Origin: Collimonas fungivorans Ter331 | Lineage (GTDB): Bacteria > Pseudomonadota > Gammaproteobacteria > Burkholderiales > Burkholderiaceae_D | Direction: 5' to 3' | Length of the DNA stretch: 64,000 nucleotides | Assembly: GCF_000221045.1 (NCBI RefSeq) | Contig: NC_015856.1 | Coordinates: 4,484,542 to 4,548,541 of the forward strand | Notes under the pieces: generated by a model | Told to the model about the DNA's origin: nothing | The model's input: only the letters and a program-made list of their open reading frames with translations | Database searches by the model: none | Part shown: positions 1-64,000 of the stretch, one piece after another | How the letters are laid out: each line of letters opens with the position of its first letter | Numbering within the stretch: the first letter of the stretch is position 1 | Program-made: the position numbers and the translations under genes

Positions 1-219
1 TCGATGGTGATCCAGGCCGCCGCCGCCGGCCTTGGCGTGGCGCTGATGCCGAAATTCCTGGTGGAAACCGAAATCGCCCTCGGCCAGCTGCACGTGCCCT
101 TCCCGTTCGCGGTCAAAAGCCCGCAATCCTATTACCTCACCTATCCCGAAAAAAACGCCAGCAAGGCGGCCGTGATCAAATTTCAGGAATGGATACTGGG
201 CGAATTGACCGAAGCCTGA
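1..219 (+). CDS. LysR-family transcriptional regulator, C-terminal end (cut by window start)
   Basis: Only the last 72 codons are present; the reading frame is open from base 1 and stops at 217-219. The visible part matches the end of the periplasmic-binding-protein-like effector domain of LysR regulators of the GcvA/AmpR type: an AAAAGLGVALMPKFLV stretch, an LGQLHVPFPF segment and a closing FQEWILGEL helix. The DNA-binding helix-turn-helix lies outside the window. It points toward the aldehyde dehydrogenase gene that starts 149 bp downstream, so it may regulate that gene, but this is inference from position only. Confidence 0.8.
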   Translation, partial: SMVIQAAAAGLGVALMPKFLVETEIALGQLHVPFPFAVKSPQSYYLTYPEKNASKAAVIKFQEWILGELTEA

Positions 220-270
220 GGAACGCCCCTGCATGATCAAAGGTAATGATGTTCTGATATTTTTTGATTT

Positions 271-294
271 TAAGGAATGACGATTTATTCCTTA
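271..294. promoter_or_regulatory. Operator-like inverted repeat upstream of the ALDH7 gene
   Basis: A perfect 8-bp inverted repeat (TAAGGAAT, 8-bp centre, ATTCCTTA) lies 73 bp before the aldehyde dehydrogenase start. A TATACT sequence at 293-298 overlaps its right arm and could be a -10 element. The layout is what a regulator-controlled promoter looks like, but the regulator cannot be named from the sequence. Confidence 0.4.
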
Positions 295-367
295 TACTCA
301 AGCTATAAGCTCGCCCGCAGTATCCGGTTGGCGGCGCTCAGATCAATTCCCGAACAAAGGCTTTCCA

Positions 368-1888
368 ATGACGCAAATCTCCACCATCTTCGCTGAACTC
401 GGCTTCGATTTTTCCGCGCATGCCGGCAACGACCTCCATTCGCGCTCGCCGCGCGACGGCGCCGCGATAGCTTCGCTGCGCGCACACACCGTGGCGGAAG
501 CCGAAAGCGCCATCAAGAATGCCCAGCAAGCCTACGAAAAATGGCGCGTGGTGCCGGCGCCGGTGCGCGGCGAACTGGTGCGCATCCTGGGCGACGTGCT
601 GCGCGAGCATCGTGAGCCGCTGGGCAAGCTGGTGACCCTGGAATCCGGCAAGATCCTGTCCGAAGGCATAGGCGAAGTGCAGGAAATGATCGACATCTGC
701 GATTTCGCGGTCGGCCTGTCGCGCCAGCTGTACGGCCTGACCATCGCTTCCGAGCGCCCTGGCCACCGCATGATGGAAACCTGGCATCCGCTGGGCGTGT
801 GCGGCGTCATCACTGCCTTCAATTTCCCGGTTGCGGTATGGGCATGGAATGCGGCGCTGGCGCTGGTCTGCGGCAATGCCGTGATCTGGAAACCGTCGGA
901 AAAGACCCCAGTCGTTGCGCTCGCCGTGCATGCCTTGTTTGAAAAAGCCGCTGCGCGCTTTTCGCAACAGCGTCCGGACCTGCTGCCGGTCAACCTGTGC
1001 CAGGTGTTGCTAGGCCGCGCCGAAATCGGCGCCGCGCTGTCGGCTTCGCCGCTGGTGCCGCTGGTCAGCGCCACCGGCAGCGTGCGCATGGGCCGCAAGG
1101 TCGCCACCACCGTGGCAGAGCGCCTGGGCCGCAGCCTGCTGGAACTGGGCGGCAACAACGGCATGATCGTCACGCCTAGCGCCGACCTCAGCTTGGCCCT
1201 GCGCGCCATCACTTTTTCCGCTGTAGGCACTGCCGGCCAGCGCTGCACCAGCTTGCGCCGCCTGTTTGTCCACAGCAGCATCTATCAGGATGTGGTCAGC
1301 CGCATCGAACGCATCTACGCCAGCGTCAAGGTCGGCGATCCGCTGGCGGCGGATACCCTGGTTGGTCCGCTGGTCGACCAGCACTCCTTCGACGCCATGC
1401 AAACCGCGCTGGCGCAAGCCAAGGCCGAAGGCGGCGTGGTGACCGGCGGCGAACGGGTGCAGGTGGGCGACAGCAGCAATGCGTTCTACGTACGGCCGGC
1501 GCTGGTGCGCATGCCCCGGCAAAGCGACATCGTGCATCACGAAACCTTCGCACCCATCCTGTATGTGCTGTCTTACGATAATTTCGACGATGCGGTGCGC
1601 TTCAACAACGCCGTGCCGCAAGGCTTGTCTTCGGCCATCTTCACCAACGACGTGCGCGAAGCAGAGGCGTTCATGTCGGCCAGCGGCAGCGATTGCGGCC
1701 TGGCCAATGTCAACATCGGCACCAGCGGCGCTGAAATCGGCGGCGCTTTCGGCGGCGAGAAGGAAACCGGCGGCGGCCGCGAATCGGGTTCCGATTCGTG
1801 GAAAACCTATATGCGCCGTGCGACCAACACCATCAACTACAGCCGCACCCTGCCGCTGGCGCAGGGTGTCAAGTTCGATATCGAGTAG
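368..1888 (+). CDS. amaB: ALDH7-family aldehyde dehydrogenase (L-piperidine-6-carboxylate / aminoadipate semialdehyde dehydrogenase type)
   Basis: NAD(P)-dependent oxidation of an aldehyde to an acid. The 506-aa protein is full length for the antiquitin (ALDH7) family, whose bacterial members oxidise aminoadipate semialdehyde in lysine/pipecolate catabolism. Visible residues are the oxyanion Asn152 in FNFP, the cofactor Lys175 in WKPSE, the general base Glu259 in LLELGGNNG and the nucleophile Cys293 in GTAGQRCTSLRR, the last being characteristic of ALDH7. A LysR gene lies upstream in the same orientation and an operator-like dyad sits in the gap. The TAG stop codon is formed by the first bases of a BIME-like repeat. 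The fold and family are secure; the exact substrate is inferred from the family because no other lysine-catabolism gene is in view. Confidence 0.85.
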   Translation: MTQISTIFAELGFDFSAHAGNDLHSRSPRDGAAIASLRAHTVAEAESAIKNAQQAYEKWRVVPAPVRGELVRILGDVLREHREPLGKLVTLESGKILSEGIGEVQEMIDICDFAVGLSRQLYGLTIASERPGHRMMETWHPLGVCGVITAFNFPVAVWAWNAALALVCGNAVIWKPSEKTPVVALAVHALFEKAAARFSQQRPDLLPVNLCQVLLGRAEIGAALSASPLVPLVSATGSVRMGRKVATTVAERLGRSLLELGGNNGMIVTPSADLSLALRAITFSAVGTAGQRCTSLRRLFVHSSIYQDVVSRIERIYASVKVGDPLAADTLVGPLVDQHSFDAMQTALAQAKAEGGVVTGGERVQVGDSSNAFYVRPALVRMPRQSDIVHHETFAPILYVLSYDNFDDAVRFNNAVPQGLSSAIFTNDVREAEAFMSASGSDCGLANVNIGTSGAEIGGAFGGEKETGGGRESGSDSWKTYMRRATNTINYSRTLPLAQGVKFDIE

Positions 1889-1967
1889 GGTGGGCACCTG
1901 TGCCCACGCGGAACGTCGATCATTCGAGGAGCTAATTCAGCGTGGGCAGAAAATCTGCCCACCCTAC
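1885..1967. repeat. BIME-like repeat, copy 1 (GTAGGGTGGGCAC hairpin pair)
   Basis: Two hairpin-forming units face each other: GTAGGGTGGGCAC-CT-GTGCCCACGC at the left and the inverse GCGTGGGCAG...CTGCCCACCCTAC at the right, separated by about 30 bp of unique sequence. Copy 2 at 25541-25621 has near-identical ends and a different centre. The left end supplies the TAG stop of the aldehyde dehydrogenase and the right end supplies the TAG stop of the convergent SDR gene. The arrangement resembles REP/BIME elements; RAYT transposases mobilise such repeats in other bacteria, but none is visible here. Confidence 0.8.
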
Positions 1968-2803
1968 GTTATCTTCAGTAAAGTCGGCGTCCGCTGCTGC
2001 AATACATCTTGCATGCGGACCTCGATCGCCTGCTTCATTTCCGGATGCGTCAGGATATAAAAACGCTCCGCAGCAATCGCATCGAATACCTCGTCCGCCA
2101 CCTGCGTCACCGCAATCCCGTTCTGCACCGCGTTCAATACCGACATGCCAACCTTGAGTGCGACAGCATCGGTCGGGCCGCTGTCGCCGCCATTTTCCCG
2201 GTTGCGTTCCGAATGGCCGATGCCGGTCTTGACCCAGCCCGGACACAGCACCGATACCTTGATGTGCGACTGGCGCAGCGTCAGGTCATGATGCAAACCC
2301 TCCGACAGCGTCACCACGGCATGCTTGCTGGCGTTATAGCTGGCCAGGCTGGGCTGCGAAGTGAGTCCGGCCATTGACGCCGTGTTGACGATATGGCCTT
2401 CCTCGCCGTTCTCCAGCATGCGCGGGATAAAGGCGCGCAAGGCGTGGCTGACGCCGTAGAAATTGACGCCCATGACCCAGTCCCAGTCCTTCTGGCTGGT
2501 TTCCCAGGCCGGCTTGGCTACTGCGACGCCGGCATTATTCACCAGCAAATGCACGTTGCCGAATCTGGCGAATGCCTGATCCGCCAGGGCGTTTATCTGC
2601 TCTTCCCTGGCGACGTCGGTAGGCACGCCTATCACTTCCACGCCCATGGCTTTGAATCCGGCAACGGTTGTTTCCAGCTTGGCGGCGTTGATATCGGCCA
2701 GCACCAGCTTCATACCCTCGGCGGCGGCCCGTGCGGCGATTCCTTTGCCTATGCCTTCGGCGGCGCCGGTAATGACGGCGACCTTGCCTTGCAAATTCTT
2801 CAT
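1964..2803 (-). CDS. SDR-family oxidoreductase (last gene of the acyl-CoA dehydrogenase operon)
   Basis: A 279-aa classical short-chain dehydrogenase/reductase. The N-terminal Rossmann motif TGAAEGIGKGIA and the NNAG motif are intact; the active site shows a Ser in NTASMAG and the YNASK Tyr/Lys pair. I chose the ATG at 2801-2803 rather than an upstream one because AGGAAA precedes it at good spacing and the protein then begins MKNLQGKVAVITGAA, as is normal for SDRs. It follows a second SDR gene by 22 bp and is probably co-transcribed with it. Its TAG stop is provided by the end of the BIME-like repeat. Substrate unknown; the operon suggests a 3-hydroxyacyl-type or keto intermediate. Confidence 0.85.
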   Translation of the reverse strand: MKNLQGKVAVITGAAEGIGKGIAARAAAEGMKLVLADINAAKLETTVAGFKAMGVEVIGVPTDVAREEQINALADQAFARFGNVHLLVNNAGVAVAKPAWETSQKDWDWVMGVNFYGVSHALRAFIPRMLENGEEGHIVNTASMAGLTSQPSLASYNASKHAVVTLSEGLHHDLTLRQSHIKVSVLCPGWVKTGIGHSERNRENGGDSGPTDAVALKVGMSVLNAVQNGIAVTQVADEVFDAIAAERFYILTHPEMKQAIEVRMQDVLQQRTPTLLKIT

Positions 2804-2825
2804 ATGGTTTCCTGTTGGTTCCCGA

Positions 2826-3596
2826 TCAGTTGAGCAGATAGCCGCCGTCGACATTCAAACAAACCCCGGTGGTGTAGCTGGCCGCAGGCGACACCAGGTA
2901 CAGCACGGCGCCCGCCATTTCATTCGGCTGGGCGACGCGGTTCATCGGAATATGCTGCAGCGCCTGCTTCAGGATCGCCGGGTTGTCGATCAGGGTGGCG
3001 GCAAACTTGGTTTCAGTGAAACCCGGCAGCAAGGCATTGACGCGCACGCCGCTGGCGGCGCATTCCTTGGCGAAGGACTTAGTCATCGAAATCACCGCCG
3101 CCTTGGTGATCGAATAGATGCCCTGAAACACGCCAGGCGTGACGCCATTGACCGAGGCGACATTGACTATCGCGCCGCCGCCGTTCTGCGCCATCAGCTT
3201 GGCGCCGTAGGACGACATGAAAAAATAGCCGCGGATATTGACATCGACGGTTTTCTGGAAAGCTCCCACATCGGTTTCGGTGATCGGCCCGAAATGCGGA
3301 TTGGCGGCAGCGTTGTTGACCAGGATATCGAGCCGTCCATGCTTGCTGCTGATGGTTTGGTACAAGGCCTCGATCTGCGCCATCTCGCCGATGTGGCAAG
3401 CGATGGTTTCGGCCGAGCCGCCCGCGGCCTTGATTTCCGCCACGACTTTCTCGCATGCCTCCGCCTTGCGGCTCGATACGATCACGTGCGCGCCCTGTTG
3501 CGCCAAGAGCTTGGCGATGGCCTCACCGATGCCGCGGCTGGCGCCGGTCACCAGCGCGATCTTGTCCTTCAAGTCAAAAATGGCTGTACTGCTCAT
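2826..3596 (-). CDS. SDR-family oxidoreductase
   Basis: A 256-aa short-chain dehydrogenase/reductase with TGASRGIGEAIA (cofactor loop), NNAA, the catalytic Ser in NVASVNG and YSITK (Tyr/Lys). The C-terminal PNEMAGAVLYL and GVCLNVDGGY segments are typical of the FabG/DHRS4-like branch. GGAG lies 8 bp before the ATG. It lies between the histidine-phosphatase gene (21 bp gap) and the second SDR (22 bp gap), all on the minus strand. An 11-bp direct duplication (TCTGTAACTCA) spans the junction with the upstream gene's stop codon. The role is inferred to be hydroxyacyl or ketone redox in the operon's catabolic pathway. Confidence 0.85.
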   Translation of the reverse strand: MSSTAIFDLKDKIALVTGASRGIGEAIAKLLAQQGAHVIVSSRKAEACEKVVAEIKAAGGSAETIACHIGEMAQIEALYQTISSKHGRLDILVNNAAANPHFGPITETDVGAFQKTVDVNIRGYFFMSSYGAKLMAQNGGGAIVNVASVNGVTPGVFQGIYSITKAAVISMTKSFAKECAASGVRVNALLPGFTETKFAATLIDNPAILKQALQHIPMNRVAQPNEMAGAVLYLVSPAASYTTGVCLNVDGGYLLN

Positions 3597-3617
3597 GTTG
3601 TCTCCTTTATCTGTAAC

Positions 3618-4325
3618 TCATCTGTAACTCACTAAGGCCGGATCGCATCCAGCTACCAGGTGCGAAAAATTGTTCAGGTAGCTCAGGCTGACGCGCCCCG
3701 GCCGGTATAACAGTTTGGTGACGCCGGTATTAACCAGCGACCAGTTCAAATCGAAAATCTGCCGGTCCGGGATCGCCAGCAGCTGCTGGCAAATCACGCT
3801 GATCGGCCCGCCGGAAGTAAACACCCAGGCCGTCTGGCCCTTGCCCAGCTGCGCCAGCAGGCGGGCCAGGGCCGCGTTGCAGCGTTCCTTGAATACCGGC
3901 CACGGTTCGCTGTATTCGGCGTCATGTTCGCCGCTGACCCAGCGCGCCACCGCATTCACGAATACCCTCTGGAAGGCGCGTTCAGGATGCTCCTGCTGCT
4001 CCAGGTAGGCAGAGAACAGGCTGTCGGCAAAGCGCGGCATGAAGCGCAGCAGTATTTGCTTGTGATCGAATTCGTCGAATCCCGGGTCTTCCAGCACCTG
4101 CAGCTCCGGTCCTGCAACGTTGCCCGACATGGCGGCCAGGCAGGCTGCGCTGCTCTGCAGTTGCCGGCGATGGCTGCCTGTCACCAGCAGGGGGATCTGC
4201 TGGCCGGTCTGGGCCAGCCACTTGCCCAACAATGCGGATTGTCGCAGGCCCAGCTCCGACAGCTGGTCGTAGTCGGCGGCGCCGAAACTGGCCTGGCCAT
4301 GGCGCACCAGATAGATAGAGCCCAT
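3618..4325 (-). CDS. Histidine-phosphatase-superfamily protein (phosphoglycerate-mutase-like), second His replaced
   Basis: A 235-aa protein of the phosphoglycerate-mutase/histidine-phosphatase fold. The nucleophile motif is present at the N-terminus (IYLVRHGQASF, His9). The position where most members have SHGG with a second catalytic His here reads VFTSGGPIS, so that His is a Ser. This occurs in some subfamilies, and I cannot tell whether activity is retained. It lies between an APH-type kinase gene (30 bp gap) and two SDR genes on the same strand. A phosphatase-fold protein next to a small-molecule kinase suggests a role with phosphorylated intermediates, which is inference. Confidence 0.8.
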   Translation of the reverse strand: MGSIYLVRHGQASFGAADYDQLSELGLRQSALLGKWLAQTGQQIPLLVTGSHRRQLQSSAACLAAMSGNVAGPELQVLEDPGFDEFDHKQILLRFMPRFADSLFSAYLEQQEHPERAFQRVFVNAVARWVSGEHDAEYSEPWPVFKERCNAALARLLAQLGKGQTAWVFTSGGPISVICQQLLAIPDRQIFDLNWSLVNTGVTKLLYRPGRVSLSYLNNFSHLVAGCDPALVSYR

Positions 4326-4355
4326 CTTAAGCGCACTCCAATGACGTGTTCTTGC

Positions 4356-5435
4356 TCATATGGTCGATTGCGCAATCAGCTTCTTGCATCGCTGCTCCAG
4401 GTAATTGGTGACGTGGACAAAGAAGGCAAATTGCGGATTCGTGGTTTGCCCGTGATGGAAACGATAGTAGATTTGCTGCACGATCACGGCCAGGCGGAAC
4501 AACCCATAGATTTCGTAGAAATCGAAATGGTCGGTGCGGTAGCCGGTTTTTTCACCGTAATAGGCGATCACTTCCCTGCGCGTCAGCATGCCCGGCAAGT
4601 GCGTCGGCTGGCGCCGCATCTGCTTGAATTGCGGCTCGTCGTCGGCCTGCACCCAGTAGGCCAGCGTATTGCCGAGATCCATCAGCGGATCGCCGAGGGT
4701 CGCCATTTCCCAGTCAAGGACGCCGATCACATGCAGCGGATTCTCAGGATCGAGAACCACGTTGTCGAAGCGGAAATCGTTATGGATCAGGCAGGTGGCG
4801 ACATCGGCGGCCGGCATCTTGTCTTCCAGCCAGCGCATCACCGTTTCGAAATCGACCGCGTCGTCGGTGCGCGCCTTGCGGTAACGCTCGCTCCAGCCGC
4901 TGATCTGGCGTTGCACATAACCCTCGCCCTTGCCCAGATGCGCCAGGCCGGCAGCCTGGTAGTCGACCTGGTGCAAGGCGATCATCTTGTCGACCACATT
5001 CAGACACAGCTGGCGCGTATCGGCTTCGCTCAGCACCAGGCCGGGGGGCAACTTGTCGCGCAGGATGATGCCGCGCAGCCGCTCCATCACATAAAAATCG
5101 CTGTCCATCACGGCCCGGTCCTGGCAGGTCGCAAACACCTTTGGCACATAGGGATAGACCGGCTTCAGTTCGGCCATGATGCTGGCTTCGCGCAGCATGT
5201 CGTGGGCCGATTTGGCCTTGGCGCCGAACGGCGGCCGGCGCAGGATCAGTTCGCGCTCGGCGCCGCTCAGCCGATAAGTCAGCAGGTAAGTCAGGTTGGA
5301 AGCGCCGCCCGGAAACTGGCTCACGGCCGGCATGCCTTGCAGGCTGCCGTCGACGCTTTCCAGGAACGCGGCGACCTTCGCCACATCCAGTTCTTCGCCG
5401 CTGCGCACGGCGCCGGCCTGGTCGATCAGCGTCAT
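4356..5435 (-). CDS. APH-family phosphotransferase (ACAD10/11- and LvaA-like kinase)
   Basis: A 359-aa kinase of the aminoglycoside-phosphotransferase fold. The catalytic loop [13 protein letters not shown] and the metal-binding [17 protein letters not shown] are clear; the N-terminal [12 protein letters not shown] segment matches the nucleotide-binding region. This branch, the one fused to acyl-CoA dehydrogenase in mitochondrial ACAD10/11 and free-standing as LvaA in Pseudomonas, phosphorylates 4-hydroxyacyl-CoA, not antibiotics. Its ATG overlaps the stop of the acyl-CoA dehydrogenase gene by 4 bp (ATGA), which indicates translational coupling and supports a shared reaction sequence. The family assignment is strong; the substrate is inferred. 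Confidence 0.85.
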
Positions 5436-6685
5436 GCCGGCTCTCCCGCAGTAACAACGCTAGCAACACCCACGGCCTTGGCGGCTTGCGCTTTCAGTTC
5501 CAGCTTGGCGATCAGGGCGCGGTGCACTTCATCCGGCCCGTCCGCCAGGCGCAGCACCCGGGCGTAGGCAAATAAAGCCGTCAGCGGCAAGTCGTCGCAC
5601 AGGCCTGCGCCGCCGTGGATCTGGATCGCTTGGTCGATCACCAGCTGCGCCACGTTGGGCGCCACTACCTTGATTTGCGAAATTTCGCTCATCGCCGCCT
5701 TGGCGCCGACCGTGTCCATCATCCATGCCGCTTTCAGGGTCAGCAAACGCGATTGTTCGATCGCCATGCGGGCATTGGCGATGATGTCGGCATTGCCGCC
5801 GAGATCGGCCAGCGGCTTGCCAAAAGCGCTGCGCGTCAGCGCCCGTTTGCACAGCATTTCCAGCGCCATTTCAGCCGCTCCCAGCGCCCGCATGCAGTGA
5901 TGGATCCGGCCCGGGCCAAGGCGGCCCTGGGCGATTTCAAAACCGCGCCCCGGCCCGGCGATAATGTTGGCCAGCGGCACGCGCACATTGGTGAAACTGA
6001 CCTCGCCATGGCCGTAAGGTTCATCCAGGGCGCCAAATACCGGCAGCATGCGTTCGATCTTCACGCCGGGCGTCGCCATCGGCACCAGCACCATCGAGTG
6101 GCGCGCGTGCTTGGGCCCGTCCGGATAGGTCAGTCCCATGAAGATCACGAACTTGCAGTTGGGATGGCCGATGCCGGTGCTCCACCATTTGCGGCCGTTG
6201 AGCAGCACTTCGTCGCCTTCGACCAGCGCGGTAGCGCGCATGTTGGTGGCGTCGCTAGAGGCGACATCGGGTTCGGTCATGCAGAATGCCGAGCGATATT
6301 CGCCTGCCAGCAATGGCTTGAGCCATTGTTCCTGCTGCGCCGGCGAACCGTATTTGGCCAGCACTTCCATATTGCCGGTATCGGGCGCATTGCAGTTGAA
6401 GACTTCCGGCGCGATGAACGAGCGCCCCATGATTTCGGCCAGCGGTGCGTAATCGGTATTGCTCAGTCCGGCGCCGAATTCTTCATCGGGCAGGAACAGG
6501 TTCCATAAACCCGCTTCCTTGGCCTTGGTTTTCAGGGCCTGCATTACCGGCGGCACATTCCACGGCAGCGGGCCGCGCTTGAGCTGGCTGAAATATTCAG
6601 CTTCGGCCGGGAACACGTGCTCGCTCATGAAAGCATTGAGCCGCTCCATGTATTGGCGGGCGCGGGGTGAGTAGGCGAAATCCAT
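5432..6685 (-). CDS. Acyl-CoA dehydrogenase (ACAD10/11-, LvaC-like)
   Basis: A 417-aa FAD-dependent acyl-CoA dehydrogenase. Recognisable segments are [16 protein letters not shown] (FAD/substrate region), [29 protein letters not shown] and the C-terminal [11 protein letters not shown]. The frame is open upstream to 6844, but that extension is a repeat element; the ATG at 6683-6685 has GAGG just upstream and the protein then starts [16 protein letters not shown], as in family members. It heads a minus-strand operon with the APH kinase, a phosphatase-fold protein and two SDRs. In the family precedent the kinase phosphorylates a 4-hydroxyacyl-CoA and the dehydrogenase partner eliminates the phosphate. 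A MITE-like element occupies its promoter region. Confidence 0.88.
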
Positions 6686-6713
6686 GGCATTCCTCAACTG
6701 GTAATCGATATTA

Positions 6714-6871
6714 GGATCCTTTAGGCAGTAAATTGAACATTTGTGCTGGCCGTGGCCGGCGCGCTGCTGCGTTGCCCACCGCTTGCAGTGCTCGCACTGC
6801 GGCGCGTCGGGCGCCTTGCATCGCATCCGGCCACGACCGCCCAAATATCCAACTTACTGCCTAACGGGTCC
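6714..6871. repeat. MITE-like element 1, flanked by TA
   Basis: A 158-bp element with imperfect inverted arms of about 50 bp: GGATCCTTTAGGCAGTAA at the left and the inverse of GGACCCGTTAGGCAGTAA at the right, continuing through a GGCCGTGGCCGG-like stretch. The centre holds a perfect palindrome, GCAGTGC-TC-GCACTGC (6785-6800). Both ends are flanked by TA (6712-6713, 6872-6873), as expected for IS630-type target duplication. No transposase is encoded. It lies between the acyl-CoA dehydrogenase start and the LysR-type binding site. Confidence 0.7.
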
Positions 6872-6896
6872 TATGAAGTGTGCCGCAACCGCTATA

Positions 6897-6911
6897 ATTC
6901 ATCAAATGAAT
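6897..6911. promoter_or_regulatory. LysR-type box (ATTCAT-CAA-ATGAAT)
   Basis: A perfect 15-bp dyad with the T-N11-A pattern of LysR-family sites lies 26 bp before the LysR gene start and overlaps a TATAAT at 6893-6898. It sits in the divergent region between this regulator and the acyl-CoA dehydrogenase operon, the usual place for autoregulation and target control. Confidence 0.5.
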
Positions 6912-6937
6912 GATTTATATAGACCATAATTAATTCC

Positions 6938-7843
6938 ATGCATATAAGCCGGATCGACCTCAACCTGTTCGTGGTGCTCGACATCATCTACGCGGAAGGC
7001 AACATCACCCGCGCGGCCAAGGCGCTCAGCCTGACCCAACCGGCTGTCAGCCACGCGCTGGCGCGCCTGCGCGAACTGCTGGGCGATCCCTTGTTCATCC
7101 GGCAAGGTAGCAAGATGCTGCCGACGCCGATGACGCGCTCGCTGATCGGCCCGGTGCGGCAAGCGCTGCAAACGCTGGAGGTCAGCGTCAAACACGGCAA
7201 CCAGTTCGACCCGACTACCAGCCGCCGCAGCTTCAACCTCGGCTTGCCGGGCGTGCTGGAAGCGCGGCTGCTGCCGCCGCTGATGCAGCTGCTGCAAACC
7301 CAGGCGCCCATGGTGGAAATCAATTCGGTGCGGGTGGAGCGACGGCAGCTGGAATCGGAGCTGGCGGCCGGCACGCTGGACATCGCGGTCGACGTCTTGC
7401 TGCAACGCCCAGGAGAAATCCGCAGCACTTCTTTATCGCGCGATACGCTGGTGGTGGTGGCGCGCCAGGACCATCCGGCGCTGAAACACGGGCTCGACCT
7501 GGAAACCTACCTGGCGCAAAACCACGTCCTGGTTTCCTCGCGCCGCACCGGCCCCGGCGTCGAAGACGTGGAGCTGGCCCGCATCGGCCGCCAGCGCCAT
7601 ATCGGCCTGCGTTGCCAGCATTATTACGCGGCTTGCCAGGTGGCCAGCGTTTCCGACCTGCTGACCACGATGCCGGAGCATTACGCGCACATCGCCAACG
7701 TCAACCTGCCGAACCAGATCTGGCCGCTGCCGCTGCCTACGCCGCCGCTGGATGTTTACCTGTACTGGCATGAGAACGCCGAACTTGATCCGGCCAATCG
7801 CTGGCTGCGCGGGCTGTTGGGACGATTGTTTCCCCAGGCATAG
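6938..7843 (+). CDS. LysR-family transcriptional regulator
   Basis: A 301-aa regulator with an N-terminal winged helix-turn-helix (residues about 8-66, including GNITRAAKALSLTQPAVSHA) and a periplasmic-binding-protein-like effector domain. The opening ISRIDLNLFVVLDIIYAEG and the pattern LGLPGVLEARLLPPL place it near the NodD/LinR-type branch, which often senses aromatic or lipid-derived compounds. It is divergent from the five-gene acyl-CoA dehydrogenase operon and is its most likely regulator. A LysR-type dyad lies just upstream. A MITE-like insertion now separates that dyad from the operon's first gene. Confidence 0.9.
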   Translation: MHISRIDLNLFVVLDIIYAEGNITRAAKALSLTQPAVSHALARLRELLGDPLFIRQGSKMLPTPMTRSLIGPVRQALQTLEVSVKHGNQFDPTTSRRSFNLGLPGVLEARLLPPLMQLLQTQAPMVEINSVRVERRQLESELAAGTLDIAVDVLLQRPGEIRSTSLSRDTLVVVARQDHPALKHGLDLETYLAQNHVLVSSRRTGPGVEDVELARIGRQRHIGLRCQHYYAACQVASVSDLLTTMPEHYAHIANVNLPNQIWPLPLPTPPLDVYLYWHENAELDPANRWLRGLLGRLFPQA

Positions 7844-7880
7844 CCGTCGCCGGGCGGCACGCAGGGCATGCGCTCCTGGC

Positions 7881-8246
7881 TCAGCTTTTTTTTGCCGGGT
7901 GAGTCGTTTGCCATTTGTTGACGCAGAACTCGATGTATTCGCCGATGCGGTTCTGCTCTTCCTCCGGGATGGCAAGGAACGATTCCACGCTGATGCTGAA
8001 AGGCCACTGGCCGGAAGCCTTGGTCAGAATCTTCGGGCCGCCTACACCTGTGGCCAGCCAGAATATGTCGACGCCCAGGAATTTGGCGGCGAGCGCCGAA
8101 TTCTCCGCAGTCAGCGCCTTGGTTTTGCCGGCAATCACCTGCCCGATCGCCTGCACGCTGACGCCGATGCCGTCTGCGAGTTCCTGCCTGTCTTTTTGCG
8201 CCAAATGCAAAGCTTCTGCCAGTCGCGCCCCGTAATTATTCATCAT
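7881..8246 (-). CDS. XRE-family helix-turn-helix regulator
   Basis: A 121-aa DNA-binding protein. Residues about 8-62 form a Cro/CI-type helix-turn-helix (LAEALHLAQKDRQELADGIG, then VSVQAIGQVIAGKTKALT). The C-terminal half (LGVDIFWLATGVGGPKIL, EEEQNRIGEYIEFCV) resembles the small regulators of phage-repressor type without a LexA-like peptidase. It is divergent from the degenerate SDR gene; two AAAG-type dyads lie in the 81-bp gap and probably are its own operators. The gap between its stop and the LysR stop is 37 bp. It may be a remnant or domesticated regulator of a mobile element, but nothing else phage-like is near. Confidence 0.8.
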   Translation of the reverse strand: MMNNYGARLAEALHLAQKDRQELADGIGVSVQAIGQVIAGKTKALTAENSALAAKFLGVDIFWLATGVGGPKILTKASGQWPFSISVESFLAIPEEEQNRIGEYIEFCVNKWQTTHPAKKS

Positions 8247-8249
8247 CGG

Positions 8250-8307
8250 TAAAGAATACTTTCAATCATTTAAAGCATGGTTGCAATGTGCACTAAAGAA
8301 TGCTTTA
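8250..8307. promoter_or_regulatory. Paired operator-like dyads between the XRE and SDR genes
   Basis: Two related palindromes, TAAAGAATACTTTC (8250-8263) and TAAAGAATGCTTTA (8294-8307), are spaced 44 bp apart, about four helical turns. An extra half-site, TAAAGCAT, lies at 8271-8278. The pattern fits cooperative binding by a CI-like dimeric regulator controlling both divergent genes. Confidence 0.5.
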
Positions 8308-8327
8308 ATTGCGTGTAAAAACTGACA

Positions 8328-9104
8328 ATGATTCTGCCGATGATGAATCCGCTTACCGCCTATTTCCCTCTTAAAAACAAGGTCGCCCTGGTCACTGGCG
8401 CGGCGCGCGGCATTGCCTTGCATGTCGCCTGCGCGCTCTCGGCCGCTGGTGCACATTTGGCGATTCTAGATGAACGGCAGCAGGAGGAGAGCATCATCGC
8501 CAGGCTGCTCGGCGGCAAAAAGGACAAGGTGCGTTTCTGGCAAGTCGACGTCAGCGACAACGAGGCGGTGCAGCGGGTGATGGCGGCAGTCGAAGCGCAT
8601 TTCGGCCGCATCGATATCCTGGTCAACAGCGCCGGCCTCGACGCCGGCAGTGCGTCGTCCCGGGAACTGGCGATGCAGGCCAACGTCAACGGCAGCATCT
8701 TGTGCAGCAAGCACGTGGCGCCGGCAATGGAACGCGCCGGCGGCGGCGCCATCGTCAACGTCCTGTCGCTGTGCGCCATGGACGGCGGACAGCAGGAAGC
8801 GGCGGACCGTGCGGTGCGAGCGGCGCTGCGGATGAACAATGCGCATGCGATGCGCTATGCGATGCAGAATATCCGCGTCAATGCCATCCTTCCGGGCGTG
8901 GTGCGGCCGCCTGCGCTGGCCGCAGCCATGCGCAGGCAGGATGACCTGACCCAGGTGCTGGCAGACAGGGCGGAATTGCAGATGCTGACGGCGCGCGGTT
9001 CGGCCGCCGATGTGGCGGCGGCGATCCTGTATCTGGCGTCGGATGCCGGCCGCTTTGTTACGGGTAATGAATTGGTGATTGATGCGGGGCCATCACATTG
9101 CTAA
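8328..9104 (+). CDS. SDR-fold protein with degenerate active site
   Basis: A 258-aa short-chain-dehydrogenase-fold protein. The fold markers are there: TGAARGIALHVA near the N-terminus, DILVNSAGLD, IRVNAILPG and a C-terminal VTGNELVIDAG. The third glycine of the cofactor motif is Ala, and aligning backwards from IRVNAILPG puts Asp and Arg (in ADRAVRAAL) where the YxxxK Tyr and Lys belong. It may therefore bind a nucleotide or act as a regulator rather than catalyse. It is divergent from the XRE gene with operator-like dyads between. No strong ribosome-binding site precedes the ATG at 8328 or the one at 8340, so the start is uncertain. Confidence 0.75.
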   Translation: MILPMMNPLTAYFPLKNKVALVTGAARGIALHVACALSAAGAHLAILDERQQEESIIARLLGGKKDKVRFWQVDVSDNEAVQRVMAAVEAHFGRIDILVNSAGLDAGSASSRELAMQANVNGSILCSKHVAPAMERAGGGAIVNVLSLCAMDGGQQEAADRAVRAALRMNNAHAMRYAMQNIRVNAILPGVVRPPALAAAMRRQDDLTQVLADRAELQMLTARGSAADVAAAILYLASDAGRFVTGNELVIDAGPSHC

Positions 9105-9111
9105 CAACAAG

Positions 9112-9316
9112 GCTGTTGCTGTTGCCGTTGTTTTTGAAGTTGTGGTTGCTTTTGACGTTGCCGTTGAAGTTGCTTTTGAATTCCGCATGGGGATGTTGCC
9201 AAATTAACGTCGAGCGGAGGTCGACTGCCACCATACGCACTCCGTAGCCCGTTAATTGCGGTCAGAGTAATTTTCGCAAAGGGCGCGAAAAAAAACTCTG
9301 ACCCCAATTAACTACG
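9112..9316. repeat. GTTG-rich array plus GTCAGAGT palindrome, copy 1
   Basis: A degenerate array of GTTGNN units (9112-9180) is followed by an unrelated spacer, CACTCCGTAG, and a long palindrome at 9251-9312 whose core is GGTCAGAGTAATTTTCGCAAA...CGCGAAAAAAAACTCTGACC. The same order of parts recurs at 16801-16909. It fills the space between the convergent SDR and trpS genes and could act as a bidirectional terminator. The palindrome resembles REP-type ends; no transposase is present. Confidence 0.65.
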
Positions 9317-9326
9317 CTGCGAGCGT

Positions 9327-10361
9327 TTAGAAGTAAGTTAAACCTAAAGCTGCCTTGACTTCGTCGGCGGTTTTGGCCGCTACTTCGCGCGCCTTGGCGG
9401 TGCCTTCTTTCAGGATCTGCATGACATGCCCCTTGTCCTTGGCCAGTTCCTCGCGGCGGGCGCGGATCGGCGCCAGCAGGTCTTGCAGGCAGGCTTCCAG
9501 GCGCGCCTTGACCAGGCTGTCGCCCAGGCCGCCGCGCACATAATGCGCTTTCATCTCGGCCAGGCCGGCCTGGTCGGGATCGAAGGCATCCAGGTAGAGG
9601 AAGGCGACATTGCCTTCCAGGTGGCCGGGATCCTGCACCCGCAGGTGCAAAGGATCGGTATACACCTGCTTGACCGCGGCCCGGATCTCGTCGGCAGTCG
9701 CGCCCAGGTTGATGGTGTTGCCCAACGATTTGCTCATCTTGGCCTTGCCGTCGATGCCTGGCAGGCGACCGATTTCAGGCACCAGCGCCTTCGCCTCGAC
9801 CAGTACCTCGCGCCCCGCGGTGCGGTTAAAGCGCCGCACGATTTCATTGGTTTGCTCGATCATCGGAATCTGGTCTTCGCCCACCGGCACCAGCACCGCC
9901 TTGAACGCCGTGATATCGGCTGCCTGGCTGGCCGGATAAGTCAGGAATCCAGCCGGAATATCGCGCTCGAAACCGCGCAAGCGGATTTCTTCCTTGACCG
10001 TAGGATTACGTTCCAGCCGCGCCACCGTCACCAGGTTCAGGTAATAGAAAGTCAGCTCCGCCAGTTCCGGAATCTGCGACTGGATCAGGATCGTCGACAA
10101 GGCCGGGTCGATGCCGACCGCCAGGTAATCCAGCGCAACTTCGACCACATTGCGGTGCACCTTGCCGGTGTCGTCCATATTGTCGGTCAGCGCCTGGGCG
10201 TCGGCCAGCATGATGAACTGGCGGTAGGTGTGCTGGTAAGCGATGCGGTTACGCAAGCTGCCGACAAAATGGCCCAGGTGCAAAGGGCCGGTCGGACGGT
10301 CGCCGGTCAGGATCACGGCAGAACCAGGGGCCGTCGTCGGCAAACTTGTTGGCAAACTCAT
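9327..10361 (-). CDS. trpS: Tryptophanyl-tRNA synthetase
   Basis: Charges tRNA-Trp with tryptophan at the expense of ATP. The 344-aa class I synthetase shows the HIGH-equivalent PLHLGH at residues 26-31 and an intact KMSKS at 208-212, plus [10 protein letters not shown], typical of TrpRS. The frame is open further upstream, but the ATG at 10359-10361 has AAAGGAA at proper spacing and fits family length. A gap with a hairpin terminator separates it from the Tim44-like gene upstream, so it is probably transcribed from its own promoter. It converges on the SDR gene across the GTTG/GTCAGAGT repeat. Confidence 0.95.
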
Positions 10362-10430
10362 TGAAATTCCTTTAGCGGTATCCTGAAAACCCCGTATTGT
10401 GCCACTACTGGCGCCACTGGCGGGCGCCAA

Positions 10431-10464
10431 AAGAAAAAGCCGCCGGCGATTGCTCGCCGGCGGC
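10431..10464 (-). terminator. Rho-independent terminator of the Tim44-like gene
   Basis: Read on the minus strand, the 10-bp GC-rich stem GCCGCCGGCG / CGCCGGCGGC with a 6-nt loop is followed by TTTTTCTTTT. It lies 30 bp beyond the stop codon of the Tim44-like gene. Confidence 0.85.
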
Positions 10465-10494
10465 TTTGCTACGGAAGCCGGTTTCAGCCCGGGT

Positions 10495-11442
10495 TCAGCT
10501 CTTTTGTTCGACCTGCTCGATCCCTGCCAGTATCCAGCCGCCCTGCCCCGCGGTCGGCTTCGACAAGTTCCAGACCTCGGAGAACGGCGCGGCAAAAGCT
10601 GCATCGTCTTCCTTGATCATGCCGGTGAATTTCACGCTGGCCAGGTATTCGGCGTCGGCAGTCTCGATTCCCAGCAGTTCGGCATCCAGCGACACGACAT
10701 CGGTATGGTTGTCCGAAGCGCCGCGCTCCTGCAATTGCATGCGCAACTCGGCAAACATTTCCGGCGTGGTGAATTCGCGGATGTCGTTGCTGTCGGCCTT
10801 GTCCCATGCGGCTTGCAGGCGCAGGAAATAGGTCTTGGAATGACGCAGGAAACCGGCCGTATCGAAATCGGCAGGTACGCCCCAGGCAGCAACGCCCGCG
10901 ACTCCCGCGCCTGTCGCCGCCGCTGCAGGCGCGGCGTCAAACGCCGTACGCTGCATAGGCTGCTCGAGGCGCGAAGCGATTTCCGGCGTAAAGCTGGAAG
11001 GCGCTTGCGCAGCAAAGGCAGGACGCATGCCGTTGTTGCCGGCTGCGCCGTTGCCCATCTTGCGGCGCACCAGCTTGTAGATGAACATGGCGGCGAATGC
11101 GAACAAGGCGATCATGATGATATTGCTGATCATGCCAGCCATAGCGCCGCCCAAGCCCATGCTCGACAGCAAGGCGCCCAGGCCCAGGCCCAGCAGCGCG
11201 CCGCCCAGCATGCCTTTCCACATGCTAGGTTTGGCGGCAGCCGCAGCGGCCGGTGCTGCTGCAGCAGCAACTGGCTTGGCGGCATTGCTAGCCTGGTTCT
11301 GCGCCGGCGCCGCCTGGCGGTTCATGCTTTGCGATTTTTTGCCGAAGGAACCGCCACCGCCCATGCGCTTGGCTTCAACGGTCGAGATGCCGGCTGACAA
11401 CGTCATGGCGACGACGATCAGCGCCACAAATAATTTCTTCAT
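10495..11442 (-). CDS. Tim44-like domain membrane protein
   Basis: A 315-aa exported or membrane-anchored protein. It has an N-terminal signal sequence ([18 protein letters not shown]), a basic Gly-rich stretch with GGGGSFGKK, an Ala/Pro low-complexity linker, a hydrophobic segment at about residues 75-125 (two likely membrane passes) and a C-terminal Tim44-like domain (about 165-310, beginning [24 protein letters not shown]). Such proteins are common in proteobacteria; the domain belongs to the NTF2-like fold and its bacterial role is not established. It is followed by a strong terminator and appears monocistronic. Confidence 0.85.
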
Positions 11443-11660
11443 ACTTTCTCCTGAGATTTGATGCCATCACGGCCATACGGGCCGCTAAGTTTTAAAACTT
11501 CGCAGCCATGCCACGAGCTTGAACAACCCGGAATTAAGGCGAGGCGCTAGACGCGCATCGGCCTGCTGCTCAACATCATGGATGGCTGGAATCGCCAGGC
11601 AGTTACCCGGCAGATGGGAAGGCGCCTGCCGCCGGATGCAATCGGGCGGCGTAAAGGCGC

Positions 11661-12005
11661 TTAAGCTCTGGGCGGAGGACCGGCCGGAGGCAGGAACGGG
11701 GGCTGGAGCGCTTTATCGTTGCTCAGCGCGGGTGTGGAAGCGATCGCAGCAGCGGCAAATACGAGGGGGAAAGCAGGCACTGTCTCATCGCCGAGATCGA
11801 CATGCATCTCGATGTCGTCAACTGCGATATCTTCAGAATCGCAAGCGCTGTCCACCCTGCAGGCGGGCGCATCTTGCAAGCCATCATGGAGAATTTCCTG
11901 CTGGACTGCCAGCGTCGCCACGGTGTTTGCCTGGGATTCGGTCATGCCTGCAAAGACTTGCATAGGCAGCAGAAACATCAGCAAAAGAATCAGTAAGCGT
12001 CGCAT
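11661..12005 (-). CDS. Small exported protein, unknown function
   Basis: A 114-aa protein starting at the ATG at 12003-12005, chosen because it gives an immediate signal peptide (MRRLLILLLMFLLPMQVFAG). The mature part is acidic with two cysteines (ACRVDSAC), a short hydrophobic VFAAAAIAS stretch and a proline-rich tail ending PPFLPPAGPPPRA. The size, signal peptide and C-terminal tail are reminiscent of CzcI-like/DUF2946-type small periplasmic proteins found near metal-resistance genes, but the metal-binding His clusters are missing and I do not assign a function. It is divergent from the response-regulator gene. The 218 bp between it and the Tim44-like gene (11443-11660) show no other feature. 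Confidence 0.55.
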   Translation of the reverse strand: MRRLLILLLMFLLPMQVFAGMTESQANTVATLAVQQEILHDGLQDAPACRVDSACDSEDIAVDDIEMHVDLGDETVPAFPLVFAAAAIASTPALSNDKALQPPFLPPAGPPPRA

Positions 12006-12151
12006 CAAAGTAGGAAAGCAGGTCCAGGCCGGATTGAGTGGCAATGATTATACCAAACAGCGGCAATGTTACGTCGACCTTGCTGGGAAGAATGAAACGC
12101 CATAGACTACAAGCAGCACCTTTCATCCACCGTACGGGAAACACCTCCATC

Positions 12152-12895
12152 ATGCGCATCCTGCTTGCCGAAGACGACAGTGTTCTAGCCGATGGACTGA
12201 CGCGTTCGCTGCGCCAGTCGGGTTATGCCACCGACTGCGTGATGAACGGCATGGAAGCGGATTCGGCTCTCTCGACCCAGGATTTCGACCTGCTGATCCT
12301 GGACCTGGGCTTGCCCAAGATGACCGGCCTGGAGGTATTGCGCCGCCTGCGCGCCAGGAATTCGCGGCTGCCGGTGCTGATCCTGACTGCGGCAGATTCC
12401 CTGGAGCAACGAGTCAAGGGCCTGGACCTGGGCGCCGACGACTACATGGCCAAGCCGTTCGAACTGTCCGAGCTGGAAGCGCGGGTGCGCGCCCTGACCC
12501 GGCGCGGCGCCGGCGGCGGCCCTACCGTCATCAAGCACGGCCCGCTGAGTTACGACCAGGTCGGACGGATCGCCTATATCAATGAGCAGATGCTGGACTT
12601 GTCGGCGCGCGAACTGGGTTTGCTGGAAGTATTGCTGCAGCGGACCGGCCGCCTGGTTTCCAAGGAACAGCTGGTCGACCACCTGTGCGAATGGGGCGAA
12701 GAAGTCAGCAACAACGCCATCGAGGTGTATGTGCATCGCTTGCGCAAGAAAATCGAAGTCGGCGGCGTGCGGATCGCCACGGTGCGCGGCCTCGGTTATT
12801 GCCTGGAAAAAATCAGCGAGCCGCAAGCCGCTGCCGCGGGTCCGGCAGCTTCCTCTGCTCCGCTCTCGCCGCTCGACGCCTCCAGCCGCCGCTGA
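12152..12895 (+). CDS. OmpR-family response regulator (TctD/QseB-like)
   Basis: A 247-aa response regulator. The receiver domain has the acidic pair at residues 8-9, the phospho-acceptor Asp51 (FDLLILDLGLPKMTG), Thr79 and Lys101 (YMAKPFEL). The winged-helix output domain runs from about 125 to 225 (LSARELGLLEVLL, VSNNAIEVYVHRLRKKI, TVRGLGYCL), followed by an Ala/Ser/Pro-rich tail. The start at 12152 gives the standard MRILLAEDD opening; an in-frame upstream start would add 38 unrelated residues. The histidine kinase follows 11 bp after its stop. With the kinase it likely controls the downstream symporter genes. Confidence 0.92.
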   Translation: MRILLAEDDSVLADGLTRSLRQSGYATDCVMNGMEADSALSTQDFDLLILDLGLPKMTGLEVLRRLRARNSRLPVLILTAADSLEQRVKGLDLGADDYMAKPFELSELEARVRALTRRGAGGGPTVIKHGPLSYDQVGRIAYINEQMLDLSARELGLLEVLLQRTGRLVSKEQLVDHLCEWGEEVSNNAIEVYVHRLRKKIEVGGVRIATVRGLGYCLEKISEPQAAAAGPAASSAPLSPLDASSRR

Positions 12896-12906
12896 CGCTT
12901 GCCCTC

Positions 12907-14463
12907 ATGCGCGACGCTCAATCTCTGGCTGCGCAGCCAAACCCATCCGCCGCGCAAACCGAAGAACGGGTGCAGCGCTCCCTGTTCGGCGAAATCCTGG
13001 ACTGGATGCTGGTGCCGCTGTTGCTGCTGTGGCCGATCAGCATCGCGATTACCTATGTGGTGGCAAAGTCGATCGCCAACCAACCCTTCGACCAGGCGCT
13101 GGACGACAGCGTCACGGTCCTGTCGCAGCAGGTGAGCGAAGTCAACGGCAAGGTCCTGACGCGCCTGACCACGCCCTCGCGCGACTTTCTGCGCGCCGAC
13201 GATGTCGACAATGTGTATTACCTGATCACCGGCCCGCACGGCGAATATATCGACGGCGACCGCGACATGCACTCACCACCTGTAGCCGAAGACGAGCCCG
13301 CACACCCGGGCAAGGTCAAGTTCTGGGACAGCTCTCTGCATGGCAGTGATGTGCGGATCGCCTATACCTATGTCGACCTGCGCAACACGGTCGATAACAC
13401 AGTCGATGTCGCCGCCAGCCAGCAAGAGCGGCCACGGGTAGCGCTGGTGCAAGTCGGGGAAACACTGGAAAAACGCGCCCGGCTGGCGAACGAAATCATC
13501 AAGGGCGTGATCCTGCCGCAATTCCTGATCCTGCCGATCGCGCTGGCGCTGATCTGGTTCGCCTTGTCGCGCGGCCTGTCGCCCCTGTCCGAATTGCAGC
13601 AGCGGATCCGGGCCCGTCGCCCGGACGACCTCAGTCCCATCGATTCCGGCCAGGTGCCGGAAGAAATCTCGCCGCTGGTGCGTTCGCTCAACGACATGCT
13701 GTCGCGTCTGTCGCTGTCGATCCAGACCCAGAAACGTTTCATCGCCGACGCCGCGCATCAGATGAAAACGCCGCTGGCCGGCATGCGCATGCAATCCGAA
13801 CTGGCGCTGCGGCAGACCAGCCAGCACGATATCCACCGCTCGCTGGAGCAGCTGGCGAAGAGCTCGGAATCGGCGACCCGGCTGGTGAATCAGCTGCTGT
13901 CGCTGGCGCGGGCGGAAAACCAGTCGCAGGAAAGCGCGCCGTTTGTCGAAGTCGACCTGTCCGAATTCGCCCGCGCCGTGGTGCAGGACTGGGTCGAGGC
14001 TTCATTCGGCCAGCGCATCGATTTTGGCTTCGAACAGGCCGAGCAGCCGGTGCCGGTGCTGTGCAATCCGCTCATGCTGCGCGAGCTGCTGGGCAACCTG
14101 ATCGACAATGCCTTGCATTACACGCCGGTCGAAGGCCGGGTTACGGTCCGCGTACGCGGCGAGCGGGCGGAAAACTCCACGGCGGGGATAGCGATACTGG
14201 AAGTCGAAGATACCGGCCCGGGTATCCCGCCGGCCGAACGCGACCATGTGTTCCAGCGCTTTTACCGCATCCTCGACAGCGGCCGCGGCGGCAGCGGCCT
14301 GGGGCTGGCGATCGTGCGCGAGATCGCCCAGCAGCATGACGCCCAGGTAACCATTTCCTATAATCCGCGCAGCAGCGAACCGGAACTGCCGGGCAGCCTG
14401 TTCCGCGTCGCCTTCCGTTTGCTGGAAAAACCTGCGCTCGATTTCAATTCGGATTTCCATTGA
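12907..14463 (+). CDS. Sensor histidine kinase (TctE-like)
   Basis: A 518-aa membrane sensor kinase: cytoplasmic N-terminus, a transmembrane helix near residues 33-53, a periplasmic sensor region of about 145 residues, a second helix near 200-222, then the catalytic core. The H-box is AAHQMKTPLAGMR with His284; the N-box NLIDNALHYTP, the G1 box VEDTGPGIPP and the G2 box GGSGLGLAIVREIA are intact. The periplasmic region matches the two-component sensor N-domain of TctE, which detects tricarboxylates in its prototype. It follows the response regulator by 11 bp and runs into the symporter small-subunit gene, so sensor and transporter probably share a substrate class. Confidence 0.92.
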   Translation: MRDAQSLAAQPNPSAAQTEERVQRSLFGEILDWMLVPLLLLWPISIAITYVVAKSIANQPFDQALDDSVTVLSQQVSEVNGKVLTRLTTPSRDFLRADDVDNVYYLITGPHGEYIDGDRDMHSPPVAEDEPAHPGKVKFWDSSLHGSDVRIAYTYVDLRNTVDNTVDVAASQQERPRVALVQVGETLEKRARLANEIIKGVILPQFLILPIALALIWFALSRGLSPLSELQQRIRARRPDDLSPIDSGQVPEEISPLVRSLNDMLSRLSLSIQTQKRFIADAAHQMKTPLAGMRMQSELALRQTSQHDIHRSLEQLAKSSESATRLVNQLLSLARAENQSQESAPFVEVDLSEFARAVVQDWVEASFGQRIDFGFEQAEQPVPVLCNPLMLRELLGNLIDNALHYTPVEGRVTVRVRGERAENSTAGIAILEVEDTGPGIPPAERDHVFQRFYRILDSGRGGSGLGLAIVREIAQQHDAQVTISYNPRSSEPELPGSLFRVAFRLLEKPALDFNSDFH

Positions 14464-14480
14464 CAACCACCAGACCAGAC

Positions 14481-14765
14481 ATGCCCATGCCGAAACCCCG
14501 TCCGCACCATCCCGCCAGCCATTGGCAAAGCACCAGACGGCTGACGCTGGGCCTGCTGCTGGTCTGGTTCGTCCTGACGTTCGGCGTCATCTTTTTTGCC
14601 CGTGAATTATCCGGCATGCGCTGGTTCGGCTGGCCGCTCTCGTTTTACATGGCGGCGCAAGGACTGGCCCTGGCCTACCTGCTGATCGTCGCGGTATACA
14701 CCTGGCAGATGCGGAAAATAGACCGCCGTCAGCAAGACCGCCCACAAGACCGAAAATCACAATGA
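14481..14765 (+). CDS. DUF4212 symporter small subunit
   Basis: A 94-aa membrane protein with two predicted transmembrane helices (LTLGLLLVWFVLTFGVIFFA and PLSFYMAAQGLALAYLLIVA) joined by a short RELSGMRWFGW loop, the standard topology of DUF4212 proteins, which occur upstream of a sodium:solute symporter. I chose the ATG at 14481; a TTG at 14460 would overlap the kinase stop and add seven residues. Its stop overlaps the symporter start (ATGA), so the two are translationally coupled. Confidence 0.85.
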   Translation: MPMPKPRPHHPASHWQSTRRLTLGLLLVWFVLTFGVIFFARELSGMRWFGWPLSFYMAAQGLALAYLLIVAVYTWQMRKIDRRQQDRPQDRKSQ

Positions 14766-16798
14766 AGGACAGCTCTTTTTTCTGGCGCCTGGTGCGCTAT
14801 TACGCCTGGTACACCGGCGGCTTCATCCTGTTGCTGGTGGTGCTGGCGATCCTCGAAAAGGAAGGCTTGCCGCGCACCTGGATCGGTTACCTGTTCATGT
14901 TCGCCACCATCGTCCTGTATGCCGGCATCGGCATCATGAGCCGCACTTCCGATGTCTCCGAATATTACGTTGCGGGGCGGCGGGTGCCCGGACTGTTCAA
15001 CGGCATGGCGACCGCCGCCGACTGGATTTCCGCGGCCACCTTCATCAGCCTGGCCGGCGGCCTTTACCTGCAGGGCTTCGACGGCCTGGCCTATATCATC
15101 GGCTGGACCGGCGGCTACTGCCTGGTGGCGCTGCTGATCGCACCTTACCTGCGCAAGTTCGGCCAGTACACCATCCCGGATTTCCTGGCGGCACGCTACC
15201 GCGGCCACACCAGCAGCAATCCGGTCAGGATATTGGCGGTGGCCGCCACCGTGGTGATTTCCTTCATTTACGTGGTGGCGCAGATCTACGGCGTCGGCCT
15301 GATCACTTCGCGCTTCACCGGCGTCGATTTTTCGGTCGGGATTTTCCTCGGCCTGGCCAGCATCCTGGTCTGCTCCTTCCTGGGCGGCATGCGGGCGATC
15401 ACCTGGACCCAGGTGGCGCAATACGTGATCATCCTGTTTGCCTACCTGATCCCGGTGATCTGGCTGTCGATGGAGCATACGCACAGCCCGGTGGCGCAGG
15501 TTTCCTACGGCTCAGTGCTGGCGCAGATCACCAATATCGAAAAAAAGCTCGATGTCGATCCCAAGGAAATCGATGTGCGAGCGATCTTCAAGGCCAATGC
15601 GGATGACTACGACGCCCGCCTGCGCGACCTGCCGAAATCCTGGGAACAGGGGCGGATTGAAGCGCAGCGGCAGTTGGAACTGCTGAAACGCAACAACAGT
15701 TCCCTGATCGAGATCCGCGCCGCCAACCGCGCCTTGAACAGCTATCCGAAAACACCGGAGGAAGCCGAACGCAAATGGCAGCAGGACAAGGCCAGCAACC
15801 TGGCGCGCGCCGAACCGCCGGTGCCGCAGGCGACGCCGTTTCCCGGCGCCACGCGTGAAGCATCCGACATCAAGCGCAACAATTTTCTGGCCCTGGTGTT
15901 TTGCCTGATGATGGGCACGGCTTCCCTGCCTCACATCCTGATGCGCTACTACACCACGCCGTCGGTGCAGGAATCCCGCAAGTCAGTGTTCTGGACACTG
16001 TTTTTCATCCTGCTGATCTATCTCACCGTGCCGGCGCTGGCGGTGCTGGTGAAATACTATATCTATACCTCGCTGGTCGGCTCCGATTATGCGCACCTGC
16101 CGGAATGGGTCTCGTACTGGGCCAATATCGACAAGATCAATCCGCTGGTCAGCATTACCGATTTCAACCATGACGGTCTGGTGCAATTGTCAGAGATCAC
16201 CCTGGACGGCGACATGATCATGCTGGCGACGCCGGAAATCGCCGGCCTGCCCTATTTTGTTTCCGGGCTGGTAGCGGCGGGCGGACTGGCGGCGGCGCTG
16301 TCGACCGCGGACGGTTTGCTGCTGACGATTTCCAATGCCTTGTCGCACGATGTCTATTACAAGATGATCGATCCGCACGCTTCCACCGCCAAGCGCGTCA
16401 CGGTATCGAAGCTGCTGTTGCTGGTGGTGGCGCTGCTGGCGGCGTATACCGCTTCCCTGAAACCGGGCGATATCCTGTCGATGGTGGGCGCGGCGTTTTC
16501 GCTGGCGTCCTCCACCTTGTTCCCGGTGCTGGCGCTAGGCGTGTTCTGGAAACGCGGCAACCAGCAAGGCGCAATCGCCGCCATCGTGGTCGGCTTCGGC
16601 ACTTGCATCTACTATATGCTGCACACCTATCCGGCGCTGGGCGGTTCGGCCAGCGGCCAGTGGTTCCACATCGCACCGATGGCGGCCGGCATCTTCGGCG
16701 TACCGGCCGGCCTGCTGGCGCTGATCGTGGTCAGCCTGCTGACGCCGCCGCCCGATCCGCGCGCGGTGGCGCTGGTGCATCATGTGCGGACGCCTTAG
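14762..16798 (+). CDS. Sodium:solute symporter (acetate/ActP-like, VC_2705 type)
   Basis: A 678-aa integral membrane transporter of the SSS family. The N-terminal half has the family pattern SEYYVAGRRVPGLFNGMATAADWIS and the C-terminal half GLAAALSTADGLLLTISNALSHD. It is longer than ActP because of a large hydrophilic insert at about residues 245-370, rich in charged residues. Residues 467-478 (DFNHDGLVQLSE) fit the 12-residue EF-hand calcium loop exactly. It is coupled to its DUF4212 partner and follows a TctDE-like two-component system, so uptake of a short-chain carboxylate is likely; the substrate is inferred. Confidence 0.9.
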   Translation: MKDSSFFWRLVRYYAWYTGGFILLLVVLAILEKEGLPRTWIGYLFMFATIVLYAGIGIMSRTSDVSEYYVAGRRVPGLFNGMATAADWISAATFISLAGGLYLQGFDGLAYIIGWTGGYCLVALLIAPYLRKFGQYTIPDFLAARYRGHTSSNPVRILAVAATVVISFIYVVAQIYGVGLITSRFTGVDFSVGIFLGLASILVCSFLGGMRAITWTQVAQYVIILFAYLIPVIWLSMEHTHSPVAQVSYGSVLAQITNIEKKLDVDPKEIDVRAIFKANADDYDARLRDLPKSWEQGRIEAQRQLELLKRNNSSLIEIRAANRALNSYPKTPEEAERKWQQDKASNLARAEPPVPQATPFPGATREASDIKRNNFLALVFCLMMGTASLPHILMRYYTTPSVQESRKSVFWTLFFILLIYLTVPALAVLVKYYIYTSLVGSDYAHLPEWVSYWANIDKINPLVSITDFNHDGLVQLSEITLDGDMIMLATPEIAGLPYFVSGLVAAGGLAAALSTADGLLLTISNALSHDVYYKMIDPHASTAKRVTVSKLLLLVVALLAAYTASLKPGDILSMVGAAFSLASSTLFPVLALGVFWKRGNQQGAIAAIVVGFGTCIYYMLHTYPALGGSASGQWFHIAPMAAGIFGVPAGLLALIVVSLLTPPPDPRAVALVHHVRTP

Positions 16799-16800
16799 GG

Positions 16801-16909
16801 GTGTTGACGTTGCTTTTGAGCGTGTCACCGCCGCCACTCCGTAGAACGTCAAATGGGGTCAGAGTAATTTTCGCAAAACCCGCGAAAAAAAACTCTGACC
16901 CCATTTGAC
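16801..16909. repeat. GTTG/GTCAGAGT repeat, copy 2
   Basis: The gap between the convergent symporter and M20-peptidase genes contains a short GTTGACGTTGCTTTTGA, CACTCCGTAG and then a perfect long palindrome at 16848-16909 (GTCAAATGGGGTCAGAGT ... ACTCTGACCCCATTTGAC). The inner core matches copy 1 at 9251-9312, while the outer bases differ but stay palindromic. The T-runs inside the stem-loop could allow termination in both directions. Confidence 0.7.
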
Positions 16910-16936
16910 TGCTGCCGTGGAAGTTTTTTTGATCGT

Positions 16937-18496
16937 TCAGAGCTTGCTGCCAAAAGGCTCCGACAGAATGCCTACCAGGCTGTTCACACCATTGATGTAA
17001 TTTCCCAGCCGCATATTCTCATTGGCGCTGTGCTGATTGTTATCGGCATTGACCAGCGGCACAATCACAAAAGGAACTTTCAGTGCATCGACTAGCGCGC
17101 CGGTGGGAACAGTGCCGCCCATCATTCTGATCTGTACCGGTTCCTTACCGTAGGTCTTGGTCAAAGACCGGCGCAGCCAATTACCGATTGGCGCATGCAG
17201 ATCGGTGCGCACGGCGCTGCTGGAGGCCGATGCCGACTCGAACTCCAGCGAGGCCAGTTTAGGATAGCGGGCGCGATCCGCATCGCTCGGCTCGCCATTG
17301 ACCAGGTGAAAACCCTGCTTCTCCACAAATCCCTTGAGTAAAGCTACCAATGCCGCCGGCTCGGTTTCAGGCACGGTACGCAGATCCAGTTCGGCAACGG
17401 CCATCGCCGGCACGACAGTGCGAGCCTTCTCGCCGACATCTCCAGATTGCATGCCACGCACGTTGAGCGACGGATATTGCATAGCCTCCTGATAATTTTG
17501 TCCGACCTTATCCGCCACCGCAATCCCGAGGCGCTGGCGCAGCGCCGCTTCGTCGTCTGGCACCGCACGCATGACACGCAATGAATCGGCGTCCAGCTTG
17601 ACGCTATCGTAATAACCGGGAACCGTAACCCGGCCCTCATCGTCTTTCATCGATGCCAGCAAACGCGCCATCAGTTGCGCCGGGTTGGCGGCATAGTTAC
17701 CGTAATGCCCGCTATGGCTATCTTGCTTCGGGCCATACACCTTCAAAGTACCGACGACGATTCCGCGATTACCGAATACCAGCGTTGGCTGATTGCTGGG
17801 GTGCATCGGACCATCCAGTACGACCAGCATATCGGACTTCAGCAAATCCTGATTCCGCTTGATGACGCCGCCCAATGACGGCGATCCTTTTTCTTCTTCC
17901 GCGTCAAGAATCACCTTGAGGTTGATCGCCGGTGTCTTGCCGCCGGCTTTGAGCGCGTCAATCGCAGCCAGCAGCATCATGATCGGCGCTTTGTCATCCG
18001 CAGAGGCCCTGGCGAACAAACGCCACTCAGGATCGACATCCTTGGCGAACAGCCTATCCAGCGGCATGGCTTCCCACTGGCCTGCCGCATTGCGCTGTTT
18101 CAGTACCGGTGTCCACGGGCTTTTCTGTTGCCATTCAGAGGGATTGACCGGCTGTCCATCCATGTGCCCATAAAACAGTACCGTGGGAAGACCGGGACCA
18201 CCCTTTGGAAACTCTGCAAACAGCAGCGGCTTGCCGTTATTGGCCAATTGCCTGGTATGAAAACCACGCCGCTGAAAAGCCTGTTCAAACCAGGCGGCAT
18301 TGCGCTGGATATCGGCGGCTACCGCAGAGTCGTTGGGAATTGCCAGCACCTCGGCCCATTCCTTGAAGCTTGCCTGCGCAGCATTCTGCACTTGCGGCGC
18401 GATCGGCGATTCAGCCGCATAAAGAGAGGGTGTCGAAAATATGGCCATGGCACAGGCGGCCAACTGGCAGTGCTGGAAGAATGTTTTCATATGCAT
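16937..18496 (-). CDS. Exported M20-family metallopeptidase
   Basis: A 519-aa zinc-dependent peptidase/deacylase. It begins with a signal peptide (ACAMAIFSTPSLYAAES), so it acts in the periplasm or outside. Metal and catalytic motifs of the M20 family are visible: LFYGHMDGQPV, RASADDKAP, LDAEEEKGSPSLGG (catalytic Glu) and the C-terminal NADNNQHSANENMR with the last metal-binding His. The dimerisation domain in the middle (VYGPKQDSHSGHYGN) is intact. A second ATG two codons in (18490) is also possible. It is not obviously in an operon; a locus-A transglutaminase ends beyond its start on the same strand. Substrate unknown, probably peptides. Confidence 0.88.
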   Translation of the reverse strand: MHMKTFFQHCQLAACAMAIFSTPSLYAAESPIAPQVQNAAQASFKEWAEVLAIPNDSAVAADIQRNAAWFEQAFQRRGFHTRQLANNGKPLLFAEFPKGGPGLPTVLFYGHMDGQPVNPSEWQQKSPWTPVLKQRNAAGQWEAMPLDRLFAKDVDPEWRLFARASADDKAPIMMLLAAIDALKAGGKTPAINLKVILDAEEEKGSPSLGGVIKRNQDLLKSDMLVVLDGPMHPSNQPTLVFGNRGIVVGTLKVYGPKQDSHSGHYGNYAANPAQLMARLLASMKDDEGRVTVPGYYDSVKLDADSLRVMRAVPDDEAALRQRLGIAVADKVGQNYQEAMQYPSLNVRGMQSGDVGEKARTVVPAMAVAELDLRTVPETEPAALVALLKGFVEKQGFHLVNGEPSDADRARYPKLASLEFESASASSSAVRTDLHAPIGNWLRRSLTKTYGKEPVQIRMMGGTVPTGALVDALKVPFVIVPLVNADNNQHSANENMRLGNYINGVNSLVGILSEPFGSKL

Positions 18497-18535
18497 TTTA
18501 GAGGTGCGAAAAAATGAGGTTGGAGTAAGTACCGT

Positions 18536-19471
18536 TCAGACCGCGAATCCGAAACCTGGCGCTTCATGTGCCGGCAGCACCGTCACCGCCACATCCATGG
18601 TTTGCTGGCCGCCGCCGATCAGTACGCCGCGCAAGGGCGAGACATCCAGGAAATCGCGGCCCCAGCCAAGCGTGATATGGCTGGTATCGGGGAAGATGCC
18701 ATTGGTTGGATCGGCGTCGATCCAGCTGCTGGCCTGGCCATTGAATCCCGGACAGTACACCGATACCCAGGCATGCGAAGCATCGGCGCCGATCAGGCGC
18801 GGCTGGCCGGGCGGCGGTTCGGTCAGCAGGTAACCGCTGACATAACGCGCCGCCAGCCCCAGCGAGCGCAGGCAGGACAGCATAAAGTGGGCAAAATCCT
18901 GGCATACGCCGCGCCGGGTAGCGAACACCTCGGTGACCGGGGTGGAGACGGTAGTGGCCAGCGGGTCGAAGGTGAATTCCTGGAAAATCCGCGTCATCAA
19001 GGCGTTGATCCCTGCCAGCAAAGGCAGCCCCGGGGTAAACGATTCCGCCGCATATGCCAGGAATTCCCGCTTGATCCGCACATGCGCCGACTCGAACAGG
19101 TAACGCGTGGCTTCCAGGTCGTCAGGCAGCAGGAACTGGCCAGCCTGGTAGGAGAGCGCGGCGCGCCCCTGTTCCCAGGGCGGCGTCGCCGGCGGCAGCT
19201 GGCGCGGCGACAGCGTGACCCAGGATTCGGCCAGGGCGCGCAGGTCGGTATGGTCGTTTTCCAGCGAAAACGATTGCAGGGGATTGCCGAAGCTGTCGAG
19301 GAACATGCGCAGGTTTTGCGGTTCCGGCGTGATGCTGATGCCGTGCGAAGTGCAGGTCTGCCATGGCAGCGAACGCGGCGTCAGGCGCAGCATCTGGTGC
19401 GACAGGCGCACCGCCTGCGAATAGGCGTAATGGGTATCGTGGCGAATATGGTAGGTGTGATCGCTCATCAT
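18536..19471 (-). CDS. Transglutaminase-like cysteine peptidase (locus A)
   Basis: A 311-aa protein with the bacterial transglutaminase N-terminal domain (about 5-85, HIRHDTHYAYSQAVRLSHQ) and a transglutaminase-like catalytic core. The triad is present: Cys190 in RRGVCQDFAH, His233 in ASHAWVSVY and Asp254 in DADPTNG. Bacterial members are predicted to hydrolyse or transfer amide bonds. Its ATG overlaps the stop of the ATP-grasp/alpha-E gene (ATGA), so it is co-translated with a predicted peptide ligase. It is the third gene of a minus-strand set that also includes a transglutaminase-DUF2126 fusion. A homologous, distinct gene is in locus B (31061-31882). Confidence 0.88.
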   Translation of the reverse strand: MMSDHTYHIRHDTHYAYSQAVRLSHQMLRLTPRSLPWQTCTSHGISITPEPQNLRMFLDSFGNPLQSFSLENDHTDLRALAESWVTLSPRQLPPATPPWEQGRAALSYQAGQFLLPDDLEATRYLFESAHVRIKREFLAYAAESFTPGLPLLAGINALMTRIFQEFTFDPLATTVSTPVTEVFATRRGVCQDFAHFMLSCLRSLGLAARYVSGYLLTEPPPGQPRLIGADASHAWVSVYCPGFNGQASSWIDADPTNGIFPDTSHITLGWGRDFLDVSPLRGVLIGGGQQTMDVAVTVLPAHEAPGFGFAV

Positions 19472-22014
19472 GACACTCCTTGGCTGACCGGCGCGTTCAA
19501 GGGCGTGAAGAAATGCCGGGCCAGCTCGTCCGACAGCGAAAAGGCGCCGGCGATGGCGTCGCGCATCAGCTGCACCAGGCGCGCATGGGCGTCTGCCACG
19601 AACAAGGAATCATGGCTGAGGTCTTGCAGTTCGAATTCGCGCAGCACGGCCGATAGATGCGCCGGCGTGTCCATGCTGAGGGTGCCGAGCTGTTCGGCGA
19701 TATCGCTCAAATAGCGCTCCAGCATATGGAACTGGAATGCAATGCCGTGCGGATTGCTGACATCGAACACCAGCAGGTGCAGCACCGGCAGCCATTCCGG
19801 CGTGCGCCGGTAGCGCACGCGGTAGGTGACCACGCTGTTGGCCGATTCCAGCAGCCACGGCAGCGTGCGGTTCTGGCGCTCCGCCGGCAGCCGCAGGAAC
19901 TGGCCGAACAAGGTCGCCAGGTGGGTCATGCGTTCTATATGGCGGCCCAGCATCAGGAAGTGCCAGCCTTCATCGCGCGTCATGTCGTCCAGCGCATGGC
20001 CGGCCAGGCCGACGCAGGCCTGGATCACATTGTTGAGCATGTGCAGCGCGGCGGCCGGAGTTACGCCGCTGGGGCCGCTGCTGTCCGTCGTCAGGCCTGG
20101 CATGCGGTTGAGCGCCTGCCAGTTGTCCAGCGACAAATGCTCGCGCACCTGGTAGCCGCAGTGATGCAGATGGCGCAGATTGCCGGCAATGCCGACGCTG
20201 GCGGCAGGGTCGGCGATGGCGGCAATCAATGCCTGTTGCAAGGCGGCGACGGTTGGCCGTGCGGTCGCCGTGACGGCCGGCAGGGCAATCCCGAGGCCGC
20301 GGCAGATTTCGCACAGCTGGTAGAAAGTCTCGCGCGCCTCGCCCTGCAGGTCGTTGCTGCGTTGCAGGGTGGCGCGCAGCAGATGCGCCAGGTTATCGCA
20401 GCGTTCGGCGTAGCGCCCCATCCAGAACAGGTTTTCGCCGGCGTGCGATGAAATGTCGACCGTGCTCCTGATCAGATCCAGCGTGCGCTGCCGGCCATCG
20501 CCGTCTTCCGGCGGCGCTGTCGCCGGCGCCGCCGCATCGCCGACCTCATCGCGCACTGGGCTCAGCACCCAGACATCCTTGCTGGCGCCGCCCTGCTGCA
20601 TCGACACCACGTCCTTGCGCTGGCGCGGCGCGACCCGCGTCAGGCCGCCCGGCATCACATGGTAGCTGCCGTCGGCGGCGGCCACCACGAACACCCGCAA
20701 GCTGACCGCACGGCTCATCAAGCGATATTCGCCGCTGCGCGACAGCACCGGCGCCTGCGACAGCCGCACCCATTCCTGCGCCACGTAAGCGTGCGGCTGG
20801 GCCAGCAGGCTGTCGACCAGGCGCTGGCGCGATTGCGCATTCAGGCTGTGGCCATACACCGGTTGCATGCGCATCGAGGGAAACGCCGGCATGATCACCA
20901 GCTGCTCCAGGTTGGCCAAGGTATAGTCGAGCGCGGGTTTTTCACCGCACCACCAGGACGCCACCGCCGGCAGCGCCAATGGCTGGCCGAGCAGACGCTG
21001 GCAGATGGCCGGCAGGAAACCGTGCAAGGCGCCCGATTCCAGCACGCCGCTGCCGAGCGAATTGGCGATCAGCACATTGCCAAGGCGCGCCGCCTGCACC
21101 AGCCCGGGAATGCCGAGCGCGGAATCGGAGCGCAGTTCGAGCGGATCGCAATAGTCGTCATCCAGCCGCCGCAGGATCGCATGCACGCGCCGCAGGCCGC
21201 TCAGGGTCTTGAGGTAGACCATGTCGCCGCGCACCATCAGGTCCGCCCCTTCGACCAGCGGAAAGCCCAGGGTATGCGCCAGGAAGGCGTGCTCGGAATA
21301 GGTTTCGTTATACGGCCCCGGCGTCAGCAGCACCACCAGCGGCGTCTCGCCGCCAGCCGGCGCCAGCGCGTTCAGGCTGTCGTGCAGGGTATGGAAAAAT
21401 TTCAGCAGCGATTGCACATGCATGTCGCGCACCGTCTCCGGCAGCGCGCGCGACATGATCTGCCGGTTCTGCAAGGCGTAACCGGCGCCGGAAGGTCCCT
21501 GAGTGCGGTCCGACATGACCCACCAATGGCCGTCCGGCGAACGCGCCAGGTCGATTGCATACAGGTGCAGGTGTATGCCCGCCGGCGGCTCGATGCCGCG
21601 GCAAGGCCACAGGTAGCCATGCTGGCCGAACACCAGCGCCGGCGGCAGCAGGCCTTCGGACAACAGCGTCTGCGGACCGTACAAATCGGCCAGCACTGCA
21701 TTGAGCAGGCGCGCACGTTGCACCACCGCGGCGGACAAGGTCTGCCATTCGTCGGCGGAAATGATCTGCGGCAGCAGGTCCAGCTCCCAGGGCCGGTTGG
21801 CGCCCTGCGGATCGGCGTACACATTGTAGGTCACGCCATCGGCGGCAATCGCTTCGCGCACCTCGCGCGCGCGGCGCCGCAGGATCTCCGGCGACAGCCC
21901 TTCGAGCTGGTCGATCAGGGTACGCCAGTGCGGCCGCAAGCGGCCGCCGGCTTCCAGCATTTCGTCGTAACGATCCGCCTCTGCGGGATAACTCTCGAGT
22001 AAACGCCGGTACAT
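19468..22014 (-). CDS. Circularly permuted ATP-grasp / alpha-E fusion protein (locus A)
   Basis: An 848-aa two-domain protein. Residues about 1-485 are a circularly permuted ATP-grasp domain (LLTPGPYNETYSEHAF, RRLDDDYCDPLELRSDSALG, GGLTRVAP, QQGGASKDVW); residues about 520-848 are an alpha-E domain (ENLFWMGRYAERCDNLAHLL; DEGWHFLMLGRHIERM). Locus B encodes the same two domains as separate proteins. Where the locus-B ATP-grasp has Lys365 and a GAGGYGM loop, this one has LVIMPAFPSMRMQPVYG, lacking both, so ATP binding may differ or be lost. Predicted role: amide-bond ligase acting with transglutaminase-type peptidases; the substrate is unknown. A 125-bp gap separates it from the 1122-aa gene upstream. 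Confidence 0.85.
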   Translation of the reverse strand: MYRRLLESYPAEADRYDEMLEAGGRLRPHWRTLIDQLEGLSPEILRRRAREVREAIAADGVTYNVYADPQGANRPWELDLLPQIISADEWQTLSAAVVQRARLLNAVLADLYGPQTLLSEGLLPPALVFGQHGYLWPCRGIEPPAGIHLHLYAIDLARSPDGHWWVMSDRTQGPSGAGYALQNRQIMSRALPETVRDMHVQSLLKFFHTLHDSLNALAPAGGETPLVVLLTPGPYNETYSEHAFLAHTLGFPLVEGADLMVRGDMVYLKTLSGLRRVHAILRRLDDDYCDPLELRSDSALGIPGLVQAARLGNVLIANSLGSGVLESGALHGFLPAICQRLLGQPLALPAVASWWCGEKPALDYTLANLEQLVIMPAFPSMRMQPVYGHSLNAQSRQRLVDSLLAQPHAYVAQEWVRLSQAPVLSRSGEYRLMSRAVSLRVFVVAAADGSYHVMPGGLTRVAPRQRKDVVSMQQGGASKDVWVLSPVRDEVGDAAAPATAPPEDGDGRQRTLDLIRSTVDISSHAGENLFWMGRYAERCDNLAHLLRATLQRSNDLQGEARETFYQLCEICRGLGIALPAVTATARPTVAALQQALIAAIADPAASVGIAGNLRHLHHCGYQVREHLSLDNWQALNRMPGLTTDSSGPSGVTPAAALHMLNNVIQACVGLAGHALDDMTRDEGWHFLMLGRHIERMTHLATLFGQFLRLPAERQNRTLPWLLESANSVVTYRVRYRRTPEWLPVLHLLVFDVSNPHGIAFQFHMLERYLSDIAEQLGTLSMDTPAHLSAVLREFELQDLSHDSLFVADAHARLVQLMRDAIAGAFSLSDELARHFFTPLNAPVSQGVS

Positions 22015-22139
22015 GATTATTCGCTTGCGTCACTTGAAACGGTTAAATGCACATCCTGCCGCCAAGGCTGCGAAAAATCGCAGCGCAAACTGGAAATAGT
22101 TGCGCTACGGCTTTTCTGCACCACGGCTGCCGAGCTTGA

Positions 22140-25100
22140 TCAGAAGTGACGTAAGTCTAACGTAAATGGGAACTCGATGGATGCTATCGGTTGCCTTACC
22201 TGCATCGGCCCTGGGGTATGGTTGAGGCGGAAATAACGCCCCAGGCGCCGGCTTTCGGCTTCGAAGGCATTGACCGGGAACGTCTCGTAGCTGCGCCCGC
22301 CGGGATGCACCACGTGATACTGGCAACCGCCCAGGCTGCGGCCGTTCCAGGTATCGACCAGGTCGAAGGTCAGCGGCGAGTCGATGCCGATGGTCGGATG
22401 CAGGGCCGACGGCGGCTGCCAGGCGCGGTAACGCACGCCGCTGACGAATTCGCCGACCCGGCCGGTCGGCTGCAGCGGCACCGGTACGCCGTTGCAGGTC
22501 AGCACATAACGATCCGGCGCCATGCCGTTCACCTTCACCTGCAAGCGCTCCAGCGAAGAATCGACGTAACGGGCGTTGCCGCCGGAACGGCTTTCCTCGC
22601 CCAGCACATGCCACGGCTCGAGCGCGGTGCGCAATTCCAGCCCGATGCCATTGATGGCAAAGTCGCCGATTTTCGGGAACCTGAACTCGAAATGCGGCGC
22701 AAACCACTCCGGCTTGAATGCGTAACCGGCCTGCTGCAGGTCGCCCATCACATCGCAGAAATCCTGCCAGATGAAGTGCGGCAGCAGGAAACGGTCGTGC
22801 AGCTCGGTGCCCCAGCGCACCAGGCGCGGCGGCTTGTACGGCGTTTTCCAGAAACGCGCCACCAGCGCCCGCAGCAACAGTTGCTGGGTCAGGCTCATGC
22901 GCGCATGCGGCGGCATTTCGAATGCGCGCAGCTCCAGCAGGCCGAGGCGGCCGGTGCTGCTGTCGGGCGAATACAGCTTGTCGATGCAGAATTCGGCGCG
23001 ATGCGTGTTGCCGGTGACGTCGATCAGCAGGTTGCGCAGCAGCCGGTCGACCAGCCATGGCGCACAACCGTCTTTCGCCAGCTGCTTGTCCATTTCGGTA
23101 AACGCCAGCTCCAGTTCGACCACCGCATCGTTGCGCGCTTCGTCGACGCGCGGCGCCTGCGACGTCGGGCCGATGAACATGCCGGAAAACAGGTAAGACA
23201 GCGCCGGATGGTTGTGCCAGTAGCTGATCAGGCTGCGCAGCAGGTCGGGCCGGCGCAGGAACGGCGAATCGCTGGTGGTGGCGCCGCCCAGCACCAGGTG
23301 GTTGCCGCCGCCAGTGCCGGAATGGTGGCCGTCGAGCATGAATTTCTCGGTGGTCAGGCGGGTCTCGCGCGCTACGTCGTACAGATAGGTGGTGTTGCTT
23401 ACCAGCTCGCTCCAGCTGTGCATGGGCTGGATATTCACTTCGATCACGCCGGGATCGGGCGTGACGCTGAACTTGGCCAGGCGCGGATCGTGGGGCGGCT
23501 CATAACCTTCCATCAGCAACGGCTGCTCCAGGGCCTGCGCCGTGGCCTCGATCGCCGCCACCAGTTCCAGGTAATCTTCCAGCCGCTCCAGCGGCGGCAT
23601 GAACAGGTACAGCACGCCCTGCCGTACTTCCGCGCACAGGGCGGTGCGGGCAATCTGGTCAGCCGATTCGAACGGCGCCGGCGCCGCCTGCGCTTCGCTG
23701 GTGAAGGCTGCGCTGTATGAAGTGGAGCTGTACGAAGTCGAGCTGTACTTCGGCGCATCAGCCGCGGTCGCCCTAGCGGCAGCAACCGGAGTCGCCAGCT
23801 GCTGGCGGATTTGCTGGGTAACCGGCAGCGGCTGGAATTCCTGAGTCGGGTCCTGCTGGTGCACAAAGGGGTAATCAGCCTTCTTGACCCAAGGCTGCGA
23901 ATCGAGCGGCAAGCGATAGCCCAGGGGAGAATCGCCCGGCAGCAGATAGCAGTGTTCGCCGCGCAAGTACCAGCTCGTGCTTTGCCAGCTGCTTTCATCG
24001 GCGGAGCGGACCAGCGGCAATACGTAGCCGGCGACCTTGCGCAAGCCTTGCGAAAAGACCCGCGCCAGCCGCGCCCTTTCCTGCTTGTCGTCCAGCCGCG
24101 CGTCGGACGGATCGACGTTGATCGCCAGCCGGCGTTCGCGCCACAGGTAATAGTAGATGTCTTCATAGGCCGCGAATACGTACTGCCGCTCCAGCGTCAG
24201 CCGTGCGGCAACGCCATGCAAGAAGCGCTCGGCGATATTGTCGTCGGTGGCTTGTTTCTTGGTTTCGTCGGCAATCAAGGCCGGCGTCGACCAGATCGGC
24301 TCGCCGTCGCGGCGCCAGTAGCAATTCAGCGCCCAGCGCGGCAGCTGCTCGCCCGGATACCATTTGCCCTGGCCGAAATGCGGCAAGCCTTGCGCTGCAT
24401 ATTGCAGGCGCAGCCGATGGTAGAGTTCGGCCGCCAGCGGCTTCTTGGTGGGGCCCATGGCGGCCGTGTTCCATTCTTCGCCTTCGGGATCGTCAAGCGC
24501 GACGAAAGTCGGTTCGCCGCCCATCGTCAGGCGCACGTCGAGTTCGTCCAGGTCGTCGTCGATGGCGTGGCCCAGCTCTTCGATCTCTTCCCACTGCTGT
24601 TCGCTGTACGGCTTGGTGACGCGCGGCGACTCCCAGATGCGGCGCACGCTCATCGCATGTTCGAATTCGACTTCGCATGGCTCCACCATGCCGCTGACCG
24701 GCGCCGCCGACGACGGTTCCGGCGTGCAGGAAAGCGGGATATGCCCTTCGCCGGCGAACAGGCCGGAGGTGGGATCAAGGCCGATCCAGCCGGCGCCGGG
24801 CAGGTAGACCTCGCACCAGGCGTGCAGGTCGGTGAAGTCGGTCTGCGGGCCGGACGGGCCGTCGAGCGATTTCTGGTCGGCCGTCAGCTGGATCAGGTAG
24901 CCGGAGACGAAACGCGCCGCCAGCCCGAGGTAGCGCAATATCTGCACCAGCAGCCAGGACGAATCGCGGCATGAGCCGGAACCGAGGGTTAACGTCTGTT
25001 CCGGCGTCTGCACACCAGGTTCCATGCGGATGGTGTAGCTGATCAGCTGCGCCAGCTGCTGGTTCAGGCTGACCAGGAAGTCTTCCGTGCGGATCCTTTC

Positions 25101-25508
25101 GCGCGGCACCTGGTCCAGGAACTTCTGCAGCAGGGGCGTCAGCGGCAGTTTCTTGCGGTACGGCTCGAGCTCGTTCTGCAGTTCGGGGGCATAAGAAAAC
25201 GGCACTTTCTCGGCATACGGCTCAAGAAAAAAGTCGAACGGATTGAGCACCGACATTTCCGCCACCAGGTCGACCTCAATGCGGAATTCGCTGGCCTTTT
25301 CCGGAAACACCAGCCGCGCCAGGTAATTGGCCTGCGGGTCCTGTTGCCAGTTGATGAAATGCGGCTCCGGCAGTATTCGCAGCGAATAGCTGAGGATGCG
25401 GGTGCGGCAATGCGGCGCCGGGCGCAGGCGGATGATCTGAGGCCCGAGGGTGATCGGGCGCTCGTAACGATAGGTGGTGAGATGATTGAGTGCTACGTGA
25501 ATTGACAT
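22140..25508 (-). CDS. Transglutaminase-DUF2126 (putative amidoligase) fusion protein (locus A)
   Basis: A 1122-aa two-part protein. Residues 1-270 are a transglutaminase-type peptidase with N-terminal domain and an intact triad: Cys180 (GSGSCRDSSW), His229 (DLHAWCEVY) and Asp245 (WIGLDPTSG). The rest is DUF2126, classed as a putative glutamine-synthetase-like amidoligase, with DVRLTMGGEPTFV, GVIEVNIQPMHSW, FMLDGHHSGTGGGNH and NTHRAEFCIDKLYSP. The start at 25506-25508 has AGAGGAT upstream. A Ser/Tyr-rich linker near residues 586-599 is encoded by a 15-bp tandem repeat. It heads locus A. Predicted activity: one half makes an amide bond and the other hydrolyses or transfers one; the substrate is not known. 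Confidence 0.85.
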   Translation of the reverse strand: MSIHVALNHLTTYRYERPITLGPQIIRLRPAPHCRTRILSYSLRILPEPHFINWQQDPQANYLARLVFPEKASEFRIEVDLVAEMSVLNPFDFFLEPYAEKVPFSYAPELQNELEPYRKKLPLTPLLQKFLDQVPRERIRTEDFLVSLNQQLAQLISYTIRMEPGVQTPEQTLTLGSGSCRDSSWLLVQILRYLGLAARFVSGYLIQLTADQKSLDGPSGPQTDFTDLHAWCEVYLPGAGWIGLDPTSGLFAGEGHIPLSCTPEPSSAAPVSGMVEPCEVEFEHAMSVRRIWESPRVTKPYSEQQWEEIEELGHAIDDDLDELDVRLTMGGEPTFVALDDPEGEEWNTAAMGPTKKPLAAELYHRLRLQYAAQGLPHFGQGKWYPGEQLPRWALNCYWRRDGEPIWSTPALIADETKKQATDDNIAERFLHGVAARLTLERQYVFAAYEDIYYYLWRERRLAINVDPSDARLDDKQERARLARVFSQGLRKVAGYVLPLVRSADESSWQSTSWYLRGEHCYLLPGDSPLGYRLPLDSQPWVKKADYPFVHQQDPTQEFQPLPVTQQIRQQLATPVAAARATAADAPKYSSTSYSSTSYSAAFTSEAQAAPAPFESADQIARTALCAEVRQGVLYLFMPPLERLEDYLELVAAIEATAQALEQPLLMEGYEPPHDPRLAKFSVTPDPGVIEVNIQPMHSWSELVSNTTYLYDVARETRLTTEKFMLDGHHSGTGGGNHLVLGGATTSDSPFLRRPDLLRSLISYWHNHPALSYLFSGMFIGPTSQAPRVDEARNDAVVELELAFTEMDKQLAKDGCAPWLVDRLLRNLLIDVTGNTHRAEFCIDKLYSPDSSTGRLGLLELRAFEMPPHARMSLTQQLLLRALVARFWKTPYKPPRLVRWGTELHDRFLLPHFIWQDFCDVMGDLQQAGYAFKPEWFAPHFEFRFPKIGDFAINGIGLELRTALEPWHVLGEESRSGGNARYVDSSLERLQVKVNGMAPDRYVLTCNGVPVPLQPTGRVGEFVSGVRYRAWQPPSALHPTIGIDSPLTFDLVDTWNGRSLGGCQYHVVHPGGRSYETFPVNAFEAESRRLGRYFRLNHTPGPMQVRQPIASIEFPFTLDLRHF
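23711..23750. repeat. 15-bp tandem repeat inside the DUF2126 gene
   Basis: About 2.7 copies of a GCTGTANGAAGTNGA unit encode the repeated SSTSY segment of the interdomain linker. It is in frame, so copy-number change would alter only linker length. Confidence 0.75.
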
Positions 25509-25540
25509 GGATATCCTCTGCGACAATCAATAAGTAGTTC

Positions 25541-25621
25541 GTAGGGTGGGCACCCGTGCCCACGCGTGACCGTGATAACCGGAGTGCAGGCAACAGCGTG
25601 GGCACACAGTGCCCACCCTAC
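25541..25621. repeat. BIME-like repeat, copy 2
   Basis: Same structure as copy 1 at 1885-1967: GTAGGGTGGGCAC-CC-GTGCCCACGC at the left, the inverse GCGTGGGCAC...GTGCCCACCCTAC at the right, and a non-conserved centre of about 28 bp. The right end supplies the TAG stop codon of phaZ on the minus strand. The left end lies 32 bp upstream of the transglutaminase-DUF2126 start. Confidence 0.8.
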
Positions 25622-26841
25622 TGATGGCTGTGGATGAAATCGCGCAGGCGCGGGTAAATTTCATTGTCCCAGCGCCGGCCGTTGAAGACCCCATAATGCC
25701 CGACCCCGGTCTGCACATGATGCGATTTCATGTACGGCCGTATGCCGCTGCACATGTCCTGGGCGGCCACGGTCTGGCCTACTGCGCAAATATCATCCTT
25801 CTCTCCTTCTACGGTGAACAATGCGGTGCGCCGGATCGCCGACGGCTCTATCGTACGCCCGAATGCCTGCATTTCGCCAAGCGGCAATGCATGGTCCTGG
25901 AATACGCTTTGCACGGTTTCCAGGTAAAACTCCGCCGCCAGGTCCGACATGGCGAAATATTCGGCGTAAAACGTCTTGATGGTGTTGGCTTTTTCGTCCT
26001 CGCCGTCGACCAGGTAGTTGTACAGGTTCTGGAAGGCCTTGAGGTGACGCTCCAGGTTCATGCTCATGAACGCATTCAGTTGCAGGAAACCGGGATAGAC
26101 CTGGCGCTGGCTGCCGGCGAAACGGCCGGGAACGGTGCTCACCAGGTTCTTCTGGAACCACTCGATCGGCTTGCTTTTCGCCAGCTGGTTGACCGCGGTA
26201 GGATTGATGCGGGTATCGATAGGGCCGGCCATCAGGGTCATGCTGGACGGCTGCGCCGGATGCTTGTCGGCCGCCATCAGCGACACCGCCACCAGCGCCG
26301 CCACGGTCGGCTGGCAGACTGCCACCACGTGCGTGCCGGGGCCGATCTTCTCGATGAAGCGGATCAGGTGGGCGACATATTCGTCGAAACCGAAACGGCC
26401 GTCGCTAAGGGCGACGTCGCGGGCGTTGTGCCAGTCGGTGATATACACGTCATGGTCGCGCAACAAGGTGTTCACGGTGCCGCGCAACAAAGTGGCGAAA
26501 TGCCCGGACATGGGCGCAACCAGGAGGATGCGCGGCTGCACGGCCTTGGTTTCTTTACGGAAACGCAACAGAGTGCAGAACGGCGTCTGGTCGCTTATTT
26601 CTTCATGCACCGAAACCGTGCGCCCATTCTCTTCCACGCTGTCTATCCCGAATGCAGGGCGCTGGTGCGTCAACTGGGTGCATGAAAACAGTTCGCAGGC
26701 GGCGGCCAGCTTGCGCAGCGCGAGGCTGTCAGGCCAACCGGGAAAACGGTAGCCCAACATCGGTGCGGCAGCGCCAGCCCACGCACGCATCGGATCGCTG
26801 AAATCCGCATAGCCCTGATATGCCTGGTAAATTTTAGTCAT
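25618..26841 (-). CDS. phaZ: Intracellular polyhydroxyalkanoate depolymerase
   Basis: Degrades stored polyhydroxybutyrate granules to hydroxybutyrate oligomers in the cytoplasm. The 407-aa protein is standard length for PhaZ1 of Burkholderiales. It has the alpha/beta-hydrolase core with a Cys nucleophile in place of Ser (VAVCQPTVAA, Cys176), the HNARDVALSDGRFGFDEYV segment and the C-terminal His in GVGHYGVFNGRRW. The frame is open upstream through the MITE-like element, but the ATG at 26839-26841 gives the family N-terminus MTKIYQAYQGYADFSDP. Its TAG stop is part of the BIME-like repeat. It lies between the two transglutaminase/amidoligase loci; a functional link is not evident. Confidence 0.92.
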   Translation of the reverse strand: MTKIYQAYQGYADFSDPMRAWAGAAAPMLGYRFPGWPDSLALRKLAAACELFSCTQLTHQRPAFGIDSVEENGRTVSVHEEISDQTPFCTLLRFRKETKAVQPRILLVAPMSGHFATLLRGTVNTLLRDHDVYITDWHNARDVALSDGRFGFDEYVAHLIRFIEKIGPGTHVVAVCQPTVAALVAVSLMAADKHPAQPSSMTLMAGPIDTRINPTAVNQLAKSKPIEWFQKNLVSTVPGRFAGSQRQVYPGFLQLNAFMSMNLERHLKAFQNLYNYLVDGEDEKANTIKTFYAEYFAMSDLAAEFYLETVQSVFQDHALPLGEMQAFGRTIEPSAIRRTALFTVEGEKDDICAVGQTVAAQDMCSGIRPYMKSHHVQTGVGHYGVFNGRRWDNEIYPRLRDFIHSHQ

Positions 26842-26948
26842 GGGACTACCCTGTTTATTGGAATGCCGGCAAACGTAGCAGGTGCAATATCCATGCCCAT
26901 ATCTCTGGCACGGCCTTTGCTCAGTAGACATCAACCGGTTTGCCAATA

Positions 26949-27212
26949 GGGCCTGTTGACATTCAATTTGGGAGTGCGAACGCGCGGCAGGCGTTACAGG
27001 CCTAGGCGCGACGACGCGACGTAGTGGTGCTACGGCAAGGAGGAGCAACAACGGCATGTGACGCCTGCAGCCGTTCCCGGAGGGTTCAAACCAAAACGTG
27101 CGCTGGGCGCGTTGCATGGCTTGCAGGGGCGGCCTGCCCCTGCGACGCCACGCGTCTTGCCAGCACACGTTTTGGTTTGAACGCATCTCCCAAATTGAAT
27201 GTCAACAGGCCC
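26949..27212. repeat. MITE-like element 2, flanked by TA, with nested palindrome
   Basis: A 264-bp element in the 407-bp divergent gap between phaZ and the GST gene. The ends are a 27-bp near-perfect inverted repeat (GGGCCTGTTGACATTCAA...), flanked by TA (26947-26948, 27213-27214). Inside are a GCGACGTAGTGGTGCTACGG dyad and a second long palindrome at 27085-27181 (TTCAAACCAAAACGTG...CACGTTTTGGTTTGAA). The central core resembles that of element 1 in order and sequence. No transposase is encoded, so it is non-autonomous. The rest of the gap (26842-26946, 27215-27248) holds only promoter-length sequence. Confidence 0.75.
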
Positions 27213-27248
27213 TAAAACGCTTTCGATCCAATACGGAAGAATATTGCC

Positions 27249-27902
27249 ATGCCTAAGACCACCTTGAGCATCACCAGTAAAAACTATTCGTCGTGGTCCT
27301 TGCGCGGCTGGCTGCTGACCAGGTTCTCCGGACTGGAATTCCAGGAAAACCTGATCTCGCCGGACGATCCGGACGCACGCGCCGAAATCCTGCTGCTGTC
27401 GTCGTCGATCCTGGTGCCCTGCCTGTATCACGGCAACATCGTGGTGTGGGATACCCTGGCCATCGGCGAGTACCTGCACGAGATCCGGCCCAAGGCCGGG
27501 CTGCTGCCGGCGGACCGCGCTGCGCGCGCGCACTGCCGCTCGATCTGCGGCGAAATGCATTCCGGCTTCAGCGCCCTGCGCTCGGCGCTGCCGATGAACA
27601 TCAAGGCGCGCTTCCCCGACTTCAAGGTGTGGTCGCGCGCCGAAGCCGACATCAAGCGCATCACCACTATCTGGAAACAATGCCTGGCGACCTATGGCGG
27701 CCCGTTCCTGTTCGGCGAGCGCTCGATGGCCGACGCCATGTACGCGCCGGTGGCGACGCGCTTTCTGACGTACGATGTAAAGCTGGATTCCGTCTGCAGC
27801 GCCTATTGCAAGCGCATCATGGCGTTGCCGGAAATGCAGGAATGGATCAAGGCGGCCAAGCTGGAGCCGGACGATATCAATGAACTGGACGTGGAATTCT
27901 GA
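27249..27902 (+). CDS. Glutathione S-transferase family protein
   Basis: A 217-aa cytosolic GST-fold protein: an N-terminal thioredoxin-like domain (LSITSKNYSSWSLRGWLL, with the Ser-Trp-Ser pattern at the glutathione site, and the cis-Pro in LVPCLYHG) and an all-helical C-terminal domain (LFGERSMADAMYAPVATRF). This branch usually conjugates or reduces small electrophiles; the substrate is unknown. It is divergent from phaZ across the MITE-like element and is followed 35 bp later by a cupin gene on the same strand, with which it may be co-transcribed. Confidence 0.88.
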   Translation: MPKTTLSITSKNYSSWSLRGWLLTRFSGLEFQENLISPDDPDARAEILLLSSSILVPCLYHGNIVVWDTLAIGEYLHEIRPKAGLLPADRAARAHCRSICGEMHSGFSALRSALPMNIKARFPDFKVWSRAEADIKRITTIWKQCLATYGGPFLFGERSMADAMYAPVATRFLTYDVKLDSVCSAYCKRIMALPEMQEWIKAAKLEPDDINELDVEF

Positions 27903-27937
27903 AAACGGTTTCCGATGCCAAGGAAAGGATAGCTGCA

Positions 27938-28381
27938 ATGGATACAAAGACAGAAGCTGGACCCAAGACCGTGTTCTCCCATGTGCGCGAAGGCGACACC
28001 GAATTCGAATCGGGCGGCTTGCGCGATTTTTTCCTGTACCGCGATCTCGGCATCGCCGCCGCCACCGGCGGCCAGGTGGTGGCGCACCTGGTGAAAGCCA
28101 ACATGGCGCCCGAGGTCGGCACCGGCTGGCACCGGCATGAAGCCGATTTCCACATCGTCTATATGCTCAAAGGCTGGGCGCGCTTCATGTACGAGGACAA
28201 GGAAACGCTGGTCAAGGCCGGCGACTGCGTGCACCAGCGGCCGGGCATCGTGCATTTTTTATTCGACTACTCGGAAGACATGGAGTATCTTGAAATCGTC
28301 AGCCCGGCGGCATTCACTTCGATCGACATGCCCGCACCGTGTCCTGTCCCGGCGCCGGCGCCATGGCCCAAGGAGGGTTGA
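27938..28381 (+). CDS. Cupin-domain protein
   Basis: A 147-aa single-domain cupin. The metal-binding motif 1 is visible as GTGWHRHEADFHIVYMLKG (two His and a Glu, then a third His) and motif 2 as GDCVHQRPGIVHFL. The C-terminal tail is rich in Pro and Ala (PAPCPVPAPAPWPKEG). Small cupins of this kind are either metal-dependent enzymes or sensors; nothing specific can be assigned. It follows the GST gene by 35 bp and precedes locus B by 261 bp. Confidence 0.85.
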   Translation: MDTKTEAGPKTVFSHVREGDTEFESGGLRDFFLYRDLGIAAATGGQVVAHLVKANMAPEVGTGWHRHEADFHIVYMLKGWARFMYEDKETLVKAGDCVHQRPGIVHFLFDYSEDMEYLEIVSPAAFTSIDMPAPCPVPAPAPWPKEG

Positions 28382-28386
28382 GCGGC

Positions 28387-28527
28387 ATGGTTGAACAGCA
28401 TTTAATACAGCAGTTTTTGCAATCAGATCATCACGGAGGCCACCACCCAGATTATGCAAAATTTGCTAAGAGCGAACCTGGCATTGCCGAAAATAAAGCC
28501 TATTCAACCAGCAAGATCGCATGTTAA
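28387..28527 (+). CDS. Possible 46-aa His-rich small protein
   Basis: A short frame beginning 5 bp after the cupin stop, with GGAGG 14 bp upstream inside the cupin's last codons. It encodes a soluble peptide containing SDHHGGHHPDYAKF and ending in Cys. No homologue is recognised. It could be a real small protein coupled to the cupin gene or chance; base composition drops to AT-rich toward its end, which argues for caution. Confidence 0.25.
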   Translation: MVEQHLIQQFLQSDHHGGHHPDYAKFAKSEPGIAENKAYSTSKIAC

Positions 28528-28593
28528 TCTTTAATTAATATAATGCTGAGTTAGCAACGAATAGGCAACAACCGGCTTGTTACGGGCACGCTT

Positions 28594-28612
28594 CTTGATA
28601 GCTACTTGATAG
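28594..28612. promoter_or_regulatory. Direct repeats upstream of locus B
   Basis: CTTGATAG occurs twice with an 11-bp period (28594-28601 and 28605-28612), one helical turn apart, 31 bp before the ATP-grasp start. A TATAAT lies further upstream at 28539-28544 in an AT-rich stretch. This could be an activator or regulator site for the operon; no regulator gene is adjacent. Confidence 0.35.
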
Positions 28613-28642
28613 TTTCCGATCAAACCACAGCAAAGCAAGATC

Positions 28643-30058
28643 ATGGCAAATTTTTTCGATGAAATGTACTCCGATGGCAATTCGTCGGTGCGCCCGCACT
28701 ATAACGAATTTTCCAATTGGCTCAACGCCCAGACCGCTGAAACGATTGCCCGCAAACGCGCCGAAGCCGACCTGATTTTCCGCCGGGTCGGGATTACCTT
28801 CGCCGTGTACGGCAACGATGCCGGCACCGAACGTCTGATCCCCTTCGACATCATTCCGCGCATCATCCATGCGCAGGAGTGGGCAACGCTGGAAGCCGGC
28901 CTGATCCAGCGCGTCAAGGCGCTCAATATGTTCATCCACGACATCTACCACGACCAGAACATCGTCAAGGCAGGCGTGATCCCGGCGGAACAGATTTTCC
29001 GCAACGCCCAGTACCGCCCCGAAATGCAGGGCATCTCGGTCGCTTCGGATATCTACGCGCACATTGCGGGGGTCGATATCGTACGCGCCGGCGAGGGCGA
29101 GTTCTACGTCCTCGAAGATAACCTGCGGGTGCCGTCGGGCGTGTCCTACATGCTGGAAAACCGCAAGATGATGATGCGGCTGTTCCCCGAACTGTTCCTG
29201 CGTCACAAGATCGCGCCGGTCGACCATTATCCCGACATGCTGCTGGATAACCTGCGTTCGGTGGCGCCGGTCGGCGTCACCGATCCGACGGTGGTGGTGA
29301 TGACGCCGGGGATGTACAACTCGGCCTACTTCGAACATGCTTTCCTGGCGCAGCAGATGGGCGTCGAGCTGGTCGAAGGACAGGACCTGTTCGTCAACGA
29401 CAATCACGTCTACATGCGCACCACGCGCGGCCCCAAGCGGGTCGACGTGATCTATCGCCGGATCGACGACGACTATCTCGATCCGCTCGCCTTCCGCGCC
29501 GATTCATCGCTCGGCGTGCCGGGCCTGCTGTCGGTCTACCGCGCCGGCAACGTCACGCTGGCGAACGCAATCGGCACCGGCGTCGCCGACGACAAGTCGG
29601 TCTACCCGTTCGTGCCGGACATGGTGCAGTTCTACCTGTCGGAAAAACCGATCCTGAACAACGTCCCGACTTTCCAGTGCCGCAAGAAAGAAGACTTGCA
29701 ATACACCCTGGACAACCTCAAGGACCTAGTGGTCAAGGAAGTGCATGGCGCCGGCGGCTACGGCATGCTGGTCGGCCCGGCGTCGACCAAGCAGGAAATC
29801 GAGGATTTCCGCCAACGCGTGCTGGCCAAGCCGGACGGTTATATTTCCCAGCCGACGCTGGCCTTGTCGGCTTGCCCGACCTATGTCGAATCCGGCATCG
29901 CACCGCGCCACCTGGACCTGCGGCCATTCGTATTGTCCGGCAAGAATGTCTCCCTGGTGCGCGGCGGCCTGACCCGCGTCGCCCTCAAGGAAGGTTCGCT
30001 GGTGGTCAACTCGTCCCAAGGCGGCGGCACCAAAGACACCTGGATTCTGGAGAAATAA
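28643..30058 (+). CDS. Circularly permuted ATP-grasp protein (locus B)
   Basis: A 471-aa ATP-grasp ligase of the DUF404/DUF407 circularly permuted type, predicted to form amide bonds through an acyl-phosphate. Visible elements: VLEDNLRVPSGVSYMLENR (157-174), MTPGMYNSAYFEHAFLA, RRIDDDYLDPLAFRADSSLG (metal/nucleotide region, DDDY at 275-278), Lys365 followed by the glycine loop GAGGYGM (369-375), DLRPFV (425-430), GGLTRVA and NSSQGGGTKDTW. All expected ATP-site elements are there, unlike in the locus-A paralogue. It starts a four-gene plus-strand set: alpha-E (1 bp gap), transglutaminase (1 bp overlap) and Anbu protease. Substrate unknown. Confidence 0.88.
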   Translation: MANFFDEMYSDGNSSVRPHYNEFSNWLNAQTAETIARKRAEADLIFRRVGITFAVYGNDAGTERLIPFDIIPRIIHAQEWATLEAGLIQRVKALNMFIHDIYHDQNIVKAGVIPAEQIFRNAQYRPEMQGISVASDIYAHIAGVDIVRAGEGEFYVLEDNLRVPSGVSYMLENRKMMMRLFPELFLRHKIAPVDHYPDMLLDNLRSVAPVGVTDPTVVVMTPGMYNSAYFEHAFLAQQMGVELVEGQDLFVNDNHVYMRTTRGPKRVDVIYRRIDDDYLDPLAFRADSSLGVPGLLSVYRAGNVTLANAIGTGVADDKSVYPFVPDMVQFYLSEKPILNNVPTFQCRKKEDLQYTLDNLKDLVVKEVHGAGGYGMLVGPASTKQEIEDFRQRVLAKPDGYISQPTLALSACPTYVESGIAPRHLDLRPFVLSGKNVSLVRGGLTRVALKEGSLVVNSSQGGGTKDTWILEK

Positions 30059-30059
30059 C

Positions 30060-31061
30060 ATGCTCAGTCGCACCGCCGACCATTTGTTCTGGATGTCCCG
30101 CTATACCGAGCGGGCAGAAAATACCGCACGCATGCTGGACGTGCACGTGCAGACCGGGCTGCTGCCGCAGTCGGTCGAAGATGTGGAAAAAGGCTGGCGC
30201 GCAGTGCTCGGCATTTCCGAGCTGACCCATGCCTACGACAAGAAATACAGCGTGGTCACGCAAAAAGACGTGATCGACTTCATGGTGCGCGATCCCAGCA
30301 ATTCGTCCTCGATCGCCTCCTGCCTGAAACAGGCGCGCGAGAATGCGCGCGCAGTACGCGGCGCGCTGACCACCGAAGCCTGGGAAATCCAGAACGCCAC
30401 CTGGATCAAGATGCAGGGTTATCTGCAGACCAACGCGCTGGAGCAGAACCCCAGCGAATTCTTCGAGTGGGTCAAACACCGCTCGCACCTGTCGCGCGGC
30501 GTCACCATCGGCACCATGCTCAAGGACGAGGCCTTCCACTTTATCCGTCTCGGCACCTTCCTGGAGCGCGCCGACAACACCGCGCGCATCATCGACGTCA
30601 AATTCCACGGCGCCAAGGAAGGCGCCTATACGAAGAACCTGCAGAACCAGAACGGCCAGCGGCAAAGCCAGGAACAGGATGCGATCGCCGATCCGCAAAT
30701 CGATTTCTATTACTGGGCGGCGATCCTGCGTTCCGTGTCAGGTTTTGAGATCTACCGCAAGGTGTACCGCGACGTCATCACGCCGGCGCGCGTGGCCGAC
30801 CTGCTGATCTTGCGGCCGGACATGCCGCGCTCGCTGCTGTCGTGCATGGAACAAGTGGTCGGCAATCTCAAGCATGTGCATAACGACACGTCCTCCGACA
30901 CCGAACGCTTCGCAGGAAAATTGCATGCCGACCTGAAGTTCAGCAATCTCGAGGAGATCCTGGACGCCGGCCTGCATGATTACCTGACCCGCTTCTTCGA
31001 ACGGATCTTCGAGCTTGGCAATCGCATCAGCCGCGATTTCCTGGTGCCCCTCAACACCTGA
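30060..31061 (+). CDS. Alpha-E domain protein (locus B)
   Basis: A 333-aa all-helical protein of the alpha-E (DUF403) family, always found with circularly permuted ATP-grasp proteins; its molecular role is unknown and it has been suggested to act as a partner or substrate-handling unit. The sequence contains an internal near-duplicate: ERAENTARMLDV (17-28) and ERADNTARIIDV (169-180), nine of twelve positions identical, suggesting two related helical halves. In locus A the same domain is fused to the ATP-grasp and the two motifs are degenerate. It starts 1 bp after the ATP-grasp stop and its own stop overlaps the transglutaminase start, so all three are translationally coupled. Confidence 0.88.
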   Translation: MLSRTADHLFWMSRYTERAENTARMLDVHVQTGLLPQSVEDVEKGWRAVLGISELTHAYDKKYSVVTQKDVIDFMVRDPSNSSSIASCLKQARENARAVRGALTTEAWEIQNATWIKMQGYLQTNALEQNPSEFFEWVKHRSHLSRGVTIGTMLKDEAFHFIRLGTFLERADNTARIIDVKFHGAKEGAYTKNLQNQNGQRQSQEQDAIADPQIDFYYWAAILRSVSGFEIYRKVYRDVITPARVADLLILRPDMPRSLLSCMEQVVGNLKHVHNDTSSDTERFAGKLHADLKFSNLEEILDAGLHDYLTRFFERIFELGNRISRDFLVPLNT

Positions 31062-31882
31062 TGGCCGACATGCTCCTTACCATCCGGCATGAAACGGTTT
31101 ACCACTACACCGCGGCGCTGACCTACACGATCCAGCAGCTGCGGCTGTCGCCGCGCGCGGAAGCCCAGCAGCGCACGCTGGCGTGGCATATCAGCAGCTC
31201 GGGCAACCGCCATCCCTACATCGATGCGTTCGGCAACCTGTGCCATACGCTGACTGTCACCAAGCCGCACCATGAGGTGCGCATCATCGCCGAAGGCACG
31301 GTCGCGGTGACGCCGCTGCAGCAAGGGCGGCTGCCGCAGGCGGGGGAGTTTTCACCGCTGGTGTTTACCGTGCCGACCCAGCTGACCCAAGCCACCGCGG
31401 CAGTCATGGATTTCGCCCATAAGAATTTGCGCGCGGGCGCCGGCAGCAGGCAGCTGCTGGAGCTGGCGCAGGCGATCTGCGCGACGGTGGCTTACCAGAG
31501 CGGCTCGACTGCGGTCACCAGCAGCGCCGACGATGCGCTGGCGCTGGGCCAGGGCGTGTGCCAGGACCATGCGCACCTGTTCCTGGCTTGCTGTCATATA
31601 GCGGGCATCCCGGCACGTTACGTGTCGGGTTATATCGATCCCGGCAACACCAATCACGCGGAAAGCCATGCCTGGGTCGACGTCTGGGTGCAGGAAGGCG
31701 ATTTCGCCGGCTGGATCAGCATCGATGTGACTCATGCCTGTTTTGCCAGCGACAACTATTGCAGGCTGGCAATCGGACGCGACTACGATTCGGCCGCGCC
31801 GGTGCGCGGCGTGCGGCGCGGCGGCGGCGAAGAGACACTGACTGTGCAAGTCAATGTTTCTGCCTTACCATCTGATCAATAA
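31061..31882 (+). CDS. Transglutaminase-like cysteine peptidase (locus B)
   Basis: A 273-aa protein with the bacterial transglutaminase N-terminal domain (LLTIRHETVYHYTAALTYTIQQLRLSP, in part) and the catalytic core: Cys167 in GQGVCQDHAH, His203 in ESHAWVDVW and Asp222 in WISIDVTHA. It ends with RGVRRGGGEETL, as is usual for this family next to ATP-grasp/alpha-E genes. The likely activity is hydrolysis or transfer of an amide bond made by the partner ligase. It overlaps the alpha-E stop by 1 bp and is followed by a 127-bp AT-rich gap before the Anbu gene. Confidence 0.88.
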   Translation: MADMLLTIRHETVYHYTAALTYTIQQLRLSPRAEAQQRTLAWHISSSGNRHPYIDAFGNLCHTLTVTKPHHEVRIIAEGTVAVTPLQQGRLPQAGEFSPLVFTVPTQLTQATAAVMDFAHKNLRAGAGSRQLLELAQAICATVAYQSGSTAVTSSADDALALGQGVCQDHAHLFLACCHIAGIPARYVSGYIDPGNTNHAESHAWVDVWVQEGDFAGWISIDVTHACFASDNYCRLAIGRDYDSAAPVRGVRRGGGEETLTVQVNVSALPSDQ

Positions 31883-32009
31883 GAGAATCAATAAGCGGCT
31901 TACACAAATTTACAATAAATTGTCGTATTATTAACATAAAACCTTGATCTGACCGGGAAACCGCCCTGGCTTCCTGTAAAATCGCCACTTTGCATTTTTC
32001 TTCGACACC

Positions 32010-32882
32010 ATGACTTACTGCGTTGCCCTTCGCCTGGAATCCGGCCTGGTTTTTCTTTCCGACTCCCGCACCAATGCGGGCGTGGACCATGTCGCCACCT
32101 CGCGCAAGATGAGCGTGTTCGAAAATCCCGGCGAACGCCTGATGGTGTTCATGACCGCCGGCAACCTGTCGATTTCACAGTCGATCAAGGAAATCATCGG
32201 CGAACACATGAATGGCGCCGGCAAGACCATCTGGACCGTGGATTCGATGTACGAAGCGGCGCAGATCGTCGGCGAGGCGATTCGCACCGTGTATGAGCGA
32301 GAAGCAAAGGCGCTGGAAAAATTCGGCATCGATTTCAACGTCAGCATCATTTTCGGCGGCCAGATCAAGGGCGAGCGCTGCCGCTTGTTCCAGATTTATT
32401 CGGCCGGCAATTTCATCGAATCGCACAACGAAAACACCTACTTCCAGATCGGCGAATCGAAATACGGCAAGCCGATACTTGACCGTGTCATCACACCTGC
32501 GTCAACGCTGGACGAAGCGGCAAAATGCGCATTGATTTCGATGGATTCGACGCTGCGCTCGAATGTCTCGGTTGGCTTGCCGCTGGATATGCTGCTGTAT
32601 GAAAACGATACGCTGGCGGTCACGCGCTTTGTCACCATCGGCGAGAAGAACCAGTATTTCCAGATGATCCGCGAAAACTGGGGCAAGCAGCTCAAAAGCG
32701 TATTCGACGGCATCGCCGATCCGGTCTGGAACGCCGATCCGGCAACCACCTCGAATGTGCTGTCGGCGCAAGGCTCGCGCAGCGAACCGCTGGTAGTCAC
32801 GCCGCCGCAAGGAGTCGGCAACGACAGCCAGCCGGCGCCGCTGCAGACCCTGGCGCAGGGAAGCAACGGCAAACAGCATTAA
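32010..32882 (+). CDS. Anbu (ancestral beta-subunit) proteasome-like protease
   Basis: A 290-aa Ntn-hydrolase of the Anbu family. After Met removal the nucleophile is Thr1 (MTYCVAL); Asp17 and Lys32 of the SDSRTNAG...SRKMSVF stretch match the proteasome/HslV active site. The N-terminal 240 residues are the beta-subunit fold; the last 50 are a variable Ser/Pro/Gln-rich tail. Anbu proteins assemble into multimers, but their substrates are not established, and they are known to co-occur with ATP-grasp, alpha-E and transglutaminase genes, as here. The 127-bp AT-rich gap upstream could hold a separate promoter. A strong terminator follows. Confidence 0.9.
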   Translation: MTYCVALRLESGLVFLSDSRTNAGVDHVATSRKMSVFENPGERLMVFMTAGNLSISQSIKEIIGEHMNGAGKTIWTVDSMYEAAQIVGEAIRTVYEREAKALEKFGIDFNVSIIFGGQIKGERCRLFQIYSAGNFIESHNENTYFQIGESKYGKPILDRVITPASTLDEAAKCALISMDSTLRSNVSVGLPLDMLLYENDTLAVTRFVTIGEKNQYFQMIRENWGKQLKSVFDGIADPVWNADPATTSNVLSAQGSRSEPLVVTPPQGVGNDSQPAPLQTLAQGSNGKQH

Positions 32883-32893
32883 CAAGCCCGACA

Positions 32894-32928
32894 ACAAAAA
32901 ACGGCGCCCGAACTCGGCGCCGTTTTTT
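32894..32928. terminator. Bidirectional terminator between the Anbu gene and panB
   Basis: Stem ACGGCGCC / GGCGCCGT with a 6-nt loop, preceded by AAAAAA and followed by TTTTTT. It works in both directions and lies between two convergent genes. Confidence 0.88.
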
Positions 32929-32968
32929 ATTCAGGCTTTGCTTCAGTGCCGGCCACGGCCGGGAAACC

Positions 32969-33799
32969 TCAGAAACAGTGTTCCGGCGCCGGAAACGACT
33001 TGTCTTTCACCGCGCTGACATAGGCCAGCACAGCCGCATCGATGCTGGTCTGGCCTTCCATGAAGTCTTTCACGAAACGCGCCTTGTGGCCAGGGAAAAC
33101 GCCCATCAGGTCGTGCATCACCAGCACCTGGCCGGAACAGTCCGGACCGGCGCCGATGCCGATGGTCGGGATCGACAGCAGCTCGCTCACTTCCTTGCCC
33201 AGCGCCGCCGGAATCGCTTCCAGCACCAGCAGGCTGGCGCCCGCCTCTTGCAGCGCCAGGGCGTCGGCTTTCAGCTGCTCCGCAGCCGCGTGCGACTTGC
33301 CCTGCACCTTGTAGCCGCCCATCTGGTGCACCGACTGCGGCGTCAGGCCGAGATGGCCGCAGACCGGGATCGCGCGTTCGGTGAGGAAACGCACGGTAGG
33401 CACCAGCCAGGTGCCGCCTTCGATCTTGACCATCTGTGCGCCGGCCTGGATCACCGGCACGGCGTTGGCAAATGCGCTTTCCGGCGTGGCATAAGTGCCG
33501 AACGGCAGGTCGGCCAGCACCAGCGCGGTGCGGTTGCCGCGCGCCACGCTGGCGGTGTGGTAAACGATGTCCTGGATGGTGACCGGCAGGGTTGAACTGT
33601 GGCCCTGGCATACCATGCCGAGCGAATCGCCGATCAGCAGGGTTTCCACGCCGCAGCGGTCCATCAGGGCGGCGAAGCTGGCGTCGTAGCAAGTCAGCAT
33701 GGTGATTTTTTCACCTTTGTCGCGCAAGGCTTGCAGCGCCGGAATAGTGATCGGCTTACTGCGCGCAGCCGGGTCGCTGCCTTGTAAATATCCTGCCAT
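32969..33799 (-). CDS. panB: 3-methyl-2-oxobutanoate hydroxymethyltransferase
   Basis: First committed step of pantothenate synthesis: transfers a hydroxymethyl group from methylene-tetrahydrofolate to ketoisovalerate. The 276-aa TIM-barrel protein shows the metal-site motifs [19 protein letters not shown] and KIEGG and the PanB signature [18 protein letters not shown] chose the ATG at 33797-33799 because GGAG is then at 7 bp; an ATG six bases upstream overlaps the kinase stop but sits only 1 bp from the Shine-Dalgarno. panC is not adjacent. It ends the hda-HAD-pcnB-folK-dNK-panB run. Confidence 0.95.
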
Positions 33800-33801
33800 T
33801 G

Positions 33802-34461
33802 TCATTCTCCACGATTGAAAAATTCACGCTTGCCGCGCATGCCGTCGATGCGCGCCAAGAGCAAGCTGAAATCGGCATCGTTGCCGGCCAGGTCCAGGTG
33901 TTCGTTATTGACGATCATCAGCGGCGCTTCGTCATAGTGATAGAAGAAGCGGCTGTAGCTTTCGCACAGGCGCGCCAGGTACTCCGGCGAAATGCTTGCT
34001 TCCATCTCGATGCCGCGCTTCTTGATGCGCTCTATCAAGGTTTCGGGCTCCGCCTGCAGGTAGATCACCAGGTCCGGCGTCGCTGCCTGCGGCCGCAGGT
34101 GGTCGTACATTTGCTGGTACAGCTTGAACTCCTCGTCGGCCAGCGTCAGGCGGGCAAAGATGGGGTCCTTGGCCAGCAGGAAATCGGCGACCAGGTGGCC
34201 GGGGCTGTCGAACAGGTCGTTCTGCGCCAAGGTTGTGGAAAAATCGCGCAGCTGGTTGATGCGCTGGAACAGGAAGAACATTTGCGTCGACAAGGCATAA
34301 CGCGGCGCATCGCGATAGAATTTTTCCAGGAACGGATTGGCTTGCGGCTGCTCCAGCAAGACCCGGCCGCCCAGGTGCATGGCGATCTTGTTGACCAGCG
34401 TAGTCTTGCCGACCCCGATCGGGCCTTCGACGACGATGTACTTGTAGCTGTCTAGATTCAT
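33802..34461 (-). CDS. Deoxynucleoside kinase
   Basis: A 219-aa P-loop kinase of the deoxyadenosine/deoxyguanosine kinase family. Walker A is GPIGVGKTT near the N-terminus, followed by [20 protein letters not shown] (substrate-binding region) and the lid [14 protein letters not shown]. It phosphorylates deoxynucleosides for salvage. The frame is open far upstream, but the ATG at 34459-34461 gives the canonical [19 protein letters not shown]. It lies between folK (77-bp gap) and panB (stop/start essentially abutting), a neighbour order common in Burkholderiales. Confidence 0.9.
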
Positions 34462-34538
34462 GTTTAAGAAGTGTGCTGCATTCGTGAAGGGGACAGTGTG
34501 CCAGAAGCCGGCGCAGGCTGCCCCAATGAAACCAATCC

Positions 34539-35039
34539 CTATATCTTGCGGATGGCCTGGTGCGCGACCTGCGGGGCAAACTGGTGTGCCGGGCCTTGCT
34601 TGGGAATGACGATGAAGGGATCCAGCTGCAACAGCGGGATCAGGACAAAAGCGCGCTGCGTCATGCGCGGGTGCGGCACGGTCAGCACCGCATCCGCGAA
34701 GGTCGACTGGCCATACAACAGCAGGTCCAGGTCCAGCGTGCGCGGGGCATTGGGATAGGGGCGCTGACGGCCGAAATCCTGTTCGATCTGTTGCAAGCCT
34801 TGCAGCAAGGCATGCGCGTCGAGGCGGGTCTTGATGCGCGCCACGGCGTTGATGTAATCGTCGCCGCCGGCGTCCAGCGGCGCCGTGCAAAACAGGCTGG
34901 ACTGTGCATCGAGGCTGGTGTCAGGCAGTTTGCCGAGCTGCAGGATGGCGCGCTGCACCTGGCCGCTGGCGTCGCCCAGGTTGGCGCCGATGCCGATGTA
35001 AGCAGTGACCGCTGCGGCGGCAGGAGACATTGCCGTCAT
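34539..35039 (-). CDS. folK: 6-hydroxymethyl-7,8-dihydropterin pyrophosphokinase
   Basis: Transfers pyrophosphate from ATP to hydroxymethyldihydropterin in folate synthesis. The 166-aa protein has the N-terminal AYIGIGANLGD, the pterin-loop Asn in DDYINAVARI and the family signature PNAPRTLDLDLLLYG, followed by PHPRMTQRAFVL. Its ATG overlaps the pcnB stop by 4 bp. The pcnB-folK pairing is widespread in proteobacteria. The product feeds the same one-carbon pool used by PanB at the end of this operon. Confidence 0.95.
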   Translation of the reverse strand: MTAMSPAAAAVTAYIGIGANLGDASGQVQRAILQLGKLPDTSLDAQSSLFCTAPLDAGGDDYINAVARIKTRLDAHALLQGLQQIEQDFGRQRPYPNAPRTLDLDLLLYGQSTFADAVLTVPHPRMTQRAFVLIPLLQLDPFIVIPKQGPAHQFAPQVAHQAIRKI

Positions 35040-36427
35040 TGACCACCTTGCTCATCATTGCCGCGGCCGCCGGCGCTGCTGCCGGTGTTGACACCCTTGG
35101 CGCCGCTGCGCGAACCGCGCCGGCGCGGACGTTTTTTGGCAGGCGCGGCTTCGGCGGCAACCTTCGGCTTTTGCGCCAGCAGCAATTCGCGCTCGCTGCC
35201 GTCGCCTTCCATGAAGCCGGTCCACCACTCGCCGATTTCGCTGTCGATCTCGCCCGAGGCGCAACGCAGCAGCAGGAAGTCGTAGCCGGCGCGCAAGCGC
35301 AGGTGTTCCAGCAGCTTGTACGGCGCCTTGCCGGCCCGGCGCTCGAAGCGCGGCTGCATGGCCCAGATATCGCGCATGTCGGAAGCGATCTTGCGTTGCA
35401 GGGCCAGCTTGTCGGTCTGGGCTTCCAGCACATCGTCGGCAGCCAGGTGCAGCGCCGGGATCGGAAACTCGCCGGCCGCCTTGTAGGCAGTCCATTTTTC
35501 CAGCACCTGGTGCCACAACAGCGATGCAAACAGGAACCCGGGAGACACCGGCTTGCCCTGCTGCACGCGGACGTCGGTATTGGCCAGCGCCAGCGTGACA
35601 AATTTTTCGCCGAGCGGCTGCTCCAGCACCACGTCGAGCAAAGGCAGCAGGCCGTGATGCAGGCCTTCCTTGCGCAATTGCTGCAGGCAAGCCAGGGCAT
35701 GGCCGCTCATCAGCAGCTTCAGCATTTCGTCGAACACCCGCGCCGCAGGCACGTTGTCGATCAGCGCCGCCATCACCGGGATCGGCGCCCGGGTGGCCGG
35801 ATCGATCGTGAACTTGAGCTTGGCGGCGAAGCGCACGATGCGCAGCATGCGTATCGGATCTTCGCGGAAGCGCGCTTCCGGCTCGCCGATGATGCGCAAG
35901 GTCTTGGCGCGGATATCGTCGATGCCGCCGTGGTAATCGAGCACGCTCTCGGTGGCCGGATCGTAGTACATCGCATTGATGGTGAAATCGCGCCGCACCG
36001 CATCTTCGTGCTGCTCGCCGAAGGTGTTGTCGCGCAACACGCGGCCATGCTCGTCTTTCGGCGAACCGTCGGAGGAGGCGCCGCGGAAAGTGGTGACTTC
36101 GATCAGTTCCTGGCCGAACATCACGTGCACGATCTGGAACCGCTTGCCGATGATGAAAGCACGCCGGAACAGGCGCTTGACCTGTTCCGGCGTGGCGTTG
36201 GTGGCGACGTCGAAATCCTTGGGTTTCACGCCCAGCAGCAGGTCGCGCACCGCACCGCCGACGATAAAGGCCTTGAAGCCGTTATCCTGCAGGGTCTTGG
36301 TGACCCTTACCGCATTCGGCGACACCAGCTGCGGATTGATGCCATGCTGTTTCGGGCCGAGTATCAACGGTTGGGTGGGATCTTTTTTCTTTTTCCCAAG
36401 GATGGAGCGAATCAGCTTCTTGATCAT
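35036..36427 (-). CDS. pcnB: Poly(A) polymerase I
   Basis: Adds 3' A-tails to RNA and so promotes its decay. The 463-aa protein has the nucleotidyltransferase head (FIVGGAVRDLLLG and the catalytic KDFDVATN), the RRDFTINAMYYDP motif, and EDPIRMLRIVRFAAKL at the head-neck border, all diagnostic of the class II PcnB/CCA group. The basic, low-complexity tail (KKRPRRRGSRSGAKG) distinguishes PcnB from CCA-adding enzymes and is a likely RNA-binding extension. It overlaps the HAD gene upstream and folK downstream by 4 bp each. Confidence 0.93.
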   Translation of the reverse strand: MIKKLIRSILGKKKKDPTQPLILGPKQHGINPQLVSPNAVRVTKTLQDNGFKAFIVGGAVRDLLLGVKPKDFDVATNATPEQVKRLFRRAFIIGKRFQIVHVMFGQELIEVTTFRGASSDGSPKDEHGRVLRDNTFGEQHEDAVRRDFTINAMYYDPATESVLDYHGGIDDIRAKTLRIIGEPEARFREDPIRMLRIVRFAAKLKFTIDPATRAPIPVMAALIDNVPAARVFDEMLKLLMSGHALACLQQLRKEGLHHGLLPLLDVVLEQPLGEKFVTLALANTDVRVQQGKPVSPGFLFASLLWHQVLEKWTAYKAAGEFPIPALHLAADDVLEAQTDKLALQRKIASDMRDIWAMQPRFERRAGKAPYKLLEHLRLRAGYDFLLLRCASGEIDSEIGEWWTGFMEGDGSERELLLAQKPKVAAEAAPAKKRPRRRGSRSGAKGVNTGSSAGGRGNDEQGGQ

Positions 36428-37098
36428 TGCGCGTCGAATAAATTCAGGATGGGCCAGCCGTGGGCAATTGCGTGCTCTTTCAGGCGGGCGTTCGGATTGG
36501 TGGCGACAGGGTCGGTGACCAGCGCCATCAGCGGCAGGTCGTTGTGCGAATCGCTATAGAAAAAACTGCGCGGGAAACTGGCCAGCGTCATGTCCATGGT
36601 CGCCAGCCAGGCCCGGGTGTGGGTGACTTTGCCGGGGCCGTAGGTCGGCGTATCGGCCAGCTTGCCGGTGATCTCGCCGTCGCCGGTGGTTTCCGGATCG
36701 GAGGCGATCAGGAAATCGACGCCCAGGGCCTTGGCGATCGGCTCCGTCACGAAACTGTTGGTGGCGGTCACGATCGCCACCAGGTCACCGGCGTCCTGGT
36801 GCTGTTGCAGCAAGTCGCGCGCCGCCGGGGTGATCTGCGGCAGGATCACTTGCGCCATGAACTGCTCATGCCAGGCATCGAGCTGCTTGCGCGGGAATTT
36901 CGCCAAGGTGCCGAACGCGAATTCCAGGTATTTGACCGGATCCAGCGTACCGGCCTGGTATTGGGCAAACCATTCGGCGTTGCTCTTTTCGAAAGCATCG
37001 GGATCGACTGCGCCGATGCGCGCCAGGAACTGCCCCCATTCATAGTCTGAGTCGACAGGCAGCAGCGTATGGTCAAGGTCGAATAGAGCCAAATTCAT
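36424..37098 (-). CDS. HAD-IB-family phosphatase (phosphoserine-phosphatase-like)
   Basis: A 224-aa haloacid-dehalogenase-fold hydrolase. Motif I is LALFDLDHTLL, motif II lies in IVTATNSF and motifs III/IV in FFYSDSHNDLPLM, the SerB-like arrangement with a helical cap. It dephosphorylates a small metabolite; the substrate is not evident. It sits between hda and pcnB with 4-bp overlaps on both sides, the standard context in this order. Confidence 0.9.
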   Translation of the reverse strand: MNLALFDLDHTLLPVDSDYEWGQFLARIGAVDPDAFEKSNAEWFAQYQAGTLDPVKYLEFAFGTLAKFPRKQLDAWHEQFMAQVILPQITPAARDLLQQHQDAGDLVAIVTATNSFVTEPIAKALGVDFLIASDPETTGDGEITGKLADTPTYGPGKVTHTRAWLATMDMTLASFPRSFFYSDSHNDLPLMALVTDPVATNPNARLKEHAIAHGWPILNLFDAQ

Positions 37099-37796
37099 AG
37101 TGATTGTTTATCTTCGGATTCGAGTTGCAACAAGCTGCGTAGCAAGGGCAGCGTTATGGGGCGCTGGGTTTCCAGTGAATAGCGGTCGAGTTCGTCCAGC
37201 ATGGCTGACAAAGACCGCATGTCGCGCCGGAAATGCGTAATCAGGTAGGGTAACACGCCGCTCGACAGATGCAGGCCGCGCGCTTGCGCCGCATGCGTCA
37301 GGGCGGCGATCTTTTCTTCGTCGCTCAAGCCGTGCAGCTGGTAAATCAGGCCCCAGCCGAGGCGGGTCCGCAAATCTTCGCGCACGCTCAGCTCGGACGG
37401 TGGCAGTTCGCCGCTGGTGACCAGCCAGCCGCCGTGTTCGCGGATCTGGTTAAACAGGTTGAAGGCTTCGATCTGGTCGTCGGCCGACAATTTGTCGCAG
37501 TTGTCGATCAGGTAACCGGCCACGTCGGGCGAAAATTGGAAGGCCTCGGCGTCGTCATTCGGGCCGTGGATCAGGCGCGCGCTGGTGCTGCTGGCCAGCG
37601 CCTGCAGCACATGGCTTTTGCCGGCGCCGGCCTGGCCCCACAGGTAAACGAAGCGGTCGCCCGGCGCGGTGAGGGATTTTGCCGACGGCGCGACCAGACG
37701 CTGCAAGAACTGTAACGCTTCTTGGTTCTGCCCGACCACAAAAGTAGCCAGGGTCTGCGGCTCATCCGCGGTAATGTCCAGCGTTAGCTGCCTCAT
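37095..37796 (-). CDS. hda: DnaA regulatory inactivator Hda
   Basis: A 233-aa AAA+ protein homologous to the ATPase core of DnaA. It stimulates ATP hydrolysis by DnaA together with the sliding clamp and so prevents re-initiation. The P-loop GQAGAGKSHVLQA is clear and the N-terminal QLTLDI is the expected clamp-binding motif. No DNA-binding domain IV is present, which separates it from DnaA. It overlaps the HAD gene by 4 bp and follows the PerM-type permease gene by 76 bp. Confidence 0.93.
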   Translation of the reverse strand: MRQLTLDITADEPQTLATFVVGQNQEALQFLQRLVAPSAKSLTAPGDRFVYLWGQAGAGKSHVLQALASSTSARLIHGPNDDAEAFQFSPDVAGYLIDNCDKLSADDQIEAFNLFNQIREHGGWLVTSGELPPSELSVREDLRTRLGWGLIYQLHGLSDEEKIAALTHAAQARGLHLSSGVLPYLITHFRRDMRSLSAMLDELDRYSLETQRPITLPLLRSLLQLESEDKQSL

Positions 37797-37872
37797 TCTT
37801 GTTTCTTCACTTGTTACTTAAACTCAATCAATTGGGGAGCAATATAGGAAGCAATGCGGGGCGACGCATGCT

Positions 37873-38955
37873 TCACGTATTATAAAAACTGCTGCTCAGG
37901 TAATGCGCGCGCACATGCTTGACCACTACCGACATGATCGCCGAACACGGCAGCGCCAGCAGTATGCCGACAAAACCGAACAGCTGGCCGAAGGCCATCA
38001 AGGCAAAAATCACCACCAGCGGATGCAGGCCGATGCGCTCGCCTACCAGGCGCGGCGTCAGGATAAAACTTTCCAGCACCTGGCCGATGCCATACACGAT
38101 GGCGACCGCGATCAGTCCGTGCCAGCCGCTGAACTGCAGCATCGCCGCGATCAGCGCCAGCACCAGCCCAAGGCCGAAACCGACATACGGAATGAATACC
38201 AGCAAACCGGTAATGATGCCCACAGGCAACGCAACATCAAAGCCGGCAATTGCCAGCCCGGTCGAATAATAAATCGCCAGAACCAACATTACCAGCAATT
38301 GGCCGCGCAAATACTGCGCCAGCAGGCTATCGACCTCCTGCGTCATGTTGCCGGTCTTGCCTTGCCAGCGGCGCGGCACCAGGCGGCCTAAGCGCTCGAC
38401 AATCGAGTGCCAGTCCTGCAGCAGGTAAAACAGCACTACCGGCACCAGTAGGATGGTGGCGAGCCAGCCCAGCACCGCCGTGCCGCCGACCTTGACCGAA
38501 GCCAGCACCGAGGTCCAGATTTCATCGCCGCTGGTCGACAGCTGCTTGGTCAGCATTTCCTTGATGCCGGTGCCGTCCAGCCGCACGTTGATGCCGAAAT
38601 CCTGCAGATGCGGTCCGATCAGGCCGTCCAGCTTGTTCAGGAAGTTGGGGATCTGGTCTTGCAGCAAGGGAAATTCTTTGCGCAATACCGGCACCACGAT
38701 CAGGATCACCGCCAGGATCGCGAACACCAGCAGCAGTATCACCACCAGCACCGCCAGCGCGCGCGGGAAGGGAAACTTGCCGATGCGCCGGCGCGACAGC
38801 CAGTCGACCCCGGGATTGAGCGCATAGGCGAGGATGGCGGAGGCGATGAAAGGCGTCAGGATCGGTCCCAAAGCCACCATCAGCGCTATCAGCAACAGGC
38901 CCAGTCCCAGCCATAATGCGGTTTGTTTTTGTTCGTCGGTAAAAGAAAATGGCAT
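37873..38955 (-). CDS. AI-2E-family (PerM-like) membrane permease
   Basis: A 360-aa integral membrane protein of the AI-2E/PerM family, with about eight transmembrane helices: two at the N-terminus (ALWLGLGLLLIALMVALGP), one at 65-90, then a cluster from 150 on. The family motif DALFxIL-like region appears as LPVGIITGLLVFIPYVGFGLG and the C-terminal VGERIGLHPLVVIFALMAFG is typical. Members export or take up small molecules; the substrate is unknown. The purM / permease / hda arrangement is conserved in many beta- and gammaproteobacteria. Confidence 0.88.
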   Translation of the reverse strand: MPFSFTDEQKQTALWLGLGLLLIALMVALGPILTPFIASAILAYALNPGVDWLSRRRIGKFPFPRALAVLVVILLLVFAILAVILIVVPVLRKEFPLLQDQIPNFLNKLDGLIGPHLQDFGINVRLDGTGIKEMLTKQLSTSGDEIWTSVLASVKVGGTAVLGWLATILLVPVVLFYLLQDWHSIVERLGRLVPRRWQGKTGNMTQEVDSLLAQYLRGQLLVMLVLAIYYSTGLAIAGFDVALPVGIITGLLVFIPYVGFGLGLVLALIAAMLQFSGWHGLIAVAIVYGIGQVLESFILTPRLVGERIGLHPLVVIFALMAFGQLFGFVGILLALPCSAIMSVVVKHVRAHYLSSSFYNT

Positions 38956-39063
38956 GGAATCGAAAGTTTGATGGATCGGTTTGATAAAATACCGCTTTTA
39001 CCGCGCAATAACCTGGCCGCAACCAAGCGATTGGAAAGTTAAAAACAAGCTGAAAACAAGACA

Positions 39064-39097
39064 AAATCAGTGGAAAAGCCGTATTCTCCACTGATTT
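39064..39097. repeat. 11-bp perfect hairpin in the purM upstream region
   Basis: AAATCAGTGGA and TCCACTGATTT pair across a 12-nt loop, within the 263-bp divergent region between the permease and purM. No T-run follows, so it is more likely an operator or 5' leader structure than a terminator. The remaining gap contains only AT-rich promoter-like sequence. Confidence 0.5.
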
Positions 39098-39218
39098 ACT
39101 GCTTGTTTGGCTGTTTTTGGCCGGTTATTTGACCTGACAGGCAACGCTGATGCAGCGCTGAATCTCGGGTGCGTGGCCGAATTCCCCCTATTTTACCGCC
39201 TCTGCCGCCAATCACATC

Positions 39219-40271
39219 ATGACTTCCACTTCAAACGTGTCCAACGTTCCTCTCTCTTATCGCGATGCCGGTGTTGATATCGACGCCGGCGACGCCCTGG
39301 TCGAAGCCATTAAGCCCTTTGCAAAGCGCACCATGCGCGAAGGCGTGATGGGCGGCATCGGCGGTTTCGGCGCGTTGTTCGAAATCAGCAAAAAATTCAA
39401 GGAGCCGGTGCTGGTGTCCGGCACCGACGGCGTCGGCACCAAGCTGAAGCTGGCATTCCTCCTGAAGCGCCACGACACGGTCGGCATCGACCTGGTCGCC
39501 ATGAGCGTCAACGATATCCTGGTGCAAGGCGCCGAGCCGCTGTTTTTCCTGGACTACTTTGCATGCGGCAAACTCGACGTGCCTAGCGCCACCGACGTCA
39601 TCAAGGGCATCGCCAAAGGCTGCGAGCTGGCAGGCTGCGCCCTGATCGGCGGCGAAACCGCTGAAATGCCGACCATGTATCCGGACGGCGAATACGACCT
39701 GGCCGGCTTCGCCGTCGGCGCGGTGGAAAAATCCAGGCTGATCGACGGCACCAAGATCGTCCCGGGAGACGTCGTGCTGGGCCTGGCGTCCTCGGGCGCG
39801 CACTCCAACGGCTATTCGCTGGTGCGCAAGATCATCGAAGTGGCCCAGCCTGACCTCGACGGCGACTTCCATGGCCGCAAGCTGGCCGACGTGCTGATGG
39901 AGCCTACCCGCATTTACGTCAAGCCTCTGCTGGCGCTGATGGAGTCGATGGAAGTCAAGGGCATGGTGCACATCACCGGCGGCGGCCTGGTGGAAAACAT
40001 TCCGCGCGTGCTGCAAGACAACCTGACAGCCGTATTGCGCAGCGACAGCTGGACCATGCCGCCGCTGTTCACCTGGCTGCAACAGCACGGCCAAGTGGCC
40101 GACGCCGAAATGCACCGCGTCTTCAATTGCGGCATCGGCATGACCGTCATCGTCGCCAAGGAAAACGCTGACGCCGCCGTCGCGCAATTGCAAGCCGCTG
40201 GTGAAACGGTCTACCGGATCGGTGAAATCCGCGCACGCGCCGAAGGCGAGGCGCAGACTATCGTGCTGTAA
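39219..40271 (+). CDS. purM: Phosphoribosylformylglycinamidine cyclo-ligase (AIR synthetase)
   Basis: Fifth step of purine synthesis: ATP-dependent ring closure to aminoimidazole ribotide. The 350-aa protein shows the N-terminal [17 protein letters not shown], the ATP-binding [14 protein letters not shown] and the [14 protein letters not shown] motif. It is full length. It is divergent from the PerM-type gene and followed by a strong hairpin terminator. Confidence 0.96.
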
Positions 40272-40294
40272 CTCCTGCGCGGCCAGCCTCAAAA

Positions 40295-40328
40295 GAAAAA
40301 GACGACCGCTTGGGTCGTCTTTTTTTTG
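40295..40328. terminator. Bidirectional terminator between purM and carbonic anhydrase
   Basis: GACGACC / GGTCGTC stem with a short loop, followed by TTTTTTTT on the plus strand and preceded by GAAAAA, which gives TTTTTC on the minus strand. It serves two convergent genes. Confidence 0.88.
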
Positions 40329-40348
40329 CCCGGCAATCTCGAGCGGCG

Positions 40349-41017
40349 TCAGTCTTCGTAGCGTTTCAGGCTGGTCGCCATGCCCTTTTCCAGGTCGGAC
40401 ATGCAGCTGACAGTCACTTCCAGGTCGCGCAGCAGGCCGTCGCGCACGCCGTACACCCAGCTATGGATAGTCAGCGGCTGGCCGCGGTCCCAGGCGTCCT
40501 GGACGATGGTGGTGCGGCAGATGTTGGCCACCTGCTCCATCGAATTGAGTTCGCACAGGCGGTCGTGGCGCACGCTTTCCGGCAAGGCTTCGCCCAGGTA
40601 GCGCTCATGCTTCTGGTGCACGTCCTCGACATGGCGCAGCCAGTTGTCGGCCAGGCCGACACGGCGCTTGGTCAGCGCCGCATGGACGCCGGAGCAACCG
40701 TAGTGGCCGACCACAAAAACGTGTTTGACCTTCAGTACATCTACCGCAAACTGCAGCACCGACAAACAGTTCAGGTCGCTGTGCGCGACCACGTTGGCGA
40801 TGTTGCGGTGGACGAACAGTTCACCCGGCAGCAAGCCCAGCAATTCATTTGCCGGCACCCTGCTGTCGGAACACCCGATCCAGAAATACTCCGGCGCCTG
40901 CTGCGACGCCAGTTTTTTGAAAAACCCCGGATCGCGGGCGGTAATGGCCGCCGCCCACTCACGGTTTCTCTGGAAAAGGTCTTCTCTGGTCAGGGATTGC
41001 TTGTTGTTTGCTGTCAT
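40349..41017 (-). CDS. can: Beta-class carbonic anhydrase
   Basis: Interconverts CO2 and bicarbonate. The 222-aa protein has the zinc ligands Cys49 and Asp51 (WIGCSDSRVPA), His105 and Cys108 (VVGHYGCSGV) and the HRNIANVV motif. The N-terminal LFQRNREWAA is typical of E. coli Can-type enzymes. It is separated from the chalcone-isomerase-like gene upstream by 134 bp and appears to have its own promoter. Confidence 0.95.
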   Translation of the reverse strand: MTANNKQSLTREDLFQRNREWAAAITARDPGFFKKLASQQAPEYFWIGCSDSRVPANELLGLLPGELFVHRNIANVVAHSDLNCLSVLQFAVDVLKVKHVFVVGHYGCSGVHAALTKRRVGLADNWLRHVEDVHQKHERYLGEALPESVRHDRLCELNSMEQVANICRTTIVQDAWDRGQPLTIHSWVYGVRDGLLRDLEVTVSCMSDLEKGMATSLKRYED

Positions 41018-41151
41018 CGTTTTCTATTCAATAAAGTTCCATCTGCATAGTGTTTTTACAACACATGCACGACATCCTGGGCCTTATTTTATAGAAAGTT
41101 AGCTATTGCCATCGGCTTTTATCCGATATGCAGCATTCCCTTTGACGTCAC

Positions 41152-41751
41152 CTATCCGGTCTGGCCCAGCAACAGGAGCTTCAGTTTGCTGTCCGCCGGT
41201 TTCTCGCCCAGCCAGATTTTCAGCAAGGAATTGTAGAAAACCAGGTCCGGCAGCGTCTCCGAGACTGGCTTGCCGTTGAAATGGATCTGCGTGCCGACGC
41301 CCGGAATCCAGTCGGTGGTCATGACGTCGCCTTTCTTGAGTTCCGGGATCGAGGCAAACAGTTCGCCGAATTTCAGCAGCTGGTTGACGATCTTCGACTT
41401 GTCCGCCTTGTCGACGTTGTTCTGGATGCCGCTCATGAAAGCACGGCTGAAATCCTCGCTGCTGACGTCGCGCAGCATCACCAGTTCGATCCGGCGCGCG
41501 CCTGGAGCCGCCAGCACGTCCGGCACCGTGGTTTTCTTGTCGGAGAGATAGAGCGCCGCCGTATAGACTTTAAAAATGACTTTGTAGCGGACTCCGGCGC
41601 CGTTGAGCTTCAAATCCTGGTTGCCGACTTTTGCCGTTTCTTCGATCTTGACTCCGGCCACGTCAACCGCAAATGCACCTTGCGCCAGCAACAGCGCGGA
41701 CAATACGCAGGCGCAAGCCCCTGCACGCTTCAAACGAGCAACTACTTTCAT
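41152..41751 (-). CDS. Exported chalcone-isomerase-like protein
   Basis: A 199-aa protein with a signal peptide (LKRAGACACVLSALLLAQGAF) and a chalcone-isomerase-like domain (VKIEETAKVGNQDLKLNGAG, YKVIFKVYTAALYL, MTTDWIPGVGTQIHFNG). The bacterial members bind fatty acids or have unknown function; chalcone isomerisation is not expected. The ATG at 41749-41751 was chosen because GGGGAGA precedes it and a signal peptide then follows at once; the frame is open upstream without a ribosome-binding site. Confidence 0.85.
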   Translation of the reverse strand: MKVVARLKRAGACACVLSALLLAQGAFAVDVAGVKIEETAKVGNQDLKLNGAGVRYKVIFKVYTAALYLSDKKTTVPDVLAAPGARRIELVMLRDVSSEDFSRAFMSGIQNNVDKADKSKIVNQLLKFGELFASIPELKKGDVMTTDWIPGVGTQIHFNGKPVSETLPDLVFYNSLLKIWLGEKPADSKLKLLLLGQTG

Positions 41752-41911
41752 GTCTCCCCCTATGTTTGTATATGGAGTTTGTATTGATCGCAAATAAAAG
41801 AACGATCGTTTTATTATTACCCTATACAGAATAGTGAGGTGGACAAAATTATGCAATAAAGAATTTGTTAACGATGATCAGGCAGTCGGCCCGCACCTGA
41901 GGCAGCCCATC

Positions 41912-41950
41912 ATGAAAAAAGCCGCCAACCTTGTACGGTCGACGGCTTTC
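41912..41950 (-). terminator. Terminator downstream of dnaJ
   Basis: On the minus strand AAAGCCG pairs with CGGCTTT across an 18-nt spacer with partial inner pairing (CGACC/GGTTG) and is followed by T residues. It lies 23 bp past the dnaJ stop. The rest of the 221-bp gap to the chalcone-isomerase-like gene is AT-rich promoter-like sequence. Confidence 0.65.
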
Positions 41951-41972
41951 ATGAGGCCAGGAGCAAACGGGC

Positions 41973-43097
41973 TTACTCGAAGAACTCTTTTACCTTGTCT
42001 TTCCACGACTTGCTCTGCGGGCTGTGCTTGGCGCCGCCTTCGCTGGTCAGCTGCTCGAACTCCTGCAGCAGTTCCTTTTGCCGATCGTTCAGCTTGACCG
42101 GAGTCTCTACCACGACATGGCAGAACAGGTCGCCGGCATAACCCGAGCGCACGCCCTTGATACCCTTGCTGCGCAGGCGGAAAGTCTTGCCGGACTGGGT
42201 GCCGTCGGGAATCGTGAAGGAAGCTTTGCCGTTCAATGTCGGCACTTCGATTTCACCGCCCAGCGCCGCTTTGGCGAACGAGATCGGCATTTCGCAATGG
42301 AGATCGTCGCCTTCGCGCTGGAACACCGCATGCGGCTTGATGTGGATTTCCACATACAGGTCGCCGGTAGGGCCGCCGTTCATGCCTGGCTCGCCGTTGC
42401 CGGAAGAGCGGATGCGCATGCCGTCGTCGATGCCGGACGGGATTTTCACTTCCAGCGTCTTGTTGCGCTTGATGCGGCCGGCGCCGGCGCAAGACGGACA
42501 AGGTTCAGGAATGATCTTGCCGCTGCCGTGGCATTTCGGGCAAGTCTGCTGGATGCTGAAGAAACCTTGCTGCATCCTGACCTGGCCGTGGCCGCCGCAG
42601 GTCGGGCAGGTAACCGGCTCGGTGCCGGGCTTGGCGCCGCTGCCGTGGCAGGGTTCGCACTCGTCCCAGCTTGGCACCCGGATCGTGGTGTCGAAACCGT
42701 GCGCGGCTTGTTCCAGCGTGATTTCGAGGTTGTAGCGCAGGTCGGCGCCGCGGTACACCTGAGGTCCGCCGCCACGGCCGCCGCGGCCACCGCCGCCGCC
42801 GAAAATATCGCCGAAGATGTCGCCGAAGGCATCGGCAAAACCGCCGCCGCCACCGCCGCCGCCCATGTTGGGATCGACGCCGGCATGGCCGTAGCGGTCA
42901 TAGGCCTCGCGCTTTTGCGGATCGGCCAGCATTTCGTAGGCTTCTTTCGCCTCTTTGAATTTTTCTTCCGCACCTTTGCTGTCCGGATTGCGGTCCGGAT
43001 GGTGCTTCATTGCGAGCTTGCGGTACGCCTTCTTGATTTCGTCATCAGTAGCGTTTTTCGCAACACCCAGTATTTCGTAAAAATCACGCTTCGCCAT
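41973..43097 (-). CDS. dnaJ: Chaperone DnaJ (Hsp40)
   Basis: Delivers unfolded proteins to DnaK and stimulates its ATPase. The 374-aa type I J-protein has the N-terminal J domain with HPD ([11 protein letters not shown]), a glycine-rich linker (GGGGGGGG at about residue 78), four zinc-binding CxxCxGxG repeats ([32 protein letters not shown]) and two C-terminal beta-barrel domains. It follows dnaK by 125 bp, with a large hairpin in the gap. Confidence 0.97.
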
Positions 43098-43161
43098 CTT
43101 TTTGCACCCTGTTGTTTAAGCGAAAACGCCGAACAGTGCTGCAATAGCATCTGCCCGGCGC

Positions 43162-43221
43162 ATCTTCGCGCCGGTTTGCGGTTATGCATCGCATAAATCG
43201 CAAACCGGCGCTGACGAAGAT
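43162..43221 (-). repeat. Large hairpin between dnaK and dnaJ
   Basis: ATCTTCG-CGCCGGTTTGCG pairs with CGCAAACCGGCGC-TGACGAAGAT around a loop of about 17 nt, starting within 2 bp of the dnaK stop codon. There is no U-run after it. It could limit readthrough into dnaJ or protect the dnaK mRNA 3' end. Confidence 0.75.
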
Positions 43222-43222
43222 C

Positions 43223-45157
<1,935 letters not shown>

Positions 45158-45210
45158 GGTGTATGTCCTTTACTGAATAACTGATGAATGTTTGGATGGT
45201 CTGAATATAG

Positions 45211-45250
45211 GGAGCGAAAGCGCGCTTTCAAGCGCTAAACTGCTCGCTCC
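45211..45250 (-). repeat. Branched stem-loop between grpE and dnaK
   Basis: GGAGCGA and TCGCTCC form an outer stem with an inner AGCGC/GCGCT pairing. The T-run lies on the plus-strand side, so this is not a standard terminator for grpE; it may act as an RNA processing or attenuation structure. Confidence 0.5.
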
Positions 45251-45262
45251 TGGCGTTTTTTT

Positions 45263-45802
45263 CTATTTTCCTTGCGCCACGACGACCAGGGCCGGCCGCA
45301 ACAGACGATCGGCAATGGTGTAGCCTTTTTGCAACACAGTCACCACGGTATTGGCGTCCTGCTCGGCAGGCACAGTCGAGATTGCCTGGTGCTTCATCGG
45401 GTCCAGCTTCTCGCCAACTTCAGGCGAGATTTCCAGCAAACGATTTCTTTCGAAGGCCGACGACAGCTGCTTGAGCGTCATTTCCACGCCTTCCTTGAGC
45501 GATTCCAGCGAAGGCGTTTCGATCTTCAGCGCCATTTCAAGATTGTCCTTGACCGGCACCAGCGCTTCGGCAAAGCCTTCAATCGCAAACTTGTGGGCAC
45601 GTGCAATGTCTTCCTGGGCCCGGCGGCGGATGTTTTCCGACTCGGCCTTGGCGCGCAGGAAAGCGTCCTGCATTTCCGCGATCTTGGCTTGTGCTTCCGA
45701 CAACTGGACTTCCAGCGTCGTTTCGGGAATTACCGCTGCATCTTCGGCAACCTGGCTCTTTTCCGTTTGCGCCTGTTCGTTCTGATTTTCCATGTGTTCC
45801 AT
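45263..45802 (-). CDS. grpE: Nucleotide exchange factor GrpE
   Basis: Releases ADP from DnaK. The 179-aa protein has an acidic, Gln-rich N-terminus, a long helix ([38 protein letters not shown]) that forms the dimer coiled coil, and the C-terminal beta-domain with [12 protein letters not shown] and [21 protein letters not shown]. The first ATG (45800-45802) has GGAG 8 bp upstream and is preferred over the in-frame ATG three codons later. A sigma-32-like promoter lies upstream. Confidence 0.96.
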
Positions 45803-45844
45803 TCAAAAATCTCCAACAATCAATAACTTACTAAGTATAGGAAG

Positions 45845-45875
45845 CCAAATGAGGCTATGCCCTTACTTTTTCAAG
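45845..45875 (-). promoter_or_regulatory. Sigma-32 (heat-shock) promoter of the grpE operon
   Basis: Read on the minus strand, CTTGAAA (-35, 45869-45875) and CCTCATTTGG (-10, 45845-45854) are separated by 14 bp. Both match the heat-shock sigma consensus closely and the promoter is 43 bp before the grpE start. Confidence 0.75.
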
Positions 45876-46090
45876 GGTTAAAAAATGAGCGCCCTGATTT
45901 GGCCGCGGGCCGTGGTCCGGTTGCCGGGGGAATGCATCAAACGCGCATCAATCCCATCCATCCTGGCAACAATTTGAAACAACATTTACCAGCCAGGGTT
46001 TGCTGCAACGCGACATAGGAACTAAGCTGTAGGCGTGGACTCAAACAATTGAAAGTTGCCACATCGCAACAAACAAAAAAGGGAAATATC

Positions 46091-46183
46091 GTGAAACTAC
46101 CGTTAATTTCCGCATTTCTGGTCGTTTATATTTTGCTTGCAGCAAGCTGGATCAGCTATTCGCAACTGATCGCATTATATTGA
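46091..46183 (+). CDS. Possible 30-aa single-pass membrane peptide
   Basis: A GTG-started frame of 30 codons encodes a basic first residue pair, one hydrophobic helix (LISAFLVVYILLAASW) and a short polar end (SYSQLIALY). AAAAAAGGGAAA lies just before the start as a plausible ribosome-binding site. The profile is that of known small membrane proteins. It lies alone in the grpE-hemH gap, opposite in strand to both. Confidence is limited because of its length. Confidence 0.4.
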   Translation: MKLPLISAFLVVYILLAASWISYSQLIALY

Positions 46184-46319
46184 CTTTGGCTGATCGCCTT
46201 TGCAACTTGCAAAACAAGCAATAATCGTCCATATGCACCCGGCATCGGGCGCTCATTATAGTTGCGCCTTGCCGGAGCGGCGCACCGTCACTCAAAATTT
46301 CTACACCAGATAGGCTGTT

Positions 46320-47420
46320 CTATTGGCTGGCGCCAAGGCGCACAGCCTGTTGCCGCGACACCTCAGCCTGCTGCTGCAACTCTTCTCGCTCGCTCTCGGT
46401 GGTAGGCCAGCCGATCATGTGCTCTTCTACCAGCGAAGCCATGCCAGCTATCCAGGCCGGCGCCTGGTTCAGGCAAGCAATGAAATGGAATTCCTTGCCG
46501 CCTGCCCTGAGGAAATCCTGTTTCGCCTCTATCGCAATTTCTTCCAAAGTCTCCAGGCAATCGCTGGTGAAACCCGGACACATCACATCGACCCGGCCGA
46601 CGCCCTGCTTCGCCAGTTTTTGCAAGGTCGGCGCGGTGTACGGCTGCAGCCATTCGGCCTTGCCGAAGCGCGACTGGAAAGTCAGCTGATACTGCTCCGG
46701 CCCCAGCCCCAGCTGCTGCGCCAGCAGGCGCGCGGTTTTCTGGCACTCGCAATGATAAGGATCGCCCAGCAGCAAGGTACGCTTCGGCACCCCGTGGAAA
46801 CTCATGATCAGCTTGTCCGGCGTGCCGTGCATCGCCCAGTAAGCCAGCACCGACTCCTTCAGCGCCTGGATATAGGCTTCGTGATCGTGGTAGTGCTTGA
46901 TGAAACGCAGTTCCGGCACGTTGCGCACCCGCGCGTAGTGTGCAAACACCGCGTCGTAGATCGAGGCCGTGGTGGTCGCCGAATATTGCGGATACGCAGG
47001 CAAGACCAGGATCCGCTCGCAGCCGTCGGCCTTCAGCTGATCCAGTACTTCCGGTATCGAAGGCGAGCCGTAGCGCATCGCGTAAGCCACCTGCACCTGA
47101 TGGCCGCGCTGTCCGAGGTAGCCGCGCAACAGGATCGCCTGCTTGCTGGTATGGACTTTCAGCGGCGAACCTTCGTTGCTCCAGATGGAAGCATATTTGT
47201 GCGCCGACTTGCTGGAGCGGAACGGCAGGATCACGCAATGCAAGATCAGCCACCAGATCGCCCGCGGTATTTCCACTACCCGCGGATCGGACAGAAATTG
47301 CTTCAGGTAGCTGCGCACCGCCTTGGTGGTCGGCGCATCCGGCGTGCCCAGGTTGACGAGCAATACCGCGCTCTTGCCGGCCTTGCCATGGGTGAACGGG
47401 GGTTCTTTACGGAATGCCAT
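46320..47420 (-). CDS. hemH: Ferrochelatase
   Basis: Inserts ferrous iron into protoporphyrin IX, the last step of haem synthesis. The 366-aa protein has the N-terminal [43 protein letters not shown], the catalytic His in MSFHGVPKR and [14 protein letters not shown], followed by [15 protein letters not shown]. It is full length. It follows recN by 23 bp on the same strand. A hemJ-type protoporphyrinogen oxidase gene lies elsewhere in the window (62146-62568). Confidence 0.96.
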
Positions 47421-47443
47421 GCGGGGAGCTCCGGGAAATAAAG

Positions 47444-49114
47444 TTAGAGCGCCAGCAGTTCACGCGCATGCTTGCGCGTAGTTGCCGTAATCTCCAGGCC
47501 GCCCAGCATGCGAGCGATTTCTTCGATGCGGTTCTTGGCGTCCAGGCCGTCGATCGCCGATACGGTCTTGTTGCCCTGGCTCTGCTTGCTGACCTGGAAA
47601 TGCTGGTTGGCCTGGCTCGCTACCTGCGGCAAATGGGTCACGCACAGTACCTGGCGATCCTGGCCCAGGCGCTTCAGCAAGCGCCCGACCACTTCCGCCA
47701 CGCCGCCGCCGATGCCGCTGTCGACTTCATCGAAAATCAGGGTCGGGGTCGCGGTAGAACTGGAGGTAATCACTGAAATCGCCAGCGCTATCCGCGCCAG
47801 TTCGCCGCCGGAAGCGACTTTGGCCAAAGGCCGCGGCGCCACGCCGGCGTGCCCCGCCACCAGGAACTCCACCTGTTCGACGCCATAGCTGGCCGCTTCG
47901 CAGGGATTCAGCGCAACCGCGAAACGGCCGCCGCTCATGCTCAGGTCCTGCATCGCCGCGGTCACCGCCGCGCCCAGCGCCTGGGCGGCCTTGGTCCGTG
48001 CTTTCGACAGTTTTTGCGCCAGTCCCAGGTAAGTTGTTTTCAGCTTTTCTTCCTGCGCCTTCATGGCGTCGAGATCGCTGGCGTCCGCCAGTTGCCGCAG
48101 CTGCTGCGACAGCGTTTCCAGTTCCTGCGGCAATTCGTCCGGCGCCAGCCGGAATTTGCGGCCGGCGGAATGGATCGCTTCCATCCGGTCTTCCACCTGG
48201 TGCAGGCGCGCCGGGTCGAGCTCGACCCGGCTCAGGTAATCGTTGAGCGCGTAGACTGCTTCCTGCAGCTGGATGCGCGCCGGCTCCAGCGCTTCCAGCA
48301 CCGGCTTGAGGCTGCTGTCGACATCGACCAGCTTGCCGATCTTCTGATTCAGCGCCGACAGCTGGGACAGCATCGGCGGCGTATCGTCTGCATCGTTTTC
48401 GGAAATCACGTTGAGCGCTTCCTGCGCCCCTTCGATCAGGCTGGCGGCATGCGACAGGCGGCTGTGCTCATTGGTGATCTCATCCCATTCGCCGGGCTTG
48501 ACCGCCAGCTTTTCCAGTTCGCCGACCTGCCATTCCAGGCGCTCCCGTTCCAGCAATACATTCTTGGCGTTGGTTTCGAATTCCTCGCGCTGGCGCGCCA
48601 GCGAACGCCAGCTTTTGAAGGCGGCCGCCACGGCCAGCAAGTCGTCCTGCAAGCCGGCTTGCCCATCCAGCAACAATCGCTGTGCGTCGCTTTTCAGCAA
48701 AGACTGGTGCGCATGCTGGCCGTGGATATCGACCAGCATTTCGCCCAGCTCGCGCAACTGCCCGGCGGTTGCCGCCACGCCGTTGATGAACGCCTTGGAG
48801 CGGCCGGCATTGTCGATCACGCGCCGCATCAGGATCACGCCTTCCTCGCTGGCGAACTCGTTCCGTTCCAGCCAGCTGCCGACTTCACCATCGGCTGCGC
48901 CGGCCAATGCGAATTCCGCCGTCACATCCGCCTTGGCCGCGCCTTCGCGCACCACGCTGGCGTCGCCGCGGCCGCCCAGCGCCAGCGCCAAGGCGTCGAT
49001 CAGGATGGATTTGCCGGCGCCGGTTTCACCGGTGAATACGGTGAAACCGGCGGCGAATTCAAGCTCGATGGCGTCGACAATGACAAAATCGCGTATGGAA
49101 AGTGTGCGCAGCAT
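47444..49114 (-). CDS. recN: DNA repair protein RecN
   Basis: SMC-like ATPase for double-strand-break repair. The 556-aa protein has Walker [21 protein letters not shown] at the N-terminus, a long coiled-coil middle, and the ABC signature/Walker B region ([32 protein letters not shown]) near the C-terminus. The ATG at 49112-49114 ([14 protein letters not shown]) is the usual N-terminus; a TTG four codons upstream is less likely. It lies between nadK and hemH, all on the minus strand. Confidence 0.95.
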
Positions 49115-49212
49115 GGGAGGGCTCAAAATAGGGATAAATGCAGAGGTCTAAATACAGCACCGGCCAGGCGGCGCCAGATAATCGCAATCAGCATAGCAAA
49201 ATCGGAGACGTC

Positions 49213-50094
49213 TTACTTCAGTTGCCCTTCCGCCGACGGATATTCGTTCCAGTGCAGCTTTTGCCGCAAGGTGTCGTAATAACTCCAGCCGGCCGGGTGC
49301 AAAAAGGTGATGGCATGTTCGGAGCGCCGTATCAGGATGCGGTCGCCGTGCTGCAGGCTGGCCAGCGACTGCATGTCGAAATTGGCGCTCATGTCGCGGC
49401 CGTTGACGATTTCAATCACGATTTCACTGCTGTCCGGAATCACGATAGGCCGGTTCGACAGCGCATGCGGCGCAATCGGCACCAGCACGATGCCGCCCAG
49501 CGACGGATGCAGCAAAGGGCCGCCGGCGGACAAGGAATAGGCGGTGGAACCGGTCGGCGTGGCCACGATCAGGCCATCGGAACGCTGGTTGTACATGAAG
49601 CGGCCGTCGACCTCGACCATCAGTTCCGCCATGCCGGAGCCGGCGCCGCGCGCCACCACTACATCGTTGAACGCCAGCGCGCTGAAAATCTGCTGGCCGT
49701 CGCGCATGACCGAACCTTGCAGCAGGCTGCGCCGCTCCGATTCGACTTTACCGTCCAGCATTTCGCCCAGCACCGGCAACATGCGTTCCAGCGAGATGTC
49801 GGTGATGAATCCGAGGCGGCCCTGGTTGATGCCGATCAGCGGCACGTCGTAAGGCGCCAGCTGGCGCGCGATGCCCAGCATGGTGCCGTCGCCCCCGACA
49901 ACGATCGCGGCGTCGGCCTGCTGGCCGATCTGCGCCGGCGTCATCGCGGCGATCGGCAGCGCGACGTTCTGCGCGGTCTCGGTCTCCAGAACCACATGAT
50001 GGCCGCGGCCTTGCAGGAAATCGGCGATTTCGGTCAGCGACTCGGAAATGCCGGCGGCGAAATACTTGCCGACGATGGCAATGGTTTTCGGCAT
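49213..50094 (-). CDS. nadK: NAD kinase
   Basis: Phosphorylates NAD to NADP. The 293-aa protein shows the diagnostic [11 protein letters not shown] motif, the FNDVVVARG segment and the [19 protein letters not shown] motif. The start at 50092-50094 ([11 protein letters not shown]) gives the normal length; the frame is open far upstream but without a ribosome-binding site and across the divergent promoter. It is divergent from a HAD phosphatase gene and, further on, hrcA, the standard order in Burkholderiales. Confidence 0.95.
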
Positions 50095-50197
50095 GGATTC
50101 GGGCAAATTCGCTGGCAAAATCGTTTGGGAAGGTAATTTTATAGGCCACATGCTGGCGATTAGACCATAATTTAAGCTTGCAATGAAGGATACGCAT

Positions 50198-50947
50198 ATG
50201 GCTCCGACGAATAATTCAGCTATCTCCCCTGGTTTCCGGCCCGGCAAACCGCTTGCCGTCAAAGCGCTGCTGTTCGACCTCGACGATACCCTGTGGCCGA
50301 TCGTGCCGGTAATCACGCGCGCCGAACAGCTGCTGTTCGACTGGCTAGGCGAAAATGCCCCGGCGGTCAGCCGCCGGTTCACGATCGAGAGCCTACGCCG
50401 GCAGCGCATGGACCTGGTTGCGAGCAACCCGGTGTTCAAGTTCGATCTGTGGAAGCTGCGCCATGCGGCGCTGACCATCGCTTTCAACAGCGTCGGCGAA
50501 GACGCCGGCAAAGTGGATGCGGCGATGGCGGTATTTTCCGAAGCGCGCCACGCCGTGACGCCGTTCGCAGATGTCCAGCCGGCGTTGGCGCGGCTCAGCC
50601 AGCGCCTGCCGCTGGGCACGGTCTCGAACGGTTTCGCCGATCTCGGCAAGATCGGCCTGGCCGGGCATTTCCAGGCATCGATCGCGGCCCACAGCTTCGG
50701 CTGCGCCAAACCCGATCCCAGCATTTTCCATGCAGCTTGCGCAGCGCTGGGTGTCGCGCCGGAACACACCGTGTACGTCGGCGACGATCCCTTGCTGGAC
50801 GTGGTCGGCGCCCAGCAGGCCGGCTTGCAGGCGGTCTGGATCAACCGGTTTGACCGCTTGCTGCCGGCCGGCATCAGCGCCCAGGCCAGCTGCACCAGCC
50901 TGCATGAGCTGGAGGCCTGGCTGGAACAAACCGCGGTTCGCGGGTAA
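50198..50947 (+). CDS. HAD-family hydrolase
   Basis: A 249-aa HAD phosphatase of subfamily IA. Motif I is [11 protein letters not shown], motif II TVSNGF, motif III the Lys in [10 protein letters not shown] and motif [16 protein letters not shown]. The substrate is unknown. I chose the ATG at 50198, which has AAGGA at good distance; an ATG five codons upstream lacks one. It lies between divergent nadK and hrcA. Confidence 0.9.
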
Positions 50948-51014
50948 AAACAGTGTATAAGTGCATGCATAAGCTGCTGGTAAGCCAGTCCAGTGCTCGC
51001 TAAAATAGACCCAT

Positions 51015-52037
51015 ATGCAACTAGATACTCGCGCTCAAACCCTGCTCAAGGCCCTGGTCGAACGGTATATCGCCGACGGCCAGCCGGTTGGCTCGCGCGC
51101 CCTTTCCAAGATCTCCGGCCTGGAACTGTCGCCGGCGACGATACGCAACATCATGGCCGACCTCGAAGAAATGGGGTTTGTCGCCAGTCCCCACACTTCC
51201 GCCGGCCGGGTGCCGACGCCGCGCGGCTACCGCATGTTTGTCGATACCCTGCTGACGGTCGAGCCGATTGACGAGACCGCGCTGGAATCCAAGATGCAGG
51301 CGCGCCTGCAGCCGAATTCGCAACAGAAAATCATCGCCAATGCGGCCCAGGTGCTGTCATCCCTGTCGCATTTCGCCGGCGTGGTGCTGACGCCGCGGCG
51401 CGAGTCGATCTTCCAGCAGATCGAATTCCTGCGGCTTTCGGAAAAACGCATCCTGCTGGTGATCGTCAGCCCCAACGGCGACGTCCAGAACCGGCTGCTG
51501 CTGACCGATGTCGACTACAGCCCGGCCAAGCTAGTGCAGGCCGCCAACTATATCAACCAGCATTACGGCGGCCTCAGCCTGGACGATGTCCGCCTGCGCT
51601 TGCAAGGCGAACTGCGCAAGCTACGCGACGACATGACCTGGCTGATGCAGGCCGCGGTCGAAGCCGGCAGCGACGCCATGACCGACAATAGCGACGAAGT
51701 GGTGATTTCGGGCGAACGCAACCTGCTCAGCGTCACCGACCTGTCGTCGAACATGGATTCCCTGCGCAAGCTGTTCGACATGTTCGAACAGAAAACCAGC
51801 CTGATGCAATTGCTCGACATCTCCGGCAAGGCCACAGGCGTCCAGATCTTCATCGGCGGCGAATCGCAGCTGGTGCCGATGGAAGAAATGAGCGTGGTGA
51901 CCGCCCCCTACGAGGTCAACGGCAAGATTGTCGGCACGCTGGGCGTGATCGGTCCGACCCGGATGGCGTATGAACGCGTGATCCCGATCGTGAATATCAC
52001 CGCCAAGCTGCTGTCGAACGCCCTGAGCCACAGCTGA
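51015..52037 (+). CDS. hrcA: Heat-inducible transcription repressor HrcA
   Basis: A 340-aa repressor with an N-terminal winged helix ([39 protein letters not shown]), a central GAF-like domain and the C-terminal domain ([18 protein letters not shown]). In this order HrcA usually represses groESL through CIRCE elements; no CIRCE is present in this window, so the grpE-dnaKJ operon here seems to rely on sigma-32. It is followed 2 bp later by the TfoX-type gene. Confidence 0.95.
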
Positions 52038-52039
52038 AC

Positions 52040-52411
52040 GTGTCCCGCAACGACGCCATCATCGACTATATCCGCGAGCTGCTGGCGCCGCTGGGCGCAA
52101 TCAGCGCGCGCAAGATGTTCGGCGGCTACGGCGTCTACCACGACAGCGTAATGATCGCCCTGGTGGCCGAAGGCATCCTCTACCTCAAGACTGACGAAGA
52201 AACCCGGCCGCAGTTCGCCGCCGCCGGATGCACGCCTTGCATCTTCGAAAGCAAAGGAAAAACCATTGAGATGAGCTACTGGTCGGCGCCCGAAGACGCG
52301 ATGGATTCAGCCGCGGCGATGACGCCCTGGGCGCGCCTGGCCTATGCCGCGGCGGTGCGCAAGGCTAACGCCAAGCCGGCGCCGAAGGCGCGCAAGCGCA
52401 AGGCCGCATAA
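52040..52411 (+). CDS. TfoX N-terminal-domain protein
   Basis: A 123-aa small protein of the TfoX_N family: AISARKMFGGYGVYHDSVMIALVAEG, in parts, then ILYLKTDEETRPQF and a basic, Ala/Lys-rich tail (KAPKARKRKAA-like). In competence regulator TfoX this is the N-terminal half; stand-alone copies have no established role. It starts at GTG only 2 bp after the hrcA stop and ends 9 bp before the convergent fur gene. Confidence 0.85.
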   Translation: MSRNDAIIDYIRELLAPLGAISARKMFGGYGVYHDSVMIALVAEGILYLKTDEETRPQFAAAGCTPCIFESKGKTIEMSYWSAPEDAMDSAAAMTPWARLAYAAAVRKANAKPAPKARKRKAA

Positions 52412-52420
52412 GGCCGGCTA

Positions 52421-52846
52421 TCAGCCCTTTTTCTTGCGGCAGTCGCGGCAATGCCCGTACAGGGCCAGCGCATGGTCGGCGATTTCAAAACCGTGTTCCT
52501 TGGCGACGATTTTCTGGCGCTTTTCAATTTCTTCGTCGTAAAACTCTTCTACCAGGCCGCAATCCAGGCAAACCAGATGGTCGTGATGCGAGCCTTCGTT
52601 GAGTTCGAACACGGCCTTGCCGGTTTCAAAATGGTTGCGCTGCAACAGCCCGGCCTGCTCGAATTGGGTCAGTACGCGGTACACGGTCGCCAGGCCGACG
52701 TCGAGATTGTCGCTCAGCAGGATTTTATAAACGTCCTCGGCGCTCAGGTGGCGCACCTCGCTGTTCTGGAAGATTTCCAGGATTTTGAGGCGTGGCAAGG
52801 TGGCTTTGAGGCCGCTGGCTTTCAGTTCGGATGGATTGTTCGGCAT
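52421..52846 (-). CDS. fur: Ferric uptake regulator Fur
   Basis: A 141-aa iron-responsive repressor. The N-terminal winged helix ([34 protein letters not shown]) and the metal-binding C-terminal half ([14 protein letters not shown] with two Cys, and HCRDCRKK with two more) are intact, so both regulatory and structural zinc ligands are present. It is divergent from bamE, the conserved neighbour in betaproteobacteria. Confidence 0.97.
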
Positions 52847-52920
52847 GTTTTGGTCACAAATGGATGATCTGCTTTATCATATAGCGTTTTAGCACAGTTG
52901 CTCAATCAATTGAGATCCTT

Positions 52921-53499
52921 ATGCGAATGTTGCTCTCCCCTGTCCGTACCTCCGCCCGCATCGTCCCTTTAGCCGCTGCAGTTCTCTTCATGGCCTCCCT
53001 GGCCGGCTGCGCGTCAAAAAATCCCCCGGCCGGCCAGTCGGTCGCCGGCGCAGATCCGGCGGCGGCTCCTGTCGCCACGGATACCAGCGGCGTGCAAACC
53101 ATCAAGCACCGCCGCTTCCTGGGCATTTTTTCCCCCTACCGGATAGATATCCAGCAGGGAAATTTTGTCTCGAAAGAAATGTTGGCACAAGTTAAAGAAG
53201 GCATGACTCGCGAACAAGTGCGTTTTGCACTCGGCACGCCGCTGCTGACCGACTTGTTCCATGACGATCGCTGGGACTACGTGTTCCGCCTGCAAAAGGG
53301 CAATGGCGAAGTCACCACCAGCCGGGTCAGCGTTTTCTTCAACGGCAACCTGCTGGCGCGCGTCGACGGCGGCAACCTGCCTACCGAGAACGATTACCTG
53401 GACCGGATTTCAGGCGGCGCTTCGGAAGCCAAGAAGAGCGTCAAGAATGTGGAAATCGCACCGTCTGTGCCTAGCGCGCCTGGCCCTTCCAAGAATTGA
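52921..53499 (+). CDS. bamE: Outer-membrane assembly lipoprotein BamE
   Basis: Component of the BAM complex that inserts outer-membrane beta-barrels. The 192-aa protein has a lipoprotein signal with lipobox LAGC (Cys30), the BamE core (RIDIQQGNFVSKEMLAQVKE, GMTREQVRFALGTPLLTD, WDYVFRL) and a longer Ser/Pro-rich tail than E. coli BamE. It is divergent from fur and 53 bp ahead of dapB. Confidence 0.95.
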   Translation: MRMLLSPVRTSARIVPLAAAVLFMASLAGCASKNPPAGQSVAGADPAAAPVATDTSGVQTIKHRRFLGIFSPYRIDIQQGNFVSKEMLAQVKEGMTREQVRFALGTPLLTDLFHDDRWDYVFRLQKGNGEVTTSRVSVFFNGNLLARVDGGNLPTENDYLDRISGGASEAKKSVKNVEIAPSVPSAPGPSKN

Positions 53500-53552
53500 T
53501 TGATAAATTGTCCAGATTGCCGTCTGGACGACCCCGCAGAGATAAATAGATA

Positions 53553-54359
53553 ATGACTCAGATGAAAATAGCCGTCGCCGGCGCTTCCGGGCGCATGGGG
53601 CGCATGCTGGTCGAGGCGATTCAAAATGCCGACGACGCCCTGCTGGCCGGTGCGCTGGACGTGCCGAGCGCGCCCGAACTGGGAACCGACGCTGCGGCGT
53701 TCCTGGGCAAGCCTGCCGGCGTCCTGATTGAAGCCGACCTGGCCAAGGGCTTGGCGCAGGCCGCTTACCTGATCGATTTCACTCGTCCGGAAGGCACGCT
53801 GAAACACCTCGATTATTGCGCTGCCCACGGCATCAAGATGATCATCGGCACCACCGGTTTCGACGAAGCCGGCAAGGCTGCGATCGCGGCGGCGGCAAAA
53901 AAGACCGCCATCGTGTTCGCCTCGAACATGAGCGTCGGCGTCAATGTCACGCTGAAACTGCTGGAAATGGCGGCCAAGAGCTTTTCCCACGGCTACGACA
54001 TCGAAATCATCGAAGCCCATCATCGCCACAAGGTCGATGCCCCTTCCGGCACCGCGCTGATGATGGGTGAAGCCGTGGCCGGCGCGCTCGGACGCAAGCT
54101 GGACGACGTTGCGGTCTATGGCCGCGAAGGCATCACGGGAGAACGCGATCCATCCTCGATCGGTTTTGCGGCCATCCGCGGCGGCGATATCGTCGGCGAC
54201 CATACGGTGCTGTTTGCCGGCATCGGCGAACGTGTCGAGATCACGCACAAGTCATCCAGCCGCGTCACTTACGCGCAGGGCAGCCTGCGCGCTGCGCGTT
54301 TCCTGCGCGACAAGAGCAGCGGCCTGTTTGACATGCAGGATGTGCTCGGCCTGCGCTGA
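53553..54359 (+). CDS. dapB: 4-hydroxy-tetrahydrodipicolinate reductase
   Basis: NAD(P)H-dependent step of lysine and diaminopimelate synthesis. The 268-aa protein has the Rossmann motif [30 protein letters not shown] and the catalytic/substrate motif [15 protein letters not shown]. It is full length. It follows bamE on the same strand and is separated from the next gene by 308 bp. Confidence 0.97.
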
Positions 54360-54399
54360 AGCGTTGGTAAAAACCTCGCAACAAAATAATTTCCCCTGT

Positions 54400-54435
54400 C
54401 CGGCGGCCTCCCCGCCTTGCCGGGCCTGTCTTTTT
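54400..54435 (+). terminator. Possible terminator downstream of dapB
   Basis: CCGGC and GCCGG pair around an inner GGC/GCC stem, followed by GCCTGTCTTTTT. It lies about 40 bp beyond the dapB stop. The stem is short and imperfect. Confidence 0.45.
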
Positions 54436-54540
54436 CCTGCCATTTATCCCTCTGCCATCTCCCGCCGCTAGTCCGGCGCGCAGCTCAGGCGCCATCAATT
54501 TCCACTTGGCAATTCAATAATTTCATCAAACTGCGTCGGC

Positions 54541-54652
54541 TTGCAAGTTTGCATGTAACATTCTATTTTTATTTGTATCTCTATATTTCTTAAAGTAACA
54601 AAATAGATACAAACCCTGTTTACATGCATTTTTATCATTTTTTGCAAGACCT
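54541..54652. promoter_or_regulatory. AT-rich nested dyad upstream of the PAP2-VirK gene
   Basis: Within the 308-bp gap after dapB, three nested inverted repeats share nearly one axis: TTGCAA (outer), GCATGTAA / TTACATGC (middle) and TTTGTATCT / AGATACAAA (inner, 54572-54580 and 54605-54613). The region is far more AT-rich than its surroundings. It ends 16 bp before the next gene and probably is its control region. The remaining part of the gap shows only the possible dapB terminator. Confidence 0.45.
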
Positions 54653-54667
54653 CTAATCGCCAAGCCT

Positions 54668-56194
54668 ATGACGCTGACTTCTTACAATCACCTGTTGTGG
54701 TCGGCGGGCCCTCCTGGCTTTATCGGGATCCCATTCCTGCTGGCGCTGGCGATCGCCGAATGGGGCGTCTACCTGGTGCCGACCAGCCTGGTCGGCCTGT
54801 GGATCAGCGGCAGCAAGGCTAGCCGCCTGCTTTCCCTGAAGGCTGTCGTTACGGCTGCCGCCGCGGTACTGGCCAGCAAACTTATCCCCCTGCTGTGGGA
54901 AACCCTGGCGCCAGTCGCATTGAACGATCATCTGCACCGGGCCAAAAGCGCGCATTGCATCTCGCCCAGCGTCACGATTGCCGTCATCCTGGGCACCGGC
55001 CTGACGCTGTGGACGGCCAAGACCATCAAGATCAAATGGCTGGGCGTACTGCTGGTGGTGCTGTCGCTGGCCGTCAGCTGGGCCAAGATATTCCTGGGCG
55101 TGCATTATCCGCTGGATATTTTTGTCGCCGGCCTGGTCTCCCTGGCGATGATGCTGGCCATGAACACCAGGTACGGCAAGGTCGTCAGCCGCGGCGCCGT
55201 CCGCCTGCTCCACGGCCGCCTGCAAAATCTGTCCCTGCTATCGGAAATATCCCATCTTTTTTACCCGCGGCCAGTCCCGGCCCGGACCGGTAGCAGCAGT
55301 TCGCGCATTACCCTGCACACCTGCCTGCTGCACTCGCCGCGCGGCCTGTCGTATGTCGCCAAGCAGTTCAAGCTGAGCGTGCGCACCGTACTGCATTACC
55401 GCCAGACGCAGCGCTGGCTGGCCTACTGGAATGCAACTCCGATGCACGCCAGGCTGGCGCAAGCCACGCCCAGGCTGCTGCAAAAAATCTACCGTCCCTA
55501 CCAGTCGCTGCGTTTGCATAGCCAGGACCGGATGAATATCCTGGTCAGCCACTACGATTTCATCTTGCGGCAAGGCCTCGGCCCCCTGGTTCTGCGGGCA
55601 GCGCAAGCACCGCTGCTGCTGGGCAGCTTCAGCGGCAAATCCGGAGCCGCCTATGAAATCCGGCTGTCGTCGATCGCCACCCTGGACCGCGAGGGCGAGC
55701 TGGCGCTGGAGCTGTGCAGCGACCAGCAGCGCCTGTTCTCGGTGGCTTTCACTTTTTACGGCAACGAAATGGTCCCCTGCATCGGCGTCGGCTGCCTGCA
55801 AGGCCCGCGCGGCAGCGACGCCCAGGAACGGGTGCGTAACGCTACCCGCGACATGTTCGGCCTGCGGCCGAAGAGCTTGATGCTGCGGCTGGTGCGGGAA
55901 ATCGGCCGCGCCTACGGCTGCAAGAAGCTGATCCTGGTGGGCAACCGGAATCGGGTCCTGTTCCACCAGATCCGCACCGGCAAGGTGCTTGCCGATTATG
56001 ATGATTTTTGGGAAGAAATAGGCGCAATCCGCCGTCCCGACGGCGAATACCAGCTCTGCTGCGAGGTCATCCCCGCCCCCAACCTCCAGGAAATCCCCTC
56101 GCACAAGCGCTCGGAAGCGCGCAAACGCATTGAACTGACCGAACGCGCGGTCCAAGCCGCGCTGGACGGCTTTGTCAGCTTCCACGGCGCCTGA
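54668..56194 (+). CDS. PAP2-like membrane domain fused to VirK/YbjX-like (DUF535) domain
   Basis: A 508-aa fusion. Residues 1-175 form several membrane helices with the last phosphatase motif of PAP2 enzymes (SWAKIFLGVHYPLDIFVAG), but the central PSGHA motif reads SPSVTIA and the KxxxxxxRP motif is missing, so phosphatase activity is doubtful. Residues about 200-500 are a DUF535 domain (VSHYDFILRQG, LGSFSGKSGAAYEIRLS, REGELALELC, GVGCLQGPRGSDAQ, MFGLRPKSLMLRLV). VirK/YbjX proteins are linked to virulence and envelope stress, with unknown biochemistry. It stands alone between dapB and leuS. Confidence 0.8.
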   Translation: MTLTSYNHLLWSAGPPGFIGIPFLLALAIAEWGVYLVPTSLVGLWISGSKASRLLSLKAVVTAAAAVLASKLIPLLWETLAPVALNDHLHRAKSAHCISPSVTIAVILGTGLTLWTAKTIKIKWLGVLLVVLSLAVSWAKIFLGVHYPLDIFVAGLVSLAMMLAMNTRYGKVVSRGAVRLLHGRLQNLSLLSEISHLFYPRPVPARTGSSSSRITLHTCLLHSPRGLSYVAKQFKLSVRTVLHYRQTQRWLAYWNATPMHARLAQATPRLLQKIYRPYQSLRLHSQDRMNILVSHYDFILRQGLGPLVLRAAQAPLLLGSFSGKSGAAYEIRLSSIATLDREGELALELCSDQQRLFSVAFTFYGNEMVPCIGVGCLQGPRGSDAQERVRNATRDMFGLRPKSLMLRLVREIGRAYGCKKLILVGNRNRVLFHQIRTGKVLADYDDFWEEIGAIRRPDGEYQLCCEVIPAPNLQEIPSHKRSEARKRIELTERAVQAALDGFVSFHGA

Positions 56195-56281
56195 AGCAAC
56201 GCGGCTTTACGGCCTGCCGGCCGGTATTGCTCGACTCAACGCGCGACTCCGCGCTCCCTGACGGCCCCTTTGCGCTAAAGC

Positions 56282-56317
56282 GGCATCCGAACCAGTATAA
56301 TCACTGGTTCGGATGCC
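56282..56317. promoter_or_regulatory. 15-bp perfect palindrome with TATAAT in its loop, upstream of leuS
   Basis: GGCATCCGAACCAGT and ACTGGTTCGGATGCC flank a 6-bp centre; TATAAT occupies 56296-56301. No T-run follows. It could be an operator around a promoter -10 element, or a strong hairpin ending the upstream transcript. The rest of the 280-bp gap shows nothing else. Confidence 0.5.
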
Positions 56318-56459
56318 ATGAATATTGGCTCAGCACGTTCCCATTTCGATTCGCAACGACAAGATTATCGAATCCGTCCGGCCGACGCATGATTTGCTGC
56401 CGACGATTCGGCGCCTTGTCTTTTTGCAAAGCGGAATAACATTCACCTTTTAGCGCTAG

Positions 56460-59120
<2,661 letters not shown>

Positions 59121-59187
59121 ATATCGTCGCCTAACTGAGGGCCGGACTACCAGGTCCGGCCTGAATCTTGAAACAAGGAATGCCCGA

Positions 59188-59772
59188 ATGTTGCATAGAA
59201 CGCCTCTTAGAATGCCCGCCGCTTCCCGCACCTGGCTGCTGATACTGGCCATGACGGCAGTGCTGTCCGCCTGCGGCTTCCATCTGCGCGGCTCGGCCAA
59301 TTTGCCGTTCAAGTCGCTGTACATGACCTTCGGCGCCAACTCGCCGCTGGGCATCGAGCTCAAGCGCAATATCCTGGCCAGCGGCAATACCCAGGTGCTG
59401 ACTTCCGCCGAAGGCGCCGAGGCAACCCTGGAAGTGCTGGCCGAGACGCGTGAAAAAGTGGTCCTGACTACCAACAGTTCGGGCCGCGCCAGCGAATACA
59501 TGCTGTATTACCGGCTGACTTTCCGCGTCACCGACGCCCAAAAGAAAGAGTTGCTGCCAGCCACCCAGATCACGCTGAAACGCGACATCAGCTACAACTC
59601 GTCGCAAGAGCTGTCCAAGGCTGCGGAAGAAGTGCTGCTGTATCGCGACATGCAAAGCGACATGGTGCAGCAGATCCTGCGCCGCCTGACTGCCATCAAG
59701 ACTGCCCAGCCGACCCAGCCGGAGGCAGCGCCGGCAACCGTTCCGGCGCCAGTTCCCGTTCCCGCCAAATAA
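59188..59772 (+). CDS. lptE: LPS-assembly lipoprotein LptE
   Basis: Outer-membrane lipoprotein that plugs LptD and helps insert lipopolysaccharide. The 194-aa protein has a lipoprotein signal with LSAC (Cys29), then GFHLRGSANLPF, typical of LptE, and a Pro/Ala-rich tail (APATVPAPVPVPAK). AAGGA lies 8 bp before the first ATG. It is in the leuS-lptE-holA order. Confidence 0.94.
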   Translation: MLHRTPLRMPAASRTWLLILAMTAVLSACGFHLRGSANLPFKSLYMTFGANSPLGIELKRNILASGNTQVLTSAEGAEATLEVLAETREKVVLTTNSSGRASEYMLYYRLTFRVTDAQKKELLPATQITLKRDISYNSSQELSKAAEEVLLYRDMQSDMVQQILRRLTAIKTAQPTQPEAAPATVPAPVPVPAK

Positions 59773-59786
59773 CCGGGGACCTGTAC

Positions 59787-60803
59787 ATGCAACTGCGGTT
59801 TGACGCGCTCGACGGCCATTTGGCGAAAACCCTGGCGCCCTTGTACGTGATCACCAGCGACGAGCATCTGCTGGCGCTGGAGGCATCCGACAAGATACGC
59901 AAGAGCGCGCGCAGCAACGGCTGCAGCGAGCGCGACGTGCTGGTAGTCGACCGCAGCTTCAAATGGGGGGAGCTACTGGCGGCCAACCAGTCGCAATCGC
60001 TGTTCGGCGATAAAAAGCTGATCGAGCTGCGCATCCCGACCGGCAAACCGGGCAAGGATGGCGGCCAGGCTTTGCAAAACTATACGGCGACGCTCAATCC
60101 GGACAACGTCACCATCATCAGCCTGCCCAAGCTTGACTGGGCCACCCAGAAAGCGGCCTGGGTCGCAACCCTGCAGCAGAGCGCGGTGTATATTGATATT
60201 CCGCTGGTGGAACGGGCGCACCTGCCGAACTGGATCGGCGTCCGCCTGGCGGCCCAGCAGCAGAGCGCGGACCGCCAGTCGCTCGATTTCATCGCCGACC
60301 GGGTCGAGGGCAACCTGCTGGCGGCGCATCAGGAAATCCAGAAGCTGGCGCTCTTGCATCCGCCCGGCAAACTGAGCTTCGAACAGTGCCACGATGCAGT
60401 GCTCAACGTCGCACGCTATGATGTATTCAAGCTGAATGAAGCAATGCTGGTGGGCGATACCGCGCGCCTGGTGCGCATGATGGACGGACTGAAGGGCGAA
60501 GGCGAAGCGCTGCCGCTGGTGCTGTGGGCGGTTTCCGAAGAAATCCGCACCTTGCTGAAACTGAAATCCGCAGCAGCCCAAGGCCGGCCGATACCGGCGC
60601 TGTTGAAGGAATACCGCATCTGGGGGCCGCGCGAAAGGCTGATGGAACCGGCGCTGCGGCGCCTGAGCCTGGCGACGCTGGAAGCGGCTTTGAAAGATGC
60701 GGCGCAAGTCGACAAGATGGTAAAAGGCTTGCGTGCAAAAGCCTTTTCCGGCGATGCATGGGACGCATTGCTGCAGCTGGGTTTGAAAGTCGCACATACT
60801 TGA
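59787..60803 (+). CDS. holA: DNA polymerase III delta subunit
   Basis: Clamp-loader subunit that opens the sliding clamp. The 338-aa protein has the HolA pattern: [20 protein letters not shown] near the N-terminus, a degenerate AAA+ fold with no P-loop, [20 protein letters not shown], and a C-terminal collar domain ([16 protein letters not shown]). It starts 14 bp after lptE and ends 8 bp before proA. Confidence 0.94.
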
Positions 60804-60811
60804 TAGAGCAT

Positions 60812-62077
60812 ATGGATATCCAACAATACATGACCGAAGTCGGACAACGCGCACGCGCCGCATCACGCGCCATGGCGCGTGCCGACACCGCCGTCAAGAA
60901 CCGCGCGCTGAGCCTGATCGCCGTTGCCATCCGGCGCGACGCCGACCTGCTGCGCGCTGCCAACCAGGTCGATCTCGAAACTGCACGCGCCAACGGCCTG
61001 GCGCCGGCGATGCTGGACCGCCTGACACTGTCGGAGCAGGCCATCGCCACCATGATCGCCGGGCTCGAACAGATTGTCGCCCTGCCCGATCCGATCGGCG
61101 AAATCTCGAACATGAAGTACCGTCCTACCGGCATCCAGGTCGGCCAGATGCGGGTGCCGCTGGGCGTGATCGGCATCATTTACGAAGCCCGGCCCAACGT
61201 TACGGTGGACGCCGCCGGCCTGTGCATCAAGAGCGGCAACGCCACCATCCTGCGCGGCGGCTCGGAAGCGCATCATTGCAACCAGGCGTTGGCCAGGCTG
61301 GTGCAGGAAGGCCTGGCCGGCGCCGGCCTGCCGCAGGATGCGGTGCAAGTGGTCGACACCACCGACCGTGCCGCGGTGGGCGCCCTGATCACCATGCCGC
61401 AATACGTCGACGTCATCGTGCCGCGCGGCGGCAAGGGCCTGATCGAACGCCTGATCAAGGAGGCCACGGTGCCGATGATCAAGCATCTCGACGGCATCTG
61501 CCACGTCTACATCGACGACCAGGCCGATCTCGACAAGGCCGTGAAGATTGCCTTCAATGCCAAATGCCATCGTTACGGCACTTGCAACACCATGGAAACC
61601 TTGCTGGTGGCGCGCGCGGTTGCGCCGCAGGTGTTGCCGCAGCTGGCCAAGCTGTACCAGGGCAAGGAAGTCGAACTGCGCGCCGACGATGAAGCGCGCG
61701 CCATCCTGGCCGGTTATCCCCACCTGGCTGCCGCCAGCGAGGAAGACTGGCGCACCGAGTACTTGGCGGCGATCCTGGCGGTCAAGGTGGTTGCCGACGT
61801 GGATGAAGCAATCGCCCATATCAATACCTATTCCTCGCAGCACACCGACAGCATCGTCACCGAAAACCATTCGCGCGCCATGCGCTTCCTGCGCGAAGTC
61901 GATTCCGCATCGGTCATGATCAATGCCTCGACCCGCTTTGCCGACGGTTTCGAATTCGGCCTCGGCGCCGAGATCGGCATCTCCAACGACAAGCTGCATG
62001 CGCGCGGACCGGTCGGCCTGGAAGGGCTGACTTCGCTAAAATACGTAGTGTTCGGGCACGGCGAAGTACGCGAATAA
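60812..62077 (+). CDS. proA: Gamma-glutamyl phosphate reductase
   Basis: NADPH-dependent reduction in proline synthesis. The 421-aa protein has the aldehyde-dehydrogenase-like fold with [46 protein letters not shown], the catalytic Cys in [15 protein letters not shown] and the C-terminal [20 protein letters not shown]. The ATG at 60812 gives the normal length; a longer open frame upstream overlaps holA and is not used. proB is not adjacent. Confidence 0.96.
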
Positions 62078-62145
62078 AATCCGGCAGGCAGGCCGCTGCC
62101 GCCGTCCCCATGCTCCCCTTCCCGCAATAAAAAAAAGGAAACACC

Positions 62146-62568
62146 ATGCTTTGGATCAAATCGCTGCATATTGTCTTCATCGCATCATGGTTTGCCGGTC
62201 TGTTTTATTTGCCGCGGATCCTGGTCAACCTGGCCCAGGAAACCGATACCGCCGCCACCACAAGGTTGCTGCTGATGGCGCGCAAGCTGTATCGCTTCAC
62301 CACGATGCTGGCGCTGCCGGCGATTGTCTTCGGCGCCTGGCTGTGGCTGGGTTATGGCATAGGCAAAGGCCCGGGCAACGGCTGGCTGCATGCCAAGCTG
62401 TTCCTGGTGATTCTCGTGATCGGCTACCACCATGCCTGCGGCAGCCTGCTGAAGAAATTCGAAAACGGGGTGAATACCCGCAGCCATGTCTGGCTGCGCT
62501 GGTTCAATGAAGTGCCGGTGCTGCTGCTGCTGGCCATCGTCATCCTGGTGGTTGTCAAACCGTTTTAA
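62146..62568 (+). CDS. hemJ: Protoporphyrinogen oxidase HemJ
   Basis: A 140-aa integral membrane protein with four transmembrane helices. The N-terminal LWIKSLHIVFIASWFAGLFYLPRI (in part) with conserved His8 and the GWLHAKLFLVILVIGYHH segment match HemJ, which oxidises protoporphyrinogen IX in bacteria lacking HemG/HemY. AAAGGAA lies 6 bp before the start. It follows proA by 68 bp. Confidence 0.88.
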   Translation: MLWIKSLHIVFIASWFAGLFYLPRILVNLAQETDTAATTRLLLMARKLYRFTTMLALPAIVFGAWLWLGYGIGKGPGNGWLHAKLFLVILVIGYHHACGSLLKKFENGVNTRSHVWLRWFNEVPVLLLLAIVILVVVKPF

Positions 62569-62587
62569 GCCCGTCCTAGGACCAGCC

Positions 62588-63190
62588 ATGAGCAAACTCT
62601 GTGAATATTATTTTGCGCCGCACTCGCCGTTCGCCTACCTGGGCCACGCGCGCCTGGTGGCGCTGTCCAAGCAATACGACGTCAAGGTCGCAATAAAACC
62701 CTGCGACTTGTCCAGGGTCTTCAACACCTCCGGCGGTTTGCCGCTGGCCAAGCGCGCTCCCCAGCGCCAGGCTTACCGGCTGGAAGAACTGCGGCGCTGG
62801 AGCGAATACCTGCAGGTGCCGCTCAACCTGCAGCCGACTTTCTTCCCGGTGCAGAGCGACGACGCCGCCAAGCTGATCATCGCCAGCCAGCTGGCGCACG
62901 GCACGGAAGCCGCTTTGGCGCTGACCGGGGCTATAATGCGCGCAGTCTGGGCTGAACAGCGCAATATCGCCGACGGCGCCACCTTGAGCGCAATCGCCTC
63001 GGAGCTTGGCCACGACGGCAAGACCTTGCTGAAATCAGCCGAAACCGCCAGCGTCCAGAGCGAATTCGACCGGTTTACCGAGGAAGCCATTTCCGCCAGC
63101 ATCTTTGGCGCGCCATGGTATGTAGTCGACGGCGAAGCGTTCTGGGGCCAGGACCGGCTGGATTTTGTGGAACGTGCTTTCGCCAGATAA
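62588..63190 (+). CDS. 2-hydroxychromene-2-carboxylate isomerase-type DsbA-family protein
   Basis: A 200-aa thioredoxin-fold protein of the GST-kappa/HCCA-isomerase group: N-terminal YYFAPHSPFAYLGHARL with the catalytic Ser13, a helical insert, and the C-terminal IFGAPWYVVDGEAFWGQDRLDFVER. These are glutathione-dependent isomerases in aromatic degradation or have unknown substrates. It starts 19 bp after hemJ. No naphthalene-type pathway genes are near, so the substrate is open. Confidence 0.88.
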   Translation: MSKLCEYYFAPHSPFAYLGHARLVALSKQYDVKVAIKPCDLSRVFNTSGGLPLAKRAPQRQAYRLEELRRWSEYLQVPLNLQPTFFPVQSDDAAKLIIASQLAHGTEAALALTGAIMRAVWAEQRNIADGATLSAIASELGHDGKTLLKSAETASVQSEFDRFTEEAISASIFGAPWYVVDGEAFWGQDRLDFVERAFAR

Positions 63191-63195
63191 ATGAA

Positions 63196-63232
63196 TTGTT
63201 TGTTCAAACAAGTTAGCTGCCAAGGCAGCTAA
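63196..63232. repeat. Two adjacent short dyads upstream of the RNA methyltransferase gene
   Basis: TTGTTTG-TT-CAAACAA is followed at once by TTAGCTGCC-AA-GGCAGCTAA (63213-63232, perfect 9-bp arms). Neither is followed by a T-run. They lie in the 77-bp gap before the methyltransferase gene and may be operator sites or an mRNA 3'-end structure of the upstream gene. Confidence 0.5.
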
Positions 63233-63267
63233 GCAAACTGTAGTACCAACGGAAAAAAGGTCCTCCC

Positions 63268-64000
63268 ATGTCACACCTAGCAACAGATTCGCATTCCTAT
63301 TTTTGTCCTTGCCCGCGCGGGCTGGAAGCCGCACTGGCTGAAGAACTGAATGAAATAGCGCAGTTCAGCGCGCCCGCGGTCACGCTCAAGGTCCATACCC
63401 AGGTGCCGGGCGGCGTCCATTGTTCCGGCTTGCTGAGCGATGCCTGGCGCATCAACCTGCATTCGCGCATCGCCAGCCGGGTGCTGCTGCGCCTGACGCA
63501 TGGCGCCTACAAGAATGAAAACGATATCTACGACATGACGCTGGAGCAGGAATGGGAAAGCTGGTTTCCGGTCAGCCATACCATCCGGGTCGACGTCACC
63601 GCGGTGAAATCGCCGCTGCGCAGCCTGCAGTTCACTACGCTCAAGATCAAGGACGGCATTTGCGACCGTTTCCGCGACCTGTGCAATGAACGGCCGTCGG
63701 TCGACACCGGCACGCCGGACATGCGCATCGTCGGCTTCCTCGACGCCCACAATTTCACGCTGTACCTCGACACTTCCGGCGAAGCGCTGTTCAAGCGCGG
63801 CTGGCGCGCCGAAACCGGCGATGCGCCGCTGCGCGAGAATCTCGCCGCCGGCCTGCTGCGCACCTCCGGCTGGAAACCGGGCACAGTCCTGTTCGATCCC
63901 ATGTGCGGCTCCGGCACCATCCTGGTGGAAGCGGCCCAGATCCTGGCCGGCATCCCGGCCGGCGCCCGCCGTCACTTCGCCTTTGAAAAATTCAACGATT
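63268..64000 (+). CDS. THUMP-domain 23S rRNA methyltransferase (RlmL-like), cut by window end
   Basis: The first 244 codons of a class I SAM-dependent RNA methyltransferase. The N-terminus YFCPCPRGLEAALAEELNEI and the following 150 residues form the THUMP RNA-binding domain; the methyltransferase begins with ENLAAGLLRTSGWKPGTVLF and the DPMCGSGTILVEAA motif. The full protein in this order is about 400 aa and makes m2G2445-type modifications in 23S rRNA; the exact site is inferred from the family. The reading frame continues past base 64000. Confidence 0.88.
   Translation, partial: MSHLATDSHSYFCPCPRGLEAALAEELNEIAQFSAPAVTLKVHTQVPGGVHCSGLLSDAWRINLHSRIASRVLLRLTHGAYKNENDIYDMTLEQEWESWFPVSHTIRVDVTAVKSPLRSLQFTTLKIKDGICDRFRDLCNERPSVDTGTPDMRIVGFLDAHNFTLYLDTSGEALFKRGWRAETGDAPLRENLAAGLLRTSGWKPGTVLFDPMCGSGTILVEAAQILAGIPAGARRHFAFEKFND

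Follow-up and report, generated by a model that had tools for sequence, protein, structure and literature searches.

The pupylation-proteasome pathway of actinobacteria combines an amide-ligase family with a proteasome-type hydrolase and is linked to nutrient limitation. The Anbu, Alpha-E, and DUF2126 families have been predicted for years to be amide-bond machinery. Anbu proteins, including that of Y. bercovieri, had no activity on standard peptides in the published assays, specific interaction of the Y. bercovieri Anbu with its operon partners was not detected, and the ATP-grasp protein of the same organism released phosphate in an ATP-dependent manner (PMC6376114). The function papers on DUF2126, Alpha-E, and the circularly permuted ATP-grasp offer, in the portions available, predictions, structures, and expression data only, and no substrate was found there.

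In PMC5491218, the B. cenocepacia genes I35_5080-83 (DUF407, DUF403, and two transglutaminase-domain proteins, one of them large) and I35_4672-73 (PHB depolymerase and GST) are dependent on NtrC and sigma-54. Two P. putida papers describe likely NtrB/NtrC control of PP_2685-2688 (PMC7801951) and 3.7-fold induction of the PP_2688 promoter on nitrogen depletion (PMC8050072). The Anbu gene rose only 1.12-fold in the wild type in one of these studies, and its neighbours rose 11- to 15-fold (PMC7801951). Predicted sigma-54 regulons include COG3484 (Anbu), according to PMC12316311. The main texts of studies of nitrogen control in P. stutzeri, M. smegmatis, and P. phymatum contain none of the transglutaminase or proteasome terms looked for.

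The genes described here lie in a window of 64,000 nucleotides, the whole stretch of Collimonas fungivorans Ter331 DNA that was analysed. Locus B corresponds to the Anbu operon already described, its gene families are not new, and the NtrC/sigma-54 link has already been published. The new element is the relation of locus B to a neighbouring locus A, with B as the base and A as the add-on. A single nitrogen-regulated pathway of this form is considered likely.

Gene content and catalytic residues

All of the genes assigned to the two loci in the initial annotation were recovered in place with strong Pfam matches, which bears out its gene inventory. On the minus strand, locus A encodes the transglutaminase-DUF2126 fusion tgD-DU (22140..25508; 1122 aa; DUF2126, a predicted amidoligase, has a Pfam match of 1361 bits), agA-aeA, in which a circularly permuted ATP-grasp is fused to Alpha-E (19468..22014; 848 aa; Pfam CP_ATPgrasp E 4e-153, Alpha-E 1e-61), and the stand-alone transglutaminase-like protein tgA (18536..19471; 311 aa; Pfam PF08379 Bact_transglu_N and PF01841 Transglut_core). 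The start of tgD-DU is probably the ATG at 25508 rather than the in-frame TTG at 25526. An M20 peptidase gene at 16937-18496 was considered as a member of locus A and rejected, since no such gene was found next to this locus in relatives with the thresholds applied.

The gene for an intracellular PHB depolymerase, phaZ (minus strand, 25618..26841; TIGR01849), lies on the locus A strand, 109 bp upstream of that locus. Its start was revised, because the alignment to the TIGR01849 family model starts at residue 120 of the 522-aa ORF, the phaZ matches in other genomes start at or beyond residue 96 (except two weak ones, E 2e-4 or worse), and ORF residues 1-80 fall within a repeat at 26947-27214. 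A 522-aa PhaZ protein was rejected, as residues 1-80 are repeat element and the next 35 are promoter stretch; translation probably begins at the ATG at 26841.

On the plus strand, genes for a glutathione S-transferase-like protein (GST; 27249..27902; Pfam) and a cupin-domain protein (27938..28381; Pfam Cupin_2, E 1.7e-9) precede locus B (28643-32882). The four genes of locus B stand on one strand in the conserved order of the Anbu operon and encode the circularly permuted ATP-grasp agB (28643..30058; 471 aa; Pfam CP_ATPgrasp 3e-168), the stand-alone Alpha-E protein aeB (30060..31061; 333 aa; Pfam 7e-99), the stand-alone transglutaminase-like protein tgB (31061..31882; 273 aa; Pfam), and Anbu, a proteasome-like Ntn hydrolase (32010..32882; 290 aa; identified by matches to solved chains). 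Among solved structures, agB has a single close relative, 3n6x_A (E 2e-233), and agB is a probable active amide ligase. The aeB model is all-helical (pLDDT 92.3, pTM 0.90) and internally duplicated, with halves that align at E 6e-20; no fold relative was found in the PDB at E <= 0.001 (best E 0.38, TM 0.15). Anbu matches five distinct solved chains at E values from 2.6e-88 to 2.5e-64; three of these carry the name Anbu, and the other two are called Peptidase. Thr1, Asp17, and Lys32 are present in the window protein, and the catalytic Thr, Asp, and Lys occur in 54/54 copies with the window included. Anbu is found in 120/299 sampled genomes of the phylum.

The initial annotation had described two complete systems. 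Neither that description nor a count of the two ATP-grasp proteins as two ligases is supported, since the A-type ATP-grasp lacks residues that are present in every aligned B-type copy. E158, N160, and R162 occur in 94/94 B-type copies (window copy included) and in 0/102 A-type copies, where the copy counts take in close relatives, many of them Pseudomonas. The GGYG loop, invariant in the B-type, is largely lost in the A-type (G371 in 3/102, G372 in 16/102, Y373 in 1/102, and G374 in 2/102), and N456 and S458 are lost in 102/102. We take E158, N160, R162, and the GGYG loop to be active-site residues of the circularly permuted ATP-grasp. These losses make "complete" a doubtful word for locus A, which probably does not amount to a second full ligase system. 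The ATP-grasp half of agA-aeA is predicted to lack canonical ligase function and is probably a scaffold or specificity subunit. Another kind of activity may be present in the A-type, since some B-type residues are retained (D145 in 100/102, K365 in 76/102, and both D465 and W467 in 100/102).

The Cys-His-Asp residues are intact in all three transglutaminases of the window. Cys190, His233, and Asp254 of tgA occur in 95/95 aligned copies (window included), Cys180, His229, and Asp245 of tgD-DU occur in 139/139, and Cys167, His203, and Asp222 are present in tgB, which is 32% identical to tgA. These copy counts, like those for Anbu, also take in close relatives. The structure model of tgD-DU has a pLDDT of 81.2, and its transglutaminase part matches 3isr. 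Foldseek support for a glutamine-synthetase-like fold in DUF2126 falls below the threshold, with two glutamine synthetases at E 0.18 and 0.20 (ranks 38 and 40), outranked mostly by transglutaminases. The Pfam name for the DUF2126 family is "Putative amidoligase enzyme".

One possible chemistry for these proteins involves a soluble nitrogen or redox metabolite with no protein tag, and it is put forward tentatively. Under nitrogen limitation, agB and DUF2126 would make a glutathionylspermidine-like or storage peptide, the transglutaminases and Anbu would hydrolyse it, and the GST would use or protect the thiol product. The deposition of 3n6x_A as a putative glutathionylspermidine synthase points this way, but the name is the depositor's guess. 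The adjoining GST, with a promoter region in common, is also consistent with a thiol product, although GST families are broad. On inspection, no other conserved small gene stood out in the cluster, and the failure of Anbu to cleave standard peptides in published assays (PMC6376114) also speaks for this chemistry; a storage product, however, would be of no obvious use when nitrogen limits. Tag-and-recycle chemistry, taken alone, is the mechanism preferred here, as an unproven and equally tentative proposal.

Co-occurrence of locus A and locus B across genomes

Alpha-E accompanies DUF2126 in 33/33, 28/28, and 96/96 of the DUF2126 genomes in three overlapping samples, or 151/151 distinct genomes; fused and stand-alone Alpha-E were split by hand from the match rows, except that in the phylum sample Alpha-E was taken from the matches listed and the two kinds of copy were not told apart one by one. 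Fisher tests of this nesting gave p values of 6e-22, 2e-11, and 7e-31, with no phylogenetic correction; the class, order, and phylum samples overlap. Alpha-E occurs without DUF2126 in 23, 22, and 76 genomes of the three samples. The dependence is one-way, since DUF2126 is never found without Alpha-E and Alpha-E is often found without DUF2126.

Physical linkage was counted as agB or aeB within 10 kb of DUF2126, a distance bounded by the stretches available (at most ~20 kb for the class and order samples, 10 kb flanks for the named genomes). Linkage was seen in 24/29 class loci, 22/25 order loci, and 34/63 named-genome loci that could be judged; in the remaining 29/63 of the judged named-genome loci, many of which are from Pseudomonas, B genes are missing within that distance. 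Partnerless DUF2126 loci with less than 7 kb of flank on either side were excluded from these counts, including L047 and L055 from the two order genomes in which A and B lie far apart (G189, ~21 kb; G210, ~100 kb). The shared clusters occur in several arrangements. Two Herbaspirillum genomes have the gene order of the present cluster, including the cupin gene, together with paired sigma-54-like sites.

Within the order, tgB tracks with the absence of DUF2126. Where tgB was called only if its own profile scored best, it is present in 0/16 agB-aeB loci with DUF2126 within 1.5 kb and in 13/17 without (p 5e-6); one of the 22 tgB rows, L181, is a domain fused to DUF2126. Locus A is present in the same-family locus L043 and in the Herbaspirillum loci L121 and L156, and tgB is gone from all three, because Alpha-E-to-Anbu gaps of 38, 174, and 146 nt, respectively, leave no room for it. 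The same-family loci L044 and L045 are without DUF2126 and retain tgB. The replacement holds only within the order sample, because no such contrast appears in the class sample (tgB in 0/23 loci, adjacent to DUF2126 or not) or in the named genomes (0/13 DUF2126-adjacent loci, 3/17 non-adjacent). Within the order, the DUF2126-fused transglutaminase is apparently able to stand in for tgB.

These distributions bear on whether two independent amidoligase systems lie side by side by happenstance. The loci are on opposite strands, many genomes with B lack A, and many Pseudomonas genomes carry A more than 10 kb from B. Against independence stand the constant company of Alpha-E (151/151), the shared clusters in their several arrangements, the loss of B-type residues from the A ATP-grasp, the tracking of the fused transglutaminase with the absence of tgB within the order, and the presence of sigma-54-like promoters on both operons in the order. 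Two independent systems are very improbable and were rejected because DUF2126 is never without Alpha-E in 151 genomes. The proposal of one functional unit made in the initial annotation is upheld by the one-way nesting and the shared clusters; the outcome in these 151 genomes speaks against independent gain and loss of the loci, which that annotation had named as refuting its own proposal.

Promoter sites between phaZ and GST

Between phaZ and GST, the two highest-scoring sigma-54-like sites of the window are arranged back to back and face outward to locus A and locus B. The site at 26906..26921 (plus strand), directed toward GST, cupin, and locus B, is an exact pattern match with the top score in the window, and the site at 26883..26898 (minus strand), directed toward phaZ and locus A, is second-best of 127,970 scored window positions. 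The sigma-54 matrix and the NtrC palindrome used for scoring are consensus forms with self-assigned weights. A weak sigma-54-like site lies ahead of locus B at 28584..28599 (plus strand; score 8.4, p 0.16 alone), and L044 and L045, from the same family, have a similar site at nearly equal distance (p 0.07 and 0.04, respectively). The gap between phaZ and locus A holds a perfect inverted repeat whose 13-bp arms are 55 nt apart (25541..25621). A repeat element of 268 bp that ends in perfect 28-bp inverted repeats (26947..27214) lies between the plus-strand sigma-54 site and GST; the genome has seven copies in all, of which one is split, as well as shorter fragments. Read-through to locus B is uncertain because this element separates the GST-side promoter from GST. 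No terminator-like sites are listed in the phaZ-to-A gap or the cupin-to-B gap.

In the order, sites scoring at least 11 were found ahead of 27/36 agB leaders and 6/12 DUF2126 operon leaders, compared with 1.3% of 238 controls; Anbu leaders had 0/9. The excess is weaker outside the order (5/17 and 8/22 leaders; control 4.6% of 175). NtrC-like palindromes with at least 10/12 letters occur in 13/50 order leaders vs 78/1840 random stretches, and none above 8/12 letters was found at the phaZ-GST promoters of the window (560 bases) or of Herbaspirillum. The Herbaspirillum phaZ-GST pair scores 17.6 to 19.2, and every other cluster gene scores at most 7.1; at the two Herbaspirillum loci the site scores are 2.6 and 4.1 ahead of agB and 3.3 and 1.5 ahead of DUF2126. 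GST is divergent from the phaZ orthologue in 6/6 relatives fetched (56-62% phaZ identity). DUF2126 is present in all 7 order genomes in which a phaZ-GST block was seen (uncorrected p 7e-5), where 30 loci were read and the phaZ matches of 8 further genomes were left out.

The promoter pair could instead serve phaZ and GST only, with other promoters for A and B and an adjacency due to chance or chromosome position. In six further genomes of the order, the sigma-54-type phaZ-GST block is separate from A and B, and in the present cluster the inverted repeat and the 268-bp element intervene between the promoters and the operons. This arrangement is nevertheless rather unlikely, given that terminator-like sites are not listed in either gap and that the order genomes seen with the block all carry DUF2126. 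Furthermore, Herbaspirillum has no strong site ahead of agB or DUF2126, whereas most order relatives have one before agB. Together, phaZ, GST, locus A, and locus B appear to form a single nitrogen-limitation regulon. The earlier statement that only phaZ, GST, and a cupin lie between the loci is true, yet phaZ and GST themselves seem to belong to this sigma-54/NtrC regulon, and their B. cenocepacia counterparts are described as dependent on NtrC and sigma-54 (PMC5491218).

Proposed pathway and comparison with known systems

In the preferred single pathway, 18536-32882 would be one cluster read outward from the back-to-back sigma-54 promoters, with the minus strand carrying phaZ and locus A and the plus strand carrying GST, cupin, and locus B. 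Nitrogen starvation would activate the cluster through NtrC and sigma-54, by analogy with the NtrC dependence reported in other bacteria. Locus B would supply the basic amide-bond pathway, consisting of the agB ligase, Alpha-E, a transglutaminase-like cysteine amidase or transferase, and the Anbu Ntn hydrolase. Locus A, with its DUF2126 amidoligase-transglutaminase and ATP-grasp/Alpha-E fusions, would need B. A small enzyme-made peptide or isopeptide would be built or attached by agB with Alpha-E and edited or extended by the DUF2126-transglutaminase; its cutting by the transglutaminases and Anbu would recycle amino acids, and PHB breakdown by PhaZ would provide carbon and energy.

A more specific version, which is unlikely as a whole, is nitrogen-starvation recycling by means of an enzyme-made rather than gene-encoded peptide mark, a pupylation-like logic built from other parts and coupled to PHB mobilisation by the promoter pair. 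Here, agB and the duplicated helical Alpha-E would write the mark, the pseudo-ATP-grasp/Alpha-E fusion and the DUF2126-transglutaminase would edit it, and Anbu would take it off or degrade the marked proteins.

The single-pathway reading makes an old prediction testable by indicating where and when to look, namely under nitrogen limitation, in one divergent cluster, in Herbaspirillum-type bacteria. The likely chemistry resides in agB, DUF2126, the three transglutaminases, and Anbu, and the A-type ATP-grasp probably does not carry out ordinary ligation. Simple genetic predictions follow from the fact that A depends on B but not the reverse, and from the apparent transglutaminase swap within the order. 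The product, if found, would explain the role of Anbu, a relative of the proteasome.

The RimK/RimB and rlo operons also pair an ATP-grasp with a peptidase, an aspartic one, and rlo includes a transglutaminase-fold protein; this rlo transglutaminase is described as an inactive domain joined to seven membrane helices (PMC12239564). In contrast, the present cluster has three Cys-His-Asp-intact transglutaminases, a circularly permuted ATP-grasp, and a different peptidase. An rlo-like envelope role was rejected, because the transglutaminases of the window are not of the inactive kind. Pupylation would work alike, but the cluster is not a member of that pathway; its ligase pair and transglutaminases belong to other families, and on inspection Pup, the proteasome ATPase, and 20S subunits did not stand out in it. 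Locus B shares with the Anbu operon, which PMC6376114 and PMC5666114 describe on the basis of previous comparative studies, the same four genes, their order, and the Anbu catalytic residues; it differs in the addition of DUF2126, the ATP-grasp/Alpha-E add-on, phaZ, GST, cupin, and the phaZ-GST sigma-54-like promoters. The P. putida PP_2685-2688 and B. cenocepacia I35_5080-83 and I35_4672-73 genes represent the same families, including the PHB depolymerase-GST pair. The B. cenocepacia groups have distant locus numbers, whereas here the genes form one 14-kb divergent cluster.

Genes of the cluster and nesting of locus A

The genes named in the initial annotation are all present with strong family matches, in the cluster at 18536-32882. 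Locus A, on the minus strand, consists of tgA (18536-19471), the ATP-grasp/Alpha-E fusion agA-aeA (19468-22014), and the transglutaminase-DUF2126 fusion tgD-DU, the start of which was moved to the ATG at 25508 (22140-25508). Locus B, on the plus strand, consists of agB (28643-30058), aeB (30060-31061), tgB (31061-31882), and the Anbu gene (32010-32882). Between them lie phaZ on the minus strand, with its start moved to the ATG at 26841 (25618-26841), and the plus-strand GST (27249-27902) and cupin (27938-28381) genes. The whole genome (5.19 Mb, single contig) contains two Alpha-E matches, both inside the window. The closest named-genome matches of the DUF2126 protein, at 77% identity, are from Herbaspirillum aquaticum and H. 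frisingense, although the nearest records may have been excluded.

A second phaZ paralogue, 45% identical, is found at G000:C1:2989440-2990663 of the same genome. tgA is followed after 39 bp by a same-strand M20-type dipeptidase-like gene (16937-18496); no counterpart was detected next to locus A in the relatives examined. A perfect 13-bp inverted repeat is located between phaZ and locus A (25541-25621), with a lone arm also at 1885. In the 362-residue ORF at 33802-34890, the deoxynucleoside kinase domain begins only at about residue 150; the long N-terminal part may reflect a wrong start.

DUF2126, Alpha-E, and Anbu were each searched in the same class (187), order (100), and phylum (299) genome samples. 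They are detected in 33, 56, and 46 class genomes, 28, 50, and 47 order genomes, and 96, 172, and 120 phylum genomes, respectively. Alpha-E is present in 151/151 distinct DUF2126 genomes of the pooled samples and occurs without DUF2126 in 23 class, 22 order, and 76 phylum genomes. Locus A depends on locus B in these samples, and the co-occurrence comparison proposed in the initial annotation argues against independence of the loci. The P-values for co-occurrence are tiny but ignore shared ancestry. The fused ATP-grasp/Alpha-E protein, a class assigned by us from the search rows, co-occurs with DUF2126 in 15/17 and 16/16 cases. Since Anbu is found in 27/33 (class) and 25/28 (order) DUF2126 genomes, it is a usual but not obligatory companion. 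Anbu can also occur without Alpha-E, because order genome G262 has an Anbu gene (G262:C5:57500-58324, 61% identical) and no Alpha-E match.

Comparison of gene neighborhoods in 81 annotated stretches and 80 named-genome loci often placed the DUF2126 gene within or adjoining the agB-aeB cluster, with several different arrangements. In 24/29 (class), 22/25 (order), and 34/63 (named genomes) of the judgeable loci, DUF2126 has agB or aeB no more than 10 kb away. Not counted are two order genomes with A-B distances of about 21 kb (G189) and 100 kb (G210). Many Pseudomonas DUF2126 loci of the named-genome sample are unlinked to agB/aeB. The gene order of two Herbaspirillum loci (L121 and L156) is nearly that of the window, but without tgB: Anbu, Alpha-E, ATP-grasp, cupin, and GST share a strand, opposite to that of phaZ and locus A. 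The phaZ, cupin, and GST genes adjoin locus A in a different order in a Burkholderiaceae MAG (L178), which has no strong sigma-54-like sites. In order genome G276, a partial phaZ match (L072:7301, 60% identical over 124 residues) separates the DUF2126 gene from the ATP-grasp/Alpha-E fusion.

Protein differences between the two loci

The ATP-grasp proteins agA and agB are 36% identical in the window. When residues are compared between the two types, E158, N160, R162, D317, K318, D425, N456, and S458 are found in all 94 B-type copies and in none of the 102 A-type copies. The positions of the GGYG loop (371-374) are conserved in 93 or 94 of the 94 B-type copies and in 3, 16, 1, and 2 of the 102 A-type copies. 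The residues common to both types are retained in A-type copies as follows: D145, D465, and W467 in 100 each, R427 in 101, and K365 in 76. In the ATP-grasp fold, E-x-N is a metal-binding motif. The A-type has a conserved motif of its own rather than simple decay, because Arg is kept at position 160 (100/102) and Gln at 162 (95/102). Judged from these residues, ordinary ligation by the A-type ATP-grasp is improbable; a lost ligase activity would be a simple reason why A was never found without B.

In the order, tgB is found in 0/16 agB-aeB loci with a DUF2126 fusion within 1.5 kb, versus 13/17 without (p 5e-6). In L043, from the same family, and both Herbaspirillum loci, locus A is present and the Alpha-E-Anbu gap is too small for tgB; same-family L044 and L045 have no DUF2126 and retain tgB. 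The window itself has both tgB and the DUF2126-fused transglutaminase. The pattern is shown for the order only, since tgB was detected in 0/23 class loci and, among named genomes, in 0/13 DUF2126-adjacent and 3/17 nonadjacent loci. The catalytic Cys is missing in 3/22 aligned tgB-type rows (L072, L162, and L163), all adjoining DUF2126 genes. Ser replaces it in two Achromobacter genomes (L162:9968 and L163:1423).

The structure model of Alpha-E is all helical (pLDDT 92.3, pTM 0.90). Its best PDB fold match, at E 0.38, falls short of the 0.001 cutoff, and no PDB sequence matches up to E 0.1. The halves of Alpha-E are homologous to each other (hhalign E 6e-20, 137 columns), with the half-versus-half score reached by 0/100 shuffles in 43/56 rows. 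An ER motif occurs once per half; in the window the two read ERAENTAR and ERADNTAR. Taken together, the homologous halves, the helical model, and the lack of a PDB match make Alpha-E look like a duplicated helical domain, the fold of which may be new to the PDB. The first part of the DUF2126 fusion model (pLDDT 81.2) matches transglutaminase structures (3isr, E 4e-13); glutamine synthetases appear among the matches at E 0.18 and 0.20 only.

Sigma-54-like promoters

A plus-strand site at 26906-26921 matches the sigma-54 pattern exactly, and a divergent neighbor was identified by matrix score on the minus strand (26883-26898). With a consensus-based matrix, these are the top two of 127,970 scored window positions. 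A score of 11 or more was used as the threshold in comparisons. GST is divergent from a phaZ orthologue (56-62% identity) in 6/6 fetched relatives, with such sites in the intergenic region towards GST in five and towards phaZ in four. More distant phaZ genes (44-48% identity) have an adjacent GST in 0/23 fetched loci and a site towards phaZ in 3/23. Among the cluster genes scored in Herbaspirillum, strong sites are confined to the phaZ-GST pair.

Ahead of operon leaders in the order, sites are found for agB in 27/36, DUF2126 in 6/12, and Anbu in 0/9 (control, 1.3% of 238). The excess is weaker at other class loci (5/17, 8/22, and 1/14; control, 4.6% of 175). NtrC-type palindromes are enriched ahead of operons in the order, and none is evident near the phaZ-GST promoter pair of the window. 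A MITE-like repeat of 268 bp with 28-bp perfect terminal inverted repeats (26947-27214), one of seven copies genome-wide, lies between the sigma-54-like site and the GST start. It pushes the promoter away from GST; without it, the distance would be about 59 bp.

Comparison with known systems

The side-by-side amidoligase/transglutaminase gene sets reported in the initial annotation are real and more coherent than supposed there; the families and the Anbu operon are not new. The cluster is probably one nitrogen-limitation pathway, with B as the basic module, A as an add-on module, and phaZ, GST, and cupin as companions. New here are the nesting of A and the transglutaminase swap, together with the residues lost from A's ATP-grasp, the apparent duplication in Alpha-E, and a pair of divergent promoters that joins phaZ-GST to A and B. 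None of these was found in the literature searched, represented partly by excerpts and excluding the key 2009 paper.

Locus B is the Anbu operon; this operon, its control by NtrC/sigma-54, and the families had all been described or predicted in earlier work. In P. putida the operon is likely controlled by NtrB/NtrC; in the wild type the Anbu gene rises only 1.12-fold and three neighbors 11- to 15-fold (PMC7801951). A separate study found both PP_2685 and PP_2688 raised and a response of the PP_2688 promoter when nitrogen was depleted (PMC8050072). COG3484 (Anbu) is included in sigma-54 regulons predicted for alpha-, beta-, and gamma-proteobacteria (PMC12316311). In marine metagenomes, the transglutaminase, DUF403, DUF404, and DUF407 domains clustered with urea metabolism (PMC3597751). 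A nitrogen response is not reported everywhere, as transglutaminase and proteasome terms are absent from the main texts of the P. stutzeri, M. smegmatis, and P. phymatum nitrogen-regulation papers. In B. cenocepacia H111, I35_5080-83, encoding DUF404/DUF407, DUF403, and two transglutaminase-domain proteins (one large), is NtrC- and sigma-54-dependent, as is a separate pair, I35_4672-73, encoding a PHB depolymerase and a glutathione S-transferase (PMC5491218). This pair is the counterpart of the genes between loci A and B in the window.
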